Positions 1 to 64,000 of a stretch of 64,000 bases of DNA are shown here, one piece after another. Both the position numbers and the translations under genes were made by a program. Source of the DNA: Pseudomonas entomophila (lineage in GTDB: Bacteria; Pseudomonadota; Gammaproteobacteria; Pseudomonadales; Pseudomonadaceae); NCBI RefSeq assembly GCF_023277925.1, contig NZ_CP063832.1, positions 3,532,501 to 3,596,500 of the forward strand, read 5' to 3'. The notes under the pieces were generated by a model. That model was not told the origin of the DNA. It saw nothing but the letters and a program-made list of their open reading frames with translations, and ran no database searches. Within the stretch, counting starts at the first letter, position 1. Each line of letters begins with the position of its first letter.

Positions 1-554
1 ATCCTCAACACCAACAACACCCCACCAATCCCCGCATAGATCGCCCACTCCTTCAGATCCGAACGCACGATCCACAAGAAATGCAGCAGCCCCAACCCGA
101 GAATCACATAAACAAGCCGATGCAGCTTCTTCCACCGCCCCCCTAACCGCCGCTGGCTATAGCGATTGGACGTGACCGCCAGCGCCAACAACCCAAGAAA
201 ACCGAGCGTCCCCACAATGATGTAGGGCCGCTTGCGCAACTCCACGCCGAACTGCCCCCAGTCCAGCCCCAGGATGAACACCATATAAGCAGTCAGGTGC
301 AGCACTATATAAGCAAAGCACCACAGCCCCAGCTGCCGACGTACCACGATCCACCCCGACCACCCGGTAAGCCGTTGCAACGGCGTCATGCTCAGGGTGA
401 TCAGCAGAAACACCAACGCCCCCAAACCAAGCCGGTCCATCATGATCTTCCCAGGATCAGGCCCAAGCAGCCCCGTGGCAGCCTCATAGAACCACCACAA
501 CGGAAACACACACCCGACCACGAAGATCGCCAGGCGAAACCAGGGATAGCGCAT
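1..554 (-). CDS. msrQ: MsrQ, haem-binding membrane subunit of the MsrPQ methionine sulfoxide reductase (partial, C-terminus off the left edge)
   Basis: MsrQ is the inner-membrane b-haem protein that passes electrons from the respiratory chain to periplasmic MsrP, which repairs oxidised methionines. About 184 codons are visible, beginning [14 protein letters not shown]. Several hydrophobic segments alternate with short loops, and histidines lie inside membrane segments (for example in the stretch reading [11 protein letters not shown]), as expected for haem ligands of the YedZ/ferric-reductase fold. The start codon overlaps the msrP stop by one base (TGATG), so the two genes are translationally coupled. 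The frame stays open to base 1, and the family is about 200 residues long, so only the last few codons are missing. Confidence 0.93.
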
Positions 555-1567
555 CAGTAGTTCTTCCGCAAATCGAGCCCGGTATACAGCGAAGCCACTT
601 CATCGGCGTAGCCATTGAACATCAGTGTGTCGCGCACATTGGGACTGAACAGACCACTGGGCAGCCGACGCTCCCGCGCCTGGGTCCAGCGCGGATGGTC
701 GACGGTCGGGTTGACGTTGGCATAGAAGCCATATTCGCCCGGCGCCAGACTCTGCCAGGTGGTACGCGGCTGCTCCGCCACCAGGCTGATGCGCACGATC
801 GACTTGATACTCTTGAAACCGTACTTCCACGGCACGACCAGGCGCAACGGTGCACCGTTCTGGTTGGCCAGCTCCCGTCCATACATGCCCACCGCCAGGA
901 TCGCCAGTGGATTCATCGCTTCGTCCAGGCGCAAGCCTTCCACATAAGGCCAATCGATCAAGGCGAAGCTCGATCGCTGCCCAGACATGCTCGTTGGGTC
1001 CTGCAGGGTTTCGAACCGGATATAGCGTGCTTTCGAAGTGGGCTCGACTTGCTTGAGCACCTCGGATAATGGAAAGCCCAGCCAAGGGATGACCATCGAC
1101 CAGGCCTCGACACAACGCAGGCGATAGATGCGCTCCTCGAGCTGGTAAGGCTTGACGAAGTCTTCCAGCGCATAACGGCCGGGCTTTGCCACCTCACCAT
1201 CGACCACCAGGCTCCAGGGCTCGGTTTTCAACGACCCGGCATTGGCCGCCGGATCGCCCTTGTCGGGGCCGAACTCGTAGAAGTTGTTGTAGTGGGTAGC
1301 ATCCCTGAACGGCGTGATCGCCTCGCCCTGCACGGTCATCGCCTGCCAGCGCGTGGCGGCGAGCTTGTCGTTGAACCACGCGGGAGGGGTTCCCGGGACC
1401 GCGTCGGCATAGCGCGACGGCTCGGCTGCAGCACCCAGGCGTGGGATTGCACCCAAGGCCAGGCCGGCTGCAGCACCACCGAGCAGGGCACGACGAGAGA
1501 AGTAGATGTCTTGGGGGGTGATCTCTGACGGCTTGCAGTCAGAAGAGCGGGATAGTTTGATGAGCAT
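554..1567 (-). CDS. msrP: MsrP, periplasmic molybdopterin protein-methionine-sulfoxide reductase
   Basis: Catalytic subunit of the MsrPQ system. It reduces methionine sulfoxide in periplasmic proteins using molybdopterin. The 337-residue protein has a Tat signal at its N-terminus (SRRALLGG at about residues 24-31 followed by an alanine-rich hydrophobic stretch), consistent with export in folded form with cofactor. The sulfite-oxidase-type molybdenum site is visible at [14 protein letters not shown], with Cys152 as the probable Mo ligand. The length is typical of YedY/MsrP. It is coupled to msrQ by a one-base overlap. No two-component or HypT-type regulator gene is adjacent in this window. Confidence 0.95.
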
Positions 1568-1642
1568 GGCGGCTCCACAGTACTGGCAACTAATGTACCC
1601 ATAAGACTATGGAGCCGGCAGGTTATCCCATGATTAAATCAT

Positions 1643-2485
1643 TCAGACTTTGCGACGACGGCCGCGCAGCAGGTACTGCACTGGGCCGGAAATCGCGTAA
1701 CCGAGGAATATCAGCAGCAGGATGCGGGGCGGGTCGCTGAACACTACGGCGAACACCAGCACCACGGCCAGGATCGCAACGAACGGCACGCGCCCCTTGA
1801 GATCCAGTTCCTTGAAGCTGTTGTACTTGATGTTGCTGACCATCAGCATGCCCGCGGCCGCCACCAGCAGCGCCACCAGGAACGACAGCTTGGAGCCCTG
1901 TATACCGTAGTCGCTGAACGCCCACACGGTGCCGGCCACCACACCGGCAGCGGCCGGGCTGGCCAAACCGATGAAATAGCGCTTGTCGGCGGTGCCGACC
2001 TGGGTATTGAAGCGCGCCAGGCGCAGTGCCGCGCCCGCCACATAGATGAAGGCGACCATCCAGCCAACCTTGCCCATGTCGCCCAGCGCCCAGCCAAAGG
2101 CGAGCAACGCCGGTGCCACACCGAAGGCGACCATATCCGACAGCGAGTCGTACTCTGCACCGAAGGCACTCTGGGTGTTGGTCATGCGCGCCACGCGGCC
2201 ATCAAGGCTGTCGAGCACCATGGCGACGAAGATTGCGATTGCGGCGAAGGCGAAATACTTGCTCGCCTCACGCGGGTCGCCGGCGCTCTGCGCGCTCATC
2301 GAGCTGATAATGGAATAAAAGCCGGCGAACAGGTTCGCGGTGGTGAACAGGTTGGGCAGCAGGTAGATGCCGCGGTGGCGGACCTTGCGCCCTTCGGCAT
2401 CGTGGCCTTCTTCGACATGCTCATCGACAGGTAGCAGGCTTTCGGCGTCGGAGGGCTTGTTCGGCTCTTCGGGACGTTCGCTCAT
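1643..2485 (-). CDS. pssA: CDP-diacylglycerol-serine O-phosphatidyltransferase
   Basis: Makes phosphatidylserine from CDP-diacylglycerol and serine, the committed step to phosphatidylethanolamine, in the inner membrane. The 280-residue protein carries the CDP-alcohol phosphotransferase signature (DSLDGRVARMTN, then G and two Asp at EYDSLSD, about residues 87-120), with the spacing D-x2-DG-x2-AR-x8-G-x3-D-x3-D. It has hydrophobic membrane helices on both sides and a charged cytoplasmic N-terminus (SERPEEPNKPSDAES). It lies just downstream of ilvC, as in other pseudomonads, but a terminator hairpin separates the two, so it is probably transcribed on its own. Confidence 0.94.
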   Translation of the reverse strand: MSERPEEPNKPSDAESLLPVDEHVEEGHDAEGRKVRHRGIYLLPNLFTTANLFAGFYSIISSMSAQSAGDPREASKYFAFAAIAIFVAMVLDSLDGRVARMTNTQSAFGAEYDSLSDMVAFGVAPALLAFGWALGDMGKVGWMVAFIYVAGAALRLARFNTQVGTADKRYFIGLASPAAAGVVAGTVWAFSDYGIQGSKLSFLVALLVAAAGMLMVSNIKYNSFKELDLKGRVPFVAILAVVLVFAVVFSDPPRILLLIFLGYAISGPVQYLLRGRRRKV

Positions 2486-2591
2486 GAAAAGTACCTTGCA
2501 ACAGGGTGGAATATGTTCGACACGGGCTCGCGAAACGGGTTCTGATGGCGAGCCACTGGTCGCTTTATACCAGAAGCTGGCCGCGCAAACG

Positions 2592-2618
2592 AAAAAACGC
2601 GGCCGAAGCCGCGTTTTT
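2592..2618 (-). terminator. Rho-independent terminator of the ilvIHC operon
   Basis: A perfect CGCGGC/GCCGCG stem around a CGAA tetraloop is flanked by A-tracts on one side and T-tracts on the other, so it can work in both directions. It lies about 20 bases past the ilvC stop codon, separating ilvC from pssA. Confidence 0.85.
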
Positions 2619-2637
2619 CATTTATCGAAGCAGGACT

Positions 2638-3696
<1,059 letters not shown>

Positions 3697-3709
3697 CTAA
3701 TTTTTGAAG

Positions 3710-4201
3710 TTAGATGCTGAGCACTTTGTCGCCACGGGCAATGCCGGTGACGCCACTGCGCACGGTTTCGAGAATCGATGCGGTACCGATGGCCTGGATG
3801 AAGCTGTCCAGCTTGTCGCTGGTGCCACTCAGCTGCACGGTGTACACGCTGGCGGTCACGTCGACGATCTGGCCACGGAAGATATCCGTGGTGCGCTTGA
3901 TTTCGGCACGCTGGGCACCGGTGGCCTTGACCTTGACCAGCATCAGTTCACGCTCGATGTGAGCGCTTTCCGACAGGTCGACAAGCTTGACCACTTCGAC
4001 CAGCTTGTTCAGGTTCTTGGTGATCTGCTCGATCACTTCGTCATGGCCAACGGTGGTCAGCGTCAGACGCGACAAGGTCGGGTCTTCGGTCGGTGCCACG
4101 GTCAGGCTTTCAATGTTGTAGTTGCGCTGGGAGAACAGGCCGACCACGCGAGACAAAGCACCGGGTTCGTTTTCCAGCAGCAAGGAGATGATGTGCCGCA
4201 T
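3710..4201 (-). CDS. ilvH: Acetolactate synthase small (regulatory) subunit
   Basis: Regulatory subunit of acetohydroxyacid synthase that confers valine feedback inhibition and stimulates the large subunit. The 163-residue protein has an N-terminal ACT domain (MRHIISLLLENEPGALSRVV, residues 1-75, with the effector-binding loop ENEPGALSRV) and the usual C-terminal ALS_ss domain (ending GIARGDKVLSI). It begins one base after the ilvI stop, so its expression is coupled to the catalytic subunit. Confidence 0.97.
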   Translation of the reverse strand: MRHIISLLLENEPGALSRVVGLFSQRNYNIESLTVAPTEDPTLSRLTLTTVGHDEVIEQITKNLNKLVEVVKLVDLSESAHIERELMLVKVKATGAQRAEIKRTTDIFRGQIVDVTASVYTVQLSGTSDKLDSFIQAIGTASILETVRSGVTGIARGDKVLSI

Positions 4202-4202
4202 A

Positions 4203-5927
4203 TCAGGTACGCTCCGTCTTGCTCAGCCACATGTCACGCATCGAGCCGTCCTTGATCTGCATCGGATAGACGTGCTCGGTCCGGTCGACCGCGATGTCGA
4301 TGAACACCAGGCGGTCCTTCATCGCGAAAGCCTCTTCCAGTTTGGGCTTGAGGTCTTTCAGGCTGGTGATGCGGATCCCCACGTGGCCATAGGCCTCGGC
4401 CAGCTTGACGAAGTCCGGCAGCGACTCGACGTACGAGTGCGAGTGGCGACCGTTGTAGGCCATGTCCTGCCATTGGCGGACCATACCCAACACACCGTTG
4501 TTCAGGTTGACGATCTTCACCGGCAAACCGTACTGCATGCAGGTGGACAGCTCCTGGATGTTCATCTGGATGCTGCCTTCACCGGTAACACAGGCCACGT
4601 CCTGGTCGGGGAAGTTGAGCTTGACGCCCATGGCCGCGGGAAAACCGAAGCCCATGGTGCCCAGGCCACCGGAGTTGATCCAGCGGTTGGGTTTGTTGAA
4701 GCGGTAGTACTGCGCCGCGAACATCTGGTGCTGGCCCACGTCGGAGGTGACGAAGGCATCGCCTTTTGTCACTTCGCACAAGGTCTCGATCACCTGCTGG
4801 GGCTTGATGAGGTTGCCGTCCCCCTTGTCGTAGGGGAACAGCTCACCGTCGCCGCGCCATTCGTCGATCTGCTTCCACCAGGCGTCCAGCGCGGCCTTGT
4901 CGGGCTGCTCGCCGATCTCTTTGAGAATGGTGAGCATCTCGCTCAGCACGCTTTCGACCGGGCCGACGATCGGCACATCGGCCTTGATCATCTTGGAGAT
5001 CGACGCCGGGTCGATGTCGATGTGGATGATCTTGGCGTTCGGGCAGAACTTGGCCGGGCCGTTGACCACGCGGTCGTCGAAGCGAGCACCGACGGCGAAG
5101 ATCACGTCGGCGTGGTGCATGGTCATGTTGGCGGTGTAGCTGCCGTGCATGCCGAGCATGCCGAGGAACTGGCGATCAGTACCGGGGAAGCCACCGAGGC
5201 CCATCAGGGTGTTGGTGACCGGCAGGTTCAGCGACTTGGCGATTTCGGTGAGGGCTTCGGAGCCGCCACCCAGAATTACACCACCGCCGGAGTAGACGAT
5301 CGGGCGCTTGGCCGCGAGGAGCATCTCGGCCGCCTTGCGGATCTGGCCGGAGTGGCCGCGCACGGCGGGGCTATACGAACGCAGCTTGACCTTTTTCGGG
5401 TAGATGTACTCGAACTTCTCGGCCGGGTTGGTCATATCTTTTGGAATGTCGACCACTACCGGGCCGGGGCGGCCGGACTGCGCAAGATAGAACGCTTTTT
5501 TCAGGACTTCAGGGATTTCCGAAGCGTGTTTGATCATGAAGCTGTGCTTCACGATCGGCCGGGAAATACCGATCATGTCGGTTTCCTGGAACGCATCGGT
5601 ACCCACCATGGTGCTGGGCACCTGGCCAGACAGGATGACCATCGGAATGGAGTCCATGTAGGCGGTGGCAATGCCGGTGATGGCATTGGTCGCGCCCGGG
5701 CCGGAAGTCACCAACACTACGCCGGCCTTGCCGGTGGCACGGGCGTAACCGTCCGCCATATGGGTGGCAGCCTGCTCGTGACGAACCAGGATGTGCTGGA
5801 CTTCCGGTTCCTTGAACAGGGCATCGTAAACATGAAGGAGAGCACCACCAGGGTACCCGTAGATGTGCTTAACGCCTTCGTCACGCAAGAAGCGGACGAC
5901 CATCTCAGCGCCAGATAAAAGCTCCAC
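4203..5927 (-). CDS. ilvI: Acetolactate synthase large (catalytic) subunit
   Basis: Thiamine-diphosphate enzyme condensing pyruvate with pyruvate or 2-oxobutyrate. The N-terminal PYR domain has the TPP-activating glutamate in [13 protein letters not shown] (Glu51). The FAD/central domain follows, then the C-terminal PP domain with the TPP/Mg motif [12 protein letters not shown]. Start choice: a GTG at 5936 also opens this frame, but it overlaps the ribosome site. The GTG at 5927 has AGAGGTG placed six bases upstream and gives a 574-residue protein beginning (M)ELLSGAEM, the usual length. First gene of ilvIHC. Confidence 0.96.
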
Positions 5928-6292
5928 GTTGTTCACCTCTAAAACGCCAGAATACCGCCCTCACTGAGCGGGTCTTAATAGGTTTACTGCCAAGCAGAGC
6001 ATGAGCGAACGTCAGCACTGACTGAGCAAGTATTGGGACTGCCCTGGTGTGTTGCGGGCCTTCCCACCCAGCGCGAGGTAACGCGTTGCGGGGTGTTACA
6101 AGTCGGCGCGGGTGTGCGCCTCATGATCTGCTTAGCGGGTCTGCTTCTGGCAGTCCCTCTACAGCGGAATCTGGATTCTTGTGATTCGGCGCGCACAAGT
6201 CAAGAGAAATTATTGCCAAATTTTCGGCAAGATGAATTCCTGCAACCACTAAAAAGGCGAGCAGCAGCAGAATAATTAAGATTTCCATAAAA
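5928..6292 (-). other. ilvI upstream region: candidate sigma-70 promoter and ~240-nt leader
   Basis: No convincing gene lies in this stretch. On the minus strand TTGACT (6204-6199) is followed 18 bases later by AAGAAT (6180-6175), a plausible sigma-70 promoter. It would give a leader of roughly 240 nt before ilvI. The leader holds several GC-rich complementary segments, but I do not see a clear branched-chain-rich leader peptide or a classic attenuator terminator. The upper part carries a short inverted repeat (TTGCC/GGCAA around 6213-6232). The promoter call is by eye and modest. Confidence 0.35.
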
Positions 6293-6317
6293 AAGGGCCA
6301 CAATCTGCGGCCCTTAA
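6287..6317 (-). terminator. Terminator after the lpoP-yqcC pair
   Basis: AAGGGCC (6293-6299) pairs with GGCCCTT (6309-6315) and is followed on the minus strand by six Ts. It lies directly downstream of the YqcC-family gene and isolates it from the ilvI promoter region. Confidence 0.8.
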
Positions 6318-6334
6318 AGGAAAAAGAGAAGAAA

Positions 6335-6667
6335 TCAGGCTGATGGGCTGATCAATTGGTCGAATTCTGCCAGCAGCCGCCGTAGTTCGCGGCTTTGTTC
6401 CGGGCGGTCGACAAATACCGTTTCCGCCATCACCAGGATGCCGGAGGCGTTGGGCAGTAGGTGACCATGCTCGAGGATCAGCTTCATGCGCGGCAGGAAG
6501 ATCCACTGCAGCCACTGTTCGAAGGCCATGCTGTCGACCGCGAACGGCACCACGCTGGCCAGCGCTTGTGCACTGGGTACCTCATCACTCCACCAGCCCT
6601 GGACCTTGAGCTCGCGCTCAATCAGCAGCAGATGGTCGGCGATGTCGAGGATGCGCTGCTCCATCAC
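6335..6667 (-). CDS. YqcC-family protein of unknown function
   Basis: A 110-residue, largely helical soluble protein without signal peptide (begins MMEQRILDIADHLLLIERELKVQGWW). The pattern D-x-A-D-H-L-L-x-I-E-x-E-L and the central MAFEQWLQWIFLPRM stretch match the YqcC (DUF446) family, for which no biochemical role is established to my knowledge. Its start overlaps the stop of the upstream lipoprotein gene by four bases (ATGA), so it is translated together with lpoP and perhaps mrcB. The conserved linkage to a PBP activator is the only hint about its job. Confidence 0.85.
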   Translation of the reverse strand: MMEQRILDIADHLLLIERELKVQGWWSDEVPSAQALASVVPFAVDSMAFEQWLQWIFLPRMKLILEHGHLLPNASGILVMAETVFVDRPEQSRELRRLLAEFDQLISPSA

Positions 6668-7443
6668 AGGTTGACCCGCGCCTTCTGCCGCGCCAGTGCC
6701 GCGCCAGCGCTGTCACCCTGCTTCTCGCGGGCCTGGGCGATGGTGCTCCACAGCTGCGCCTGCAGGTCGGGGCGGCCGTTGGCGTAAGTCAGGGCACGGC
6801 GGGCCAGTTGCTCCGATTGCGCCGCGTCGCCTTGCGACAGGCGCACCTGGGCCAGGCGGAACAGCACCTGCGGCTCACGCGGGGCGATGCGCTGGGCGCG
6901 TTCCAGGCTCGAAGCCGCGCCATTGAAGTCGCCGCTGCCCTGCTGCTGCTGGGCGGTGGTCAGCAACGCCAGCACCGGGCCGTCGAGCTGTTCGTCGGCG
7001 GACAGGCCGCCGCCGGAAACACTACCCCGCGGAATGCCGGTTGGCGCGCTGCTGACCGGCGCCGGGTTGCTCATCGACGCGATGTCGAAGGGCTCATCGG
7101 CGACCGGGTTGGGGTTGGTCGCGATCGGAGCGCTGCTGACCGGGCCCGGCGTGATCGGGCCGGTGCTGATCGGGGCTGCGCCGCTGCCCGCCGGGAACGA
7201 CTGAATCGGCGCGCCGCCGGTGCCTTGCGGGATCATCACGGTCACGCCGGAATCCTCGGGCAACGCCTGCGCCTGGCTGCTGCCGCCGCTGGTCGGGTAG
7301 GCCGAGGTGCGGTTGGCGGCAATGCGCTCGCTGTTCGAAACCCGAGTGCTCGAATCGACCACCGGAATGTTGCCACGCGGGACGCTGGTACAGCCGTGCA
7401 GCACACTGACTGCCGCCAGGGCAGGTATCCACCACTTGTTCAC
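6664..7443 (-). CDS. lpoP: LpoP-type TPR outer-membrane lipoprotein, activator of PBP1b
   Basis: A 259-residue lipoprotein whose signal peptide ends in the lipobox LHGC (lipidated Cys18). After a long low-complexity linker rich in Ser, Pro, Gly and Ala (about residues 30-150), long enough to reach through the periplasm, comes a tetratricopeptide-type helical domain (about 155-255: SADEQLDGPVLALLTTAQQQQGSGDFNGAASSLERAQRIAPREPQVLFRLAQVRLSQGD). In P. aeruginosa LpoP is a TPR lipoprotein encoded beside ponB and needed for PBP1b activity. The architecture and the adjacency to mrcB match. The gene is 26 bases after the mrcB stop, so co-transcription is likely. Confidence 0.82.
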   Translation of the reverse strand: MNKWWIPALAAVSVLHGCTSVPRGNIPVVDSSTRVSNSERIAANRTSAYPTSGGSSQAQALPEDSGVTVMIPQGTGGAPIQSFPAGSGAAPISTGPITPGPVSSAPIATNPNPVADEPFDIASMSNPAPVSSAPTGIPRGSVSGGGLSADEQLDGPVLALLTTAQQQQGSGDFNGAASSLERAQRIAPREPQVLFRLAQVRLSQGDAAQSEQLARRALTYANGRPDLQAQLWSTIAQAREKQGDSAGAALARQKARVNL

Positions 7444-7469
7444 TTCACACCCTCTTCAGAAGCTCGTGC

Positions 7470-9791
7470 TCAATTCATCCAGCCCTTGACCCAGTCCATC
7501 ACCGACTCGGCCGGGTTCTGCTCGCCACCACAGGTGGCGCCAGCGGCTGGTTCACTGCCGCGAATATACGGCATCTGCACCGCTCCCGGACAGCTGCCGT
7601 CGGAACCTTGGCCGCTGTAAGGGTCGATCCACGACTTCACGACGTTGTCCGGCTGAGGCATGTCCAGCGGCAGCGGGTCGGCTTTTTTCATGAAGCTGGT
7701 CCATACCTGCAACGCACCGGTGGCGCCGGTGAAGGGTGTCTTGCCGTTGTCGTCGCGGCCAAGCCAGACCACTGCCAGCAGGTCCTGGCTGAAACCGGAG
7801 AACCAGCTGTCACGCGAGTCGTTACTGGTGCCCGTCTTGCCCGCCAGGGTCAGCGAGCTGGGCAGCACGTTGTACACCGAGCGCCCGGTACCTTCGCGCA
7901 TCACCCGCTGCATGGCGTTCTGCACCAGGTAGATAGCGCCTGGGTCGAAGGTCTGCTGGATCTGGAACGGGTATCGCTTGAGCGGCTCGCCTTCGGCGGT
8001 AAGCACGCTGCGGATACCGCGCATCGGGGTGTTGAAGCCACCGTTGGCGATGGTCTGGTACATGGTCGCGACCTGCATCGGCGACATGCCGCCGGCGCCC
8101 AGCAGCATCGACGGGAATGCCGGCCAGTCGACCTGCACGCCCAGCCGGCCGATGGTCTTGATCACATTGGGCACGCCCACTTCCAGGCCGAGCTTGGCGG
8201 TCGACAGGTTGTAGGAGTTGGCCAGGCCCTGATAGAGGTAAATGGTGCCATGCGGGCGGCGGTCGTAGTTCTGCGGACGCCATACCTGGCCGTCAGCGCC
8301 CTTGACCGAGAACGGTTCGTCCTGCACCCAGGTGGTCAGGGTGTACTTGCTCGGTTGCTCCAGGGCGGTGAGATAGACTGCCGGCTTGACCAGCGAGCCG
8401 ATTGGCCGCACTGCGTCGATGGCGCGGTTGAAGCCGGCGAAGCCCGACTGGCGGCTGCCGATCAGCGCCTGGACTTCACCGGTTTCGGGGTTGGTGACGA
8501 CCATCGCCGACTCCACCTCGTCGGCGCCCTTGCGTCCGGCCAGGCGCTTGAAGGTCTCGCTCATGGCGGTCTCGGCCTTCATCTGCAGGATCGGGTCGAA
8601 ACTGGTGAAGATGCGCAGGCCTTCTTCGGTCAAGTCTTCGTCGCGGTAGTCCTGGCGCAGCTGACGCTTGACCAGGTCGAGGAAGGCCGGGAACGAGCTG
8701 TCGGCCAGGCTGCCGCGCTTGGTCACGCCCAGCGGCATCTTCTTCGCCGCGTCGACCACGTCCTGGCCGACCACGCCTTGCTCGGCGAGCAGGTCGAGCA
8801 CCAGGTTGCGCCGCTGCAACGCGCGCTCGGGGTAACGGCGCGGGTTGTAGTAGGACGGCCCCTTGACCATGCCCACCAGCAAGGCGATCTGGTGCAGCTT
8901 GAGTTCCTGCAGCGGCTGGCTGAAGAAGAACTGGCTGGCCAGGCCGAAGCCGTGCACCGCGCGCTGGCCGTCCTGGCCGACGAACACTTCGTTCAGGTAC
9001 GCCTCGAGGATCTCACGCTTGTCGTAGTGTATTTCCAGCAGCACGGCCATCATGGCTTCGGTCAGCTTGCGGCTGAGGCTGCGCTCGTTGGTGAGGAAGA
9101 AGTTCTTCACCAGCTGTTGCGTGAGGGTACTGCCGCCCTGGCGCATGGCGCCAGACGAGGTGTTGACCCATACAGCCCGGGCGATGGACTTGGGCGAGAC
9201 ACCGAAGTGGCTGTAGAAATCGCGGTCTTCCGTGGCGATCAGGGTTTCCAGCAGGTACGGCGGCACCTGGTCGATCTTGATCAGGATGCGGTCTTCGAGG
9301 TTCTTCGGGTAGATGCCGCCGATCATCAGCGGCTCAAGCCGCACCACATCGAGTTTGCCGCCGTTGGCGCCGCTGAGGCCCGCGACGTAGTCGCCGGAAA
9401 AGCGCACGCGCACGTACTGCGCCGGCTCCATGCCCTCGTAGAACTGGAAGCCACGGGTATTGAGCTCGACATCGTTACCGTTGACCGACGCCGCGCCTGG
9501 GCCGTTGGCCGCGCTTTCGCGGCGGTAACCCAGGGCGTCGAGCTCGGTGAGGAAGTCGTTGCGGCTGAGCTTCTGGCCGACGAACAGCTCCAGCGGCCGC
9601 GCATACACCTTGGCCGGGATGGTCCAGCGCTTGCCGGAGAACTTCTCCTGCACGGTGGCATCGAGATAAACCGCGAAGCCGGCGATCACGACGAGGCCGA
9701 CCAGGCTGAGCTTGAGCGCCCAGCCCAGCCAGGCGCGGGCGCGGCCGGTCGGGCGTTGTTTGGGGGTGCGGGGATTTCGGGTACGTGTCAT
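7470..9791 (-). CDS. mrcB: Penicillin-binding protein 1b, bifunctional peptidoglycan glycosyltransferase/transpeptidase
   Basis: Class A PBP that polymerises lipid II and cross-links stem peptides at the inner-membrane surface. The 773-residue protein has a basic cytoplasmic tail (MTRTRNPRTPKQRPTGRA), one membrane segment near residues 24-45, a UB2H-like region, the GT51 domain (catalytic Glu in ATEDRDFYSHFG, then GGSTLTQQLVKN), and a transpeptidase domain with SxxK in GSLVKP and the KTGTSND box. The C-terminal tail is short with two Cys (DGSCPGAVQ and GATCGG). It is the first gene of a likely operon with lpoP and the YqcC-family gene. Confidence 0.96.
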   Translation of the reverse strand: MTRTRNPRTPKQRPTGRARAWLGWALKLSLVGLVVIAGFAVYLDATVQEKFSGKRWTIPAKVYARPLELFVGQKLSRNDFLTELDALGYRRESAANGPGAASVNGNDVELNTRGFQFYEGMEPAQYVRVRFSGDYVAGLSGANGGKLDVVRLEPLMIGGIYPKNLEDRILIKIDQVPPYLLETLIATEDRDFYSHFGVSPKSIARAVWVNTSSGAMRQGGSTLTQQLVKNFFLTNERSLSRKLTEAMMAVLLEIHYDKREILEAYLNEVFVGQDGQRAVHGFGLASQFFFSQPLQELKLHQIALLVGMVKGPSYYNPRRYPERALQRRNLVLDLLAEQGVVGQDVVDAAKKMPLGVTKRGSLADSSFPAFLDLVKRQLRQDYRDEDLTEEGLRIFTSFDPILQMKAETAMSETFKRLAGRKGADEVESAMVVTNPETGEVQALIGSRQSGFAGFNRAIDAVRPIGSLVKPAVYLTALEQPSKYTLTTWVQDEPFSVKGADGQVWRPQNYDRRPHGTIYLYQGLANSYNLSTAKLGLEVGVPNVIKTIGRLGVQVDWPAFPSMLLGAGGMSPMQVATMYQTIANGGFNTPMRGIRSVLTAEGEPLKRYPFQIQQTFDPGAIYLVQNAMQRVMREGTGRSVYNVLPSSLTLAGKTGTSNDSRDSWFSGFSQDLLAVVWLGRDDNGKTPFTGATGALQVWTSFMKKADPLPLDMPQPDNVVKSWIDPYSGQGSDGSCPGAVQMPYIRGSEPAAGATCGGEQNPAESVMDWVKGWMN

Positions 9792-9911
9792 GGCGGCGGA
9801 TTATACGCACTTTGGAAAAGGGAGGCAGACGCCCCGCGGCGGTTTGCAGGGACGGCACCATTGACCATAATGGCGGATTCGAATTCCCTGCCCCCCAGAA
9901 AAGGAACCTCC

Positions 9912-11474
9912 GTGAGCCAAGCCCTGATCAGCGCGCTGCAGAACCCTGCCCTCTATCCACACCCCGTCGAGGGCTTCCAGCTCATCGAGACGCACATTTC
10001 CTGGGTCCTGCTCACGGGCGAGTTCGCCTACAAGATCAAGAAGCCGATGAACTTCGGCTTCCTCGACTTCACCGGCCTGGACCAGCGCAGGCATTTCTGC
10101 AATGAAGAGCTGCGCCTTAACCAGCGCCTGACCGACGGCCTGTACCTGGAAGTGTTGCCAATCACCGGCAGCGCCGAGGCACCACAGCTGGGCGGTGAGG
10201 GCACGCCGATCGAGTATGCGCTGAAGATGCGCCAGTTCCCCCAGGGGCAGATGCTCAACACGTTGCAGGCCAATGGCGAACTGAATGCCGGCCACATCGA
10301 CCAGATGGCCGCGCAGATCGCTGCGTTCCACCTGCGGGCGCCGAAGGTGTCGCTCGATCACCCGCTGGGCACCCCGGACGCGGTCATGGCGCCGGTGGAG
10401 CAGAACTTCGAGCAGATCCGCCCATTCCTCACCGACAAGGCCGACCTGCAACAGCTCGACAACCTGCAGGCCTGGGCCCAGGACAGCTTCAAGCGCCTGC
10501 ATGGCCTGCTCGAGACACGCAAGGCCAACGGTTTCATCCGTGAATGCCACGGCGACATCCACCTGGGCAACGCCACCCTGATCGACGGCAAGGTGGTGAT
10601 CTTCGACTGCATCGAGTTCAACGAACCGTTCCGCCTGACCGACGTCTACGCCGATATCGGTTTCCTCGCCATGGACCTCGAAGACCGTGGCCTGAAGTGC
10701 CTGTCGCGCCGCTTCATCAGCCAGTACCTGGAGCTGACCGGCGACTACGAAGGCCTGGAGCTGCTGAACTTCTACAAAGCCTACCGCGCCCTGGTGCGGG
10801 CCAAGGTCGCCCTGTTCAGCATGCCGGCCGAGGCCGACGGCGTGCAGCGCGCCACCACCCTGCGCACCTACCGCAACTACGCCAACCTGGCTGAAAGCTA
10901 CAGCGCCATCCCGTCGCGCCTGCTGGCCGTGACCCATGGCGTTTCGGCCGTGGGCAAGAGCCACGTGGCCATGCGCCTGGTAGAGGCGCTGGGCGCCGTG
11001 CGAGTGCGCTCCGACGTCGAACGCAAGCGCCTATTCGGCGAACAGCAGCAAAGTAATGCCGGCCAGTTGCAGGCGGGCATCTACGACAAGGACGCCAGCG
11101 CGGCCACCTACCAGCGCCTGCATGCGCTGGCGGCGACCATCCTGCGCGCCGGCTTCCCGGTGGTGCTTGATGCCACCTACCTCAAGCACGATCAGCGCAA
11201 GGCCGCGGCCGAGGTGGCCAGCGAGACCGGCGTGCCGTTCCTGATCCTCGATTGCCAGGCGCCCGAAACCGTCATCGCCAGCTGGCTGGCCCAGCGCCAG
11301 GCCGAGAACGTCGACCCCTCGGATGCCACTCTGGAGGTGGTCCAGGCCCAACAGGCCAGCCGCGAGCCACTGGACGCGGAAGAGCTCAAGCACAGCAAGC
11401 GCGTCGACACCCAGGAAAGCACCAGCATGGACCAACTGATCGAGCAGATTCGCCAGTACCTGCCCGGCCTTTGA
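9912..11474 (+). CDS. Two-domain kinase-like protein: aminoglycoside-phosphotransferase-like domain plus P-loop (zeta/AAA) domain
   Basis: A 520-residue soluble protein. Residues about 1-330 look like an APH/choline-kinase fold: HGDIHLGN (catalytic Asp and Mg-binding Asn) followed by the DFG-like Asp in VIFDCIEFNE. Residues about 340-520 form a separate P-loop kinase with Walker A GVSAVGKS, a DATYLK segment and an Arg-rich lid, resembling zeta-toxin/gluconate-kinase folds. The GTG start at 9912 is chosen because GGA lies seven bases upstream. The open frame extends far to the left, but only as antisense to mrcB. Substrates are unknown. Resistance to an aminoglycoside is not implied by the fold. 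The same fusion is common in pseudomonads. Confidence 0.85.
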   Translation: MSQALISALQNPALYPHPVEGFQLIETHISWVLLTGEFAYKIKKPMNFGFLDFTGLDQRRHFCNEELRLNQRLTDGLYLEVLPITGSAEAPQLGGEGTPIEYALKMRQFPQGQMLNTLQANGELNAGHIDQMAAQIAAFHLRAPKVSLDHPLGTPDAVMAPVEQNFEQIRPFLTDKADLQQLDNLQAWAQDSFKRLHGLLETRKANGFIRECHGDIHLGNATLIDGKVVIFDCIEFNEPFRLTDVYADIGFLAMDLEDRGLKCLSRRFISQYLELTGDYEGLELLNFYKAYRALVRAKVALFSMPAEADGVQRATTLRTYRNYANLAESYSAIPSRLLAVTHGVSAVGKSHVAMRLVEALGAVRVRSDVERKRLFGEQQQSNAGQLQAGIYDKDASAATYQRLHALAATILRAGFPVVLDATYLKHDQRKAAAEVASETGVPFLILDCQAPETVIASWLAQRQAENVDPSDATLEVVQAQQASREPLDAEELKHSKRVDTQESTSMDQLIEQIRQYLPGL

Positions 11475-11572
11475 TGCATCAGGCGTGAAGCAGTCGACAG
11501 TTCACGCCTGAAGTTCGGCGCCTGCTCAGTGATGTCATTACAATATCATCACACCCACGAGGAGGCGCCGCC

Positions 11573-11920
11573 ATGAATCAACCCCGCCAGCTGGACAACG
11601 TCCTGTACATCATGGTGCGCGATGAGAAGATCGCCGCCTTCAACCGCGAGAAGCCCGTGGACACGCCCATTGACTTTCGCGGTGGCGATTTCCGTGGCCT
11701 CGACCTGCGTGACCTGGATGTGCGCGGCATCGACTTCACCGACGCGTACTTCCGTGCTGCCGACCTGCGTGGGCTCGACTTGCGGGAGAACGGGATGGAG
11801 GGGGCGAGCCTTGCCCATGCGCAGATCTCCGGCACTTACTTCCCCAGCGAGCTGAGTGCCGACGAGATCCTCATGTCGGTGAAATTCGGCACGCGCATGC
11901 GCTACCGCACCACCCGCTGA
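11573..11920 (+). CDS. Pentapeptide-repeat protein
   Basis: A 115-residue cytoplasmic protein whose middle (about residues 30-85) is a run of A(D/N)Lxx-type pentapeptides: IDFRG GDFRG LDLRD LDVRG IDFTD AYFRA ADLRG LDLRE, with a degenerate continuation. Such repeats fold as a right-handed quadrilateral beta-helix. Some members mimic DNA and protect gyrase, but with only about two coils this one cannot be assigned that role. A good ribosome site (GAGGAGG) precedes the ATG. It is followed by a REP pair and is probably a single-gene unit. Confidence 0.85.
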   Translation: MNQPRQLDNVLYIMVRDEKIAAFNREKPVDTPIDFRGGDFRGLDLRDLDVRGIDFTDAYFRAADLRGLDLRENGMEGASLAHAQISGTYFPSELSADEILMSVKFGTRMRYRTTR

Positions 11921-11931
11921 CCCCGACGCCC

Positions 11932-12015
11932 CTGTAGGAGCCAGCCTTGCTGGCGAATCGTCTCGAAGCCTGTCTTCAGCGGGGCGGCGGTTCGCCAGCA
12001 ACGCTGGCTCCTACG
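11932..12015. repeat. REP-type inverted pair (family A)
   Basis: GTAGGAGCCAGCCTTGCTGGCGAA and its inverted partner TTCGCCAGCAACGCTGGCTCCTAC flank a ~35-base spacer. This is the typical paired arrangement of pseudomonad REP elements. Copies recur at 31401-31485 and 60020-60107 in this window. Confidence 0.9.
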
Positions 12016-12149
12016 GTGCATGCGTACCGCTGGCAGCCTGTCGGCGGCAGATGGCAAAAGGCCGCGCAATTGCCAACCCCCGCTACACTCCACGTTGACC
12101 TGCTCGCGATTTATCCCCACGACCCGTTCAGCCATCGCAAGGAGGCTCG

Positions 12150-12428
12150 ATGAACGATGAATTGCAGCATCTGAAAAACCTTGGCAAGACCTCCGCGCAA
12201 TGGCTGCACGCCGTCGGTATCCACAGTGCATCGGACCTACGCCGCCTGGGCGCGGTGGGGGCTTATCACGCCGTTAGAACGCGAGGGTTCCGGGCTTCTA
12301 AGGTGTTGTTGTATGCCATCGAGGGTGCCCTGCTGGACATGCACTGGAACGACCTGCCCGCCGAGCGCAAGCAAGCGCTCAATCAACAACTGGATGCGAA
12401 AAGCCACCCGCAGAAGATCGAGAAATAA
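12150..12428 (+). CDS. TfoX C-terminal-domain protein
   Basis: A 92-residue protein consisting of a TfoX/Sxy C-terminal-like helical domain (LKNLGKTSAQWLHAVGIHSASDLRRLGAVGAYHAVR, with the helix-hairpin-helix-like GI-x-S-x-x-D-L-x-x-L-G pattern). It lacks the N-terminal TfoX domain, so it is not a full competence regulator. Stand-alone C-terminal versions are widespread and functionally uncharacterised. An AAGGAGG ribosome site lies just upstream. It sits next to, and upstream of, the Fur-controlled PrrF promoter with only 14 bases between its stop and the -35 box. Confidence 0.85.
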   Translation: MNDELQHLKNLGKTSAQWLHAVGIHSASDLRRLGAVGAYHAVRTRGFRASKVLLYAIEGALLDMHWNDLPAERKQALNQQLDAKSHPQKIEK

Positions 12429-12442
12429 TCAGGCAAAAGGCA

Positions 12443-12474
12443 TTGACTACGAAATGAGAATCGTTATGATTATC
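12443..12474 (+). promoter_or_regulatory. PrrF promoter with overlapping Fur box
   Basis: TTGACT (12443-12448), a 16-base spacer and TATGAT (12465-12470) form a strong sigma-70 promoter. The stretch 12456-12474 matches the 19-base Fur consensus at 14 positions and covers the -10 box, as expected for tight repression by Fur-Fe2+. Transcription should start near 12477. Confidence 0.88.
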
Positions 12475-12476
12475 AC

Positions 12477-12591
12477 AACTAGTCGCGAGACTGGTTGGGT
12501 AACCTGAAAGCTCCCTGGTTCGGACTCTCAGATTATCTCCTCATCAGGCTAATCACGGTTATTGACCCGGCACATTGCCGGGTCTTTTTTT
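12477..12591 (+). ncRNA. prrF: PrrF iron-responsive small RNA
   Basis: An approximately 115-nt RNA gene that I recognise from the PrrF/RyhB-type sRNAs of pseudomonads, which, when iron is scarce, pair with mRNAs of iron-containing proteins and turn them down with Hfq. The conserved pairing core GGACTCTCAGATTATCTCC (about 12521-12539) and the following CATCAGGCTAATCACGGTT are present. The 3' end is a perfect GACCCGGC/GCCGGGTC hairpin (12564-12584) followed by seven Ts. It stands alone here, not as the tandem pair found in P. aeruginosa. The numbering (prrF1 or prrF2) cannot be decided from the window. Confidence 0.93.
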
Positions 12592-12600
12592 GCCTGCAAT

Positions 12601-13494
12601 TCAGCGGGTTTTGCGCAGTGGCGCGCAGTAGTCCTGCTCGGGGAGCGCCGCGGTGTACCAGACGAAGTCGGCCATGCCTGGTTCGACCGTCTCGCCGACC
12701 TCCGTCAGCAGTAGCACCATACCTTGCCCTTGCGCCCCCAGGTCGGCGAGGTGCAACGGCGCGCCCAGGTCCTTACGCGCATGATAGCTGCCGGTGAACA
12801 GCAAGGCCGGCTGTGGCGCCGCCAGCAGGCGTTCGGCGATGCGCCGGTCGCGCTGTTGCTGGACGCTGAGCATCGCCGGTAGCTGGCTCTCGGGCAGCAG
12901 GTCGCAATGGCCGGCGCGCACCTGCTCGCGCAGTGCCTGCACCACGGCCGGGGCATTCGACCGCTCACCCGCAGGCGTCACTGGCTGGCGATAGGCCTGG
13001 CGGACCTCCTCCGGCGACAAGTTGGCAGACAGCAACGGATAAGGGTGGGCCAGCGCTTCGCGGACAATCGGCCCATACAGCGCCCAGTCCCATCCCTCCT
13101 GCCAGCCGAGTGCCTTGGGCAAGTCCTGCGCCGGCCGTGCCTGGGCCTTTTGCGCATCGACCAAAGGCTGCTGCCCGGGCTCTAGCATCTCGAGCAGCAG
13201 GCTGCCCTGCGGGCGACGGCTTTCCAGGGCACGCAGCAACCAGAGCTGCAACGCGTGGTGATCAGGGTTGTCGTGCTTTTCGCCGACCAATACCCGAGGT
13301 GCGCACTGTAGCCGCTGCACCAGTTGCTCAGGCGTCAGCGTCTTACCGCTGGCCAGATCGACGATCTGCCCGAGCTGCGCGCTGTCACGCCCTTCACTGC
13401 TCTGCCAGGCCGGCAGGGGCATCAGTTGCGCCTGGCAGCCTGCCAACGCCAGCGCCAGGCAGATCAACAAGCCGGACAACAAAGGATGGCGCAT
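12601..13494 (-). CDS. ChaN-family haem-associated lipoprotein
   Basis: A 297-residue lipoprotein (signal peptide MRHPLLSGLLICLALALAGC, lipid-modified Cys20). It belongs to the ChaN/DUF399 family, members of which bind haem between dimers and are encoded in haem-uptake operons (PhuW in P. aeruginosa). Family hallmarks seen are LVGEKHDNPDHHALQLWLL (the conserved GE-x-H-x-N/D-x-x-H region, about residues 92-110) and GSYHARKDLGAP near residue 236. It starts 11 bases after the hmuV stop, so it is the last gene of the hmuTUV operon. Its role in haem transfer is inferred from family and context. Confidence 0.87.
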   Translation of the reverse strand: MRHPLLSGLLICLALALAGCQAQLMPLPAWQSSEGRDSAQLGQIVDLASGKTLTPEQLVQRLQCAPRVLVGEKHDNPDHHALQLWLLRALESRRPQGSLLLEMLEPGQQPLVDAQKAQARPAQDLPKALGWQEGWDWALYGPIVREALAHPYPLLSANLSPEEVRQAYRQPVTPAGERSNAPAVVQALREQVRAGHCDLLPESQLPAMLSVQQQRDRRIAERLLAAPQPALLFTGSYHARKDLGAPLHLADLGAQGQGMVLLLTEVGETVEPGMADFVWYTAALPEQDYCAPLRKTR

Positions 13495-13505
13495 GGGTCA
13501 GGCTC

Positions 13506-14273
13506 CTAGCGAGTGATGATCAACGGGTGCCCGCGCTCCGGGTGCGGCTGCACCAGCACATCGATACCGAACACGGCATGGAGTGCCGTCGGGGTCAACA
13601 CCCGTTGCGGCGTGTCCAGGGCATGGCAGCGGCCATGCTCCAGCAGCAGGATATGGTCACAGTAGCGCGCTGCCAGGTTGAGGTCATGCAGGATCACCAG
13701 CACCGCCGCGCCGCGATCGGCGAAACTGCGCACCGCTTGCAGCGTGGTGTGCTGGTGCAAGGGGTCGAGGGCGGACGTCGGCTCGTCCAGCAACAGCGTG
13801 GTACCCGCCTCGCCCGGCCACAACTGGGCGAGTACCCGGGCCAGGTGCACACGCTGGCGCTCGCCGCCGGACAATGCCAGGTAGCTGCGGCTGGCCAGAT
13901 GGCCGGCGTCCGCCGCCGCCAGCGCAGCCTCGACGATCTCGCGGTCGCGCTGGCGACCACTGGCATGGGGCAGTCGACCCAGGCCGACCACTTCGTCGAC
14001 ACTAAAGGCGAACCCCAGGCTGGACGCCTGGGGTAGCACGGCCAGGCGCCGGGCGCGTTCCTGCCCGGGCCAGGCGTCCAGGGTGCGCCCGTCCAGGCGT
14101 ACCTGCCCGGCACTCGGTGAAAACTCGCCACACAACGCGCCCAGCAAGCTGCTCTTGCCGGCGCCATTGGGGCCGAGCACACCCAGTATCTGGCCGGGGT
14201 GTAGCTGCAAGTTGATATCGCGCAGCACTTCGCTGCTGCCGCGCTTGAGGTGGAGCCCCTCGACATCGAGCAT
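13506..14273 (-). CDS. hmuV: Haem ABC transporter ATP-binding protein
   Basis: ATPase that drives haem import through the HmuU channel. The 255-residue protein has Walker [10 protein letters not shown] (about residues 35-43), the ABC signature [19 protein letters not shown], Walker [14 protein letters not shown] and the switch His in [11 protein letters not shown]. These features, with the length, are those of the HmuV/BtuD-like branch of FecE-type importers. It shares one base with the upstream permease gene (TGATG overlap). Confidence 0.93.
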
Positions 14274-15310
14274 CAGTTACGCACCTTCACCAGCAGGAAC
14301 AGAAAGAACGGCGCGCCGATGAACGCGGTGACGATACCGATCGGCAGCTCCGCAGGCGCCAAGGCCAGGCGCGCGATCAGATCAGCGAACAGCAACAATG
14401 TGCCGCCTGCCAGCAGCGAAGCGGGTAGCAGCACCCGGTGATCCGGCCCCGCCACCAGCCGCACCAGATGCGGCACCACCAGGCCGATGAAGCCGATCAG
14501 CCCGGCAGCGGCCACCGCCGCACCGACGCCCAAGGCGGTACAGAACACCAGTTCGCGCTTCAGGCGCTCGACCTCGACGCCCAGGTGGCGCGCCTCGGAC
14601 TCGCCCAGCAACAACGCATTGAGCGCCTGGGCCCGCCGTGGCAACCATAGCGCAACGAGTGCAGCCACCAGCAGCAGCGGCCACAGGCGCTCATAGCTGG
14701 CGCCGTTGAGGCTGCCGAGGTTCCAGAAGGTCAGGGTACGCAATGTGGCGTCGTCGGCCAGGTAGGTGAACAGGCCAACGGCTGAGCCGCCCAACGCGGT
14801 CATGGCGATACCGGCCAGGAGCATGGTGGCCACGTTGGTCTGCCCGTCACGTCGGCCTAGGCGGTAGACCATGGCCGTCACCCCCAGGCCACCGATAAAC
14901 GCGCATAGCGACAACAGGTACGGTGCGAACCATTCAGGCATGCCGCCCAACCAACTACCACCAACGATCGCCACCGCCGCGCCCAGGGCGGCGCCACTGG
15001 CGACGCCCACCAGCCCAGGATCGGCCAGCGGGTTGCGAAACAGCCCCTGCATGGCCACGCCAGACAGCGCCAGCACCGCTCCGACCGCTAGGCCCAGCAA
15101 GGTGCGTGGCAGGCGGATCTGACCAAGGATCATTTCTGCCTGCTCGAGTCCATCACTGGCAAGCGGCAGGCCCATCAAACGCAGGCCGCCGCGCACGGTA
15201 TCGAGCAACGGCAGGCTGACTGGGCCCAGGGCCAGCGACAGCCATACCGCCAACAGGCACAACAATGCGAGGCAAATGAACAGTGTACGAGGCGCGACCC
15301 GCTGTCTCAT
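14273..15310 (-). CDS. hmuU: Haem ABC transporter permease
   Basis: Inner-membrane permease of the FecCD family, 345 residues with about ten hydrophobic segments. Family landmarks include [32 protein letters not shown] (about residues 81-112) and [34 protein letters not shown] (about 266-300). It pairs with HmuV and HmuT to move haem from periplasm to cytoplasm. The start overlaps the hmuT stop by four bases (ATGA). Confidence 0.94.
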
Positions 15311-16188
15311 TGGCCAAGGCTATCCTTGGCCGCTGGGTAGAAGCGTGCCGCCAGGTCATGCAAGGTGGCGGGCAGGCGTGGCCCCAGGCCACCGACCAGC
15401 AGCGTCGGGTCGAGCGAGACAAGACGCTTGTCCCGCACCGCCCGCGAAGCGGCCAGGGCTGGGTTCTCTTTCAGCAGGGCTTGCAAGGCCTGCTCGCCGC
15501 TGAGGGTGCGGTCGGAGAACACCACTACGTCCGGGTCCAGGGCGGCCAGCGCCTCAACCGAAAAGTTCTTGTACCCCTGGTGGTCAGCGAGGTTGCGCGC
15601 ACCGGCCTGGCGCAGCACCCAGTCGCCGGAGGTGCCCTGCCCCGCGATCAAAGGCTTGGCACCGGCATGCCCAACCAACAGCAACACCCCCGGCGCCCTC
15701 TGGCTGGCCTGGGCCTGCTTGACCTGGCTTTGCAGGGTGTCCAACTGGTGATGGTAATCGGCCGTCAGCGCCGCCGCTTTCTGTTCGTTACCCAGCAACA
15801 CCCCCAATTGCTTGAGGTTCTCGTCAACCGCGCCCAGTTCGGCCTTGCTGGAGAACAGCTCGACGCGCACGCCCGCCTTGCGGATCTGCGCCAGCACCGG
15901 CGGCGGCCCCATCTCTTCGGTACCGACCAGCACATCCGGGCGCAGGCTGAGAATGCCCTCGGCCGACAACTGGCGCTGGTAACCGATGCTGGGCAGTGCC
16001 TTGAGCGATTCGGGGTGCTGGCTGGTGGTATCGACGCCGACCAGGCGCTGTTCGCCGCCCAGGGCGCTGATCCACTCGCTCAGCGCGCCCCCGGCGCTGA
16101 CCACGCGTTGCGGCAGTTCGCCAGCCAGCACTTGAGTGGTCAGGGCAAGACCGGCGCACAGGGCGATCAGGGCAGCAGGACGGCGCAT
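15307..16188 (-). CDS. hmuT: Haem ABC transporter periplasmic binding protein
   Basis: Periplasmic haem carrier, 293 residues, with a Sec signal peptide (MRRPAALIALCAGLALTTQVLAGE, cut after VLA). The FecB/BtuF-type fold is shown by QRVVSAGGALSEWISALGGEQRLVGVDTTSQHPE and by conserved Tyr and Glu positions at IGYQRQLSAEGILSLRPDVLVGTEEMGPP. The frame stays open a further 210 codons upstream, but that part is antisense to the Rieske gene. The ATG at 16188 is preceded by an AGGAACCTGAAG site and starts the signal peptide. A Fur box lies about 100 bases upstream, so iron starvation should induce hmuTUV-chaN. Confidence 0.93.
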   Translation of the reverse strand: MRRPAALIALCAGLALTTQVLAGELPQRVVSAGGALSEWISALGGEQRLVGVDTTSQHPESLKALPSIGYQRQLSAEGILSLRPDVLVGTEEMGPPPVLAQIRKAGVRVELFSSKAELGAVDENLKQLGVLLGNEQKAAALTADYHHQLDTLQSQVKQAQASQRAPGVLLLVGHAGAKPLIAGQGTSGDWVLRQAGARNLADHQGYKNFSVEALAALDPDVVVFSDRTLSGEQALQALLKENPALAASRAVRDKRLVSLDPTLLVGGLGPRLPATLHDLAARFYPAAKDSLGQ

Positions 16189-16284
16189 CTTCAGGTTCCT
16201 TTGCAGGTGGCGAGTCGCGCGCCTTGTGGCGGGCGACGCAAGTGCGCACCATAAGTAGCCTGGCGCGGCGAACACGGGCAATTT

Positions 16285-16303
16285 GATAATTATTCTCATT
16301 GAA
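16285..16303. promoter_or_regulatory. Fur box shared by hmuT and the Rieske gene
   Basis: GATAATTATTCTCATTGAA agrees with the 19-base Fur consensus at 13 positions, with the left half GATAAT perfect. It lies in the divergent region between hmuT (minus) and the Rieske-protein gene (plus), so it can iron-regulate the haem operon and possibly both directions. Confidence 0.8.
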
Positions 16304-16353
16304 GCGTCAAGCCATCCCTTTGTCACACGGCTTAACCGGAAGAACCTACCTCG

Positions 16354-16671
16354 ATGCATTTTCTCTGTGCCTCCACCGCCCTCCCCGAAGGCCAAAGCCG
16401 CGCTTTCAGCGTAGCCGGCGTGTCGCTGTTCGGCGTGCGCCGCCAGGGCAAGGTCCACCTCTACCGCAACCGCTGCCCGCACCGCGGCATCCCGCTGAAC
16501 TGGGAGGCGGACCAGTTTCTCGATGACAGCGCCAGCCTGATCCATTGCGCCCACCATGGCGCACTGTTCGTGATCGACAGCGGCGAGTGCGTGGCCGGCC
16601 CCTGCGAAGGCGAGTGGCTGGAGGCCCTGGACTGCCGGGAAGACAGCCAGGGCATCTGGCTCACGGATTGA
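16354..16671 (+). CDS. Small Rieske [2Fe-2S] protein
   Basis: A 105-residue stand-alone Rieske domain. The cluster ligands are in CPHRG (Cys41, His43) and CAHHG (Cys65, His68). There is no signal peptide or membrane anchor, so it is a cytoplasmic ferredoxin-like electron carrier (NirD/biphenyl-dioxygenase-ferredoxin type) without an adjacent oxygenase. The 3' end overlaps the convergent sfsA gene by 11 bases. It is divergent from hmuT across a Fur box. A role in haem or iron handling is possible but is only context-based. Confidence 0.88.
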
Positions 16672-17377
16672 GCAATACCGGCAGTGGCCGATCGATGACG
16701 ATCCCGCGGGCATCCAGGCGCGTGCCGTAGGCCAGCACTTCGACGCCTTCCGCCACTGCGGCGCGTAGGGCCTGGGCGTAGGCGGCGTCAATTTCCTCGG
16801 CCGGGCGCACCGCTTCAATGCCGGTCAGGTTCACGCAATACAGCTGCACCGCGCGAATCCCTTGCCGAGCCAGGGCTGCCAGCTCGCGCAGGTGTTTGGC
16901 GCCACGCTGGGTGACGGCATCGGGGAAGGCCGCCACGGGCGTGTCAGGAAAGCCAAGGGTGACGCTCTTGACCTCGACGTAGGCCGGGCGGCCCTCGGCG
17001 AACTCGAGATAGAAGTCGATGCGGCTGCGCTCCTCGCCATACGCCACCTCACGCTTGAGCAAGTTGAAACCGGCCAGTTCGCTGATGGTGCCCGCGCGCA
17101 GCGCCTCCTCGACCAGGGCATTGGCGCGCCCGGTGTTGACGCAGGCCAGCCGGCCCTGGGGCGTTTCGCTGACCTCCCAGGTGCCGGGCAGCTTGCGCTT
17201 GGGGTCGTTGGAGCGGCTGAACCAGACTTGCCCACCTTCGCGCATGCAGTTGAGCATGGACCCGGTGTTCGGGCAGTGGATGGTCAACTGCTCGCCACTG
17301 GCCAACTCGATGTCAGCCAGGAAACGCTTGTAGCGGCGCAGCAGGCGCGCTTCTTCGAGTTCAGGGAAAAACACCAT
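16661..17377 (-). CDS. sfsA: SfsA-family DNA/RNA nuclease
   Basis: A 238-residue protein of the sugar-fermentation-stimulation family. Members have an N-terminal OB-like domain ([41 protein letters not shown], with the invariant HCPNTGSM) and a C-terminal nuclease-like domain with RIDFYLE...[10 protein letters not shown] (D, E and K of a PD-(D/E)xK-type site). E. coli SfsA was first linked to maltose metabolism and later to nucleic-acid binding or cleavage. It starts within the stop codon of the upstream aminotransferase gene (TGATG), so the two are coupled. Confidence 0.93.
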
Positions 17378-18549
17378 CAGCCCTGCCAGCTCCGCAGGCC
17401 CCGGGCAATGCGCTGCACCGCCTCTTCCAGGCGCGGCAGGCTCTGGGTGTAGGCGAAACGCACATGATGAGCGGCCTGGTGGCGGCCGAAATCCAGGCCC
17501 GGAGTGAAGGCCAGGTGCTCGGTTTCCAGGAAATGCCGACAGAAGGCGAAGGCATCACCACCGAACTGGCTGATATCGGCATACAGATAGAAGGCGCCCT
17601 GCGGCTCGACGGCGATGCCGAAGCCCAGTTCGCGCAGCGCCGGCAGCAGGTAGTCGCGACGGCGGGCGAACTCGGTGCGGCGCTCCTCGAGAATCGCCAG
17701 GGTGTCCGGCTGGAAGCACGCCAGCGCGGCGTGCTGGGCCATGCTCGGGGCGCTGATGTATAGGTTCTGTGCCAGCTTCTCCAGGTCGCCCACCGCCGAC
17801 GGTGGTGCGACCAGCCAGCCGAGGCGCCAGCCAGTCATGCCGAAGTATTTCGAAAAACTGTTCAGGACGAAGGCCTGGTCGTCCACTTCCAGAACGCTGG
17901 GCGCGTCCATGCCGTAGGTCAGGCCGTGGTAGATCTCATCCACCACGAAATGGCCATGCCGCTCGCGGGTGGCCTTGGACAGGCTGGCCAGCTCGTCGCG
18001 ATCGAGCACCGTGCCGGTCGGGTTGGCTGGCGAGGCCACCAGCACGCCGACGGTGTCTTTATCCCAATGGCGGTCGACCAGATCGGCGGTGAGCTGGTAG
18101 TTCACCTCCGGCCCCACCGGTACCAGCTGCGCGCCACCTTCTACCAGGCGCAGAAAGTGGCGGTTGCACGGGTAGCCCGGGTCGGCGAGCAGCCAGTGCT
18201 TACCCGGGTCGACCAGCAGGCTGCTGGCCAACAGCAGCGCGCCGGAACCGCCCGGGGTGATGAGTACGCGCTCCGGGTCCAGGTCCACACCGTAGCGCTG
18301 GCCATAGAACCCGGCGATCGCTTCGCGCAGTTGTGGCAGGCCACGGGCCGCGGTGTAGCGGGTGTGCCCCGCGGCCAGGGCCGCCTGGCCGGCGGCGACG
18401 ATCGGCGCGGCGGTGGTGAAGTCCGGCTCGCCGATCTCGAGGTGGATCACGTCGTGGCCTGTGGCCTGCAGCTCGTTGGCGCGGGCCAGCAGGGCCATGA
18501 CGTGGAAGGGTTCGATGGCGCGACTGCGCGCACTGTGTGGCTGAGCCAT
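17377..18549 (-). CDS. PLP-dependent class I/II aminotransferase
   Basis: A fold-type I aminotransferase of 390 residues. The PLP lysine is in [16 protein letters not shown] (SFSK), the cofactor Asp/Tyr in [10 protein letters not shown], the ASPANPTGT loop precedes it, and the phosphate/carboxylate Arg lies in [11 protein letters not shown]. It resembles aspartate/alanine-type (AspC/AlaA) enzymes. The exact amino donor cannot be read from sequence. The start is set at 18549, where AGAGAAGGCCC provides the ribosome site, rather than 61 codons further upstream. It is co-transcribed with sfsA. Confidence 0.88.
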
Positions 18550-18762
18550 GGGCCTTCTCTCAATTGGGTCTAAACTGGTGATTCTACCTGTGCGCCGCAG
18601 CGAACGTGCCGCCCGCCCTGCTGTCAATAGCAGGAATAGGGCGGGGTAGCGCACCCCGGATCTATCTGGTAAGTTCGGCGGCTCGCAGTCGCAGGGCCGG
18701 CGGGCGCCGGAGATGGAAGCAAGCCTGCGCATTGGATCAGATGAGTGAGAGGCGGTCTATTC

Positions 18763-19206
18763 ATGTCCACCGTAGAAAAGCAAAAAGTCCAGACCATGTA
18801 CGGTGTCGAGCCCTACGTAGAGACCAAGGGCGAAGAGTACATGGGCAAACCCATGAAAGCGCACTTCACCAAGCTCCTCAATGCCTGGAAAGGCGAGCTG
18901 ATGGTCAGTGTGGATCGCACTGTGGACCACATGAAGGATGAAGCTGCCAACTTCCCCGACCCGGCAGACCGCGCCAGCCAGGAAGAAGAGTTCGCCCTGG
19001 AACTGCGCAACCGTGACCGTGAGCGCAAGTTGATCAAGAAGATCGACAAGACCCTGCAGAAGATCCAGGACAACGATTACGGCTGGTGTGAGTCCTGTGG
19101 CATCGAGATCGGCCTGCGCCGCCTGGAAGCCCGCCCCACCGCCGACCTGTGCTTCGACTGCAAGGAGATTTCCGAGAAAAAGGAAAAGACGGTCGGCAAA
19201 GGCTGA
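18763..19206 (+). CDS. dksA: RNA polymerase-binding transcription factor DksA
   Basis: DksA enters the RNA polymerase secondary channel and, with ppGpp, adjusts rRNA and amino-acid promoters. The 147-residue protein has the coiled-coil with the acidic tip region (ANFPDPADRASQEEEFALELRNRDRERKLIKKIDKTL) and a C4 zinc finger (CESCG...CFDC). The ATG at 18763 gives the usual N-terminus MSTVEKQKVQTMYG. A GTG at 18745 would add six residues, but has poorer ribosome-site placement. It is followed by a strong terminator and then gluQ, the usual dksA-gluQ order. Confidence 0.96.
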   Translation: MSTVEKQKVQTMYGVEPYVETKGEEYMGKPMKAHFTKLLNAWKGELMVSVDRTVDHMKDEAANFPDPADRASQEEEFALELRNRDRERKLIKKIDKTLQKIQDNDYGWCESCGIEIGLRRLEARPTADLCFDCKEISEKKEKTVGKG

Positions 19207-19223
19207 TCCCTCTCCCTTTCAGA

Positions 19224-19248
19224 CGGGGCGCATCATGCGCCCCGTTTT
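19224..19248 (+). terminator. Terminator after dksA
   Basis: CGGGGCGCA and TGCGCCCCG form a near-perfect stem with a short TCA loop, followed by TTTT. It is located 17 bases past the dksA stop and 24 bases before gluQ. gluQ expression then depends on read-through, as described for the dksA-gluQ pair in enterobacteria (known from the family, not shown here). Confidence 0.85.
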
Positions 19249-19271
19249 CATTTATATAGCCTGCACAGCCC

Positions 19272-20159
19272 ATGAACGACTCCCGCTACATCGGCCGCTT
19301 CGCCCCCACCCCCAGCGGCTTCCTGCATTTCGGTTCGCTGGTGGCCGCCCTCGCTTCCTGGCTCGACGCTCGCGCCGTGAATGGCCGCTGGCTGTTGCGC
19401 ATGGAAGACACCGACCCGCCCCGGGAGATGCCCGGCGCCCGTGACGCCATCCTGCAGACCCTCGAACGCTACGGCCTGGAATGGGATGGCGAGGTGGTGT
19501 TCCAGAGCCAGCGCCACGAGGCCTATGCCGCCGTCGTCGACCGCCTGTTCAACATGGGCCTGGCCTACGCCTGCACCTGTTCGCGCAAGCAGCTGGAAGG
19601 TTATGACGGCGTATACCCAGGGTTTTGCCGCAATGCCGGGCATGCCCGCGAAGGTGCGGCGATCCGCCTGCGGGTGCCGGAGCTGATCTACCGGTTCAAC
19701 GACCGGGTCCAGGGCGGGTTCGAGCAACACCTGGGGCGTGAGGTGGGTGACTTCGTGATCCAGCGCCGAGATGGGCTGTACGCGTATCAGCTGGCGGTGG
19801 TGCTGGACGATGCCTGGCAGGGCATCACCGACATCGTGCGTGGCGCCGACCTGCTGGACAACACGCCGCGCCAGCTGTACCTGCAAGAGTTGCTGGGCTT
19901 TTCGCAGCCGCGTTACCTGCATATCCCGCTGATCGTCCAGCCGGATGGGCACAAACTGGGCAAGTCGTACCGTTCGCCGCCGCTGGAAGCGGACCAGGCG
20001 ACACCGTTGCTGTTACGGGCCCTGCGCGCGCTGGGGCAGCAAACGGATCCAGCGCTGATAGGCGCCAGCCCGGCCGAGGTGCTAGCCGTGGCGCGCCAGC
20101 AGTGGCAGCCGGACAACATTGCGCGGCAAATGACGGTACCCGAGGCCGACCTTCGTTGA
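19272..20159 (+). CDS. gluQ: Glutamyl-Q tRNA(Asp) synthetase
   Basis: A truncated glutamyl-tRNA-synthetase paralogue that attaches glutamate to queuosine at the wobble base of tRNA(Asp). The 295 residues cover only the catalytic Rossmann domain. The HIGH equivalent is in FAPTPSGFLHFGSL (residues about 9-22), the KMSKS equivalent is KLGKSYRSP, and zinc ligands are in CTCSRKQLEGYDGVYPGFC. No anticodon-binding domain follows, which separates it from GltX. It lies downstream of dksA behind a terminator. Confidence 0.95.
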   Translation: MNDSRYIGRFAPTPSGFLHFGSLVAALASWLDARAVNGRWLLRMEDTDPPREMPGARDAILQTLERYGLEWDGEVVFQSQRHEAYAAVVDRLFNMGLAYACTCSRKQLEGYDGVYPGFCRNAGHAREGAAIRLRVPELIYRFNDRVQGGFEQHLGREVGDFVIQRRDGLYAYQLAVVLDDAWQGITDIVRGADLLDNTPRQLYLQELLGFSQPRYLHIPLIVQPDGHKLGKSYRSPPLEADQATPLLLRALRALGQQTDPALIGASPAEVLAVARQQWQPDNIARQMTVPEADLR

Positions 20160-20165
20160 GTGTCT

Positions 20166-20245
20166 CGCCGGCCCTTTCGCCGGCAAGCCGGCTCCTACAG
20201 GGTTTCGCGCCACCGGTAGGAGCCAGCTTGCTGGCGAAAGGGCCC
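20166..20245. repeat. REP-type inverted pair
   Basis: TTTCGCCGGCAAGCCGGCTCCTAC is followed about 15 bases later by the inverted GTAGGAGCCAGCTTGCTGGCGAAA. It sits directly after gluQ and may limit read-through or stabilise the 3' end. Confidence 0.85.
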
Positions 20246-20387
20246 TACCGTCCAACACCAGAATCCATTTGAAAACCCCAATCAATTCAACCTCTTGGCG
20301 AACCATATGGAATCCGGCTAGCATCGCCCCAGCCATTTGCGCCAATAATAAGTCCAAGCCCGCAGCGCCCAACCCATCGAGGCCAGC

Positions 20388-20564
20388 ATGTACATCTATC
20401 GTTTGGTCCTGCTTCTGGTCGTGGGGATCTACCTGTTCTCCCCGGCCATCATGGACTGGTGGATCGAACCGACCGGTGCCTGGTACCGCCCCTACCTGCT
20501 CTGGCTGATCCTGATCGTCGTCACCTTCATCCTGCAGAGCCAACGAGATGCCGATGAGCTTTAG
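20388..20564 (+). CDS. cbrX: CbrX, small membrane protein translated ahead of CbrA
   Basis: A 58-residue hydrophobic protein (MYIYRLVLLLVVGIYLFSP ... PYLLWLILIVVTFIL, two membrane segments with a short WWIEPTGAWYRP loop between them). Its stop lies inside cbrA: the two frames overlap by 17 bases, or 11 if CbrA starts at the second ATG. In P. putida a small gene cbrX upstream of cbrA is known to couple translation of the sensor kinase, and size, position and overlap agree. The ribosome site is GAGGCC, seven bases before the ATG. It is easily missed because of its length. Confidence 0.85.
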   Translation: MYIYRLVLLLVVGIYLFSPAIMDWWIEPTGAWYRPYLLWLILIVVTFILQSQRDADEL

Positions 20565-23523
20565 CCTGACCCAGATGATCCTGATCAGCGCCGCCTACCT
20601 GCTGGTGCTGTTCGGCGTGGCCTGGATCAGCGAACGTGGGCTGATCCCACGGGCGGTCATCCGCCACCCCCTGACCTACACTTTGTCGCTGGGCGTCTAT
20701 GCCAGTGCCTGGGCCTTCTATGGCTCGGTCGGCCTGGCCTACCAGTACGGCTATGGGTTCCTTGCCTGCTATCTCGGGGTGTCCGGGGCCTTCCTGCTGG
20801 CACCGGTGCTGCTCTACCCCATTCTCAAGATCACCCGCACCTACCAACTGTCTTCCCTGGCCGACCTGCTGGCGTTTCGCTTTCGCAGCACCTGGGCCGG
20901 TGCGCTGACCACGGTGATCATGTTGATCGGCGTGCTGCCGTTGCTGGCGTTGCAGATCCAGGCGGTGGCCGACTCGATCAGCATCCTCACCGGCGAGCCT
21001 GTCAAGGCGCGGGTGGCATTCGCCTTCTGCGTGCTGATCATCCTGTTCACCATCTTCTTCGGCTCGCGCCATATCGCAACCCGCGAGAAACATGAAGGCC
21101 TGGTGTTCGCCATCGCCTTCGAGTCGGTGATCAAGCTGGTCGCACTGGGCGGTATCGGTCTATACGCCCTGTATGGCGTGTTTGGCGGCCCCCATGGGCT
21201 GGAAGTCTGGCTGCTGCAGAACCAGACCGCCCTCGCCGCCCTGCACACACCGCTGCAGGAGGGCCCATGGCGTACCCTGCTGCTGGTGTTCTTCGCCTCG
21301 GCGATCGTCATGCCGCACATGTACCACATGGCCTTCACCGAGAACTTGAGCCCGCGCTCGCTGGTCAGCGCCAGCTGGGGCCTGCCGCTGTTCCTGCTGC
21401 TAATGAGCCTGGCCGTGCCGCTGGTGCTATGGGCCGGCCTGCGCCTGGGCGCCAGCACCAACCCCGAGTACTTCACCCTGGGCCTGGGCATCGCCGCCAA
21501 CAACGAGGCGCTGGCCCTGCTGGCGTACGTCGGCGGGCTGTCGGCGGCCAGCGGGCTGATCATCGTCACCACCCTGGCGCTGTCGGGCATGGCGCTGAAC
21601 CACCTGGTGCTGCCGCTGTACCAGCCGCCGGCCGAAGGCAACATCTACCGCTGGCTGAAATGGACCCGTCGGGCGCTGATCGTCGCCATCATCACCGCCG
21701 GCTTCGTCTTCTACCTCACCCAGAACAACCACCAGAGCCTGGCCAACCTGGGTATCGTCGCCTTCGTAGCCACCCTGCAGTTCCTGCCTGGGGTGCTCTC
21801 GGTGCTGTACTGGCCGACCGCCAACCGCCGCGGCTTTATCGCCGGCCTGGTGGCGGGCACGCTGGTGTGGATGGTGACCATGCTGCTGCCGCTGCTGGGC
21901 AACCTGCAGGGTTTCTACATTCCGCTGCTGGACATGATCTACGTGCTGGACGACACCAGCTGGCACATGGCAGCCATCGCTTCGCTGGCGGCCAACGTCC
22001 TGTTGTTCACGCTGATCTCGCTGTTCACCAACGCCAGCAGCGAGGAAGTCAGCGCCGCCGAGGCCTGTGCAGTGGACAACGTGCGTCGCCCGCAACGCCG
22101 GGAACTGCACGCCGCCTCGCCCCAGGAGTTCGCCACGCAACTGGCCAAGCCGCTGGGGGCCAAGGCTGCGCAGAAGGAAGTGGAGCAGGCCTTGCGCGAC
22201 CTCTACCTGCCGTTCGATGAGCGCCGCCCCTATGCCCTGCGACGCCTGCGCGACCGTATCGAGGCCAACCTCTCAGGCTTGATGGGCCCAAGCGTTGCCC
22301 AGGACATGGTCGAGACCTTCCTGCCGTACAAGTCGGGTAATGAGAACTATGTCACCGAGGACATCCATTTCATCGAGAGCCGCCTCGAGGACTACCACTC
22401 GCGCCTGACCGGCCTTGCCGCCGAGCTTGACGCCCTGCGCCGCTACCACCGCCAGACCCTCCAGGAACTGCCCATGGGCGTGTGCTCGCTGGCCAAGGAC
22501 CAGGAGATCCTGATGTGGAACAAGGCGATGGAAGAGCTCACCGGCATTGCCGCCAAGCATGTGGTCGGCTCACGCCTGGTGACCATCGACGAACCTTGGC
22601 GCGGCCTGCTGCAAGGTTTCATCAACGTGCCTGACGAACACCTGCACAAGCAGCGGCTGGCCCTCGATGGCCAGCCGCGCTGGCTCAACCTGCACAAGGC
22701 AGCCATCGACGAGCCGCTGGCCCCAGGCAACAGTGGCCTGGTGCTGCTGGTCGAGGACCTGACCGAAACACAAGCGCTGGAAGACAAGCTGGTGCACTCC
22801 GAACGCTTGGCCAGCATCGGCCGCCTGGCCGCTGGCGTGGCCCACGAGATCGGCAACCCGATCACCGGCATTGCCTGCCTGGCGCAGAACCTGCGCGAGG
22901 AACGCGAAGGTGATGGCGAGATCATCGAGCTGTCCAGCCAGATCCTCGAGCAGACCAAGCGTGTGTCACGCATCGTCCAGTCGCTGATGAGCTTTGCCCA
23001 CGCCGGCGGTAGCCAGCAGAACAGTGAGGAGCCGGTGTGCCTGGCCGAAGTGGCGCAGGATGCCATTGGTCTGCTGGCGTTGAACCGGCGCAACTTCGAA
23101 GTACAGTTCTTCAACCTCTGCGACCCGGACCACTGGGTCGAGGGCGATCCGCAGCGCCTGGCCCAGGTGCTGATCAACCTGCTCTCCAACGCTCGCGACG
23201 CCTCCCCCCCCGGCAGTGCCGTGCGGGTGCGCAGCGAAGTCAGCGAGCACACTGTCGACCTGGTGGTCGAGGATGAGGGCAGCGGCATCCCCAAAAGCAT
23301 CATGGACCGGCTGTTCGAACCCTTCTTCACCACCAAGGACCCGGGCGAGGGAACCGGACTGGGGCTTGCTCTGGTCTATTCCATCGTGGAAGAGCATTAT
23401 GGGCAAATCACCATCGACAGCCCGGCCGACATCGAGCGCCAACGTGGTACCCGGATCCGCGTGACCCTGCCCCGGCATGTCGTAGCGACGTCCCCTGAAA
23501 TTCGAGACCGTCGAGAGAATTGA
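20548..23523 (+). CDS. cbrA: CbrA, transporter-linked sensor histidine kinase
   Basis: Sensor of the CbrAB system that sets carbon/nitrogen balance and histidine, proline and arginine use. The 991-residue protein has about 13 membrane segments of a sodium:solute symporter (SLC5) domain (residues about 5-500), a linker/STAC-like region, a PAS domain (about 630-740), a HisKA domain with the phospho-acceptor in [12 protein letters not shown] (His about 766), and an HATPase domain ([28 protein letters not shown]). A second in-frame ATG two codons later (20554) is an equally good start. It overlaps cbrX, and cbrB follows after four bases. Confidence 0.96.
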
Positions 23524-23527
23524 ATCA

Positions 23528-24970
23528 ATGCCGCACATTCTGATCGTCGAAGACGAAACCATCATCCGTTCGGCCCTGCGTCGCCTGCTCGAGCGGAACC
23601 AGTACCAGGTCAGCGAGGCCGGCTCGGTGCAGGAAGCCCAGGAACGCTTCAGCATTGCCACCTTCGACCTGATCGTCAGTGACCTGCGCCTGCCGGGCGC
23701 CCCGGGCACCGAGCTGATCAAGCTTGGCCAGGGCACACCGGTGCTGATCATGACCAGTTACGCCAGCCTGCGCTCGGCGGTCGACTCGATGAAGATGGGC
23801 GCGGTGGACTACATCGCCAAGCCGTTCGACCACGACGAGATGCTCCAGGCCGTGGCCCGCATCCTGCGCGACCGGCAGAATGCCCCGGCCGCCGCATCAA
23901 CCGCCGAGCCACGCGCCGGTAACGGCAAGGCCGCCAGTGACAAGGCCAGCACCGCGCCGGCCAACGGCGAGATCGGCATCATCGGCTCCTGCCCACCGAT
24001 GCAGGACATGTACGTCAAGATTCGCAAGGTCGCCCCGACTGACTCCAATGTGCTGATCCAGGGTGAATCGGGCACGGGTAAAGAGCTGGTCGCACGCGCC
24101 TTGCACAACCTTTCGCGCCGGGCCAAGGCACCGATGATCTCGGTGAACTGCGCGGCGATCCCGGAAACACTCATCGAATCGGAACTGTTCGGCCACGAGA
24201 AAGGCGCGTTCACCGGCGCCAACGCCGGCCGCGCCGGCCTGGTCGAGGCTGCCGACGGCGGCACCCTGTTCCTCGACGAGATTGGCGAACTGCCTTTGGA
24301 AGCCCAGGCCCGTCTGCTACGCGTGCTGCAGGAAGGCGAAATTCGCCGGGTCGGCTCGGTGCAGTCGCAGAAGGTCGATGTACGCCTGATCGCCGCCACC
24401 CACCGTGACTTGAAGAACTTGGCCAAGGCCGGGCAGTTCCGCGAAGACCTGTATTACCGCCTGCACGTGATCGCCCTGAAACTGCCGGCCCTGCGCGAGC
24501 GTGGCAGCGACGTCAACGAAATCGCCAATACCTTCCTCGCCCGCCAGAGCGCCCGCATCGGCCGCGACGACCTGCACTTCTCCCACGAAGCCGAACAAGC
24601 CATCCGCCACTACAGCTGGCCAGGCAACGTGCGCGAACTGGAGAACGCCGTGGAGCGCGCGGTGATTCTCAGCGAGAGCGCAGAAATTTCCGCCGACCTG
24701 CTGGGTATCGACATCGAGCTTGGCGATCTGGAAGACGACGACACGCTGGACAACCTGCCGACGCTCGCCAGTGCCAACAATGCCAGCCATGAGCCGACCG
24801 AGGACCTGTCGCTGGAGGATTACTTCCAGCATTTCGTCCTTGAGCATCAGGACCACATGACCGAGACCGAGTTGGCCCGCAAGCTCGGGGTCAGCCGCAA
24901 GTGCCTGTGGGAACGCCGACAACGCCTGGGCATTCCACGACGCAAGAGCAACGCCACCAGCGACAATTGA
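23528..24970 (+). CDS. cbrB: CbrB, NtrC-family sigma-54-dependent response regulator
   Basis: Response regulator partner of CbrA. Residues 1-120 form a receiver with phospho-acceptor Asp52 ([10 protein letters not shown]). Residues about 155-390 form the AAA+ sigma-54 interaction domain with Walker A GESGTGKE, the GAFTGA loop that contacts sigma-54, and [13 protein letters not shown]. The C-terminal Fis-type helix-turn-helix ends [21 protein letters not shown]. Its best-known target is the CrcZ RNA promoter, which lies directly downstream here with a matching binding site. Confidence 0.96.
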
Positions 24971-24984
24971 TTCTGCATGATCTG

Positions 24985-25050
24985 ATCGCGGGGCAAGCCC
25001 GCTCCCACGCACCAGACAAAGCTGGCGTGGGGGCAGGCTTGCCCCGCGAT
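24985..25050. repeat. Long inverted repeat after cbrB (REP-like)
   Basis: ATCGCGGGGCAAGCCCGCTC (start of a 26-base left arm) pairs almost perfectly with a right arm ending GGCAGGCTTGCCCCGCGAT, around a 14-base loop. Folded as RNA it would be a very stable hairpin just past the cbrB stop and may end or protect the transcript. A partial copy of the core (GGGGCTTGCCCCACGATC) lies inside crcZ near 25359-25376. Confidence 0.8.
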
Positions 25051-25064
25051 GCTTTGCGAGGGCG

Positions 25065-25137
25065 GTAACAGACCAGTTCCCGCAAAAATCTGTTACCCAT
25101 GTTCGATGGCGTAACAGCCTTCGAGGCGTACGGTAAC
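25065..25137. promoter_or_regulatory. CbrB upstream activating site for crcZ
   Basis: TGTTAC (25091-25096), exactly 14 bases, then GTAACA (25111-25116) matches the TGTTAC-N14-GTAACA site reported for CbrB. Extra half-sites GTAACA (25065-25070) and GTAAC (25133-25137) flank it. The site is about 100 bases upstream of the sigma-54 promoter, the normal distance for an enhancer. Confidence 0.85.
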
Positions 25138-25213
25138 GAAATTTCTACATTTGCCCACCCTCGCACCCTGCCAGATTCGCCAGAACCCCCGGTTTCATTG
25201 GGTTTGCAAAAGT

Positions 25214-25229
25214 TGGCACGGCACCTGCT
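25214..25229 (+). promoter_or_regulatory. Sigma-54 promoter of crcZ
   Basis: TTGGCACGGCACCTGCT matches the -24/-12 consensus TGGCACG-N4-TTGC, with GG at 25215-25216 and GC at 25227-25228. Start of transcription is predicted near 25240. Confidence 0.88.
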
Positions 25230-25239
25230 ATATCTTTCG

Positions 25240-25615
25240 TACAAGAACAATAACAAGCACTGCAACTCAGAATAAGAACAAGACGAAACGGCTCACGCAC
25301 AATAAGAACAAGACGGCGGAGGCGCAGCTAACTGATTCTTTTGGAGAGGAGTTGTGTTTGGGGCTTGCCCCACGATCAGGCAGAGAACAACAAAAACTGC
25401 ACTCAAAAGCAGCACCTGAACTGATTGGATCGAAAGATCAGCATCATCTCGGCGACCAAAGCAATCCGTTTGCTCTTCACCCCAGGTTTTGGGGTCGTTC
25501 ACAAGCTTCGAGATTTGTGAACAGGGCACTCAACAAAAACAAGAAGCCCAGCAGAAAAATAATAAGAGCACACAACGACTTGGTGGGGAGCTTCGGCTCC
25601 CCATGTCGTTTCTCC
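25240..25615 (+). ncRNA. crcZ: CrcZ small RNA, decoy for the Hfq/Crc catabolite repression complex
   Basis: The CrcZ gene lies between cbrB and pcnB in pseudomonads, as here. The RNA sequesters Hfq (with Crc) and so relieves carbon catabolite repression. No protein frame is credible in this 760-base gap. The sequence instead has at least five A-rich AAnAAnAA-type motifs: 25243-25256, 25271-25282, 25301-25312, 25386-25396, 25531-25546 and 25555-25568. The 3' hairpin is GGGGAGC-TTCG-GCTCCCC (25585-25602), extended by outer ACGAC/GTCGT pairing, followed by TTTCT. Ends are approximate. Expression is predicted from the CbrB/sigma-54 elements upstream. Confidence 0.92.
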
Positions 25616-25664
25616 CCCTCCCGCATCACCGTCTACACAGCGCCTACACCATTCCCCCAGTAAA

Positions 25665-25673
25665 TGCTAGAAT
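25665..25673 (+). promoter_or_regulatory. Candidate pcnB promoter (extended -10)
   Basis: TGCTAGAAT is an extended -10 element (TG-n-TAGAAT, five of six matches to TATAAT), 64 bases before the chosen pcnB start. The -35 region (TACACC) is poor, which is tolerated with an extended -10. Confidence 0.4.
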
Positions 25674-25736
25674 CCCCGGCCATCATGCGGCCATTCTCCT
25701 ATCCTTGGCCGAACATTCCTTCAAACAGTGCATCCC

Positions 25737-27131
25737 ATGCTGAAGAAGCTGTTCCAGTCGTTCCGCCCGCCCGTCCGTGGCCAGCACCACAGGCGCACCA
25801 CGCCTGAAGTGATCAACAAGAGCCAGCACTCGCTGCAGCGCAGCCAGTTCAGCCGCCATGCCGTGGGCATCGTCGAGCGCCTGCAGGCGGCCGGCTACCA
25901 GGCCTACCTGGTCGGTGGCTGCGTGCGCGACCTGCTGCTGGGCATCACGCCCAAGGACTTCGACGTCGCCACCAGCGCCACCCCTGAACAGGTGCGCGCC
26001 GAGTTTCGCAACGCCCGTATCATTGGCCGGCGCTTCAAGCTGGTCCACGTGCATTTCGGCCGCGAAATCATCGAAGTCGCCACCTTCCGCGCCCCACACT
26101 CAGATGAAGACCAGGCCGACAGCCACCGCTCGTCGCACAACGCCAGTGGTCGCATCCTGCGTGACAACGTATACGGCACCCTGGAAGAAGACGCGCAGCG
26201 CCGCGACTTCACCATCAACGCCCTGTACTACGACCCGGTCAGCGAACGCATCCTCGACTACGCCAACGGTGTGCACGATATCCGCAACCGCCTGCTGCGC
26301 TTGATCGGCGACCCCACCCACCGTTACCAGGAAGACCCGGTGCGCATGCTGCGGGCCGTGCGCTTCGCCGCCAAGCTGGACTTCGGCATCGAGAAACACA
26401 CCGTGGCGCCGATTCGCAAGCTGGCGCCGATGCTGCGTGATATCCCGCCTGCCCGCCTGTTCGAGGAAAGCCTCAAGCTGTTCCTCAACGGCCAGGGTGC
26501 GATGACCTTCGAGATGCTGGTCGATCTGGAGTTGTTCGAACCCTTGTTCCCAGCCAGCAGCCATGCGCTGGAAGAACGCCCGACGTACACCCACACCCTG
26601 ATCAGCCAGGCGCTGATGAACACCGACCTGCGCGTCAAGCAGGGCAAACCGGTAACACCGGCGTTCCTGTTCGCCGCGCTGCTCTGGCCAGCCCTGCCGG
26701 GCCGCGCGCTGTACCTGCAGAGCCAAGGCGTACCGCCGATCCCGGCCATGAACGGTGCGGCCCACGACCTGATCGCCGAACAGTGCCAGCGCATCGCGAT
26801 CCCGAAACGCTTCACCCTGCCGATCCGCGAGATCTGGGACATGCAGGAGCGCCTGCCACGGCGCAGCGGCAAGCGCGCCGACATGATGCTGGACAACCCG
26901 CGCTTCCGCGCCGGCTACGACTTCCTGCTGCTGCGTGAAAGCGCGGGCGAGGAAACCGACGGCCTGGGCCAGTGGTGGACCGACTACCAGGACGCCAACG
27001 ACAGCCAGCGCCGCGACATGATCCGCGAGCTCGGCAGCCGTGACGAAGGCGCCAGCGCCGGTGCCGGCCCGCGCAAGCGCAAACGCAGCGGCTCCAAGCG
27101 CAAGCGCGACGACGAGCAGGCCTGGGACTGA
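25737..27131 (+). CDS. pcnB: Poly(A) polymerase I
   Basis: Adds 3' poly(A) tails that promote RNA decay. The 464-residue protein of the class II nucleotidyltransferase family has the GG...DFDVAT active site (VGGCVRDLLLGITPKDFDVATSAT), the RRDFTINALYYD motif, RFAAKLDF, and a long basic C-terminal tail (RKRKRSGSKRKRDDEQ) typical of PcnB rather than CCA-adding enzymes. The start at ATG 25737 is chosen over GTG 25728. Neither has a strong ribosome site. It is followed two bases later by folK. Confidence 0.94.
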   Translation: MLKKLFQSFRPPVRGQHHRRTTPEVINKSQHSLQRSQFSRHAVGIVERLQAAGYQAYLVGGCVRDLLLGITPKDFDVATSATPEQVRAEFRNARIIGRRFKLVHVHFGREIIEVATFRAPHSDEDQADSHRSSHNASGRILRDNVYGTLEEDAQRRDFTINALYYDPVSERILDYANGVHDIRNRLLRLIGDPTHRYQEDPVRMLRAVRFAAKLDFGIEKHTVAPIRKLAPMLRDIPPARLFEESLKLFLNGQGAMTFEMLVDLELFEPLFPASSHALEERPTYTHTLISQALMNTDLRVKQGKPVTPAFLFAALLWPALPGRALYLQSQGVPPIPAMNGAAHDLIAEQCQRIAIPKRFTLPIREIWDMQERLPRRSGKRADMMLDNPRFRAGYDFLLLRESAGEETDGLGQWWTDYQDANDSQRRDMIRELGSRDEGASAGAGPRKRKRSGSKRKRDDEQAWD

Positions 27132-27133
27132 GC

Positions 27134-27613
27134 ATGGCCACCCGTGCGTTCATCGGCCTGGGCAGCAACCTCGACCAACCCACCGAGCAGCTACGCAGCG
27201 CCTTCCAGGCACTGGACCTGATCGCCGACACCCGCCTGGCAGCGGCATCGGCGCTCTACACCAGTGACTCGCTGCTGCCCGGCCAGCCGCGCTACACCAA
27301 TGCCGTGGCAGCCCTCGATACGACGCTGGCACCACTTGAGCTGCTCGACGCCCTGCAAGCCATCGAGAACGACCAGGGCCGGGTGCGCAAGGAACGCTGG
27401 GGCCCACGCACCCTCGACCTCGACGTACTGCTGTTCGGTGACGAGGTCATCGATGTGCCGCGCCTGAAAGTGCCGCACTACCACATGCAGGCACGCCCCT
27501 TCGTGCTCTACCCGCTCGCCGAGCTGGTACCCGCCGACTTCCGCCTCGCCGACGGCCGCCATCTGCAACACTTGCTCCAGGATTGCCCGTTCGTCGGCCT
27601 GGAACGCCTGTAA
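27134..27613 (+). CDS. folK: 2-amino-4-hydroxy-6-hydroxymethyldihydropteridine pyrophosphokinase
   Basis: HPPK transfers pyrophosphate from ATP to 6-hydroxymethyl-7,8-dihydropterin in folate synthesis. The 159-residue protein begins ATRAFIGLGSNLDQP (substrate-binding GLGSN) and has the signature RWGPRTLDLDVLLFGD with the Mg-binding Asp pair. It is encoded two bases after pcnB, the usual pcnB-folK-panBC order. Confidence 0.96.
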   Translation: MATRAFIGLGSNLDQPTEQLRSAFQALDLIADTRLAAASALYTSDSLLPGQPRYTNAVAALDTTLAPLELLDALQAIENDQGRVRKERWGPRTLDLDVLLFGDEVIDVPRLKVPHYHMQARPFVLYPLAELVPADFRLADGRHLQHLLQDCPFVGLERL

Positions 27614-27633
27614 TTCGGGCGTTCCAGAGGGCG

Positions 27634-27712
27634 GTAACGCCAGTAACACCCACGGCGTAACATTGCGGTAACACGGGTCATTGACTTCCCCCACCTCGCT
27701 CACGACTATAGG
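27634..27712 (+). promoter_or_regulatory. panB upstream region with four GTAAC direct repeats
   Basis: GTAAC begins at 27634, 27643, 27657 and 27668, the last three extended to GTAACA, all in the same orientation. TTGACT at 27681-27686 could be a -35 box, but the facing -10 (GACTAT at 27704) is weak. The repeats look like the half-site used by CbrB. The function is unknown. Confidence 0.4.
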
Positions 27713-27863
27713 CGTCCCGTGGCGCCACTATGCCGCAATCACCCATTTAGGCTCGGACGGACCTGCACCCGAACATCACGATCGATGATGTGCCGCTCCG
27801 GAAGATGAATGCACGCGTTGTACGCAGTTGTTGTTCACAGCGCCTGAACGAGGATGCCCCTAC

Positions 27864-28664
27864 ATGCCTGAAGTAACCCTGACCACCCTGAACGGCCTCA
27901 AGGCCAAGGGTGAGAAAATCACCATGCTGACCTGCTACGATGCGACCTTCGCCAAGGCCGCGAGCGAAGCTGGCGTCGAAGTGCTGCTGGTAGGCGACTC
28001 CCTGGGCATGGTCCTGCAGGGCCATGACAGCACCCTGCCCGTCTGCAACGACGACATGGCCTACCACACCGCCAGCGTCAAACGCGGCAACGATGGTGCG
28101 CTGATCCTCACTGACCTGCCCTTCATGGCCCATGCCACTCCTGAACTGGCGTTCACCCATGCCGCCCAGCTGATGCGCGCCGGCGCCCACATGGTCAAGA
28201 TCGAGGGCGCCGCCTGGCTGGCCGAGACCATCCGCCTGCTGGCCGAACGCGGCGTGCCTGTGTGCGCGCACATGGGCCTGACCCCGCAGACGGTCAACGT
28301 GCTCGGTGGCTACAAGGTCCAGGGCCGCCAGGAAGCCCAGGCGCGGCAGATGCGCGCCGACGCGATCGCCCTGGAGCAGGCCGGCGCCGCCATGCTGCTG
28401 CTCGAGTGCGTGCCCAGCGAACTGGCCGCCGAGATCACCCAGGCCGTCGGCATTCCGGTGATCGGTATCGGTGCCGGGAGCGCCACCGATGGCCAGGTAC
28501 TGGTGCTGCACGACATGCTGGGCCTGTCGCTCAGCGGCCGTGTACCGAAGTTCGTGAAGAACTTCATGGCTGGCCAGCCTGACATCCAGAGCGCCCTGGC
28601 CGCCTACGTCCAGGCCGTGAAAGCCGTCAGCTTCCCCGCCAGCGAACATGGGTTCAGTGCATGA
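27864..28664 (+). CDS. panB: 3-methyl-2-oxobutanoate hydroxymethyltransferase
   Basis: First enzyme of pantothenate synthesis, forming ketopantoate from 2-oxoisovalerate and methylene-tetrahydrofolate. The 266-residue TIM-barrel has the Mg-binding [10 protein letters not shown] and the [22 protein letters not shown]-like ([12 protein letters not shown]) and [16 protein letters not shown] segments. The ATG at 27864 has ACGAGGA upstream. The frame is open a little further left without a start signal. It overlaps panC by four bases (ATGA). It uses the ilv-pathway intermediate and folate made by neighbouring loci. Confidence 0.97.
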
Positions 28665-29524
28665 ATACCGTCAAGACCGTCCGTGAACTGCGCGCCGCCG
28701 TGGCCCGTGCCCGCGGCGAAGGCAAGCGCATCGCCTTCGTCCCGACCATGGGCAACCTGCACAGCGGTCACGCCGCGCTGGTGACCAAGGCCGCCCAGCG
28801 CGCCGACTTCGTGGTCGCCAGCATTTTCGTCAACCCGCTGCAGTTCGGTGCTGGCGAAGACCTGGACACGTACCCGCGCACTCTCGCCGCCGACCAGGAG
28901 AAGCTGCTCCAGGCCGGTTGCCACCTGCTGTTCGCCCCCTCGGTCGAAGAAATGTACCCCGACGGCATGGCAGTGCAGACCCGCGTCAGCGTACCGCAGC
29001 TGTCCGAAGGCCTGTGCGGCGCCAGTCGCCCCGGGCATTTCGAAGGCGTGGCGACGGTGGTCAGCAAGCTGTTCAACATGGTTCAGCCCGACCTGGCCGT
29101 GTTTGGAGAGAAGGACTTCCAGCAGTTGGCGGTGATCCGCGCCATGGTGCGCGACCTGAACATGCCGATCCAGATCATCGGCGAGCCGACCGTGCGCGCC
29201 GAGGATGGCCTGGCGCTGTCGTCGCGCAATGGCTACCTGAGCCCGGAACAGCGCGCCGCCGCGCCGGCGCTGTACCGCACCCTGTGCGGCATTGCCGAAG
29301 CCATTCGGCGTGGCCAACGGGACTTCCCGGCACTGGTCGCCGACGGCCAGGCGCAGCTGGATGCGGCCGGTTTCCGTAAGGACTACCTGGAGGTGCGCCA
29401 CGCCGTCACGCTGCGCCCGGCGCAGGCCGACGACCGTGACCTGGTGGTGATCGCGGCGGCTTATATGGGGAGCACGCGGTTGATCGACAATCTCTACCTG
29501 CACCTGGAAGAGCAGACCGCCTGA
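28661..29524 (+). CDS. panC: Pantothenate synthetase
   Basis: Joins pantoate and beta-alanine with ATP via pantoyl-adenylate. The 287-residue Rossmann-fold ligase has the HIGH-type motif [42 protein letters not shown] and the KMSKS-like [16 protein letters not shown]. It is coupled to panB by the ATGA overlap. A REP-type repeat follows the stop. Confidence 0.97.
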
Positions 29525-29525
29525 C

Positions 29526-29588
29526 CGGCCCTGTTCGCCGGCAAGCCGGCTCCTACGAGGAGCGGGTTGCCGGTGAACCTGCGGCAAA
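29526..29588. repeat. REP-type element after panC
   Basis: TGTTCGCCGGCAAGCCGGCTCCTACGA is followed by a degenerate inverted half (AGCGGGTTGCCGGTGAACCTGCGG). It is related in sequence to the element after gluQ. Confidence 0.75.
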
Positions 29589-29647
29589 AACCCCGCAAAA
29601 AATTCATAGTTCCCCCACCCGCCCCCCATTCCCGCCAAACGGCCAAT

Positions 29648-29656
29648 GCCTATAAT
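29648..29656 (+). promoter_or_regulatory. pgi promoter -10 region
   Basis: A perfect TATAAT (29651-29656) with TGCC just upstream. The -35 region is weak (ATTCCC around 29628). It is placed 69 bases before the pgi start. Confidence 0.5.
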
Positions 29657-29724
29657 GGGCGACTTGCAACTGGCAAAGGTTGCCGGTGTCGAACCCTGAC
29701 AATGCATTAAGGAAATCATTCGCA

Positions 29725-31389
29725 ATGGCGTATTACCGTACCCCCCACGACGTGACGGCACTGCCCGCCTGGCAGGCGCTCCAGCAACACCGCGACGCCA
29801 TGCAGGGCTTCAGCATGCGCGAAGCCTTCGCCGCCGACGGCAAGCGCTTCGAACAGTTTTCCCTGAGCAGCTGTGGGTTGTTCCTCGACTACTCGAAGAA
29901 CCTGATCAACGAGCAGACCCGTGACCTGCTGGTGGGCCTGGCCAACGAAGTGGGGCTGGCGGACGCCATCCAGTCGATGTTCAGCGGCGAAATCATCAAC
30001 GCCTCGGAAGGCCGCCCGGTGCTGCATACCGCGCTGCGCCGCCCGGTGGGCGACAAGCTGAGCGTGAACGGCGTCAACGTGATGCCCGAAGTGCACAAGG
30101 TGCTGAACCAGATCACCGAGCTGGTCGGTCGCATCCATGATGGCCTGTGGCGCGGCTACAGCGAAAAGCCAATCACCGATGTGGTGAACATCGGCATCGG
30201 CGGCTCGTTCCTGGGCCCCGAGCTGGTTTCCGAAGCCCTGCTGCCCTATGCCCAGCGCGGCGTGCGCTGCCACTACCTGGCGAACATCGACGGCAGTGAA
30301 TTCCACGAGCTGTCGGCCAACCTGCGCGCCGAGACCACCCTGTTCATCGTCTCGTCGAAGTCGTTCAACACCCTCGAAACGCTGAAGAACGCCACGGCCG
30401 CGCGCACCTGGTACCTCGCCCAGGGCGGCTCGGAAGCCGAGCTGTACCGCCACTTCATCGCCGTGTCGAGCAACAAGGCCGCCGCCGTGGCCTTCGGCAT
30501 GCGCGAAGAGAACATCTTCCCCATGTGGGACTGGGTGGGTGGGCGCTACTCGCTGTGGTCGGCCATCGGCCTGCCGATCGCCCTGGCCATCGGCACCGCC
30601 AACTTCAAGGAACTGCTGTCCGGCGCCTACACCATGGATCAGCACTTCCAGACTGCGCCGTTCGACAAGAACATGCCGGTGCTGCTGGCCTTGCTGGGCG
30701 TGTGGTACGGCAACTTCTGGGGCGCCCAGGCCCACGCGATCCTGCCGTACGACCACTACCTGCGCAACATCACCAAGCACCTGCAGCAACTGGACATGGA
30801 ATCCAACGGCAAGAGCGTGCTGCAGGACGGCAGCCCGGTGAAGACCGATACCGGCCCGGTGATCTGGGGCGGCGTCGGCTGCAACGGCCAGCACGCCTAC
30901 CACCAGTTGCTGCACCAAGGCACCCAGCTGATCCCGGCGGACTTCATCGTACCGGTGGTGAGCTTCAACCCGGTCGCCGACCACCACCAGTGGCTGTACG
31001 CCAACTGCCTGTCGCAGAGCCAGGCGCTGATGCTCGGCAAGACCCGTGACGAGGCCGAAACCGAACTACGCGCCAAGGGCATGAACGAAGACGACATCGC
31101 CAAACTGGCGCCGCACAAGGTGATCCCGGGCAACCGCCCGAGCAACACCCTGGTGGTCGAGCGCATCAGCCCGCGCCGCCTTGGCGCGCTGGTGGCGATG
31201 TACGAGCACAAGGTGTTCGTACAGAGCGTGGTCTGGGGTATCAACGCCTTCGACCAGTGGGGCGTGGAGCTGGGCAAGGAACTGGGCAAGGGCGTTTACC
31301 AGCGCCTGGTCGGCAGCCTGGAAGACAGCGCCGAGGATGGTTCCACTCAAGGCCTGATCAACTACTTCCGCGGCCGTCACCGCGGCTGA
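29725..31389 (+). CDS. pgi: Glucose-6-phosphate isomerase
   Basis: Interconverts glucose-6-phosphate and fructose-6-phosphate. In pseudomonads it works mainly in gluconeogenesis and the EDEMP cycle. The 554-residue protein has [27 protein letters not shown], the catalytic region [30 protein letters not shown] (His) and [10 protein letters not shown] (Lys). The ATG at 29725 is chosen because AAGGAAA lies eight bases upstream. An upstream in-frame extension of 15 codons lacks such a site. Confidence 0.97.
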
Positions 31390-31400
31390 TCGCCTTACCC

Positions 31401-31485
31401 CTGTAGGAGCCAGCCTTGCTGGCGAAGCGGCCAACACCGAAATTTCTGTGAACCGCCGGTTCGCCAGCAAGGCTGGCTCCTACAG
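31401..31485. repeat. REP-type inverted pair (family A)
   Basis: CTGTAGGAGCCAGCCTTGCTGGCGAA and the perfect inverse TTCGCCAGCAAGGCTGGCTCCTACAG flank a 33-base spacer between pgi and the acetyl-CoA synthetase gene. Confidence 0.9.
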
Positions 31486-31563
31486 GAACATCGCCCGACG
31501 CTACACTGTCCTATCGAATAGCCGCCGCAGTCCCTCGCTTCCACAAGAGCAGGACCACCCGCC

Positions 31564-33498
<1,935 letters not shown>

Positions 33499-33536
33499 CC
33501 GCGGCCCGGGTGGGCTGCCTTGAAGCAAAGGTCGCC

Positions 33537-34406
33537 ATGGAAACCCTACGCCGTCGCATCGAAACCCAGGTCATGAGCCTCACCGGGGTGGCCCTCGGCC
33601 AGCTCGACCTGGAATCGCCCAAGGGTGACCCGGGCCTGTTCGGCCCGCAGAGCATCAGCTGGCAAGTGCACGGCGACTTCCCCAGCATGCTGGTGGGCGG
33701 CATCAGCGCGCTGATGCTGCAGGTGCTGCACCCCCTGGCCCTGGCTGGTGTCTGGGACCATTCGAACTTTCGCCAGGACCTGCTCGGCCGCCTGCGCCGC
33801 ACCAGCCAGTTCATCTCTGGCACCACTTTCGGCTCGACTCGCGATGCCGAATGGCTGATCGACAAGGTGCGCACCATCCACCTCAAGGTGACCGGCACCG
33901 CGCCGGATGGGCGCCCCTATGCCGCCAGCGACCCCGACCTACTGACCTGGGTGCATGTGGCCGAAGTCAGCAGCTTCCTCGCCGCCCACCTGCGCTACCG
34001 CAACCCCAGCCTGCCACGCGCCGCCCAGGACCAGTACTACGACGAGATCGCCCTGATCGCCGAGCGACTGGGCGCCCGTGACGTGCCGCGCTCCTGCACG
34101 CAGGTCGATGAGTACCTGTACCGCATGCGCCCACACCTGCACTGCAGCGCCCGCAGCCTGGAAGTGGTCGACATCCTGCTCAAGGCGCCCGCGCCCAGCC
34201 GCCTGGCGCAACCGGTGGGCAAGCTGATGCTCAACGCGGGTATCGACCTGCTGCCAGAGTGGGCCAGCGACATGCTCGGCTTGCACCAGGGCGAACTGTC
34301 CCGGCGCATGATCCGCCTGGGCCTGAACAACACCGCGCCGGTATTGCGCTGGGCCATGCGCAATGGCTCGGCGCATCGCGCCAGACGGCGCATGGGCATC
34401 GAGTGA
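33537..34406 (+). CDS. DUF2236/MpaB-family oxygenase-like protein
   Basis: A 289-residue cytoplasmic protein of the oxygenase MpaB (DUF2236) family, related to latex-clearing protein and MpaB. Family features seen are FGPQSISWQVHGDFPSMLVGGISALMLQVLHPLALAGVWDHSNF (helical core with conserved His), FGSTRDAEWLIDKVRTIHLKVTG and TWVHVAEVSSFLAAHLRY. Some members bind haem b through conserved His. Which substrate is oxidised here, if any, is unknown. The start at 33537 follows a weak AAAGGTCG site 38 bases after the acs stop, so co-transcription with acs is possible. Confidence 0.8.
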   Translation: METLRRRIETQVMSLTGVALGQLDLESPKGDPGLFGPQSISWQVHGDFPSMLVGGISALMLQVLHPLALAGVWDHSNFRQDLLGRLRRTSQFISGTTFGSTRDAEWLIDKVRTIHLKVTGTAPDGRPYAASDPDLLTWVHVAEVSSFLAAHLRYRNPSLPRAAQDQYYDEIALIAERLGARDVPRSCTQVDEYLYRMRPHLHCSARSLEVVDILLKAPAPSRLAQPVGKLMLNAGIDLLPEWASDMLGLHQGELSRRMIRLGLNNTAPVLRWAMRNGSAHRARRRMGIE

Positions 34407-34485
34407 GGCTTTTTGGCCGGTTCAGCGGAACCGATTTAACGTGCCATACTCCAACCACTCCAGCCTGATACAGACGAAGCGACAC

Positions 34486-37422
34486 ATGCCCAAAGGATTG
34501 ACCCGCGCCGTCGGCGCCCTGCTGGCCCTGGTGGCCCTGTACAGCCTGCTTGGCTTCCTGATAATTCCTGGTATTGCCCTGCGCATCGCCAATCAGCAAC
34601 TGGCCCAGTACGCCACCGTGCCGGCCCACCTGCAACGCATCGAACTCAACCCGTTCAGCCTTGAGCTGACCCTGTGGGGGCTGCAGATCGGCGAGCCCGG
34701 CCAGGAGCAAGTGGGCTTCGAGCGCCTTTACGCCAACCTGTCCCTCGACAGCCTGTGGACCAAGGCCCTGCACCTGGAAGCGGTGGCGCTGGACAAGCCG
34801 CGCACCGAGCTGCTGTTCGCCAAGGACGGCAGCCTCAACCTCACGCAGCTGTTCAAGCTGCCGCCCAGCGAAGCCAAGCCTGACGAGCCGCCCAGCGACC
34901 CATTCCCGCTGCGCATCGGCAGCATCAAGCTCAGCGAAGGCTACCTGCACTTCCAAGACCTGCGCCCGAGCGAACCGATCGAGTTCCTCTACGACTCGAT
35001 GAACCTCGAGCTGAAGAACCTCAGCACCCTGCCCGACGACAACGCCGACATGACCCTGGTGGCCAATGGCCCGGCCGGTGGGCGTATCGACTGGAGCGGC
35101 ACCCTGAGCCTGGCCCCGATTGCCTCCGAAGGCACGCTCAAGGTCACCGAGGGCAAGATGAAGGCGTTCTGGCCCTATGTGCGCGATGCCGTGCCCCTGG
35201 TGCTCGAAGAAGGCGTGGTCAGCCTCGACACCCACTACAAGCTCAACCTGGCCAAGGAAACCGAGCTGCTGCTGGACAACACCTCGGTGCGTGTCGCGCC
35301 TTTCGCCATCAAGGCGCCGGATGGCCGGCCACTGGCGCGCCTGGCCAGCCTGGAGGTGAGCGAAACGTCCATCGACCTGGCCAAGCAGCGGGTCACAGTC
35401 GGCAAGATCCGCAGCGAAAAACTCGAAACCTGGGCGGCCCTGGAAAGCGACGGCCAGCTCGACTGGCAGAAGTTGTTCGCCAGCCAACCAGCAAAAGCCA
35501 CGCCCAAGGAAAAGGCCGAACCTGCCGCCGCCGAACCAAGCGAACAGGAGAAGGCCGCCAAGGAGCCGAGCAAGCCCTGGCAGGTGCTGCTCAAGGATGT
35601 ACAGGCGCGCAACTACCTGGTCCACCTGGCCGACCGCAGCCAGAAGGCGCCGGTGGCGCTCGATGTCGGACCGCTCAACCTCGACCTGCAGAACTTCGAC
35701 AGCCTCAACCAATCGCCCTTCACCCTCAAGCTCGACACCGGCGTGGGCAAGCAGGGCAAGCTGCAGGCGGCCGGCCAGGTCAACCTGGCGCGGGTCAGCG
35801 CCAAACTGGATGTCGCCACCCGTGACATCGACCTGCGCGTGGCCCAGGCCTACATCAGCCCGTTCATCCGCCTTGAACTGCGCAGCGGCATGCTCTCCAG
35901 CGACCTCAAGGTCGACCTCAAGAGCACCGAGCCACTGGCCTTCACCATTGGTGGCAAGGCTCAGGTCGACCAACTGCACACCCTCGACACCATCAAGAAC
36001 CGCGACTTCGTCAAATGGCAGCAGGTCAACGTCGATGGCTTGAGCTACGTTCACGGCGACGCCCTGTCGATCGACAAGGTGACCCTGCTGCAACCCTATG
36101 CGCGCTTCATCATCAACGAAGACCGCACCACCAACATCGACGACCTGCTGATCCCGCAGCCGGCCGGCGCACCGGCGGCCACCCAGGCCAAGCCGGCCGG
36201 TGGTGGCAGCACCAAGCCCCTGGGCATCCATGTCGGCCAGATCAGCATCAATGACGGTTCGGCCAACTTCGCCGACCTCACCCTCACGCCCAACTTCGCC
36301 ACGGCCGTGCAGCAGCTCAACGGCCAGATCGGCACCCTCGACAATCGCAAGCCGCAGCCGGCCAAGGTGGACATCAAGGGCAAGGTCGACCGTTATGCAC
36401 CGGTGACCATCAAGGGCGCGCTCAACCCGTTCAACCCGCTGGCCAGCCTGGACATCGCCACCAGCTTCAAGCGTGTCGAGCTGACCACCCTGACGCCCTA
36501 CTCCGGCAAGTTCGCCGGGTTCCGCATCCGCAAGGGCCGCCTGAACCTCGACCTGCACTACCTGATCACCAATGGCCAACTCAAGGCCGAGAACAAGGTG
36601 GTGGTCGAACAGCTGCAGTTGGGCGAGAAGGTCGACAGCCCCGACGCCGTGGACCTGCCCATCCGCCTGGCGATCGCGTTGCTCAAGGATACCGACGGCA
36701 AGATCTCCATCGAGCTGCCGGTCTCCGGCGACCTCAACAACCCACAGTTCAGTGTCATGCCGATCGTCTGGCAGACCCTGCGCAACCTGGTGCTGCGCGC
36801 GGCTCAGGCGCCGTTCAAGTTCATCGGCGGGCTGGTCTCGGGCGGCGGCGCCGAGGATCTCGGTACCGTGGCCTTCGCCGCGGGCTCGAGCGACCTGACC
36901 CCTGATGCCCAGTCTGCCCTGGACAAACTGGCGTCCGCGCTCAAGGAGCGCCCGGCGCTTCGCCTGGAGATCGAAGGCACCGCGGCCCAGAACAGCGATG
37001 GCCCGCTGATCGCCCAACAGCGCCTGGAGCGCGAGTACCAGGCCACCTGGTACAAAATCCTCCAGCGCCGTGGTGACAAGGTCCCGGCCAATGCGTCTCT
37101 GCTGGTGGTCGACGACAGCGACAAGCCGGCGATGCTCGAGGGCATCTACCGTACACGCCTGAAGCAGCAGCCACCGGCCGAGTGGGACAAGCTGGGGCGT
37201 GACGAACGCACCGCCAAACTGCGTGAGGCGGTGATCAAGTCCTGGGCCGAAAGCGCCCCGCTGCTGCGCACCCTCGGCCAGGAACGGGCCGCCAGCATCA
37301 AGGACTACCTGGTCGACAAGGGGCAATTGGCCGATGACCGGGTGTACTTCATCGACACCACCCTGGGTCAGGCCGAGAGCGATGGCCGGGTAATCACGCC
37401 GTTGCACCTGGACGCCGAGTAA
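34486..37422 (+). CDS. Large AsmA-like DUF748 protein
   Basis: A 978-residue envelope protein with one N-terminal membrane anchor (LTRAVGALLALVALYSLLGFLIIPGIALRIANQQL) and a long periplasmic beta-rich body with repeated IxxxxLxVxxLxLG-like segments of the AsmA/DUF748 type (for example VPAHLQRIELNPFSLELTLWGLQIGEPG). Two Ala/Pro/Lys-rich linkers interrupt it (about residues 335-360 and 560-575). The C-terminal 190 residues contain an OmpA-like stretch (AFAAGSSDLTPDAQSALDKLASALKERPALRLEIEG). AsmA-like proteins are proposed to carry phospholipids between membranes. That role is an inference for this one. Confidence 0.85.
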   Translation: MPKGLTRAVGALLALVALYSLLGFLIIPGIALRIANQQLAQYATVPAHLQRIELNPFSLELTLWGLQIGEPGQEQVGFERLYANLSLDSLWTKALHLEAVALDKPRTELLFAKDGSLNLTQLFKLPPSEAKPDEPPSDPFPLRIGSIKLSEGYLHFQDLRPSEPIEFLYDSMNLELKNLSTLPDDNADMTLVANGPAGGRIDWSGTLSLAPIASEGTLKVTEGKMKAFWPYVRDAVPLVLEEGVVSLDTHYKLNLAKETELLLDNTSVRVAPFAIKAPDGRPLARLASLEVSETSIDLAKQRVTVGKIRSEKLETWAALESDGQLDWQKLFASQPAKATPKEKAEPAAAEPSEQEKAAKEPSKPWQVLLKDVQARNYLVHLADRSQKAPVALDVGPLNLDLQNFDSLNQSPFTLKLDTGVGKQGKLQAAGQVNLARVSAKLDVATRDIDLRVAQAYISPFIRLELRSGMLSSDLKVDLKSTEPLAFTIGGKAQVDQLHTLDTIKNRDFVKWQQVNVDGLSYVHGDALSIDKVTLLQPYARFIINEDRTTNIDDLLIPQPAGAPAATQAKPAGGGSTKPLGIHVGQISINDGSANFADLTLTPNFATAVQQLNGQIGTLDNRKPQPAKVDIKGKVDRYAPVTIKGALNPFNPLASLDIATSFKRVELTTLTPYSGKFAGFRIRKGRLNLDLHYLITNGQLKAENKVVVEQLQLGEKVDSPDAVDLPIRLAIALLKDTDGKISIELPVSGDLNNPQFSVMPIVWQTLRNLVLRAAQAPFKFIGGLVSGGGAEDLGTVAFAAGSSDLTPDAQSALDKLASALKERPALRLEIEGTAAQNSDGPLIAQQRLEREYQATWYKILQRRGDKVPANASLLVVDDSDKPAMLEGIYRTRLKQQPPAEWDKLGRDERTAKLREAVIKSWAESAPLLRTLGQERAASIKDYLVDKGQLADDRVYFIDTTLGQAESDGRVITPLHLDAE

Positions 37423-37440
37423 GCGCCCGACGCTTTGCCT

Positions 37441-37523
37441 GTAGGAGCGGCTTCAGCCGCGATGAGGACGCCGCGGTGTATTGCACCCGCTTCGCGGGTG
37501 ATCGCGGCTGAAGCCGCTCCTAC
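37441..37523. repeat. REP-type inverted pair (family B)
   Basis: GTAGGAGCGGCTTCAGCCGCGAT and the perfect inverse ATCGCGGCTGAAGCCGCTCCTAC, with a small inner hairpin (CACCCGCTTCGCGGGTG). It differs from family A outside the GTAGGAGC core. A second copy is at 38313-38395. Confidence 0.9.
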
Positions 37524-37533
37524 AGAGTCCGTC

Positions 37534-37956
37534 TCAGATCACCAATCCCAGCCGCTGCCCCGACACCGCCGGGTGATACAGCGGCTGCACCTTGTTCCCC
37601 GCTGGGTCCAGCAGATGAAAGCTGCGTGCGCCATCACCATGGTTGAAAGGCCGGTCCAGCAGGGTCACGCCATGGGCCTTGAAGTACTGGTACCAGGCTT
37701 CCAGCTCTTCCACGCTGTCGACGATGAATCCATAGTGATCCAGGGTCTGCAAGCCATTGGCGGCACCCGCGCCACGCCCCAGCGAGAGGTTGTCGTTACC
37801 GCAGGTGAGGTACACCAGGTCTTCGTTGGCACGGTTGAGTACCTCCATGCCCAACACGTCGACGTAGAAGCGCTCGCACTCCTCCAGGTTGGGCACCAGC
37901 AGGGCGATGTGGCGCAGGCCGTTGAGGCGACCGGGACGGGCAGGTAGATCGGACAT
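37534..37956 (-). CDS. VOC-family (glyoxalase/bleomycin resistance/extradiol dioxygenase) protein
   Basis: A 140-residue single-chain vicinal-oxygen-chelate protein. It has two beta-alpha-beta-beta-beta units: RHIALLVPNLEECERFYVDVLGMEV and LDHYGFIVDSVEELEAWYQYFKAHGV, with metal-type ligands His (RHIAL), His (DHYGF) and a late acidic position. Its substrate is not predictable. It is divergently transcribed from an antibiotic-biosynthesis-monooxygenase-type gene over a 60-base region containing a perfect palindrome, suggesting joint control. Confidence 0.85.
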   Translation of the reverse strand: MSDLPARPGRLNGLRHIALLVPNLEECERFYVDVLGMEVLNRANEDLVYLTCGNDNLSLGRGAGAANGLQTLDHYGFIVDSVEELEAWYQYFKAHGVTLLDRPFNHGDGARSFHLLDPAGNKVQPLYHPAVSGQRLGLVI

Positions 37957-37972
37957 GGTCGTGACTCCTTTT

Positions 37973-37995
37973 TTGTATACAATTCGAAAGCGAAT
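37973..37995. promoter_or_regulatory. Palindromic operator between the VOC and ABM genes
   Basis: TTGTATACAA (37973-37982) is a perfect 10-base palindrome of the kind bound by GntR/FCD regulators, immediately followed by ATTCG-AAAG-CGAAT (37982-37995). It lies between two divergent starts. No regulator gene is adjacent. Confidence 0.5.
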
Positions 37996-38016
37996 TTAAA
38001 ACAAAAGGAGACACCT

Positions 38017-38316
38017 GTGTATAGCCTGTTCATCAAGACCCGCGTCAAGCCTGGAACGGCAGAAGCCTTCCTCAGCGCCATCCAGCTCAATGCCGCCGCC
38101 TCGGTGGCCAACGAGCCCGGTTGCCTGGTGTTCGATGTGTCGCAGGATCGCGAGGACCCGGAGGTGATCTACCTGTACGAGATCTACCGCGATGACGCGG
38201 CGTATGAGGCGCACACGCAAACCGCGCACTTTCGCGACAGCCGTCCGCTGGTGGAGCCGCTGATCGTCGAGCAGGTGTGTTTCGAGGGCGAGGTGGTAGC
38301 GCACAGGTATTTGTAG
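38017..38316 (+). CDS. Antibiotic biosynthesis monooxygenase (ABM/YgiN-type) protein
   Basis: A 99-residue dimeric alpha-beta-barrel (ABM) protein: MYSLFIKTRVKPGTAEAFLSAIQ, then NEPGCLVFDVSQDREDPEVIYLYEIYRDDAAYEAHTQTAHFRD, the usual YgiN-like quinol-monooxygenase pattern with the E-x-Y-x-D-x-x-A-x-x-x-H core. It starts with GTG, supported by AAAAGGAG seven bases upstream. Its stop codon TAG is part of the family B repeat that follows, so the end of the protein is set by the repeat. It pairs with the divergent VOC gene. Confidence 0.85.
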   Translation: MYSLFIKTRVKPGTAEAFLSAIQLNAAASVANEPGCLVFDVSQDREDPEVIYLYEIYRDDAAYEAHTQTAHFRDSRPLVEPLIVEQVCFEGEVVAHRYL

Positions 38317-38395
38317 GCGCGGCTTCAGCCGTGATGCAGGCAACGCGGTGCCTGGCACCCGCTTCGCGGGTGATCGCGGCTGAAGCCGCTCCTAC
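38313..38395. repeat. REP-type inverted pair (family B), supplying the stop codon of the ABM gene
   Basis: GTAGGCGCGGCTTCAGCCGTGAT with inverse ATCGCGGCTGAAGCCGCTCCTAC. The first four bases, GTAG, contain the TAG that ends the preceding gene. Confidence 0.88.
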
Positions 38396-38410
38396 AGAGG
38401 TCGCGCCCAA

Positions 38411-39619
38411 TCAGTGGATTGCGATTTGTTTCATGAGCGCCGGTTGCTGCAGCAACCACTGCGCAATAGCTTGGCTGCCTTCGCGGCCAGGATGCAGGTG
38501 ATCGCCAGAGTCGTGGCAAGCCTGCAGACGGTCCGGGTGGTGCGGGTCCCTCAGCAATGCATCCAGGTCCAGCACGCCGTCAAACCCGCTGTCCTCACGC
38601 ATCCATTGGTTGAGTCGATGGCGCAAGAGCTCCTTGCCTGGTTGATGGAATGCCTCGAACGGCGTGCCGGCGAACGCGCCCTTGAACGGGGTCAGCGTCA
38701 TGCCTAGCACGCTGATGCCACGCCCATGGGCGGCTTCGATGAGTGCGGTGTAACCGGCCTGCAGCGTTTCCAGCGTGGGCAACGCACCGTCAGGATCGAT
38801 GATCGAGTCGGCCCACCCCAGGTCGTTCAACCCCACCTGCACGATGACCATGGCCACGCCTGGCTGACTCAACACATCCCGCTCGAATCGATTGAGCACG
38901 CTGATACCCAACCGGTCACGCAACAATCGGCCACCCGACTGCCCGGCATTGATCACGGCGATGCCCTGCGGTGCCAAGTGGCTGGCCAACAGGTCGGCCC
39001 AACAGCCATGGCTGTTCTTTTCCAGGCCATGGCCATTGACCAGCGAATCACCGATCACCGCCAGCGCCACGCCCTGCCCCAGCACCTCGACCGCGTTGAC
39101 CAGCACCCGCACGTTCAACGGCTGCGCGTCGGGCAGCGGTACGTCGTTACCCGTCCGGTCACCGGGCTCGATGCTGCCGGTCTGGCGGGCGTCCCAGTGA
39201 AAGGTCGTGGGGGTGAAGTCGCTCGGTAGGTAGACAGCCAGCTCCAGGTCGGCCAGATCGGGTACCGGCAGCTCCAACGGGTCACAGCGCAAGCGTTCAC
39301 CGGCAGCCAAGGTGACGCGATGACTACCGCCAAAGGTGAGGTCTGCCCAGGCACTGACCTGCCCTTGTTCACGTAGGGCCACCCGGCAGCGACCGAGGGT
39401 TAGCGGGGTATCGCCATACTCGTTGGAGAACACCAGTCGCACCCTCTGCCCACCCCGGCTGATACGCAGGGGCTGGCGCACGGTACACGCACCGGCCATC
39501 GACGGCAGCTGGGTGGGAAATGGCAGTTCAGTGCCCCAGGCCGGTTGGGCCGGAGCCGTCCAGGTGGAAATCCAGGCGGCGCCCACCGAGGGCGAGAATT
39601 CGGAGGAGGAAACAGACAC
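38411..39619 (-). CDS. SGNH/GDSL-family hydrolase
   Basis: A 402-residue hydrolase. The catalytic Ser192 is in VIGDSLVNGHG, block II Gly in NAGQSGGRLLRD, block III Asn in VQVGLND, and the Asp-x-x-His block in DSGDHLHPGREG. The first 180 residues form a separate beta-rich domain (WISTWTAPAQPAWGTELPF ... VRLVFSNEYGDTPL), as in secreted lipase/rhamnogalacturonan-esterase-like enzymes of this type, but no signal peptide is visible. The GTG start at 39619 has AAGGGA eight bases upstream. The frame is open another 47 codons to the left, but that part overlaps the rmlA terminator and reads unlike a protein. Confidence 0.82.
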   Translation of the reverse strand: MSVSSSEFSPSVGAAWISTWTAPAQPAWGTELPFPTQLPSMAGACTVRQPLRISRGGQRVRLVFSNEYGDTPLTLGRCRVALREQGQVSAWADLTFGGSHRVTLAAGERLRCDPLELPVPDLADLELAVYLPSDFTPTTFHWDARQTGSIEPGDRTGNDVPLPDAQPLNVRVLVNAVEVLGQGVALAVIGDSLVNGHGLEKNSHGCWADLLASHLAPQGIAVINAGQSGGRLLRDRLGISVLNRFERDVLSQPGVAMVIVQVGLNDLGWADSIIDPDGALPTLETLQAGYTALIEAAHGRGISVLGMTLTPFKGAFAGTPFEAFHQPGKELLRHRLNQWMREDSGFDGVLDLDALLRDPHHPDRLQACHDSGDHLHPGREGSQAIAQWLLQQPALMKQIAIH

Positions 39620-39729
39620 GCGGAAAATCCCTTTCGCAGTAGCTGGCACACAGGCCAACGGTGCCAGATGCGACCGTCGCCAGAGGCTACTGCAGGAGCC
39701 ACTAAAACGCCACCAGCCGAAACAGGAAT

Positions 39730-39758
39730 GCCCACGGGGTTTCATCAACCCCGTGGGC
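39730..39758 (-). terminator. Hairpin downstream of rmlA
   Basis: A 12-base perfect stem (GCCCACGGGGTT/AACCCCGTGGGC) with a five-base loop lies 11 bases past the rmlA stop. The T-run on the minus strand is poor (ATTCCTGTTT), so termination may be partial. Confidence 0.65.
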
Positions 39759-39769
39759 AAAGCCCCTGA

Positions 39770-40684
39770 TCAGGCAATCAACGCCTTCACCACGTCATCG
39801 TCCGCGGCTGCGGCGATGGACGCCAGGTACTGCCCATAGCTGGTCTTCTTCAGCGCCGAGGCCCGGGCCAGCAACTGCGCCTGGTTGATCCAGCCGTTCT
39901 GGAAGGCGATCTCTTCCAGGCAGGCCACTTTCAGGCCCTGGCGGTTCTCAATGGCCTGGACGAAATTGCCGGCTTCGAGCAGCGAATCGTGGGTGCCGGT
40001 GTCGAGCCAGGCGAAGCCACGGCCCAGCACGTTGACGTTCAGCGTGCCACGCTCGAGGTACGCGTTGTTGATGTCGGTGATCTCCAGCTCGCCACGGGCC
40101 GACGGCTTGACCTGCGCCGCGATATCGAGCACCTGGTTGTCATAGAAGTACAGCCCGGTGACCGCGTAGTTGGACTTGGGCGCCTTGGGCTTCTCCTCGA
40201 TGCTGATCGCCTTGCCCTGGGCGTCGAACTCCACCACGCCGAAGGCCTGCGGGTCGGCCACGTAGTAGCCGAACACCGTGGCGCCGTTTTCACGGCTGGC
40301 GGCCTGGCGCAGGGTGTCGCTGAACTGGGTGCCGTAGAAGATGTTGTCCCCCAGCACCAGGCAGACGTTGTCGTCACCGACGAACTCCTTGCCGATGATG
40401 AAGGCCTGGGCCAGGCCATCCGGGCTTGGCTGCTCGGCGTAGCTGAGCTTGATGCCGAACTGGCTGCCGTCACCGAGCATGCGCTGGAAGCCCGGCAGGT
40501 CGGTTGGGGTGGAGATCACCAGGATCTCGCTGATGCCGGCCAGCATCAGCACCGACAGCGGGTAGTAGATCATCGGCTTGTCGTAGATCGGCAAGGATTG
40601 CTTCGATACACCCAGGGTGATCGGGTGCAGGCGAGTGCCCGAACCGCCAGCCAGCAGGATGCCCTTGTATTTGGTCTTGTTCAT
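39770..40684 (-). CDS. rmlA: Glucose-1-phosphate thymidylyltransferase
   Basis: Makes dTDP-glucose from glucose-1-phosphate and dTTP. The 304-residue nucleotidyltransferase has the signature [20 protein letters not shown] (residues about 9-28), [25 protein letters not shown] and the sugar-binding [20 protein letters not shown]. The ATG at 40684 has AGGGAG seven bases upstream. It is the last gene of a five-gene operon with rmlB, a toroid protein, a glycosyltransferase and an acyltransferase. rmlC and rmlD are absent, so the dTDP-sugar may not be rhamnose, or those steps come from elsewhere. Confidence 0.95.
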
Positions 40685-40720
40685 GAAACAGCTCCCTTGA
40701 AACATGAATGAGGTGGGGGT

Positions 40721-41785
40721 TCAGGCAGCGTTGCCCAGGCGTTCCAGGCGGTAGGCGCCATTGAGCACGCGCTGCCACCAGCCACGGTTGTCGAGGTACC
40801 ACTGCACGGTCTTGCGCAGCCCGGTCTCGAAGGTCTCCTGCGGGGTCCAACCCAGCTCTTCGGCGATCTTGCTGGCGTCGATCGCATAGCGCAGGTCGTG
40901 CCCGGGCCGGTCGCTGACGAACTCGATCAGGTCGCTGTAGGCCTGGACGCCCTCGGGCTTGTTCGGCTGCAACTCCTCGAGCAGCGCGCAGATGCCTTGC
41001 ACCACGTCCAGGTTGCGGCGCTCGTTGTGGCCACCGATGTTGTAGGTCTGCCCCACTTCGCCACGGGTCAGCACGGTGTACAGGGCGCGGGCGTGGTCCT
41101 CGACATGCAGCCAATCGCGGACCTGCGCGCCGTTGCCATACACCGGCAGCGGCTTGCCGTGCAGGGCGTTGAGGATCACGTGCGGGATCAACTTCTCGGG
41201 GAAGTGGTGCGGCCCATAGTTGTTCGAGCAGTTGGTCACCAACACCGGCAGCCCGTAGGTGCGGCCCCAGGCGCGGACCAGGTGGTCGCTGCCGGCCTTG
41301 CTCGCCGAGTAGGGCGAGCTGGGCGCATAGGGGGTCTGCTCGGTGAAGAAGTCATCGGTGCCTTCCAGGTCGCCGAACACTTCGTCGGTGGAGATGTGAT
41401 GGAAGCGGAACGCCGCGCGGGCTTCAGGCGCCAGGCCGTTCCAGTAGCCACGGGCCACTTCCAGCAGCGTCGCGGTGCCCAACACGTTGGTGCGGATGAA
41501 GGCGTCCGGGCCCTCGATCGAGCGGTCGACGTGCGATTCGGCCGCCAGGTGCATCACCGCCTGGGGCTGGAACTCGGCGAAGATCCGCTGCAGGTGCGCC
41601 TTGTCGCAGATATCGGCCTGGTAGAAGCGGTAGCGCGGGGAGTCGGCCACGCCGGCCAACGACTCGAGGTTGCCGGCATAGGTCAGGACGTCGACGTTGG
41701 CCACGTGGCAGTCGGTGTTTTGGATCAGGTGGCGGACCACGGCCGAGCCGATGAAGCCCGCGCCGCCGGTAATCAAGATGTTCAC
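40721..41785 (-). CDS. rmlB: dTDP-glucose 4,6-dehydratase
   Basis: NAD-dependent short-chain dehydrogenase-type enzyme giving dTDP-4-keto-6-deoxyglucose. The 354-residue protein has [14 protein letters not shown] (residues about 7-20), [26 protein letters not shown], the [11 protein letters not shown] segment, and the YxxxK in YSASKAG. It is 43 bases downstream of the toroid-protein gene and 36 bases upstream of rmlA. The intermediate it makes is the branch point to rhamnose, fucose, 6-deoxytalose and amino sugars. Confidence 0.95.
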
Positions 41786-41828
41786 GCAAGTACTCCTGTA
41801 ATTCGTGTGGTGAGTCCGTTCACGGTGT

Positions 41829-44000
41829 TCAGTTGACCAGGGCGACCCAATACTTGTTGAGGGCGCCTTTGAGGATCAGCAACGACTGGATGCAGGTGAA
41901 GCTTTCGTCGGTGGTGGCCGAGGTGGTGTTCAACGGGCCGAAGCCGCCGTCTTTCTTCTGGTGCCGGGCAATCCAGTCCGACACCCCTTGCTTGTCCCGC
42001 GGCTCGGCATCGAGCAGGTACAGGCCGGCCACTGCCATGTAGCTACCGACCAGGCTGACCGCCTTGCCCGGGCGATACAGGAACGGCCCGTCGGCTTGCT
42101 GCAGCCCTTGCAGCCAGGCCACGGTGGCCTGGGCATCCACCAGTTCGCGGTCCAGCGCATGCAACAGCGACAGGGCGCGATAGGTGGAGAAGGTGTCGGG
42201 CGGGTTGCCTGGGCGGTTGGCGAAACCGCCATCGGCGTGACGGCAAGCCAGGATGAAGTCCAGCAGCGCCTGGGGTTGGTTCGCTTGTGCGCCCAGTACG
42301 TGCAGCGACAACGCCGCCAGGTTGCTGTGCCAGATATCGGACTGGTAGCCCGGCACGTTGCCAAAGCCACCATCGGCCTGCTGGCACTGGCGCAGGTAGG
42401 CGACGCAGGCTTGTTCCGCACGTGGCGCGCTGCCCAGCAGACGCAGGGAAATCACCGCGCAGTAGGTGGCGAACACGTCGCTGAGCTGACCAGGTTGCTC
42501 GGAGAAGCCACCATCGGGGTTCTGCGAGGCCTGGATGCAGGCTACCAGGCTGGCACTGTCCTCGATGTCCGCCTTCAGCGCGTACAAGTCGGAAATCACG
42601 TGCAACGCGGAGAACACCTGCCAGCAACGGTCGGCGCGGAAGCCCTGGGGCGCCAACTCGGCGGTCAGCCCATAGGGTACCGCGAGGGAGGCGCGCGACT
42701 GGCTCAGCCAGTCGTAGTAGGCCGGCAGGTTGACGTCCAGGCTCGGCATCTGCCCCAGGTGGGGCTGCTCCAGTGGACGGCGGTTATCCACCACCCGCAG
42801 GGCATTGCCATCGACCGGGGCCCAGGCTTGCGGCGCCGGCAAGGCCGCCGCGTGCACTGCGAGTGCCTTGAGGCAGGCCAGCTGGCTTTCCAGGCTCTTG
42901 ATGTGCAGGGGCAGGTACGACAGGTTGCCGATGTGGAACACGCCCAACTGCCGAGGCGGCGCCCAGAACTGGCGGATGAAGGGCACCGTCGGATCGACCG
43001 GGGTCGACCAGAAGTAACCCTTGCCCAGGAAGAACCCACCATGGTGACTGTCGTGGAAGCCCCCCAACGCCTTGAGCAACTGGTCGCGGCGGGCAGTGGT
43101 GTCGTGTGGCTGCGCCAACTCCAGCGCCTCCAGCAGCAAGGCGACGTCCAGGCTGGTCTTGATCGGGAACGGCGATTCGTTGCGCTTGAACGAAGCAAGC
43201 CAGTCCGCGCCGACACGCTGGTCGTAGCGCAGGCGATCCCAGAAGCCGCCATAGGCGCTGTCGTGCAGGCGCGCGAAGGTATCTTCAAGCAGCTTGCGCG
43301 CCAGTTGCAGCATCTCCTGGTGGCTGTTGGCCCGCGCCCAGCGGGCCAGGGCCGCCACGGCACGCGCCCGGCTGGCGGTGTTGCGCAAGGTGCCGGCGCC
43401 CAGGCCATCAAGCTCGGCACGCACTTCGTCCTCGAGTTTCCAGACGTGCTGCTGCAGGTGGGTGAGCAGCGCCTGGTCCCCCTTGCAGGCGCACAGGCTG
43501 CACAACAGGTTGACCGCGCCGATGTCCACCTCGATCGGCATGTGCCCATCGATCACCGCGCGCCAGTCGCTGCTGAGCACACCCCCGAACAGACGGTTGT
43601 CATAGACCTGCTGCAGGCGCTGGCTCAAGCCCACGGTCACGCTCTTCAACTGCGCATCGTCACGCCGCAGGCGGCGGAACTCGAGTACTGCGCGCAGGGC
43701 ATCGAACTGGACCGCCAGGGTCCGGCAGCGCCCAGAGCCATGCGGGTTCCAGAAACGGTCGCCCAATTCGATGAAGCCATCCTGGCTGGCATCGTGCAGC
43801 GCCAGCAACCCGGCCAGCGCGAACTCGGCCTGCTCGGCCTCGCCATGGGCGGCGAAGAACAGCGTCGCCGCCGCCTGGTCCTCCAGGCGCTTGTCGCTGC
43901 TGATGCGTAGCGCACCGGTAGCGTCGGTGACTGCCAGAAAGCCACCCTCTTCCCTGTCCATCAAGGCTTCGGCCATGAAGGTATATGAGGCGCTGTGCAT
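41829..44000 (-). CDS. Two-part alpha/alpha-toroid protein with five prenyltransferase/squalene-cyclase-type repeats
   Basis: A 723-residue soluble protein of unknown function. Its C-terminal third holds five repeats spaced exactly 47 residues apart, beginning QNPDGGF (493), QQADGGF (540), RHADGGF (587), QQADGPF (634) and QKKDGGF (681). Each continues xxPGxxxDxxxxYxAxxxLxxLG, the pattern of protein-prenyltransferase beta subunits and related terpene cyclases. A DxDD cyclase motif is not visible. The N-terminal 450 residues resemble another alpha/alpha barrel (GGF at 19-21, 251-253 and 321-323; [20 protein letters not shown]), reminiscent of YyaL/AGE-type domains. The ribosome site is GGGAGAGG. 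It is third gene of the operon, between a glycosyltransferase and rmlB. Possible roles are prenyl transfer, cyclisation or a binding scaffold. Confidence 0.75.
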
Positions 44001-44036
44001 TGCCCTCTCCCTGAATAATGCTGTGGATGATGTTGC

Positions 44037-45251
44037 TTACTGAGCCAGGCTGAGAATCCGGCTGGCGGCACGCTGGGCACCCAGGCCATCGGGTGCGGCG
44101 ACACGCTGGTGAGCACCGAAGTAGGTTGGCGCCGCGGTATCCTTGTCCAGCTCGGCGCCGATCAGCTCGGCAATCCGCGCGGCCTCGCAACCCAGGTAGG
44201 TCGGGAAGCCCAGGCGCCCCAGGCGGTCGAGCGCCTCGGCCTCGTGGTACTCGGACTTCGACGGCAGCACGAACAGGGTCGGAATGTTCAGCGCGGCGAT
44301 CTCGGTCACGGTGATCCAGCCCGGCGCCGACACCAGCAGGCTGGCTTCGCGCAGCAGGCCCATCCAGTCCGGGTAGTACGGCACGCTGATGACGCCTTCG
44401 CGCGGGGCGATATCCTGACGGCCGAGCAACACCATCTTCAGCTCCGGGCGCTCTGCGCGCAGACGCTCGAAGGCCTCCAGGTAGCCGTTGAGCAGGTTCT
44501 GCTTGCTCTCGGCGAACATGGTGGTGCCGCTGATGGAGGCGACAACGAACGGACCGTCACCCAGGCCCAGGTCGGCGCGTACGGTAGAGGCGTTGGTCTG
44601 AGTGAAATCACGGATCATCGGCCCAACGAAATGCGCCTTGCCCGAGTGCAGCGCGCTGGCCACCGGCGTGCCGTTGTCCATCTCCGGGATGTAGGGCTTG
44701 TCGGTCAGCACCAGTTGGCTCTGCTCGATCATCCACGAAAACTGCTTGTGCAAGGCAAGGCGCGCCCGGTTCAGGTCTTCGGCGTTGAGTTCGAAACCAC
44801 CTTCGCTCAGGTCCTCGTCGGTTAGCTGGCACAAGGTGAAGTCGTAGCGCTCGGTGACGAACACCAGGGGCGTGCGGCTGAAGATCGCCGCCAGGCAAGC
44901 CGCCATGTTGAAGTCGGAAATCACCACGCGAGGCTTGTGTTCCTCGATGATCGCCAGGTAGGCCAGCATGCGTTCGCTGGACAGGAACGTGTTGGAAATG
45001 TAGCCGGCGATATAGCTGCCCCAGTCAAGCTGGCGCGACAGGTTGCTCTTTTTCGAATAGTCCATCAGTTGCCCGGCGACATCGATCACCTCGATGCCCG
45101 AGCCTTCGAACATCGGGGTGAACACGTCCTGCAGCGAGGCCAGGGCCACCTTCAGGTCGATATCGGGGTTGCGATCCTTCAGGGCACGGCCGATCGACAG
45201 CACACGCATGTTGTGACCGGAACCGGTGGGTGCGGGGGCGAACAGAATCAT
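44037..45251 (-). CDS. GT-B fold glycosyltransferase (family 1/28-like)
   Basis: A 404-residue cytoplasmic glycosyltransferase. The N-terminal donor-independent half starts ILFAPAPTGSGHNMRVLSIGRAL (GSGH loop as in MurG/UGT-type enzymes). The C-terminal half has VVASISGTTMFAE, VPYYPDWMGLLREASLLVSAPGWITVTEIAALNIPTLFVLPSKSEYHEAEALDRL, the nucleotide-sugar-binding region. The ATG at 45251 overlaps the stop of the upstream acyltransferase gene (ATGA), with GGAGGA as ribosome site. The 59 codons upstream in frame belong to that neighbour. Its likely donor is a dTDP-6-deoxysugar made through RmlA/RmlB. The acceptor is unknown. Confidence 0.85.
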   Translation of the reverse strand: MILFAPAPTGSGHNMRVLSIGRALKDRNPDIDLKVALASLQDVFTPMFEGSGIEVIDVAGQLMDYSKKSNLSRQLDWGSYIAGYISNTFLSSERMLAYLAIIEEHKPRVVISDFNMAACLAAIFSRTPLVFVTERYDFTLCQLTDEDLSEGGFELNAEDLNRARLALHKQFSWMIEQSQLVLTDKPYIPEMDNGTPVASALHSGKAHFVGPMIRDFTQTNASTVRADLGLGDGPFVVASISGTTMFAESKQNLLNGYLEAFERLRAERPELKMVLLGRQDIAPREGVISVPYYPDWMGLLREASLLVSAPGWITVTEIAALNIPTLFVLPSKSEYHEAEALDRLGRLGFPTYLGCEAARIAELIGAELDKDTAAPTYFGAHQRVAAPDGLGAQRAASRILSLAQ

Positions 45252-46219
45252 GCGACTTCCTCCTTGAGTTGAATGATGCCTTTGACTACCGAGTGTGCAG
45301 GTACATCGCGAATGACGACGGCGTAGGGTTCGACCACCACGTCGTCGCCAAGGGAAACAGGGCCGACGATCAATGCGCCGGTACCGATACGGCAGCGCTT
45401 GCCGATGCTGATGGGGGCGGCCTTCCAAGGCAGCGAGCGGTAGCCATGATCGTGCGAGGACGACACCAGGGTGACCTGGTCGTCGAGCTGGCTGTGCTCG
45501 CCGATGACGACACCACCAGCCCCTTCGATGACCACGCCACGCCCCAGGCCGACGTGCTCGCCAAGGGCGATACCGCCTTGATCGTGCATGCCACCGCGCC
45601 GAATGCTACGGCCGATCAGCACGCAGTCCTCACCGATATGTACAGAAGCGCCACCGGACAGTTCGGCGTCGATCAGCGCACTGTCGGCGATACGCCAAGC
45701 ACTAAGCTGCGGGTTTTGCTGATGCACGAGAGGCAATGCGCAGGAGGCACGATCGAGGAAAGAAGGTAGGCCCTCGCGCTGACGCTTGAGCACTTTCTGC
45801 AGGACCGGCGCGGGGTCGGGCCAGCCATCCTCACTGACCTGGCGACGGGCGATCAGCCGTGCCGGGCGGCCGACGACGATGCAGTCCTGCTCGACGTCTT
45901 CAGTGACCAGTGCGCCTGCGGCCACCACCGCTCCGGCACCGATGTGCACGCCGGGCATAAGGGTTGCCCGGGCACCGATCCAGGCGCCACGACCAACACG
46001 GATGGGGTGTTCCTTGCTGCCGCGAGCGACGACGCCGGTGGCCAGCATGCCGCGATCGGCGACATCCAGGTGCTCGAGGCGGCACTTGAAACCGATGAAG
46101 CACCCCTGACCCAGGGTCACGCCCTGGAGGTGGTTGCCAGCGCGAACCCAGCTGGCGTCGCCAATGCGGGTGTCGGACGAGACGCGCGTTCCGACTTCGA
46201 CAAGCCATGTTGTCTGCAT
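45248..46219 (-). CDS. Double left-handed beta-helix (LbH) acyltransferase
   Basis: A 323-residue protein with two hexapeptide-repeat domains. The first (about residues 1-130) contains IRVGRGAWIGARATLMPGVHIGAGAVVAAGALVTEDVEQDCIVVGRPARLI. The second (about 185-320) ends SSHDHGYRSLPWKAAPISIGKRCRIGTGALIVGPVSLGDDVVVEPYAVVIRDVPAHSVVKG, the CysE/LacA/WbbJ-type acetyl-CoA-binding coil with catalytic-type His in SHDHGYR. It starts at 46219 with AAGGGA seven bases upstream. First gene of the operon acyltransferase-GT-toroid-rmlB-rmlA, 168 bases downstream of the GTAC operator. It could acetylate a sugar or the aglycone. Having two helices in one chain is uncommon. Confidence 0.82.
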   Translation of the reverse strand: MQTTWLVEVGTRVSSDTRIGDASWVRAGNHLQGVTLGQGCFIGFKCRLEHLDVADRGMLATGVVARGSKEHPIRVGRGAWIGARATLMPGVHIGAGAVVAAGALVTEDVEQDCIVVGRPARLIARRQVSEDGWPDPAPVLQKVLKRQREGLPSFLDRASCALPLVHQQNPQLSAWRIADSALIDAELSGGASVHIGEDCVLIGRSIRRGGMHDQGGIALGEHVGLGRGVVIEGAGGVVIGEHSQLDDQVTLVSSSHDHGYRSLPWKAAPISIGKRCRIGTGALIVGPVSLGDDVVVEPYAVVIRDVPAHSVVKGIIQLKEEVA

Positions 46220-46383
46220 CACACAATCCCTTGCCTGTTCGGATGCAGCGCGTGGTTTCGCCATGGCGAAAGTCAGACGTGCATCCCGGTTGCGAATCCT
46301 TGCATGGGGTGTCGCCACTCTGGCGTGACCTGCTGTCCAGGCCTGCCGATTTCGAGGGGTTAGAGCCGCCCTGCGAAGCTAAT

Positions 46384-46423
46384 AATGTACTAGTCAATTA
46401 GTACTGTTCGCATATCCTAGTAC
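46384..46423 (-). promoter_or_regulatory. GTAC operator of the acyltransferase-rmlA operon
   Basis: GTAC occurs at 46387, 46401 and 46420 (spacings 14 and 19). On the plus strand the core reads AATGTAC-N10-GTACTGTT, identical in layout and flanks to the monooxygenase operator at 56427-56466. A TACATT -10-like box is embedded at its minus-strand downstream end. Apart from this, bases 46220-46646 hold a 160-base leader, AT-rich sequence and the tetR terminator, and no gene. Confidence 0.7.
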
Positions 46424-46559
46424 AGACAAAATGCCTAGGCAACACGTTTTCTGTGCCGGTCGTTAGAAAATTTCAGGGCAGTCAAGATGCACAAAAAGGT
46501 TTCGATAATGTGAAAAATGGCTGAATTTAGCGTGGAATCTGCACAAAAATCCACAGACA

Positions 46560-46600
46560 CAGCAAAAACGCAACCGGCCACTCATGTGGCCGGTTGCGTT
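46560..46600 (-). terminator. Terminator of the tetR gene
   Basis: A perfect 15-base stem AACGCAACCGGCCAC/GTGGCCGGTTGCGTT with a four-base loop, followed on the minus strand by TTTTTGCTG, located 46 bases past the tetR stop. Confidence 0.9.
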
Positions 46601-46646
46601 GAGATAAACACAGAGGCTGGCCAAAGGCCAGCTAGCGGATGAGCGG

Positions 46647-47258
46647 TCAGTGCGCGAGACGATCCGGGACGATGGTGTCCCAATTGCCCATGGCATGGCC
46701 TGCCACTTTCTCCAGCGCATCGCGTGGTGAACCGTCACGCGCCACCATGGCCATGCCGCGCTGTACCACGCCGTAGTAGTTGGCCAGGCTCTCGCAGTCG
46801 ACATGCTCGCCGATCTCACGGCTGGCCTGCCCGAGGCGCAGGCGGTTCTTCAACATCTCGAAGGGCTTGCAGCGCAGCACCTTGAGCCCGACCCTGAGGT
46901 TGGGCAAGGGGGAATTGAGGTCGGTCTGGGTGACGAAACAACCGTGGGGACGGTCTTCACGGGTGAGGATCCTGGCGGTTGCCAGCAGGACGGCCTGGAT
47001 CGAGTCCTGCGCCCGTTCATACTTGTACAGCTCGCTCCAGATTTCCTCGCCAACCGTGGACCAGTAAAGCTCCAGCGCTTCGAGGAACAGGTCCTCCTTG
47101 GAGCCGAAGGCGGCATAGAGGCTGGGCGACTTGATCTTCATCACCCCCATCAGCTCACTCAGCGACGTGCCATCGTAGCCCTTGTCCCAAAACAGCAGCA
47201 TGGCCTTGACCAGCGCTTCGTGACGATCGAACTCCCGGGGTCTTCCACGACCACTCAT
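46647..47258 (-). CDS. TetR-family transcriptional regulator
   Basis: A 203-residue one-component regulator. The N-terminal helix-turn-helix is at residues about 10-55 (RHEALVKAMLLFWDKGYDGTSLSELMGVMKIKSPSLYAAFGSKEDLFLEAL). The C-terminal helical domain has the pattern of the AcrR/TetR subfamily with TetR_C-type GCF motif (HGCFVTQTDLNSP). Divergent from the flavin reductase/UbiC-like pair and separated from them by a perfect 24-base inverted repeat with core GTAC-N10-GTAC. It is the best candidate for the protein that binds the GTAC operators across 46.4-56.9 kb. It has its own terminator. Confidence 0.88.
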   Translation of the reverse strand: MSGRGRPREFDRHEALVKAMLLFWDKGYDGTSLSELMGVMKIKSPSLYAAFGSKEDLFLEALELYWSTVGEEIWSELYKYERAQDSIQAVLLATARILTREDRPHGCFVTQTDLNSPLPNLRVGLKVLRCKPFEMLKNRLRLGQASREIGEHVDCESLANYYGVVQRGMAMVARDGSPRDALEKVAGHAMGNWDTIVPDRLAH

Positions 47259-47405
47259 ATCTACTTCTCCCTTCTAACAACGGGTGGATCGCAACCTGGG
47301 CAGTCACAACCCGGATCCCACTGCGCCGCCCAGGCCACCCATGACCTGCAGGCCTTGCGCGGCAGGGCGTGCAGCGGCAATACGTGAACGGCGTTACAAA
47401 AAGAA

Positions 47406-47433
47406 TTGTATTGTACTAATACATCCGTACAAT
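47406..47433. promoter_or_regulatory. GTAC operator and promoter between tetR and the flavin reductase
   Basis: ATTGTAC (47410-47416), 10 bases, GTACAAT (47427-47433) is a perfect inverted repeat. For the plus strand, TTGTAT (47406-47411), 16 bases, TACAAT (47428-47433) makes a good sigma-70 promoter lying inside it. Binding would block both directions. The rest of 47259-47567 shows no gene. Confidence 0.78.
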
Positions 47434-47567
47434 CAGCGGTGTGCGAATGATATGCGGTCGCCTGCGGGGTACGTCAACCCCGGCTTACAAACAATAAGTC
47501 ATGGCGTACATGCATGATCGCCAAAGCTTTTTTAGCGAAGATCACTCACCGAAGGAGCGTCTCAGCA

Positions 47568-48065
47568 ATGGATGTTGCAACCTACAGAAATGCCATGGCC
47601 CGGCTTGGCGGCGCCGTCTCGATCATCAGCACCGACGGCCCCAGCGGTCGCCATGGCTTCACCGCGTCCGCCGTGTGCAGCGTCACCGACACCCCGCCCA
47701 CCCTGCTGGTGTGCATGAACAACCAGTCGCGCCAGCGCAGCAGTTTCGAAGAAAACGGCGTGCTCTGCGTGAACGTGCTGCGCGGTGACCATCAACATCT
47801 GTCGGGTATCTTCGCCAACAAGCACCTGGACATGGAGCAACGTTTCCAGGCAACCCCCTGGTCTATCGGCCACAGTGGCGCACCGACCATGGACGAGGCG
47901 CTGGTCTGCTTCGACTGCCGGATCAGCGAAATCCATACGGTCGGCAGCCACAGCATCTTCTATTGCCAGGTACTTAATATCGACAGCGCCCAGCATCCGG
48001 AAGGGTTGATCTATTTCGACCGTGCCTATCATCGCGTTGCCGCGCCCGACCAGTCCGCAGCCTGA
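47568..48065 (+). CDS. Flavin reductase (HpaC/RutF-like)
   Basis: A 165-residue flavin:NAD(P)H reductase domain protein (MDVATYRNAMARLGGAVSIISTDGPSGRHGFTASAVCSVTDTPPTLLVCMNNQSRQRSSFEENGVLCVNVL, the split-barrel FMN-binding pattern with TASAVCSVT and N-x-x-S). Such proteins supply reduced flavin to a separate monooxygenase. The ATG at 47568 has GAAGGAG ten bases upstream. The 22-base gap to the UbiC-like gene suggests one transcript. Likely partner in this locus: the acyl-CoA-dehydrogenase-fold monooxygenase at 55217-56368 and perhaps the luciferase-like enzyme. Confidence 0.87.
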   Translation: MDVATYRNAMARLGGAVSIISTDGPSGRHGFTASAVCSVTDTPPTLLVCMNNQSRQRSSFEENGVLCVNVLRGDHQHLSGIFANKHLDMEQRFQATPWSIGHSGAPTMDEALVCFDCRISEIHTVGSHSIFYCQVLNIDSAQHPEGLIYFDRAYHRVAAPDQSAA

Positions 48066-48087
48066 AGACTTCCGGAGAACACGCGTC

Positions 48088-48645
48088 ATGGACAATCTCT
48101 GGACTTCGCTGCCGCTACCTGGCCTGAGCGACGATCAAAGGCACTGGCTGTTCGCCCCAGGCTCGCTGACCTTGCGCCTCAAGGCGCTGGGCCGGTTCAG
48201 CATGGATGTGACCCAGCAGCGGATCGATTTCCCCGAACCCGGTGAAGCCCATGCCCTGGGCTGCACCACCGACAGCCCTGCCTGGATCCGTGAAGTGGCC
48301 TTGAAAGTCGACGACCAGGTCATGGTCTGCGCCCGCAGCCTGACGCCGATGCGCGAGAGCCGGCCGGCCTGGCCGGAGCTTGCCGGCTACGGCGCCGAGC
48401 CATTGGGCAGCATGCTGTACAACTCGCAGGATATTCAGCGCGGTGCTTTCGAATGCCAGCGCCCGCAGGCCGATGACCCGCTGTGGCGCCTGGCCACGTC
48501 GCTCGGCCAGCCAAACGGCAAGCTGCTGGCCCGCCGCTCGCGCTTCCTGCGCGACGGCCAGCCACTGCTGATCGCCGAATGCTTTGTCGAGCGCTTCTGG
48601 GTTTTACTACAGGAGAGGAGCGCGCCGCTGAAACTGGCGATCTGA
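48088..48645 (+). CDS. UbiC-like chorismate-pyruvate lyase
   Basis: A 185-residue protein of the chorismate lyase family, which splits chorismate to 4-hydroxybenzoate and pyruvate. Conserved stretches seen are WIREVALKVDDQVMVCARSLTP (the substrate Arg region), EPLGSMLYN and ARRSRFLRDGQPLLIAECFVERFW (with the catalytic-type Glu in AECF, matching Glu155 of E. coli UbiC). The housekeeping ubiC of pseudomonads is normally beside ubiA, so this copy next to a flavin reductase and a TetR regulator looks pathway-specific. The ribosome site is CGGAGA. It is convergent with the ArsR gene. Confidence 0.82.
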   Translation: MDNLWTSLPLPGLSDDQRHWLFAPGSLTLRLKALGRFSMDVTQQRIDFPEPGEAHALGCTTDSPAWIREVALKVDDQVMVCARSLTPMRESRPAWPELAGYGAEPLGSMLYNSQDIQRGAFECQRPQADDPLWRLATSLGQPNGKLLARRSRFLRDGQPLLIAECFVERFWVLLQERSAPLKLAI

Positions 48646-48676
48646 GCCAAGGGCGCGCTTGTGGGGGGAAGGCGAA

Positions 48677-49036
48677 TCAGCCTTCTTCCAGGCGGGCTTC
48701 GTTGTCGCGGATGACCTGCGAGGTGTGCGGGTCTTTGTCGACGGCCTCGAGCAGGGAGCTGAGCAGGCCAGGGAAACGGGCTTCCAGGTCATCCCGGCGG
48801 ATCGACAGCAGGTTCTCACGGCCATAAGGGCGTTGCCAGATCACACCGCTGTCGCGCAGCACGCGCCAGTGGTGGGTCATGGTCGACTTGGAGGCACCTT
48901 TGAGGATGCGCCCGCAAGGGTGTTCTTCGCCATCGGAGAGGACCTTCAGCACAGTCAGGCGCAACGGGTTGCCAAGTGCTGTCAGGACGTTTTCCAGGCG
49001 GATCTGCTCGATGCTGGGGTGGTTGGCAGTGTACAT
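48677..49036 (-). CDS. ArsR-family winged-helix regulator
   Basis: A 119-residue ArsR/SmtB-type protein (IRLENVLTALGNPLRLTVLKVLSDGEEHPCGRILKGASKSTMTHHWRVLRDSGVIWQRPYGRENLLSIRRDDLEARFPGLL). The recognition helix is KSTMTHHWRVLRDSG. Only one cysteine is present and no CxC or paired metal motif is visible, so it is probably not a metal sensor. Closely similar stand-alone proteins are common in pseudomonads. It is transcribed from a 200-base upstream region holding a GTAC-type element and a separate inverted repeat. Confidence 0.87.
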   Translation of the reverse strand: MYTANHPSIEQIRLENVLTALGNPLRLTVLKVLSDGEEHPCGRILKGASKSTMTHHWRVLRDSGVIWQRPYGRENLLSIRRDDLEARFPGLLSSLLEAVDKDPHTSQVIRDNEARLEEG

Positions 49037-49240
49037 GCAATAACCTCAATAGCTTTACAAGGATCACCACGCGCCGGATCGCCTGCGCGGTACCGTCCGT
49101 GGTTTCCCCGTATTGATCAGGCGCGATTCCATGTCGCGCTCCTGGGAAGCCGAGTCCGAACCTGGCAATACCCCATAGGGACAGCATGTTCCCAACTATC
49201 TAGGGCCATCAGTCGATGGCTGCCTGCCTCTGGAATCACG

Positions 49241-49269
49241 ACTGTTTGTTAGTACGAACAGTGTAGGAC
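49241..49269 (-). promoter_or_regulatory. Weak GTAC-type operator upstream of the ArsR gene
   Basis: GTAC (49252-49255)-N10-GGAC (49266-49269) keeps the 14-base spacing but has one mismatch in the second box. It is overlapped by the inverted repeat ACTGTT/AACAGT, which could instead be an ArsR autoregulatory site. Confidence 0.4.
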
Positions 49270-49412
49270 TATACACCATTGTTACAACCGTTCGCGAGTC
49301 AAACTCGTTCCATGTGCTACCTGCAAGCATCAAGGCGCAACCCATTTACCCTTGTAAAACAGGACGTTGTGCAAAGGGACGAATTTAAGAAAGGGAGTGT
49401 TTCAAGGTGTAA

Positions 49413-49444
49413 AGCCTGCGCCGGGTGCAACCCCGGCGCAGGCT
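49413..49444 (-). terminator. Hairpin after the pump operon
   Basis: A 13-base perfect stem AGCCTGCGCCGGG/CCCGGCGCAGGCT begins 11 bases past the stop of the outer-membrane factor gene. It is followed on the minus strand by TTTACACC, a short T-run. Confidence 0.7.
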
Positions 49445-49454
49445 GAAGGGGCAC

Positions 49455-50894
49455 TCAACGTACAGCGTTTGGCTCAGGCTGGTAGCCGCCCCCCAACGCT
49501 GTGACCAGGCTCACCGCCGAGTCGATCTGCTTGCTGCTGAGCAGGGCCAGGCGCATTTCATCTTCGATCAACTGCTCTTCGATGTTCAGCGAGTCAAGGA
49601 AGTTGTTTTCCCCGACTTCGAAACGTTCGACAGCCAGGTCGAAGGACGACTGCGCCGTGTCGCGTGCGGTGCGTTGCAGGCCGATCTGTCGGTTCACCGC
49701 CTGCAACTCGGTCACCGAGGTCGCCACCTGGTGCAGTGCCGTGTTCAGCGTGGCGTTGTAGCCGGCGATCGCCAGGTCCAGGTCGGCGTTGCTCTGCTTG
49801 AGCTCGGAGCGCAAGCGCCCGGCATCGAACAAAGGCAGGGTCACGGTCGGCGCGATGTTCCAGAAGCGGCTGATGCTGTCGTTGAAACTGTCACCGGACA
49901 TGGCATGAATCCCGCCCCCGGCGCGCAGATTGATGTTGGGGTAGAAACGCGTCTTCACCGACGCCACGGTCTGGGTCTGCGCCTCGACCCGCCAGCGCGC
50001 CGCGACGATGTCGGGGCGGCGCCCCAACAGTTCGGCGGGCAGGTTTTCCGGCAAGGCGGCTTCGTCACTCTTGAGCGGCTTGGGCCGGGCGATGTCATGG
50101 GCGCCATCGACGCCAGTGCCCAGCAACGCCGAGAGCTGCAGACGGGCCACCTGCACATCGCTCCTGGCACCCAGCAGGCTGGCCTCGGCGCGTGCCACAA
50201 GGCCATCGACCCGCTGTAGCTGGGACTTGTTGTCCAAGCCATTGTGGAAGCGATCGCCAGTCAGGCTCTGCAGGTTGCGTAAGCGCTTCAGATCACGCTC
50301 GCTGAGGTCGACCACATCCCAGGCGTAGGTCAACTGGTTGTAGGCCTTGACCACGTTGGCCGCCAGCAGCAGGCGCGCCGACTGCAACTCGACCTCCGCC
50401 GCCCGCGCCTGGCTGACCGAAGCCTCCCAGGCGCTGCGCTTGCCGCCCCACAGGTCCAGATCGTAGTCGAAGGTCACGCCCAGGCTGCGCACGGTGACAT
50501 AGCGGTTGCCCTGCCCGGCGTAATCCTCGCTGCGCGACAGCCGCGAGCGCTTCACGTCGCCGAAGGCGTCCACCTGCGGCGCCCGGTCGGCGCCGTAGTA
50601 CTCCTGGTAGGCGTTGGCTTTGTCGGCCCGCGCCCGCACTTCCTGCAACCCGGGGTTGTTCTGCCAGGCCTTGGCCACCAGCCCGTCCAGCTGGGCGTCG
50701 CCGTAGCGCTGCCACCATTGCCCTTGCGGCCAGGGGGCGGCCGGCAAACGGGCGTCGGCCAGGGTGCTCGAAGGCGCGCCTTCGGGGGTCAGCAGGGTTT
50801 GATGGTGGTCGATGCCGGCGTGGTTGACGCAACCGCTCAGGGCCACCAGGGCCGCCAGCGACAGCGGCCATGCACAACGTGTGATTTTCAACAT
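49455..50894 (-). CDS. RND efflux outer-membrane factor lipoprotein (OprM/NodT family)
   Basis: A 479-residue outer-membrane channel subunit. The lipoprotein signal ends LSGC (MLKITRCAWPLSLAALVALSGC, Cys22). Two TolC-like repeats follow with W-x-x-Y-x-D-x-x-L (WWQRYGDAQLDGLVAKAWQNNPGLQEVRARADKA), FDYDLDLWGGKRSAWEAS and the second-half FYPNINLRAGGG. It starts four bases after the RND gene, completing a three-gene MFP-RND-OMF pump. Closest functional analogue by gene order and by the pump sequence is OpmD of MexGHI-OpmD, but the substrate is not known. Confidence 0.9.
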   Translation of the reverse strand: MLKITRCAWPLSLAALVALSGCVNHAGIDHHQTLLTPEGAPSSTLADARLPAAPWPQGQWWQRYGDAQLDGLVAKAWQNNPGLQEVRARADKANAYQEYYGADRAPQVDAFGDVKRSRLSRSEDYAGQGNRYVTVRSLGVTFDYDLDLWGGKRSAWEASVSQARAAEVELQSARLLLAANVVKAYNQLTYAWDVVDLSERDLKRLRNLQSLTGDRFHNGLDNKSQLQRVDGLVARAEASLLGARSDVQVARLQLSALLGTGVDGAHDIARPKPLKSDEAALPENLPAELLGRRPDIVAARWRVEAQTQTVASVKTRFYPNINLRAGGGIHAMSGDSFNDSISRFWNIAPTVTLPLFDAGRLRSELKQSNADLDLAIAGYNATLNTALHQVATSVTELQAVNRQIGLQRTARDTAQSSFDLAVERFEVGENNFLDSLNIEEQLIEDEMRLALLSSKQIDSAVSLVTALGGGYQPEPNAVR

Positions 50895-50898
50895 GCGA

Positions 50899-53800
50899 TT
50901 ATCCCCGTGCCGGCGCGTCGATGGCCTGGCCTTCAGTGCTGTCGGCAGGCGTAGGCTTGGGCTGCCTGGCGGTGCTGAGCAGGCTGTAGACCGTCGGCAG
51001 GATGAACAGGGTGAACAGGGTGCCGATCAGCATCCCGACGACGATCACCAGGCCCAGGCCGAAGCGGCTGTTGGCCCCGGCACCGGTGGCGAAGATCAGA
51101 GGGGCCAGGCCCACGACCATGGCCGCGGTGGTCATCAGGATCGGCCGCAGGCGCACTTCAGCGGCGTGGCGGATCGCTTGCAATTTGCCCATGCCGTGGT
51201 GCATCTGCAGTTCGTTGGCGAACGCCACCATCAGGATGCCGTGCTTGCTGATCAAGCCAATCAGCGTGATCAGGCCGATCTGCGTGTAGATGTTCAACGA
51301 GGTGTAGCCCAGCGCCAGCGGCAGCAGTGCCCCGCAGATCGACAGCGGCACGCTGATCAGGATGATGAACGGGTCGATGAAGCTCTCGTACTGCACCGCC
51401 AGCACCAGGTAGATGATCACCAGGGCAAAGGCGAAGGTCAGCACCAGGGTGTTGCCCTCCTGCACGAACTGGCGGGTATCCGACTGCCAGTCGTAGGTGT
51501 AGCCGGCCGGGAACTGCTTGGCCTGTTCGCTGAGGAAGGCCACGGCATCGCCCAGGGTCACGCCCGGTAGGGGGATGGCCTGGAAGGTCGCGGCGTTCTG
51601 CTGGTTGAACTGTGGGCGCAGGTTCGGCTCGACCTTGACCTTGATGGTGGCCAGGGTCGACAGCGGCACCAGGTTGCCGTGCTGGTCCTTGACGTAGTAG
51701 CGGTTCAACGCCTCGGGGGTCAGGCGATCCTGTGGTACCGACTGCGGAATCACGTCGTAGGAGCGGCCGTGGTAGGCAAAGCGGTTGACGTACTTCTCGC
51801 CGATCAGGCTGTTGAGGGTCTTGCCGATGTCGCTCATGCGAATGCCCATGGCGTTGGCCTTGGCCCTGTCGACCTGCACCTCGACCACCGGGTTGTTGAA
51901 GTCCAGGTCGCTGTCGACCACGGCGAACAGGCCGCTGCTGCGGGCACTGGCCTTGAGCTTGTCCATCACATCGAACAGCGATTGGTAGTCCTGGTCGCTG
52001 CGCACCACCATCTGCACCGGCAGACCGCCCGTGGAGCCCGGCAGTGGCGGCATCTGGAAGACGAAGATGCTGGTGCCTTCGATCTGGCTGACGCGTTGCT
52101 GCAGCAAGGGCTGGATCTGGTTGGCGCTACGTTCGCGCTTGTCCCAGTCGACCAGGTTGATGCCACCGACACTGTTCGACAGGCCGTCGGTGCCGTTGGC
52201 CACCCAGTCGCTGTAGCCTTCCGGGAACTCCTTGAACACTTCGTGGAGCTTTTCCGAGAACGCCTCGACGTAATGGATGTTGGCATGTTGCGGTGCCTTG
52301 ATCGCGGTCAGCAGGATGTTCTGGTCTTCCAGTGGCGCCAGCTCGCTCTGCGCCGATTTATACAGTACCGGCAGGCTGAAGAAGATCACCAGGGCGATGG
52401 CCAGGCTGATCCAGCGCTTGGACAACGACACCCCCAGCAACTTGCCATACCGCTCGGCCAACCAGTGGAAGAAGGCCTCGGCCTTGCGCGCCATGTAGCC
52501 TTCGCTGGACTTGGCATCGAGCAAGCGGGTGCTCATGATCGGCGACAGGGTCAGGGCGACGATGCCGGACACCACCACCGAGCCGGCCAGGGTCAGCGCG
52601 AACTCCTTGAACAGGGTGCCGGTCAGGCCGCCCATCAGACCAATCGGCGCGTACACTGCAGCCAGGGTGAAGGTCATCGCCACCACCGGCCCCGCCACTT
52701 CGCGGGCACCGAGCAAGGCGGCTTCGAACGGCGTCTTGCCCTCCTCGATATGCCGGTGAACGTTCTCCACCACGACGATCGCGTCATCCACCACCAGGCC
52801 GATCGCCAGCACCATCGCCAGCAGCGTCAGCAGGTTCAGGCTGAAGCCGAACATCTGCATCAGCACCGCGGCACCGAGCATCGACAGCGGGATGGTCACC
52901 AGCGGGATCAGCACGGTGCGGAAGGTACCCAGGCACAGGTAGATCACCAGGACCACGATCACCAGCGCTTCGATCAGGGTGTGGGTCACCTCGTCAATGG
53001 ACGACTGGATGAAGTGCGCCACCTCGAACGGGATCTGCACTTTCACGCCTGGCGGCAGGGTCTTCTCGATTTCCGGGATCAGTGCCTTGACCGCGTTGAC
53101 GATAGTCAGCGGGTTGCCGGTGGGCGCGGCGTCGAGGCCGAGGAACATCGCCGGGACCGCGCTCATTGCGCCGCTGGTGTCGAACGATGCGGCGTTGAGC
53201 TCGACGGTGCCGACATCACGCACGCGGATGATGTTGCCGTTGTCGTTGCGCAGGACCATGTCCTTGAAGTCTTCGACGCTGGTCAGGTCGGTGTTGATGC
53301 GCAGGTTGCTGACCACATACAGGCCTTTGACCTGGCCGGGCGCGGCCTGGAAGTTGTTCTCCTTGATCGCATCGGCCACGTCCTGGCCGGTGATGCCGTA
53401 GCCGGCCAGCAGGTCCGGGTCCAGCCACAGGCGCATGGACATGGTCTGGCCGCCCAGCACGTTGATCTTGGCCACGCCATCGATGCCCGAGAACATCGGC
53501 TCGACCACCCGCGAGATGTAGTCGGCCACTTCCGGCATCGACAGTTGCTCGCTGGAGAACGCCACGTAGGCGACGCTGGTGAAGCCGCCGGAAGTGCGCT
53601 CGATCACCGGGTCATAGGCTTCGGCGGGCAGCTTGTAGCGGATCTGGTTGACCTTGGCCATCACCTCGGTGAGGGCGTTGATCGAGTTGCTGTTGAGCTG
53701 CATGCGCACGGTGACCAGGCTCTTGCCCTGGGTCGAGCTGGACGACAGGTAGTCGATGCCCTCGACCGAGGCCACGGCCTGGCTGATCGGCTGGGTCACG

Positions 53801-53985
53801 AAGCCCTGCATCAGTTCGGAGGAGGCACCGGGGTACTGGGTGGTGATGGTGATGGTGGAGGTTTCCAGCATCGGGTACTGGCGCACCGGCAGCTTGGTGA
53901 ACGCCATGACCCCGAACAGCAGGATCAGCGTGCTGACCACCAGCGCCAGCACGGGCCGGCGCAGGAAAATATCGGTGAAATGCAT
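50899..53985 (-). CDS. RND efflux pump inner-membrane transporter (MexI-like)
   Basis: A 1028-residue HAE-1-type proton antiporter. N-terminus MHFTDIFLRRPVLALVVSTLILLFGVMAFTKLPVRQYP; twelve membrane segments; the proton-relay Asp pair in AIGLVVDDAIVVVENVHRHIEEG; two large periplasmic loops; GLISKHGILMVAFANELQ in the second half. The wording of the conserved segments is closest, from memory, to MexI of P. aeruginosa, which exports phenazine and quinolone intermediates, rather than to MexB/TtgB. It lies between the membrane-fusion and outer-membrane genes with gaps of 9 and 4 bases. Its position downstream of a flavin monooxygenase in the same operon suggests export of that enzyme's product. 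Confidence 0.93.
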   Translation of the reverse strand: MHFTDIFLRRPVLALVVSTLILLFGVMAFTKLPVRQYPMLETSTITITTQYPGASSELMQGFVTQPISQAVASVEGIDYLSSSSTQGKSLVTVRMQLNSNSINALTEVMAKVNQIRYKLPAEAYDPVIERTSGGFTSVAYVAFSSEQLSMPEVADYISRVVEPMFSGIDGVAKINVLGGQTMSMRLWLDPDLLAGYGITGQDVADAIKENNFQAAPGQVKGLYVVSNLRINTDLTSVEDFKDMVLRNDNGNIIRVRDVGTVELNAASFDTSGAMSAVPAMFLGLDAAPTGNPLTIVNAVKALIPEIEKTLPPGVKVQIPFEVAHFIQSSIDEVTHTLIEALVIVVLVIYLCLGTFRTVLIPLVTIPLSMLGAAVLMQMFGFSLNLLTLLAMVLAIGLVVDDAIVVVENVHRHIEEGKTPFEAALLGAREVAGPVVAMTFTLAAVYAPIGLMGGLTGTLFKEFALTLAGSVVVSGIVALTLSPIMSTRLLDAKSSEGYMARKAEAFFHWLAERYGKLLGVSLSKRWISLAIALVIFFSLPVLYKSAQSELAPLEDQNILLTAIKAPQHANIHYVEAFSEKLHEVFKEFPEGYSDWVANGTDGLSNSVGGINLVDWDKRERSANQIQPLLQQRVSQIEGTSIFVFQMPPLPGSTGGLPVQMVVRSDQDYQSLFDVMDKLKASARSSGLFAVVDSDLDFNNPVVEVQVDRAKANAMGIRMSDIGKTLNSLIGEKYVNRFAYHGRSYDVIPQSVPQDRLTPEALNRYYVKDQHGNLVPLSTLATIKVKVEPNLRPQFNQQNAATFQAIPLPGVTLGDAVAFLSEQAKQFPAGYTYDWQSDTRQFVQEGNTLVLTFAFALVIIYLVLAVQYESFIDPFIILISVPLSICGALLPLALGYTSLNIYTQIGLITLIGLISKHGILMVAFANELQMHHGMGKLQAIRHAAEVRLRPILMTTAAMVVGLAPLIFATGAGANSRFGLGLVIVVGMLIGTLFTLFILPTVYSLLSTARQPKPTPADSTEGQAIDAPARG

Positions 53986-53994
53986 GATCGTTCC

Positions 53995-55080
53995 TCAGCG
54001 CTGGACATTGAGCCGCACGGTGTCGGCCACAGGCTCGATGGCGACGCCGTCCTGCAGCTTGATCTGCCCGGAGGTCACCACTTCGTCGCCCGCCTGCAGG
54101 CCCTTGGCGACCACCGCCAGGCCATCGCGGCGCTCGCCAATACTGATGTTCTGCCGGCGGACCTTCTTCAAGCCGTTCTCTTCGTAGGTGACGAACACAC
54201 TCTCGCCATAGGCGTTGTAGGTGATCGCGGTTTCTGGCACTACCAGCTCATCCTTGCCCGGCAACTGCACCTTGACCTTGGCGTACATGCCCGGGCGCAG
54301 CTTGCCCTGGTGTTCCTTGAGCAGCGCCTGGACCTTGATCACGTGCGAGTTGTTCACCTGCGGATCGATGGCGCTGACCGTGCCTTCGAACTTCATGCCA
54401 CTCCATGCATCGACAGCCAGCTCCACGGCCTGGCCCTTGACGATGTTGGCGCTGTCACGCTCGGAAACGGTGAAGTTGACCCGCAGGCCATTGAGGTCGG
54501 TGAGCGTGGCCAGTGGCCGACCGGCCTGCACGTAGTCCCCCAGGTGCACCTGGCGAATCCCCAGCTCACCGGAGAACGGCGCGCGGATGGTCTTCTGCGC
54601 GATCTGCGCCTGGATGTTCTCGAGATTGCCCTTGGCCGCATCGAACTGCGCCCGCGCGCTGTCCAGCGCGCGCTGGCTCTCGGCGCCATTGCGCGCCAGG
54701 GCCTGCAGGCGCCCGTAGTGGGTCTTGGCGGCTTCGAACTCACCGCGCAGGCGCGTCAGCTCGCCCTCTTCCGGCGAGGTGTTGAGCCTGACCACCACGT
54801 TGCCGGCCTTGACCTGGTCACCCGAGTCGAAGGCCAGGGCGACCACCTGGCCGCTGACTTCGGCCGACAGCAACACCTGCTGGCGGGCCTCGATCTGGCC
54901 GATGGCAACCTGGTAATAGGTGTACGGCACCTGCTTGACCTTGGCCAGGGCCGCGGGTACCAGAACGGGGGCGGGCGCCGGCTCTTCTCCATGAGCCATG
55001 TAACGCAGCGTCAAGCCCCCCAGTACCGCAAGCGTGACTACCGACGCCGTTACCTTCCCTAGATAGTGTTTCGCCCGCAT
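53995..55080 (-). CDS. RND efflux periplasmic adaptor (membrane-fusion) protein
   Basis: A 361-residue adaptor with an N-terminal membrane anchor (LGKVTASVVTLAVLGGLTLRYMA). Its barrel-sandwich/lipoyl halves (YYQVAIGQIEARQQVLLSAEVSGQVVALAFDSGDQVKAGNVVVRL and APFSGELGIRQVHLGDYVQAGRPLATLTDLNGLRVNFTV) flank an alpha-hairpin (about residues 110-150). The beta-barrel and MP domains end VTSGQIKLQDGVAIEP. No lipobox is present, unlike MexA. First gene of the pump, 136 bases after the monooxygenase. The gap holds a 7-base hairpin (55156-55174) but no clear promoter, so transcription probably comes from upstream. Confidence 0.92.
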   Translation of the reverse strand: MRAKHYLGKVTASVVTLAVLGGLTLRYMAHGEEPAPAPVLVPAALAKVKQVPYTYYQVAIGQIEARQQVLLSAEVSGQVVALAFDSGDQVKAGNVVVRLNTSPEEGELTRLRGEFEAAKTHYGRLQALARNGAESQRALDSARAQFDAAKGNLENIQAQIAQKTIRAPFSGELGIRQVHLGDYVQAGRPLATLTDLNGLRVNFTVSERDSANIVKGQAVELAVDAWSGMKFEGTVSAIDPQVNNSHVIKVQALLKEHQGKLRPGMYAKVKVQLPGKDELVVPETAITYNAYGESVFVTYEENGLKKVRRQNISIGERRDGLAVVAKGLQAGDEVVTSGQIKLQDGVAIEPVADTVRLNVQR

Positions 55081-55216
55081 GACTTACCCCCTGTCGCCTG
55101 AATCGGCAACCGTCTGGAAATTCAACATTTAAAAACTCCAACTGCACGCTGCTGGCCCGGTCGGGCTGACCGGGGTTGCATCGGCTGAACGTCGGTGACT
55201 GGCGATGACCGCCAGA

Positions 55217-56368
55217 TCAATAGATTTTGCTGGTCTGCGCCTTGGCCAGGTACAGCTTGCCCAGGCCGAACAGGTTCAACGGCGACAGGACGAAGTGCTT
55301 GGAGCCGACATGAATGTCGCGCAGGCTGCGCTCAAGCGCGCAGGTCTTGTAGACCGCCTTGGAACCCGTCAACCCGTGCAGCTGGTTGACGGCATTGAGC
55401 GCGTGCTCGTTGAGCAGCGAGCCGGCCAACCCGACCCGCACGTTCATGCCGTCGCCGTCGGCCAGCTGGGCCTGGGTGATGGCGTCCTCCAGCAGCAGCT
55501 GGGCGGTGTGCAGTTGCGCCAGGACGATACCGGTCTTCTCGCTGGTCAAGGCGGCCACGCCCTCATCGGCGGGTACGGTGCGCTCGTCGCGGAAGTACTC
55601 CAGTGCGGCCTTGGCCACACCCAGCACAGTGCCCATCGCGGCGATGGTGCCGAAGTCGTAGTAGCCCACCTTGTAGGCCAACGAGGCGCGCGGCGCCGGA
55701 GCCTTCTTCAGCGATTCGGGGTCGACACAGTAATGTGCCGGCACGAAGACATTGCTGCATTCGAAGTGGTTGCTGCCGGTGCCGCGCATGCCCATCACAT
55801 CCCAGGTCTTGAGGATGCGGCATTCGCTGCGTGGCACGAAGAGCATGCGCACCTGTGGCTGCGAGCCATCGGCGACTTCCTGCTTGAGGGTGGCGGTACA
55901 CACCAGCCAGTCGGCATGGGCCGAGCCGCTGGCAAAGCCCCATTTGCCGCTGACGCGGTAGCCACCTTCGACGGCAATGGCTTCGCCGCCCGAGTGGATC
56001 GCGCCGACCACGAAGCCGTTGCACCCGCTATAGATCGCCTGCGCGGCCTGCTCGGGGAGGTAGTCGGCCAGGCGGCCCATGGCAACCTGCACCATCACCT
56101 GCCACGACACCGAAGCGTCGAGGGCGGCGAGGCGCTGGACGATCTGCGAGATGACCCGCATGTCCAGTTGCTGGCCACCGAAGGCCTTGCTCACGCACAG
56201 GCGGGAAAAGCCCAGCTTGAACAGCTCGGCCATGACTTCAGGGTGGGTTTCGCCGTGCTCTTCGGCGTAGTCGCGGTGCCGCAGGATCAGCGGCCTGACC
56301 GCCTCGATACGGGCCATCCATTCTTCTGCCTCGGCAGGCAGGTCACGCCACTGCATCAATGTCTTCAT
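55217..56368 (-). CDS. Acyl-CoA-dehydrogenase-fold flavin monooxygenase (group D, two-component type)
   Basis: A 383-residue protein with the three-domain acyl-CoA dehydrogenase fold (N-terminal helices RPLILRHRDYAEEHGETHPEVMAELFKLGFSRL; middle beta domain GGYRVSGKWGFASGSAHADWLVCTATL; C-terminal helices). It lacks the catalytic Glu and CoA signature expected of dehydrogenases and reads like the HsaA/DszC/HpaB-C2 class that hydroxylates aromatics with reduced flavin. The start at 56368 has AAGGAG six bases upstream. It heads the operon monooxygenase-MFP-RND-OMF and has a three-box GTAC operator about 60-100 bases upstream. The flavin reductase at 47568 is a likely partner. The substrate is unknown. 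Confidence 0.83.
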   Translation of the reverse strand: MKTLMQWRDLPAEAEEWMARIEAVRPLILRHRDYAEEHGETHPEVMAELFKLGFSRLCVSKAFGGQQLDMRVISQIVQRLAALDASVSWQVMVQVAMGRLADYLPEQAAQAIYSGCNGFVVGAIHSGGEAIAVEGGYRVSGKWGFASGSAHADWLVCTATLKQEVADGSQPQVRMLFVPRSECRILKTWDVMGMRGTGSNHFECSNVFVPAHYCVDPESLKKAPAPRASLAYKVGYYDFGTIAAMGTVLGVAKAALEYFRDERTVPADEGVAALTSEKTGIVLAQLHTAQLLLEDAITQAQLADGDGMNVRVGLAGSLLNEHALNAVNQLHGLTGSKAVYKTCALERSLRDIHVGSKHFVLSPLNLFGLGKLYLAKAQTSKIY

Positions 56369-56426
56369 GTTCAGCTCCTTGCTGTGTGGGATGAATCCTG
56401 GGTCCGTGTCGACATCGAACGAGGCC

Positions 56427-56466
56427 AATGTACGCATACAGTCGTACTGTTGCAACCCCCTCGTAC
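56427..56466 (-). promoter_or_regulatory. GTAC operator of the monooxygenase-pump operon
   Basis: GTAC at 56430, 56444 and 56463 (spacings 14 and 19), with AATGTAC-N10-GTACTGTT as core, the same arrangement as at 46384-46423. On the minus strand TTGCAA-N17-TACATT could serve as a promoter within it. Confidence 0.72.
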
Positions 56467-56617
56467 AATCTTTCTATAAAGCGTGTTTGGAAACTCTGGA
56501 GACAGGTATTCAGGCGTGAGCGCCGGCAAACATCAGGCAACAGCTTCGATCGGCGGGATATCTGTAGGGCTGCCGACAGAAAGGCACGGCGCCTCGCGCC
56601 GTGCCCTGGGGCGGGTT

Positions 56618-56803
56618 TCAACGTTCGTCGAAGGGGATACCGCCCTTGGCTTTGTCGCCGGGCGGAGCCTCGACGATCTGCACCACCACGTGCTCACGGG
56701 CGATCTCGAAGCTGTTGGCCACCGCCTCGGTCACCGAGCGCAGCAGTTTTTTCTTCTGCAGGTCGGAACGGCCTGCGGTTGCATAGACGATCACTTCTGG
56801 CAT
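56618..56803 (-). CDS. 4-oxalocrotonate tautomerase-family protein
   Basis: A 61-residue tautomerase subunit. After removal of the start Met, the catalytic proline becomes residue 1 (M-PEVIVYATAGRSDLQKKKLLRSVTEAVANSFEIAREHVVVQIVEAPPGDKAKGGIPFDER). The general pattern is that of the small 4-OT group, which enolises or ketonises unsaturated oxo-acids or phenolic products. The start at 56803 is chosen for Pro1 and for AAAGGAAA upstream. A longer frame to the left is non-coding. It is divergent from the luciferase-like gene across a GTAC promoter. It is probably a pathway enzyme of this locus. Confidence 0.85.
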   Translation of the reverse strand: MPEVIVYATAGRSDLQKKKLLRSVTEAVANSFEIAREHVVVQIVEAPPGDKAKGGIPFDER

Positions 56804-56885
56804 GTCGCTTTTCCTTTGCATGGGGTCCATGGGTGCCGCCAGCGGTGTGCCAGCGAAAGGACGATCATACGCCGGGGAAAAGGAG

Positions 56886-56913
56886 TTGAACAGTTCGCGT
56901 ACATGCGTACAAT
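56886..56913 (+). promoter_or_regulatory. GTAC-containing promoter of the luciferase-like gene
   Basis: TTGAAC (56886-56891), 16 bases, TACAAT (56908-56913) is a sigma-70 promoter with the same -10 word and spacer as the flavin reductase promoter. GTTC (56893)-N10-GTAC (56907) keeps the 14-base operator spacing, and an extra GTAC lies at 56899. Confidence 0.65.
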
Positions 56914-56944
56914 CACGACATTCGTCACACTTCAGGAGGCAAGG

Positions 56945-58030
56945 ATGCAATTTGGAATCTACAGCGTTGGCGACGTGACCCGCGACCCGACCACAGGCCG
57001 TATCCCCAGCGAGGCCGAGCGCCTGTCGGCGATGGTGCGCATCGCCCTCAAGGCCGAAGAGGTCGGCCTGGACGTGTTCGCCACCGGCGAGCACCACAAC
57101 CCACCGTTCGTGACCTCGTCGCCCACCACCCTGCTGGCGTTCATCGCCGCGCAGACCTCACGCCTGATCCTCTCCACCTCGACCACGCTGATCACCACCA
57201 ACGACCCGGTGCGCCTGGCCGAGGAATACGCAGTGCTGCAGCACCTGTCGGGCGGGCGTATGGACCTGATGCTCGGCCGCGGCAATACCGCGCCGGTCTA
57301 CCCCTGGTTCGGCAAGGACATCATGCAGGGCCTGCCACTGGCGCTGGACAACTACGACCTGCTGCACCGCCTGTGGCGAGAAGAGAACATCAACTGGGAA
57401 GGCCGCTTCCGCACCCCACTGCACCGGTTCACTTCGATTCCCCGACCGCTGGACAACCTGCCGCCCTTCGTCTGGCATGGCTCGATCCGTACCCCGGAGA
57501 TCGCCGAGCAGGCGGCGCGCCATGGCGATGGTTTCTTTGCCAGCCATATCCTCTGGCCCAAGGGGCACTTCCAGCGCATGGTGGCCTTCTACCGCTCGCG
57601 ATTCGCCCACTACGGCCACGGCACCCCGCAACAGGCCATGGTCGGGCTGGGCGGGCACATCTACGTCAACCGCCAGTCCCAGGTCGCCCGCGAACGCTTC
57701 CGCCCGTTCTTCGACAACGCGCCGGTGTATGGCCATGGGCCTTCACTGGAAGAGTTCATGCGCGAGACGCCACTGTCGGTTGGCAGCCCCCAGGAGATCA
57801 TCGACAAGACCCTGACCTTCCGCGAGCAGTTCGGCGACTACCAGCGCCAGCTGTTCCTGTTCGACCATGCCGGTATTCCCCTGCCGGAGGTGCTGGACAT
57901 GCTGGAGCTGTTCGGCAGCGAGATCCTGCCGGTGCTGCGCCGGGAAACCGCCAAGGGGCGCAACCCCGGCGCGGCCGAGCCGCCGACCCACGCCGGGCGC
58001 CTCGCCCAGCGCGAACAACGCGTGGAGTAA
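56945..58030 (+). CDS. Luciferase-like FMN-dependent monooxygenase
   Basis: A 361-residue TIM-barrel protein of the bacterial luciferase family (MQFGIYSVGDVTRDPTTGRIPSEAERLSAMVRIALKAEEVGLDVFATGEHHNPPFVTSSPTTLLAFIAAQTSRLILSTSTTLI, with GEHHN and the DPVRLAEEYAVLQHLSGGRMDLMLGRG segment typical of class C flavoprotein monooxygenases). AGGAGG precedes the ATG. A charged C-terminal tail (RRETAKGRNPGAAEPPTHAGRLAQREQRVE) is odd for the family. It needs reduced FMN from a reductase such as that at 47568. The substrate is unknown. It converges on radA with 15 bases between stops. Confidence 0.87.
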   Translation: MQFGIYSVGDVTRDPTTGRIPSEAERLSAMVRIALKAEEVGLDVFATGEHHNPPFVTSSPTTLLAFIAAQTSRLILSTSTTLITTNDPVRLAEEYAVLQHLSGGRMDLMLGRGNTAPVYPWFGKDIMQGLPLALDNYDLLHRLWREENINWEGRFRTPLHRFTSIPRPLDNLPPFVWHGSIRTPEIAEQAARHGDGFFASHILWPKGHFQRMVAFYRSRFAHYGHGTPQQAMVGLGGHIYVNRQSQVARERFRPFFDNAPVYGHGPSLEEFMRETPLSVGSPQEIIDKTLTFREQFGDYQRQLFLFDHAGIPLPEVLDMLELFGSEILPVLRRETAKGRNPGAAEPPTHAGRLAQREQRVE

Positions 58031-58045
58031 CCAGGCCCGGGCGGC

Positions 58046-59413
58046 TTACTCGAACAACGCATCCAGCGCCTGTTCAAGGCGGGTCACGGCGATCACCTGC
58101 AGACCCGCCGGTGCTTCCTTCGGGGCGTTGCCCTTGGGCACGATGGCGCGCTTGAAGCCATGCTTGGCCGCTTCCTTCAAGCGCTCCTGGCCACTAGGGA
58201 CCGGGCGCACCTCGCCCGACAGGCCGATCTCGCCGAACACCAGCAGGCCGTGGGCCAGCGGTCGGTTGCGCAGGCTGGACATCACCGCCGCCAGCAGCGC
58301 CAGGTCTGAAGCGGTCTCCAGCACCTTGACCCCGCCGACCACGTTGAGGAACACATCCTGATCGTGGGTGGGGATACCGCCATGCCGGTGCAGCACCGCC
58401 AGCAGCATGGCCAGGCGGTTCTGGTCCAGGCCCAGAGTTACCCGGCGCGGGTTGGCCAGGTGGCTGTCGTCGACCAATGCCTGCACCTCCACCAGCATTG
58501 GCCGGGTCCCCTCCCAGGTGGCCATGACCACGCTGCCTGGCACTTCTTCCTGGGTGCGGTTGAGGAAGATCGCCGAAGGGTTGGAGACCTCTTTCAGGCC
58601 GCGGTCGGTCATGCCGAACACGCCCAGCTCGTTGACCGCGCCAAAGCGGTTCTTCACCGCCCGCAGCAGGCGCAGGCGGCCATCGGACTCGCCCTCGAAA
58701 TACAGCACGGTGTCGACCATGTGTTCCAGCACCCGTGGGCCGGCGAGCGAACCTTCCTTGGTGACATGGCCGACCAGGAAGATCGCCGTGCCGCTCTGCT
58801 TGGCGTAGCGCACCAGCAGCGCCGTGCTCTCGCGCACCTGGGCCACGCCGCCGGGGGCCGACTGCAACTGCTCGGTGAAGATGGTCTGGATCGAGTCGAT
58901 CACCATCACCCGCGGCTTTTCCACGCGCGCGGTGGCGATGATGGTCTCGATGCAGGTCTCGGTCATCACCTTGAGCTGGTCCTGGGGCAAGCCCAGGCGC
59001 CGCGAACGCATGGCCACCTGCTGCTGCGACTCCTCGCCGGTGACGTACAGCGCAGGCATCTGCACGGCGATGTTGCACAAGGTCTGCAGGAGGATGGTCG
59101 ACTTGCCGATGCCAGGGTCGCCACCGATCAACACCACGGAGCCATCCACCAGGCCTCCACCGAGCACTCGATCCAATTCGGTGCTGCTGGTGGTGAAGCG
59201 CGGGATCTCCTCGACGCTCACCTCGGCCAGGGTCTTGATCTGTGCCTGCTGCCCGGTCCAGCCTGCACGGCCGCTCGGTGCGGCAGCGCCACCGCTTTCG
59301 ATCATGGTTTCGACCAGGGTGTTCCAGGCACCGCAGTCGCCGCACTGGCCGGCCCACTTGGGGAACGTCGCGCCGCACTCGGTGCAGCCATACAAGCGCT
59401 TGGCCTTGGCCAT
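58046..59413 (-). CDS. radA: DNA repair protein RadA
   Basis: RecA-like ATPase that helps process recombination intermediates. The 455-residue protein has a C4 zinc finger (CTECGATFPKWAGQCGDC, residues about 9-26), Walker A GGDPGIGKST, the KNRFG motif (VKNRFGAVNELGVF) and a C-terminal Lon-protease-like domain (GGVKVLETASDLALLAAVMSSLRNRP). The ATG at 59413 starts the canonical MAKAKRLYGC. The frame is open 33 codons further upstream without a start signal. It is divergent from mscL. Confidence 0.96.
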   Translation of the reverse strand: MAKAKRLYGCTECGATFPKWAGQCGDCGAWNTLVETMIESGGAAAPSGRAGWTGQQAQIKTLAEVSVEEIPRFTTSSTELDRVLGGGLVDGSVVLIGGDPGIGKSTILLQTLCNIAVQMPALYVTGEESQQQVAMRSRRLGLPQDQLKVMTETCIETIIATARVEKPRVMVIDSIQTIFTEQLQSAPGGVAQVRESTALLVRYAKQSGTAIFLVGHVTKEGSLAGPRVLEHMVDTVLYFEGESDGRLRLLRAVKNRFGAVNELGVFGMTDRGLKEVSNPSAIFLNRTQEEVPGSVVMATWEGTRPMLVEVQALVDDSHLANPRRVTLGLDQNRLAMLLAVLHRHGGIPTHDQDVFLNVVGGVKVLETASDLALLAAVMSSLRNRPLAHGLLVFGEIGLSGEVRPVPSGQERLKEAAKHGFKRAIVPKGNAPKEAPAGLQVIAVTRLEQALDALFE

Positions 59414-59591
59414 GGGCGGGGTCTCCTGGAAAAAACCGCCATGATAGCCGAACACGGACGTGTCCCGGAGGCCTCGAAGGGCGACAAAACTATTCGCTCT
59501 AAGCACAGTCATTAGCTGCGAACGTCACGCATGAAGCGTTTTAGTGGCTTACACTGCGTTTACCTCTCCATTCGTAACAAAGGAATACAGC

Positions 59592-60005
59592 ATGGGCATG
59601 CTCAGTGAATTCAAGGCCTTCGCGGTCAAGGGAAATGTCGTCGACATGGCGGTGGGTATCATCATCGGCGCGGCGTTCGGCAAGATCGTCTCGTCCTTCG
59701 TCGGCGACGTGATCATGCCCCCCATTGGCCTGCTGATCGGCGGTGTGGACTTCAGCGACCTGGCCATTACGCTCAAGGCCGCCGAAGGCGATGTGCCGGC
59801 CGTGGTGTTGGCTTATGGCAAGTTCATCCAGACCATCCTCGACTTCATCATCGTCGCCTTCGCCATTTTCATGGGGGTCAAGGTGATCAACCGCCTCAAG
59901 CGCGAAGAAGCCGTGGCACCGACCGCACCGCCGGTACCAAGCGCCGAAGAGACCCTGCTGACCGAGATTCGCGACCTGCTCAAGACGCAGAACCGCCAGC
60001 CCTGA
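59592..60005 (+). CDS. mscL: Large-conductance mechanosensitive channel
   Basis: Inner-membrane emergency valve that opens on osmotic downshock. The 137-residue protein has the N-terminal amphipathic helix ([46 protein letters not shown]), a periplasmic loop with the usual VDFSDL segment, the second membrane helix ([25 protein letters not shown]) and the cytoplasmic bundle ([17 protein letters not shown]). AAAGGAA lies eight bases before the ATG. A family A REP pair follows. Confidence 0.97.
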
Positions 60006-60019
60006 CCTACGACGCACCC

Positions 60020-60107
60020 TGTAGGAGCCAGCCTTGCTGGCGAACGAACGCGCGACGGTTTCAATGACATGCCATGGCCGGTTCGCCAGCAAAGCTGGCT
60101 CCTACAG
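60020..60107. repeat. REP-type inverted pair (family A)
   Basis: GTAGGAGCCAGCCTTGCTGGCGAA and inverse TTCGCCAGCAAAGCTGGCTCCTAC flank a 40-base spacer between the convergent mscL and ferredoxin reductase genes. Confidence 0.9.
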
Positions 60108-60121
60108 AGAAACACCGCGCA

Positions 60122-60898
60122 TCACCAGTAATTCTCCACCGCCACCTGGCCAGGACGCTTGCTCAGGCTCAGTTGCAGGTCGCGGGCCTTCAGCACCTTG
60201 CGCGTCTCATCGATCATGTCCGGGTTGCCGCAGAGCATGATTCGCGAGTGTTCCGGTGACAACGCCAGCCCCGCAGCTTTCTCCAGCTCGCCATTCTCGA
60301 TCAGTGTGGTGATACGTGCATTCAATGCACCCGGGTGCTGCTCGCGGGTCACCACCGGAATGAACTGCAACTTGCCGGCGAACTCGGCCAGATGGTCACG
60401 TTGCTCCAGGCCGGCGATCTCCTCCCGATAAGCCAGTTCCTTGACCTCGCGCACCGAGTACACCAGTTTGATGTTGTCGAAACGTTCCCAGGCCTCGAAG
60501 TCCTGGAGAATCGACATGAAGGGCGCAATGCCAGTCCCCGTGGCCAACAACCACAGGTCACGGCCACCGACAAACCGATCCAGGGTCAGGTAGCCAAACG
60601 CCTGGCGGTCGATCAGCAATGTGTCGCCCTCGCCCAGTCGGCTGAGTTCGCTGGTGAACTCGCCGCCTGGAACCACGATGGAAAAGAAATCGAGGAATTC
60701 GTCGTGAGGGGCACTGACCATGGAGTAGGCACGCCAGACCACGCTGCCGTCAGACTTGGTCACCCCCAGGCGAGCGAACTGCCCGGCGCGAAAGCGAAAC
60801 CCGGCGTCGCGGCTGACCCGCAGGCTGAACAGGTTGGGGGTCAAGGGCTGGACGTCGAGCAGGGTCTGGCGGGTGAACTTGTCGGCACTGGCGGACAT
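60122..60898 (-). CDS. fpr: Ferredoxin/flavodoxin-NADP+ reductase
   Basis: A 258-residue FAD-dependent reductase moving electrons between NADPH and ferredoxin or flavodoxin. The FAD motif is RAYSMVS (residues about 50-56), the NADP motif ATGTGIAPFMSIL, then VYSVREVKELAYREE and the C-terminal aromatic end AVENYW. The start at 60898 gives the normal N-terminus MSASADKFTRQTL. In-frame Met at 60910 is an alternative. Pseudomonads have two types (FprA, FprB). This one, beside mscL and ppoR, is in the position I recall for FprB in P. putida. It is divergent from ppoR. Confidence 0.9.
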   Translation of the reverse strand: MSASADKFTRQTLLDVQPLTPNLFSLRVSRDAGFRFRAGQFARLGVTKSDGSVVWRAYSMVSAPHDEFLDFFSIVVPGGEFTSELSRLGEGDTLLIDRQAFGYLTLDRFVGGRDLWLLATGTGIAPFMSILQDFEAWERFDNIKLVYSVREVKELAYREEIAGLEQRDHLAEFAGKLQFIPVVTREQHPGALNARITTLIENGELEKAAGLALSPEHSRIMLCGNPDMIDETRKVLKARDLQLSLSKRPGQVAVENYW

Positions 60899-60962
60899 GA
60901 CGGGCTCCATCGATCGGGTACGCCCAGTGTCGCGCAATGCGGCCAGGATAAACACCGGTGGT

Positions 60963-60989
60963 TTGTAGGGTATCGTCAATGGCCTACAA
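60963..60989. promoter_or_regulatory. Inverted repeat between fpr and ppoR
   Basis: TTGTAGG (60963-60969)-N13-CCTACAA (60983-60989), flanked by GTT/AAC. It does not resemble the lux box (ACCTGTC-type). It could be an operator for either divergent gene. Confidence 0.35.
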
Positions 60990-61112
60990 CAAACTACTTA
61001 AAAACCGACACAGCTATAGCAAAAAAACTGAGCACAGAACGAGGACATTTCCTACACTTCGATCCGTGCGGCGTAAATATTGGATCCATGGCATACCTAC
61101 GGAGCTTCACCG

Positions 61113-61817
61113 ATGCCTTACTGGAAGAGCGAAACCATGCAGTTATTGCTGGAGGAGCGTGACCCAAAGAAGCTGTTTGATCGGGCAGCGGACATGGTTC
61201 AAGCATTGGGCATGGATTACCTGGGCCTGACGCTGCATCTGCATATCGCTGCCCATAGCCCGCAGGTTGTGCTCTACAACAACTATCCACCCGAGTGGAA
61301 CACACGTTACCAGCAGGGTAATTTCTTCACCATAGACCCAATAGTGTCAAAGTGCCACAAAACGCTCAAGCCGTTGGTCTGGAACGACGACCTGTTCCGT
61401 GAAGTACCGCACATGCGTGAAGCGGCGACCCGCCATGGCATCACCCACGGCTGGACCCAGTCGGTATTCGACCAACGGCATAACCAAAGCCAGCTGAGCG
61501 TGTGCCGCGGCAATGGAGTGGTCGGCGTGGAAGAAGTCTATGAGAAGGGGTCGCTGGTGATGTGGCTGTGCAGCACATTGCACGCAACACTCAGCGAGTA
61601 CCACCTGGAGAAGTTCAGCCCGACACCTCATTTGAGCGAGCGTGAACTGGAAGTGCTGAAGTGGTCGGCAGCCGGCAAGACTGCGTCAGACGTGGCGACC
61701 ATCCTGTCACTGTCGACCAGCACGGTGAACTTCCATATTCGCAGCGTGATCGGCAAGACCAACGCCGCCAACAAGGCTGGAGCCATCGCCATCGCCGCCC
61801 TGCGTGGCCTGCTCTGA
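61113..61817 (+). CDS. ppoR: PpoR, LuxR-type quorum-sensing regulator without a cognate LuxI (solo)
   Basis: A 234-residue LuxR-family protein with an N-terminal acyl-homoserine-lactone-binding domain and a C-terminal helix-turn-helix. The ligand-pocket residues conserved in TraR are present: W, Y, D-P and W in PPEWNTRYQQGNFFTIDPIVSKCHKTLKPLVW. The DNA-binding domain is LSERELEVLKWSAAGKTASDVATILSLSTSTVNFHIRSVIGK. No luxI-type synthase lies in the window, matching PpoR of P. putida. The start at 61113 follows ACGGAG. A TTG-started extension upstream is unlikely. It probably binds exogenous AHLs, with rlmG downstream. Confidence 0.9.
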   Translation: MPYWKSETMQLLLEERDPKKLFDRAADMVQALGMDYLGLTLHLHIAAHSPQVVLYNNYPPEWNTRYQQGNFFTIDPIVSKCHKTLKPLVWNDDLFREVPHMREAATRHGITHGWTQSVFDQRHNQSQLSVCRGNGVVGVEEVYEKGSLVMWLCSTLHATLSEYHLEKFSPTPHLSERELEVLKWSAAGKTASDVATILSLSTSTVNFHIRSVIGKTNAANKAGAIAIAALRGLL

Positions 61818-61913
61818 CAGCCCATCCCCCTTCGGTATGCAAAGCCCTGTAGAATCGCCTACCGCAAGCCTGCCGCACAGCGCGCCAGGCAGATTCGCAG
61901 CTGAGCCCATGTC

Positions 61914-63038
61914 ATGCCCCTGTTCAACAGCCCCTTCGCCGACCTCGACCTGATCCGCCAGCCGGAGCAGGCCAACGACCCGCTGCTGGCTTTCGATGCC
62001 GCCGACCAGTATCTGCTGGAACACCTGGCGACCCAACTGCCGGTCGCCAACGGCAAGGTACTGGTGCTCAATGACAGCTTCGGCGCCCTGGCGGCCAGCC
62101 TGGCTGGCCAGTTGGAGGTGATCAGCAGCGGTGACTCGCACCTGGCGCGCATGGCGCTGGAGAAGAACCTGGCACGTAACGGCAAGGGCTTTGACAGCGT
62201 GCCGTTCGTTCCTGCCAACGAAGCCTGGCAAGGCCCGTTCGACCGGGTGCTGGTGCGGGTGCCCAAAACCCTGGCACTGCTCGAAGAGCAACTGATCCGC
62301 CTGCAGGGCCAGTTGGCTCCAGGTGCCCAGGTGATCGCCGGCGCCATGATCAAGCACCTGCCCCGTGCTGCGGGCGACCTGATGGAGAAGTACATCGGGC
62401 CGGTCCAGGCTTCGCTGGCGCAGAAAAAGGCCCGCCTGCTCACCGCCACCGTCGCCGAGCGCCCATTGGCGCGCTCTCCCTACCCTAGCCGCTACCGCCT
62501 GGACAGCCCCGCCCTGGAGCTGGTCAATCATGCCAACGTGTTCTGCCGCGAAGGGCTGGATATTGGCACCCGCGCCTTCCTGCCCCACCTGCCGCGCAAC
62601 CTGGGCCAGGCACGGGTCGCGGACCTGGGCTGCGGCAACGGCGTGCTGGCCATCGCCAATGCCCTGGCCAACCCCGATGCCCACTACACATTGGTGGACG
62701 AGTCGTACATGGCAGTGCAGTCGGCCCGTGACAACTGGCAGGCGGCGCTGGGCGAACGTACAGCCGAGTTTTACGCAGCCGATGGCTTGGCCGGGCAAGA
62801 AAAGCAGTCGCTGGATGTGGTGCTGTGCAACCCGCCATTCCACCAGCAGCAGGTGGTCGGCGACTTCCTCGCCTGGCGGATGTTCCAGCAAGCCCGTGAG
62901 GCGCTGGTGGTAGGGGGGGCGTTGTATATCGTCGGCAACCGGCACCTGGGCTATCACAGCAAGCTGGCGCGGTTGTTCCGTGGCGTCGAGCAGGTGGCGG
63001 CAACACCGAAGTTCGTGGTGTTGAAAGCCCGGAAATGA
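61914..63038 (+). CDS. rlmG: 23S rRNA (guanine-1835-N2)-methyltransferase
   Basis: S-adenosylmethionine-dependent methyltransferase acting on 23S rRNA. The 374-residue protein has the RsmC/RlmG duplicated layout: a degenerate N-terminal domain (VLVLNDSFGALAASLAG ... ISSGDSHLARMALEKNLARNG) and an active C-terminal domain with the SAM motif VADLGCGNGVLAIANAL (about residues 237-253) and the catalytic VVLCNPPFHQQ. The RlmG/RsmC choice rests on N-terminal sequence and locus and is fairly safe. A GGGCCGC/GCGGCCC hairpin (63042-63058) follows at once. Confidence 0.92.
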   Translation: MPLFNSPFADLDLIRQPEQANDPLLAFDAADQYLLEHLATQLPVANGKVLVLNDSFGALAASLAGQLEVISSGDSHLARMALEKNLARNGKGFDSVPFVPANEAWQGPFDRVLVRVPKTLALLEEQLIRLQGQLAPGAQVIAGAMIKHLPRAAGDLMEKYIGPVQASLAQKKARLLTATVAERPLARSPYPSRYRLDSPALELVNHANVFCREGLDIGTRAFLPHLPRNLGQARVADLGCGNGVLAIANALANPDAHYTLVDESYMAVQSARDNWQAALGERTAEFYAADGLAGQEKQSLDVVLCNPPFHQQQVVGDFLAWRMFQQAREALVVGGALYIVGNRHLGYHSKLARLFRGVEQVAATPKFVVLKARK

Positions 63039-63041
63039 AAA

Positions 63042-63058
63042 GGGCCGCTGTGCGGCCC
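63042..63058 (+). terminator. Hairpin after rlmG
   Basis: GGGCCGC-TGT-GCGGCCC starts three bases past the rlmG stop. No T-run follows, so it may protect rather than terminate the transcript. Confidence 0.55.
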
Positions 63059-63142
63059 ATCGCGGGTAAACCCGCTCCTACAGGAACTGCGCCGAACCAG
63101 AGTCTTCGCGCAATCCTGTAGGAGACAGCCTTGCTGGCGAAC
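63058..63142. repeat. REP-type elements between rlmG and the cio operon
   Basis: ATCGCGGGTAAACCCGCTCCTACAGG and, about 30 bases on, the opposite-facing CCTGTAGGAGACAGCCTTGCTGGCGAA. One half belongs to each repeat type, making a mixed pair. Confidence 0.8.
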
Positions 63143-63187
63143 AGCGACAACGCCGGCGCCAAACACTGCGATGTCGTAATCCGCGGA

Positions 63188-63328
63188 TCAGTGGGTACTC
63201 AACCCCGCCGCGCTCATGAACATGCGCATGCCATAAGCCACCACCCCCAGCGCCGCGACACTCAGCGCCCAGATCAGCACTAGCCAGCCCAGGCGTTGCC
63301 ACAGCGGCTTCTTCTCTTCGATGTTCAT
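63188..63328 (-). CDS. DUF2474-family micro-protein of the cyanide-insensitive oxidase operon
   Basis: A 46-residue protein (MNIEEKKPLWQRLGWLVLIWALSVAALGVVAYGMRMFMSAAGLSTH) with one membrane segment at about residues 13-37. It begins 12 bases after the cioB stop, with a ribosome site TAGGAG that overlaps that stop. The DUF2474 family is found in this spot and probably parallels CydX/CbdX, the single-helix subunit that stabilises bd-type oxidases. That role is an inference. Confidence 0.85.
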   Translation of the reverse strand: MNIEEKKPLWQRLGWLVLIWALSVAALGVVAYGMRMFMSAAGLSTH

Positions 63329-63340
63329 CACGGCGCGCTC

Positions 63341-64000
63341 CTAGTGATAGCCATCTTCATGGGTCACCTTGCCGCGGAACACGTAGTAGCTCCAGTAGGT
63401 GTAACCCAGGATGAACGGCAAGATGAACAGCGTGCCCACCAGCATGAAGCCCTGGCTCTGCGGCGGCGCCGCGGCGTCCCAGATGCTGATCGACGGGGGG
63501 ATGATGTTCGGCCACAGGCTGATGCCCAACCCGCTGTAGCCCAGGAAGATCAGCACCAGGGTCAACAGGAACGGCGTGTAGTGCGCGTTACGCGCCACCG
63601 CCCGCAGCAAGCCGTAGAAGGTCACCAGCACCAGGATCGGCACCGGCATGAACCAGACCAGGTTGGGCATGCTGAACCAGCGCTCGGCGATCTGTGGGTA
63701 GGCGATCGGCGTCCACAGGCTGACGATGCCGATCACCGCCAGTAGCACCAGCGCCAGGGGCCGGGCGATGTCATGCATCTTCTGCTGCAGCGGTCCCTCG
63801 GTCTTCATGATCAGCCAGGTGCAACCCAGCAGGGTATAGGCCACGATCAGGCCCAGGCCGCAGAACAGCGTGAACGGAGTCAGCCAGTCCAGGGTGCCGC
63901 CGGCGAACTTGCGGTCGACCACCTTGAAGCCTTCGATGAAGGCGCCCAGGGCCACGCCCTGGAAGAAGGTCGCCACCAGCGAACCCCAGATGAACGCCTT
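63341..64000 (-). CDS. cioB: CioB, subunit II of the cyanide-insensitive (bd-type) quinol oxidase (partial, N-terminus off the right edge)
   Basis: Membrane subunit of the bd-type terminal oxidase CioAB. The visible 219 codons run open to the window edge and read KAFIWGSLVATFFQGVALGAFIEGF at the start. The GTG at 63976 that could be taken for a start is an internal valine. About six membrane segments are visible (for example LFCGLGLIVAYTLLGCTWLIM; FILGYTYWSYYVFRGKV near the end), typical of the CydB/CioB C-terminal two thirds. The full family length is about 335 residues, so roughly 115 are missing. The DUF2474 micro-protein follows in the same operon. Confidence 0.93.
   Translation of the reverse strand, partial: KAFIWGSLVATFFQGVALGAFIEGFKVVDRKFAGGTLDWLTPFTLFCGLGLIVAYTLLGCTWLIMKTEGPLQQKMHDIARPLALVLLAVIGIVSLWTPIAYPQIAERWFSMPNLVWFMPVPILVLVTFYGLLRAVARNAHYTPFLLTLVLIFLGYSGLGISLWPNIIPPSISIWDAAAPPQSQGFMLVGTLFILPFILGYTYWSYYVFRGKVTHEDGYH

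Follow-up and report, generated by a model that had tools for sequence, protein, structure and literature searches.

Fifteen neighbouring genes between positions 39770 and 58030 of a 64-kb stretch of Pseudomonas entomophila DNA (the window) appear to form a single set under joint control, for making and exporting a sugar-decorated aromatic compound. The reading of this block as one system is well supported, and its product would be an exported phenolic glycoside. What can be read from the sequences themselves is which genes are present, that they are inherited together within Pseudomonas, that their promoters have an operator in common and that this operator is linked to an ArsR-family regulator. 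The first-pass annotation had counted about 17 coding genes where there are 15; those that it named are all present as open frames, and their families agree with the ones that it gave (Table 1). None of the 15 is an NRPS, PKS or terpene synthase core gene, and the cluster may for this reason be missed by tools that search for core enzymes. The annotation had also recognised no described cluster with this content, and a search of titles and the beginnings of abstracts, mostly from outside the subscription journals, likewise retrieved no description of one.

Table 1. Genes and operator sites of the cluster (window positions; site ranks are those among all window sites scored with a matrix built from the other Pseudomonas lineage)
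Feature	Position	Strand	Evidence
RfbA, glucose-1-phosphate thymidylyltransferase, 304 aa	39770..40684	-	NCBIfam TIGR01207, 510.6 bits (cut-off 360.65)
RfbB, dTDP-glucose 4,6-dehydratase, 354 aa	40721..41785	-	TIGR01181, 508.7 bits (cut-off 365.1)
TOR, two-domain toroid protein, 723 aa	41829..44000	-	PF00432, 139.7 bits
GT, glycosyltransferase	44037..45251	-	TIGR00661 and murG, weak, below cut-off
HEX, acyltransferase, two hexapeptide-repeat regions, 323 aa	45248..46219	-	PF00132, 87.6 bits
Operator GTAC-N10-GTAC, HEX operon promoter, 167 bp before HEX	46387..46404	.	Rank 4
Possible second, imperfect operator copy, adjoining the first	46406..46423	.	Rank 5; also in G711
TetR-family regulator, this lineage only	46647..47258	-	PF00440
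Operator between tetR and flavin reductase	47413..47430	.	Rank 2
Flavin reductase, RutF/HpaC type	47514..48065	+	PF01613, 122.7 bits
UbiC-like chorismate lyase	48088..48645	+	PF04345, 74.7 bits (cut-off 23.6)
ArsR-family regulator, proposed operator binder	48677..49036	-	PF12840, 32.5 bits (cut-off 27)
Outer membrane channel of pump	49455..50894	-	TIGR01845, 373.2 bits (cut-off 210.05)
RND permease	50899..53985	-	NF033617 (NCBIfam RND_permease_2), 1265.7 bits (cut-off 1250)
Periplasmic adaptor of pump	53995..55080	-	TIGR01730, 251.8 bits (cut-off 94.9)
MFO, acyl-CoA-dehydrogenase-fold flavin monooxygenase, HsaA-like, 383 aa	55217..56368	-	PDB 2rfq, 3e-25
Operator, promoter of MFO and pump	56430..56447	.	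Rank 1
4-Oxalocrotonate-tautomerase-like protein, 61 aa, begins Met-Pro	56618..56803	-	PF01361, 34.1 bits (cut-off 22)
Imperfect operator GTTCGCGTACATGCGTAC, GTTC-N10-GTAC, between tautomerase and LLM	56893..56910	.	Rank 3
LLM, CE1758-family luciferase-like monooxygenase	56945..58030	+	TIGR04036, 633.5 bits (cut-off 479.1)

The two halves of the locus are inherited together within Pseudomonas. Of 398 Pseudomonas genomes, 15 have a relative of TOR, and exactly these 15 have one of MFO, which served as marker for the other half. In all 15 the two lie on one contig within 11.5 kb, and the co-occurrence by which the annotation had proposed to check its reading is complete in this genus. The distance between them is 11.2 to 11.5 kb in 4 genomes and 4.5 to 4.6 kb in 11. 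The cluster has two gene orders in Pseudomonas, that of the window's lineage and that of a rearranged second lineage, and 13 genes are kept in both: HEX, GT, TOR, RfbB, RfbA, LLM, MFO, the three pump genes, and the genes for the ArsR regulator, the UbiC-like protein and the flavin reductase. When the toroid search was rerun with a profile, it retrieved the same 15 proteins from the 398 genomes (the best 8000 candidates were scored in both searches). In a class-wide sample of 369 genomes, full-length TOR was present in the window's own genome only, with one partial match in another; the viral contigs gave no match, and Burkholderia holds relatives of both TOR and MFO. One further Pseudomonas genome (G605) has open frames for LLM, pump and ArsR, whereas its biosynthetic genes are deleted in pieces; the operator before the pump is lost, and one of the four operators is kept. 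This genome represents a natural remnant that sets the probable self-protection genes apart from the biosynthetic ones.

The promoters of the cluster share the operator GTAC-N10-GTAC, as the annotation had noted. The window contains three exact copies (46387, 47413 and 56430) against 0.09 expected from shuffles, while the whole 5.76-Mb genome contains 34, or approximately 0.4 per 64 kb. Each of the three is in a promoter: one precedes the acyltransferase gene, one occupies the gap between tetR and the flavin reductase gene, and one precedes the monooxygenase gene. With the matrix built from the other lineage and applied to window and genome, the four window operators take ranks 1 to 4 in the 64 kb, and none of 60 shuffles yielded four sites as good. 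Among the 34 exact genome matches, the three of the window rank 1, 2 and 5, and an exact match elsewhere in the same genome outscores the site before HEX. Ranks 3 and 4 belong to genome positions 545977 and 1540044, and the former, considered as a further operator, was rejected since it lies inside a reading frame (a cytochrome oxidase subunit, by eye) and is probably a chance match. The bare pattern is non-specific, and its specificity comes from the context. Operators precede the units in both gene orders: the five genomes examined in the second lineage all have them at HEX, LLM, MFO and the flavin reductase (20 of 20 sites), and in the window's lineage they are found at HEX and the reductase in 6 of 6 and at MFO in 4 of 4. 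The imperfect site at LLM is kept in the 4 of 4 genomes of this lineage that cover it, with one base changed in G711.

In the distribution of the regulators, the operator goes with ArsR and not with TetR. ArsR is present at 73 to 75% identity in 11 second-lineage genomes, and at 73% or more in 16 of 398 genomes, namely the 15 cluster genomes and G605; the Streptomyces and Priestia relatives described below share 42% and 31%. It scores 37.6 on the metalloregulator model NF033788, below the cut-off of 55. In another genome (G071), an ArsR homologue of 56% identity lies near two operator sites, an arrangement that was found in none of 200 shuffles. TetR, which the annotation had regarded as the common regulator, was dropped as a conserved one: it has no orthologue in any of the five second-lineage genomes tested (best identity elsewhere, 30%), yet operator and ArsR are kept there. 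That TetR binds the operator in the window's own lineage is suggested by the perfect copy between tetR and its divergent neighbour, but this is rather unlikely, given that the conserved protein is ArsR, whose homologue in G071 has sites of its own, and that a TetR-type protein near those sites has no similarity to that of the window. A LysR of the second lineage was rejected as cluster regulator because G605 still has it in the flanking DNA, along with TauE-like and MdaB-like genes (by eye).

The five-gene operon begins with HEX and ends with RfbA, and its order is kept in Priestia. HEX has relatives in Priestia and Streptomyces, and its closest named acetyltransferase models are sugar and polysaccharide ones. 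The first 4 bases of the GT gene are also the last 4 of the acyltransferase gene; GT matches no Pfam model and shares 40% identity with its Priestia counterpart and 41% with that of Streptomyces. Of the dTDP-L-rhamnose pathway, RmlA and RmlB are present in the unit above curated cut-offs, whereas RmlD is not, its sole above-cut-off match in the genome being at 4641609, about a megabase away. A 4-keto sugar would require a reductase or other enzyme from outside the cluster.

The UbiC-like gene is a second copy, with the housekeeping copy at genome position 4294187. Its product matches E. coli UbiC (1jd3) at 2e-9 and scores 48.7 bits on the NCBIfam chorismate lyase equivalog model, below the cut-off of 191. 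The motifs W-x-R-E and A/S-E-x-F are conserved in housekeeping UbiC copies and in the cluster copies of both lineages, and the catalytic residues, which we take to be Arg76 and Glu155 in E. coli UbiC, are kept. This is consistent with the conversion of chorismate to 4-hydroxybenzoate that the annotation had put forward, and Priestia too has a chorismate step. The flavin reductase falls below the curated cut-offs for HpaC (154 of 206 bits), HsaB (88 of 230 bits) and RutF, as does MFO on the HsaA model (128 bits, cut-off 450), its closest relatives being catabolic HsaA and proteins named indole-3-acetate monooxygenase. Judged by these similarities, the pair probably acts like the two-component flavin monooxygenases HsaAB and HpaBC without being a member of either. 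LLM is 78 to 79% identical to its copies in the other lineage, while the tautomerase-like protein has no match in the second-lineage loci. The tripartite RND pump is complete, with adaptor, permease and outer membrane channel each above its curated cut-off.

TOR consists of an N half that resembles N-acylglucosamine 2-epimerase (AGE) and a C half that is a prenyltransferase-type toroid. Its profile matches Rab geranylgeranyltransferase beta at 8e-22 and AGE 8h1m at 6e-5 (residues 1 to 147); in hhalign against AGE, the N half reached 87% over 296 columns and the C half, as control, 0.6%. The Pfam AGE model at E 0.5 is matched by just 2 of 16 TOR relatives. In the weak AGE alignment, the family motif PGHGFEW, where the catalytic histidines presumably reside, is mostly opposite a gap. 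TOR lacks the recognised catalytic motifs of the toroid enzymes treated below.

Plasmids of two unrelated phyla, in Priestia and Streptomyces, carry a core of acyltransferase, glycosyltransferase, toroid protein, RfbB and RfbA. The Priestia order is HEX-GT-TOR-RfbB-RfbA-AKR-chorismate lyase, with a lyase of a different family (PF01947) that shows no BLASTP similarity to the window's UbiC-like protein. The Streptomyces locus has the core plus aroC and DAHP synthase, and no chorismate lyase was seen in its 30 kb. Both loci hold aldo/keto reductases, unrelated to one another at E 1e-3, and in neither did the RND pump, MFO, LLM or flavin reductase find a match (tblastn, E 1e-3). An operator-like site in Streptomyces was equalled by 3 of 200 shuffles, and no high-scoring operator was found in a Priestia promoter. 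A TOR-MFS fusion annotated in Streptomyces was rejected as an artefact of annotation: the match to the toroid protein is split in two, and the reading frame has already left the toroid sequence ahead of the transporter portion. The claim of one biosynthesis-and-export system stands within Pseudomonas, by joint inheritance and a common operator, but the halves part at larger distance, in these plasmids and in G605.

Taken together, the gene families suggest that this is probably one specialised-metabolite cluster for a chorismate-derived phenolic that is 6-deoxyglycosylated, acylated, exported and under ArsR repression. The second chorismate lyase would supply 4-hydroxybenzoate, and RfbA and RfbB would supply dTDP-4-keto-6-deoxyglucose. 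GT would attach a 6-deoxysugar to the aromatic moiety; TOR, with its two domains, may modify the resulting glycoside or form a ring in it, and HEX would acylate it. Flavin reductase and MFO would hydroxylate the aromatic ring. The RND pump would export the product and protect the producer. For each unit, an ArsR-type repressor would bind GTAC-N10-GTAC between the -35 and -10 boxes and be released when the product or an intermediate appears. A bolder, more tentative reading is that the locus belongs to a cross-phylum class of natural-product pathways that do without a PKS, NRPS or terpene synthase core and are under ArsR/GTAC-N10-GTAC control. In these pathways, an aryl 6-deoxy-4-keto-glycoside would undergo a new kind of reaction, carried out by a two-barrel protein that is devoid of recognised catalytic residues. 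Should TOR prove to have a new activity, sugar or aromatic chemistry would gain a reaction; as marker protein TOR provides, with the operator sequence and the regulator, a handle for finding such clusters.

The same genes could be divided between two adjoining systems: the five-gene operon would modify a glycan or the surface of the cell, and the right half would be a pump induced by stress, accompanied by monooxygenases for detoxification. RfbA, RfbB, GT and an acetyltransferase are typical of surface glycans too, the models closest to HEX fit such a role, and the halves are separable in the plasmid loci and in G605, which retains pump, ArsR and LLM only. This division is nonetheless improbable, because the halves have an identical distribution over 398 genomes, their adjacency survives rearrangement, one operator precedes both in both lineages, a chorismate lyase adjoins the five genes in Priestia, and the Streptomyces glycosyltransferase has a match, weak and below cut-off, to the antibiotic glycosyltransferase domain PF21036. 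Equally hard to favour is an island for degrading or detoxifying plant phenolics, in which the phenol would be attacked by MFO, reductase, tautomerase and LLM, expelled by the pump and made harmless by glycosylation plus acylation. Control of pumps by ArsR or TetR in response to phenolics is common, and MFO is closest to catabolic enzymes. Against this, no ring-cleaving enzyme is found among the 15 genes, chorismate lyase makes rather than removes 4-hydroxybenzoate, and aroC and DAHP synthase in the Streptomyces locus point to precursor supply.

The prenyl or cyclase-type step of the annotation would make the product a prenylated (meroterpenoid) phenolic glycoside, with TOR transferring or cyclising an isoprenoid, in keeping with the matches of its C half to Rab geranylgeranyltransferase beta and terpene cyclases and with 4-hydroxybenzoate being a usual prenyl acceptor. 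The residues of TOR make this very improbable. Protein prenyltransferase beta subunits presumably bind zinc by Asp, Cys and His; in the alignment to 3pz1, TOR has Ser and Val at the Asp and Cys positions, and Ser at the His position in a second, separate stretch. Of 16 relatives, 15 lack the class II terpene cyclase motif D-x-D-[DT], and the lone match (P0002, at 478) is not conserved; no prenyl diphosphate synthase is found among the 15 genes. The glycosylated, acylated phenolic remains the preferred product.

Several known systems share parts of this design. Mycobacteria have a p-hydroxybenzoate pathway with Rv2949c, and their p-HBADs join 4-hydroxybenzoate with sugars, as proposed here. The cluster lyase shares family and catalytic Arg and Glu with UbiC, but it sits among flavin enzymes, a toroid protein and a pump. 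The pump has the full adaptor, permease and channel of the MexAB/MexGHI-type RND systems, which we take to be its closest counterparts, but it is inherited with a biosynthetic unit under a common operator. Paulomycin-type glycosides (PMC4802897) likewise combine a chorismate-derived part with glycosyltransferases and acyltransferases, and the opening of that abstract mentions no toroid protein. Oxygenase and flavin reductase lie in one cluster here as in HsaA/HsaB and HpaB/HpaC, although both proteins score below the curated cut-offs and their genes occupy separate units with one operator. The N half of TOR matches the N-acylglucosamine 2-epimerase family at profile level, although the histidine motif is unmatched in the weak alignment and a second toroid is fused to it. 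The C half shares its toroid repeats with Rab geranylgeranyltransferase beta and class II terpene cyclases, from which TOR differs in lacking zinc ligands and DxDD motif and in carrying the fused epimerase-like N half.

The cluster contains 15 genes, two fewer than the approximately 17 of the first-pass annotation, whose description otherwise stands. On the minus strand, the genes for a two-part hexapeptide acyltransferase (HEX), a glycosyltransferase (GT), a toroid protein of 723 residues (TOR), RfbB, and RfbA follow one another in reading order as one apparent operon, with an overlap of 4 bases between HEX and GT. To the right of this operon lie, in order, genes for a TetR regulator, a flavin reductase, a UbiC-like chorismate lyase, an ArsR regulator, a complete RND pump, and an acyl-CoA-dehydrogenase-fold flavin monooxygenase (MFO). 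A small tautomerase gene and the gene for LLM, a luciferase-like monooxygenase, complete the cluster. The window's TOR shares 96% identity with its counterpart in Pseudomonas entomophila COR5, which places the genome near that species.

Full-length relatives of TOR (E ≤ 1e-60) are present in 15 of 398 Pseudomonas genomes, and those of MFO in the identical 15. The chance of this for two unlinked genes, about 2e-27, is far too small a figure given the relatedness of the genomes, and the better argument for one unit is rearrangement. TOR and MFO stand 11.2 to 11.5 kb apart in four genomes (order A, that of the window's lineage) and 4.5 to 4.6 kb apart in 11 (order B, a rearranged second lineage). 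Gene order was read in six A loci (the window, L001 probably from genome G127, L002 probably from G711, L003, L004, and G190; L003 and L004 cover the cluster only up to the pump) and six B loci (G016, G029, G084, G571, G731, and L005, the last only up to the permease), and the remaining 6 of the 15 genomes were placed by this distance alone. In order B, HEX-GT-TOR-RfbB-RfbA is followed by an oppositely oriented LLM, then by a 3-hydroxyisobutyrate-dehydrogenase-like gene, the block MFO-adaptor-permease-channel-ArsR-UbiC, and the flavin reductase in the opposite direction. The two orders have 13 genes in common (40 to 83% identity); TetR and the tautomerase were matched in A only, and the dehydrogenase-like gene in B only. 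The proposal that both halves form one unit is supported within Pseudomonas by their shared distribution and by an adjacency kept through rearrangement. A TOR relative (P0005, 58%) and an MFO relative (P0018, 67%) are both listed for a contig of 23,889 bases, which probably carries one more metagenomic cluster close to A.

The converse expectation, that the halves occur independently, was borne out in part. A tblastn search of 72,556 plasmid records with a Burkholderia TOR (E 1e-20) retrieved two matches, one from Priestia megaterium (pFDU301B) and one from Streptomyces sp. NBC_00354, and another search, with the Priestia GT, retrieved the identical two plasmids. The Priestia genes run in a single direction as HEX-GT-TOR-RfbB-RfbA-aldo/keto reductase-chorismate pyruvate-lyase, the lyase matching PF01947 at 31.4 bits (cut-off, 22). 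In the Streptomyces locus (L047), GT, RfbA, RfbB, HEX, and TOR (with a broken frame) are accompanied by aroC and DAHP synthase; an aromatic-acid transporter, an aldo/keto reductase, and an ArsR homologue are encoded there as well. MFS transporters lie near the plasmid loci. When the window's cluster proteins were compared with these loci (tblastn, E 1e-3), only RfbA, RfbB, TOR, GT, HEX, and ArsR matched; MFO, LLM, the flavin reductase, the RND pump, the UbiC-like protein, TetR, and the tautomerase found no match. In this sense the left half can occur without most of the right half. What recurs across three phyla is sugar activation, glycosyl and acyl transfer, TOR, chorismate chemistry, and a regulator of the ArsR type.

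Coordinates of the cluster, its neighbors, and related features in other loci
Location	Coordinates	Strand	Feature	Observation	Reading
Window	39770-58030		Cluster		
Window	38411-39760	-	SGNH/GDSL hydrolase	After RfbA in 6/6 A loci examined (68-96% identical to the window's copy); no match in B loci	Possible A-specific deacylase
Window	37534-38316		Glyoxalase-type gene and ABM-domain monooxygenase	Adjoin the cluster; near the B locus, an ABM match at 29-30%, beside a gene MdaB-like by eye	Probably flanking genes
Window	61110-61817	+	LuxR-type regulator	Past RadA, MscL, and Fpr; found in G190 and G127 too	Looks like a flanking gene
Window's genome	2852086		ArsR paralogue (42%)	No exact GTAC-N10-GTAC within 100 kb	
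L047 (Streptomyces plasmid)	13905-17345		Single gene in the annotation, named MFS transporter	Begins as a toroid protein, its reading frame lost ahead of the transporter part	
L047 (Streptomyces plasmid)	6778-6897	-	40-residue fragment, 75% identity to RfbA	Separate from the full rfbA	Perhaps a remnant of duplication
L079 (genome G071)	7382 and 8261		Operator-like sites	One upstream of a gene that is an esterase by eye, the other upstream of a gene whose start resembles an export signal	

The window has three copies of the operator GTAC-N10-GTAC, where shuffled sequence would give 0.09 and the frequency in the whole genome (34 copies in 5.76 Mb) approximately 0.4. In order A, exact copies lie upstream of HEX and the flavin reductase in 6/6 genomes and upstream of MFO in the 4/4 that cover it, and the LLM promoter has an imperfect copy (4/4 genomes covering the site). 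In order B, the operator is found upstream of HEX, LLM, MFO, and the flavin reductase in all five fully read genomes, that is, at 20/20 promoters (19 assigned to genes directly and the MFO site of G084 placed from coordinates). A weight matrix built from the B sites alone ranks the window's four A sites 1 to 4 in 64 kb, and four sites as good were obtained in 0/60 shuffles. Against specificity, the three exact sites of the window rank 1, 2, and 5 among the genome's 34 exact matches, and rank 3 sits within a reading frame. By eye, the palindrome takes up the spacer of the promoter, flanked on one side by a -35-like box (mostly TTGCNA) and on the other by a -10-like TACATT or TACAAT, with its final GTAC extending into the -10 box; the B HEX promoter fits more poorly. 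This position can be read as the geometry of a repressor site. We are confident that the cluster is a real, coherent unit under shared control.

TetR, the common regulator suggested at first pass, has no orthologue in the 5/5 B genomes examined (best match 30%, elsewhere), and the operators of these genomes are intact, which speaks against this role. ArsR occurs in both orders at 73 to 75% identity, and at 73% or more it is found in 16/398 genomes, namely the 15 with the cluster and G605. The ArsR family itself is not confined to the cluster, since 160/398 genomes have a homologue at E 1e-15, mostly of 39 to 56% identity among the matches listed. In one Pseudomonas genome, G071, a 56% homologue lies 1.5 to 2.4 kb from two operator-like sites with matrix scores of 24.5 and 18.7 (third best, 6.5; two such sites in 0/200 shuffles). 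The genes around it differ from those of the cluster, and a TetR-type protein near the sites is without similarity to the window's TetR; perhaps the operator serves another small regulon here. In Streptomyces, the best matrix match of 30 kb sits 80 bp upstream of the start of the 42% ArsR homologue. Its score was reached by 0/2000 shuffles of the intergenic stretch, but because 3/200 shuffles of the locus also reach it, the match is only suggestive. Judged from these sequence comparisons, ArsR probably binds the operator and is probably the regulator that both orders share, TetR being an addition in A.

Genome G605 (L077 and L078) carries a B locus within the same flanks, which was compared by alignment with that of G084. 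The stretch from upstream of HEX to downstream of RfbA is absent, the dehydrogenase-like gene is reduced to its first 74 bases, MFO is reduced to its two ends, and UbiC and the flavin reductase are lost, with an ISL3-type transposase gene in that gap. LLM, ArsR, and all three pump genes (adaptor, permease, and channel) have open frames, with no internal stops across the matched ranges. The LLM operator is intact, and those of HEX, MFO with the pump, and the flavin reductase fall within lost stretches. These several separate losses are all confined to genes classed as biosynthetic. The simplest reading is that G605 would be a former producer that retained protection, although in a single genome chance retention is possible. 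As G605, so read, retains LLM, this enzyme may belong to protection and not to synthesis.

Because RfbA and RfbB exceed equivalog cut-offs, their predicted product, dTDP-4-keto-6-deoxyglucose, is a safe one. RmlD is encoded elsewhere in the genome, outside the cluster, which makes rhamnose possible as the final sugar donor. The cluster's UbiC-like protein comes in addition to the housekeeping one and keeps the Arg and Glu that are catalytic in UbiC. MFO is HsaA-like (PDB 2rfq) and falls under the curated cut-offs of every named enzyme. The N half of TOR is related at the profile level to N-acylglucosamine 2-epimerases, and its C half to Rab geranylgeranyltransferase beta; since TOR lacks both the zinc ligands and the DxDD motif, the names prenyltransferase, cyclase, and epimerase were not applied. 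The titles and opening lines of abstracts of the open-access literature yielded no described cluster of the same kind; the product may tentatively be placed among exported, acylated 6-deoxyglycosides of a hydroxylated 4-hydroxybenzoate.
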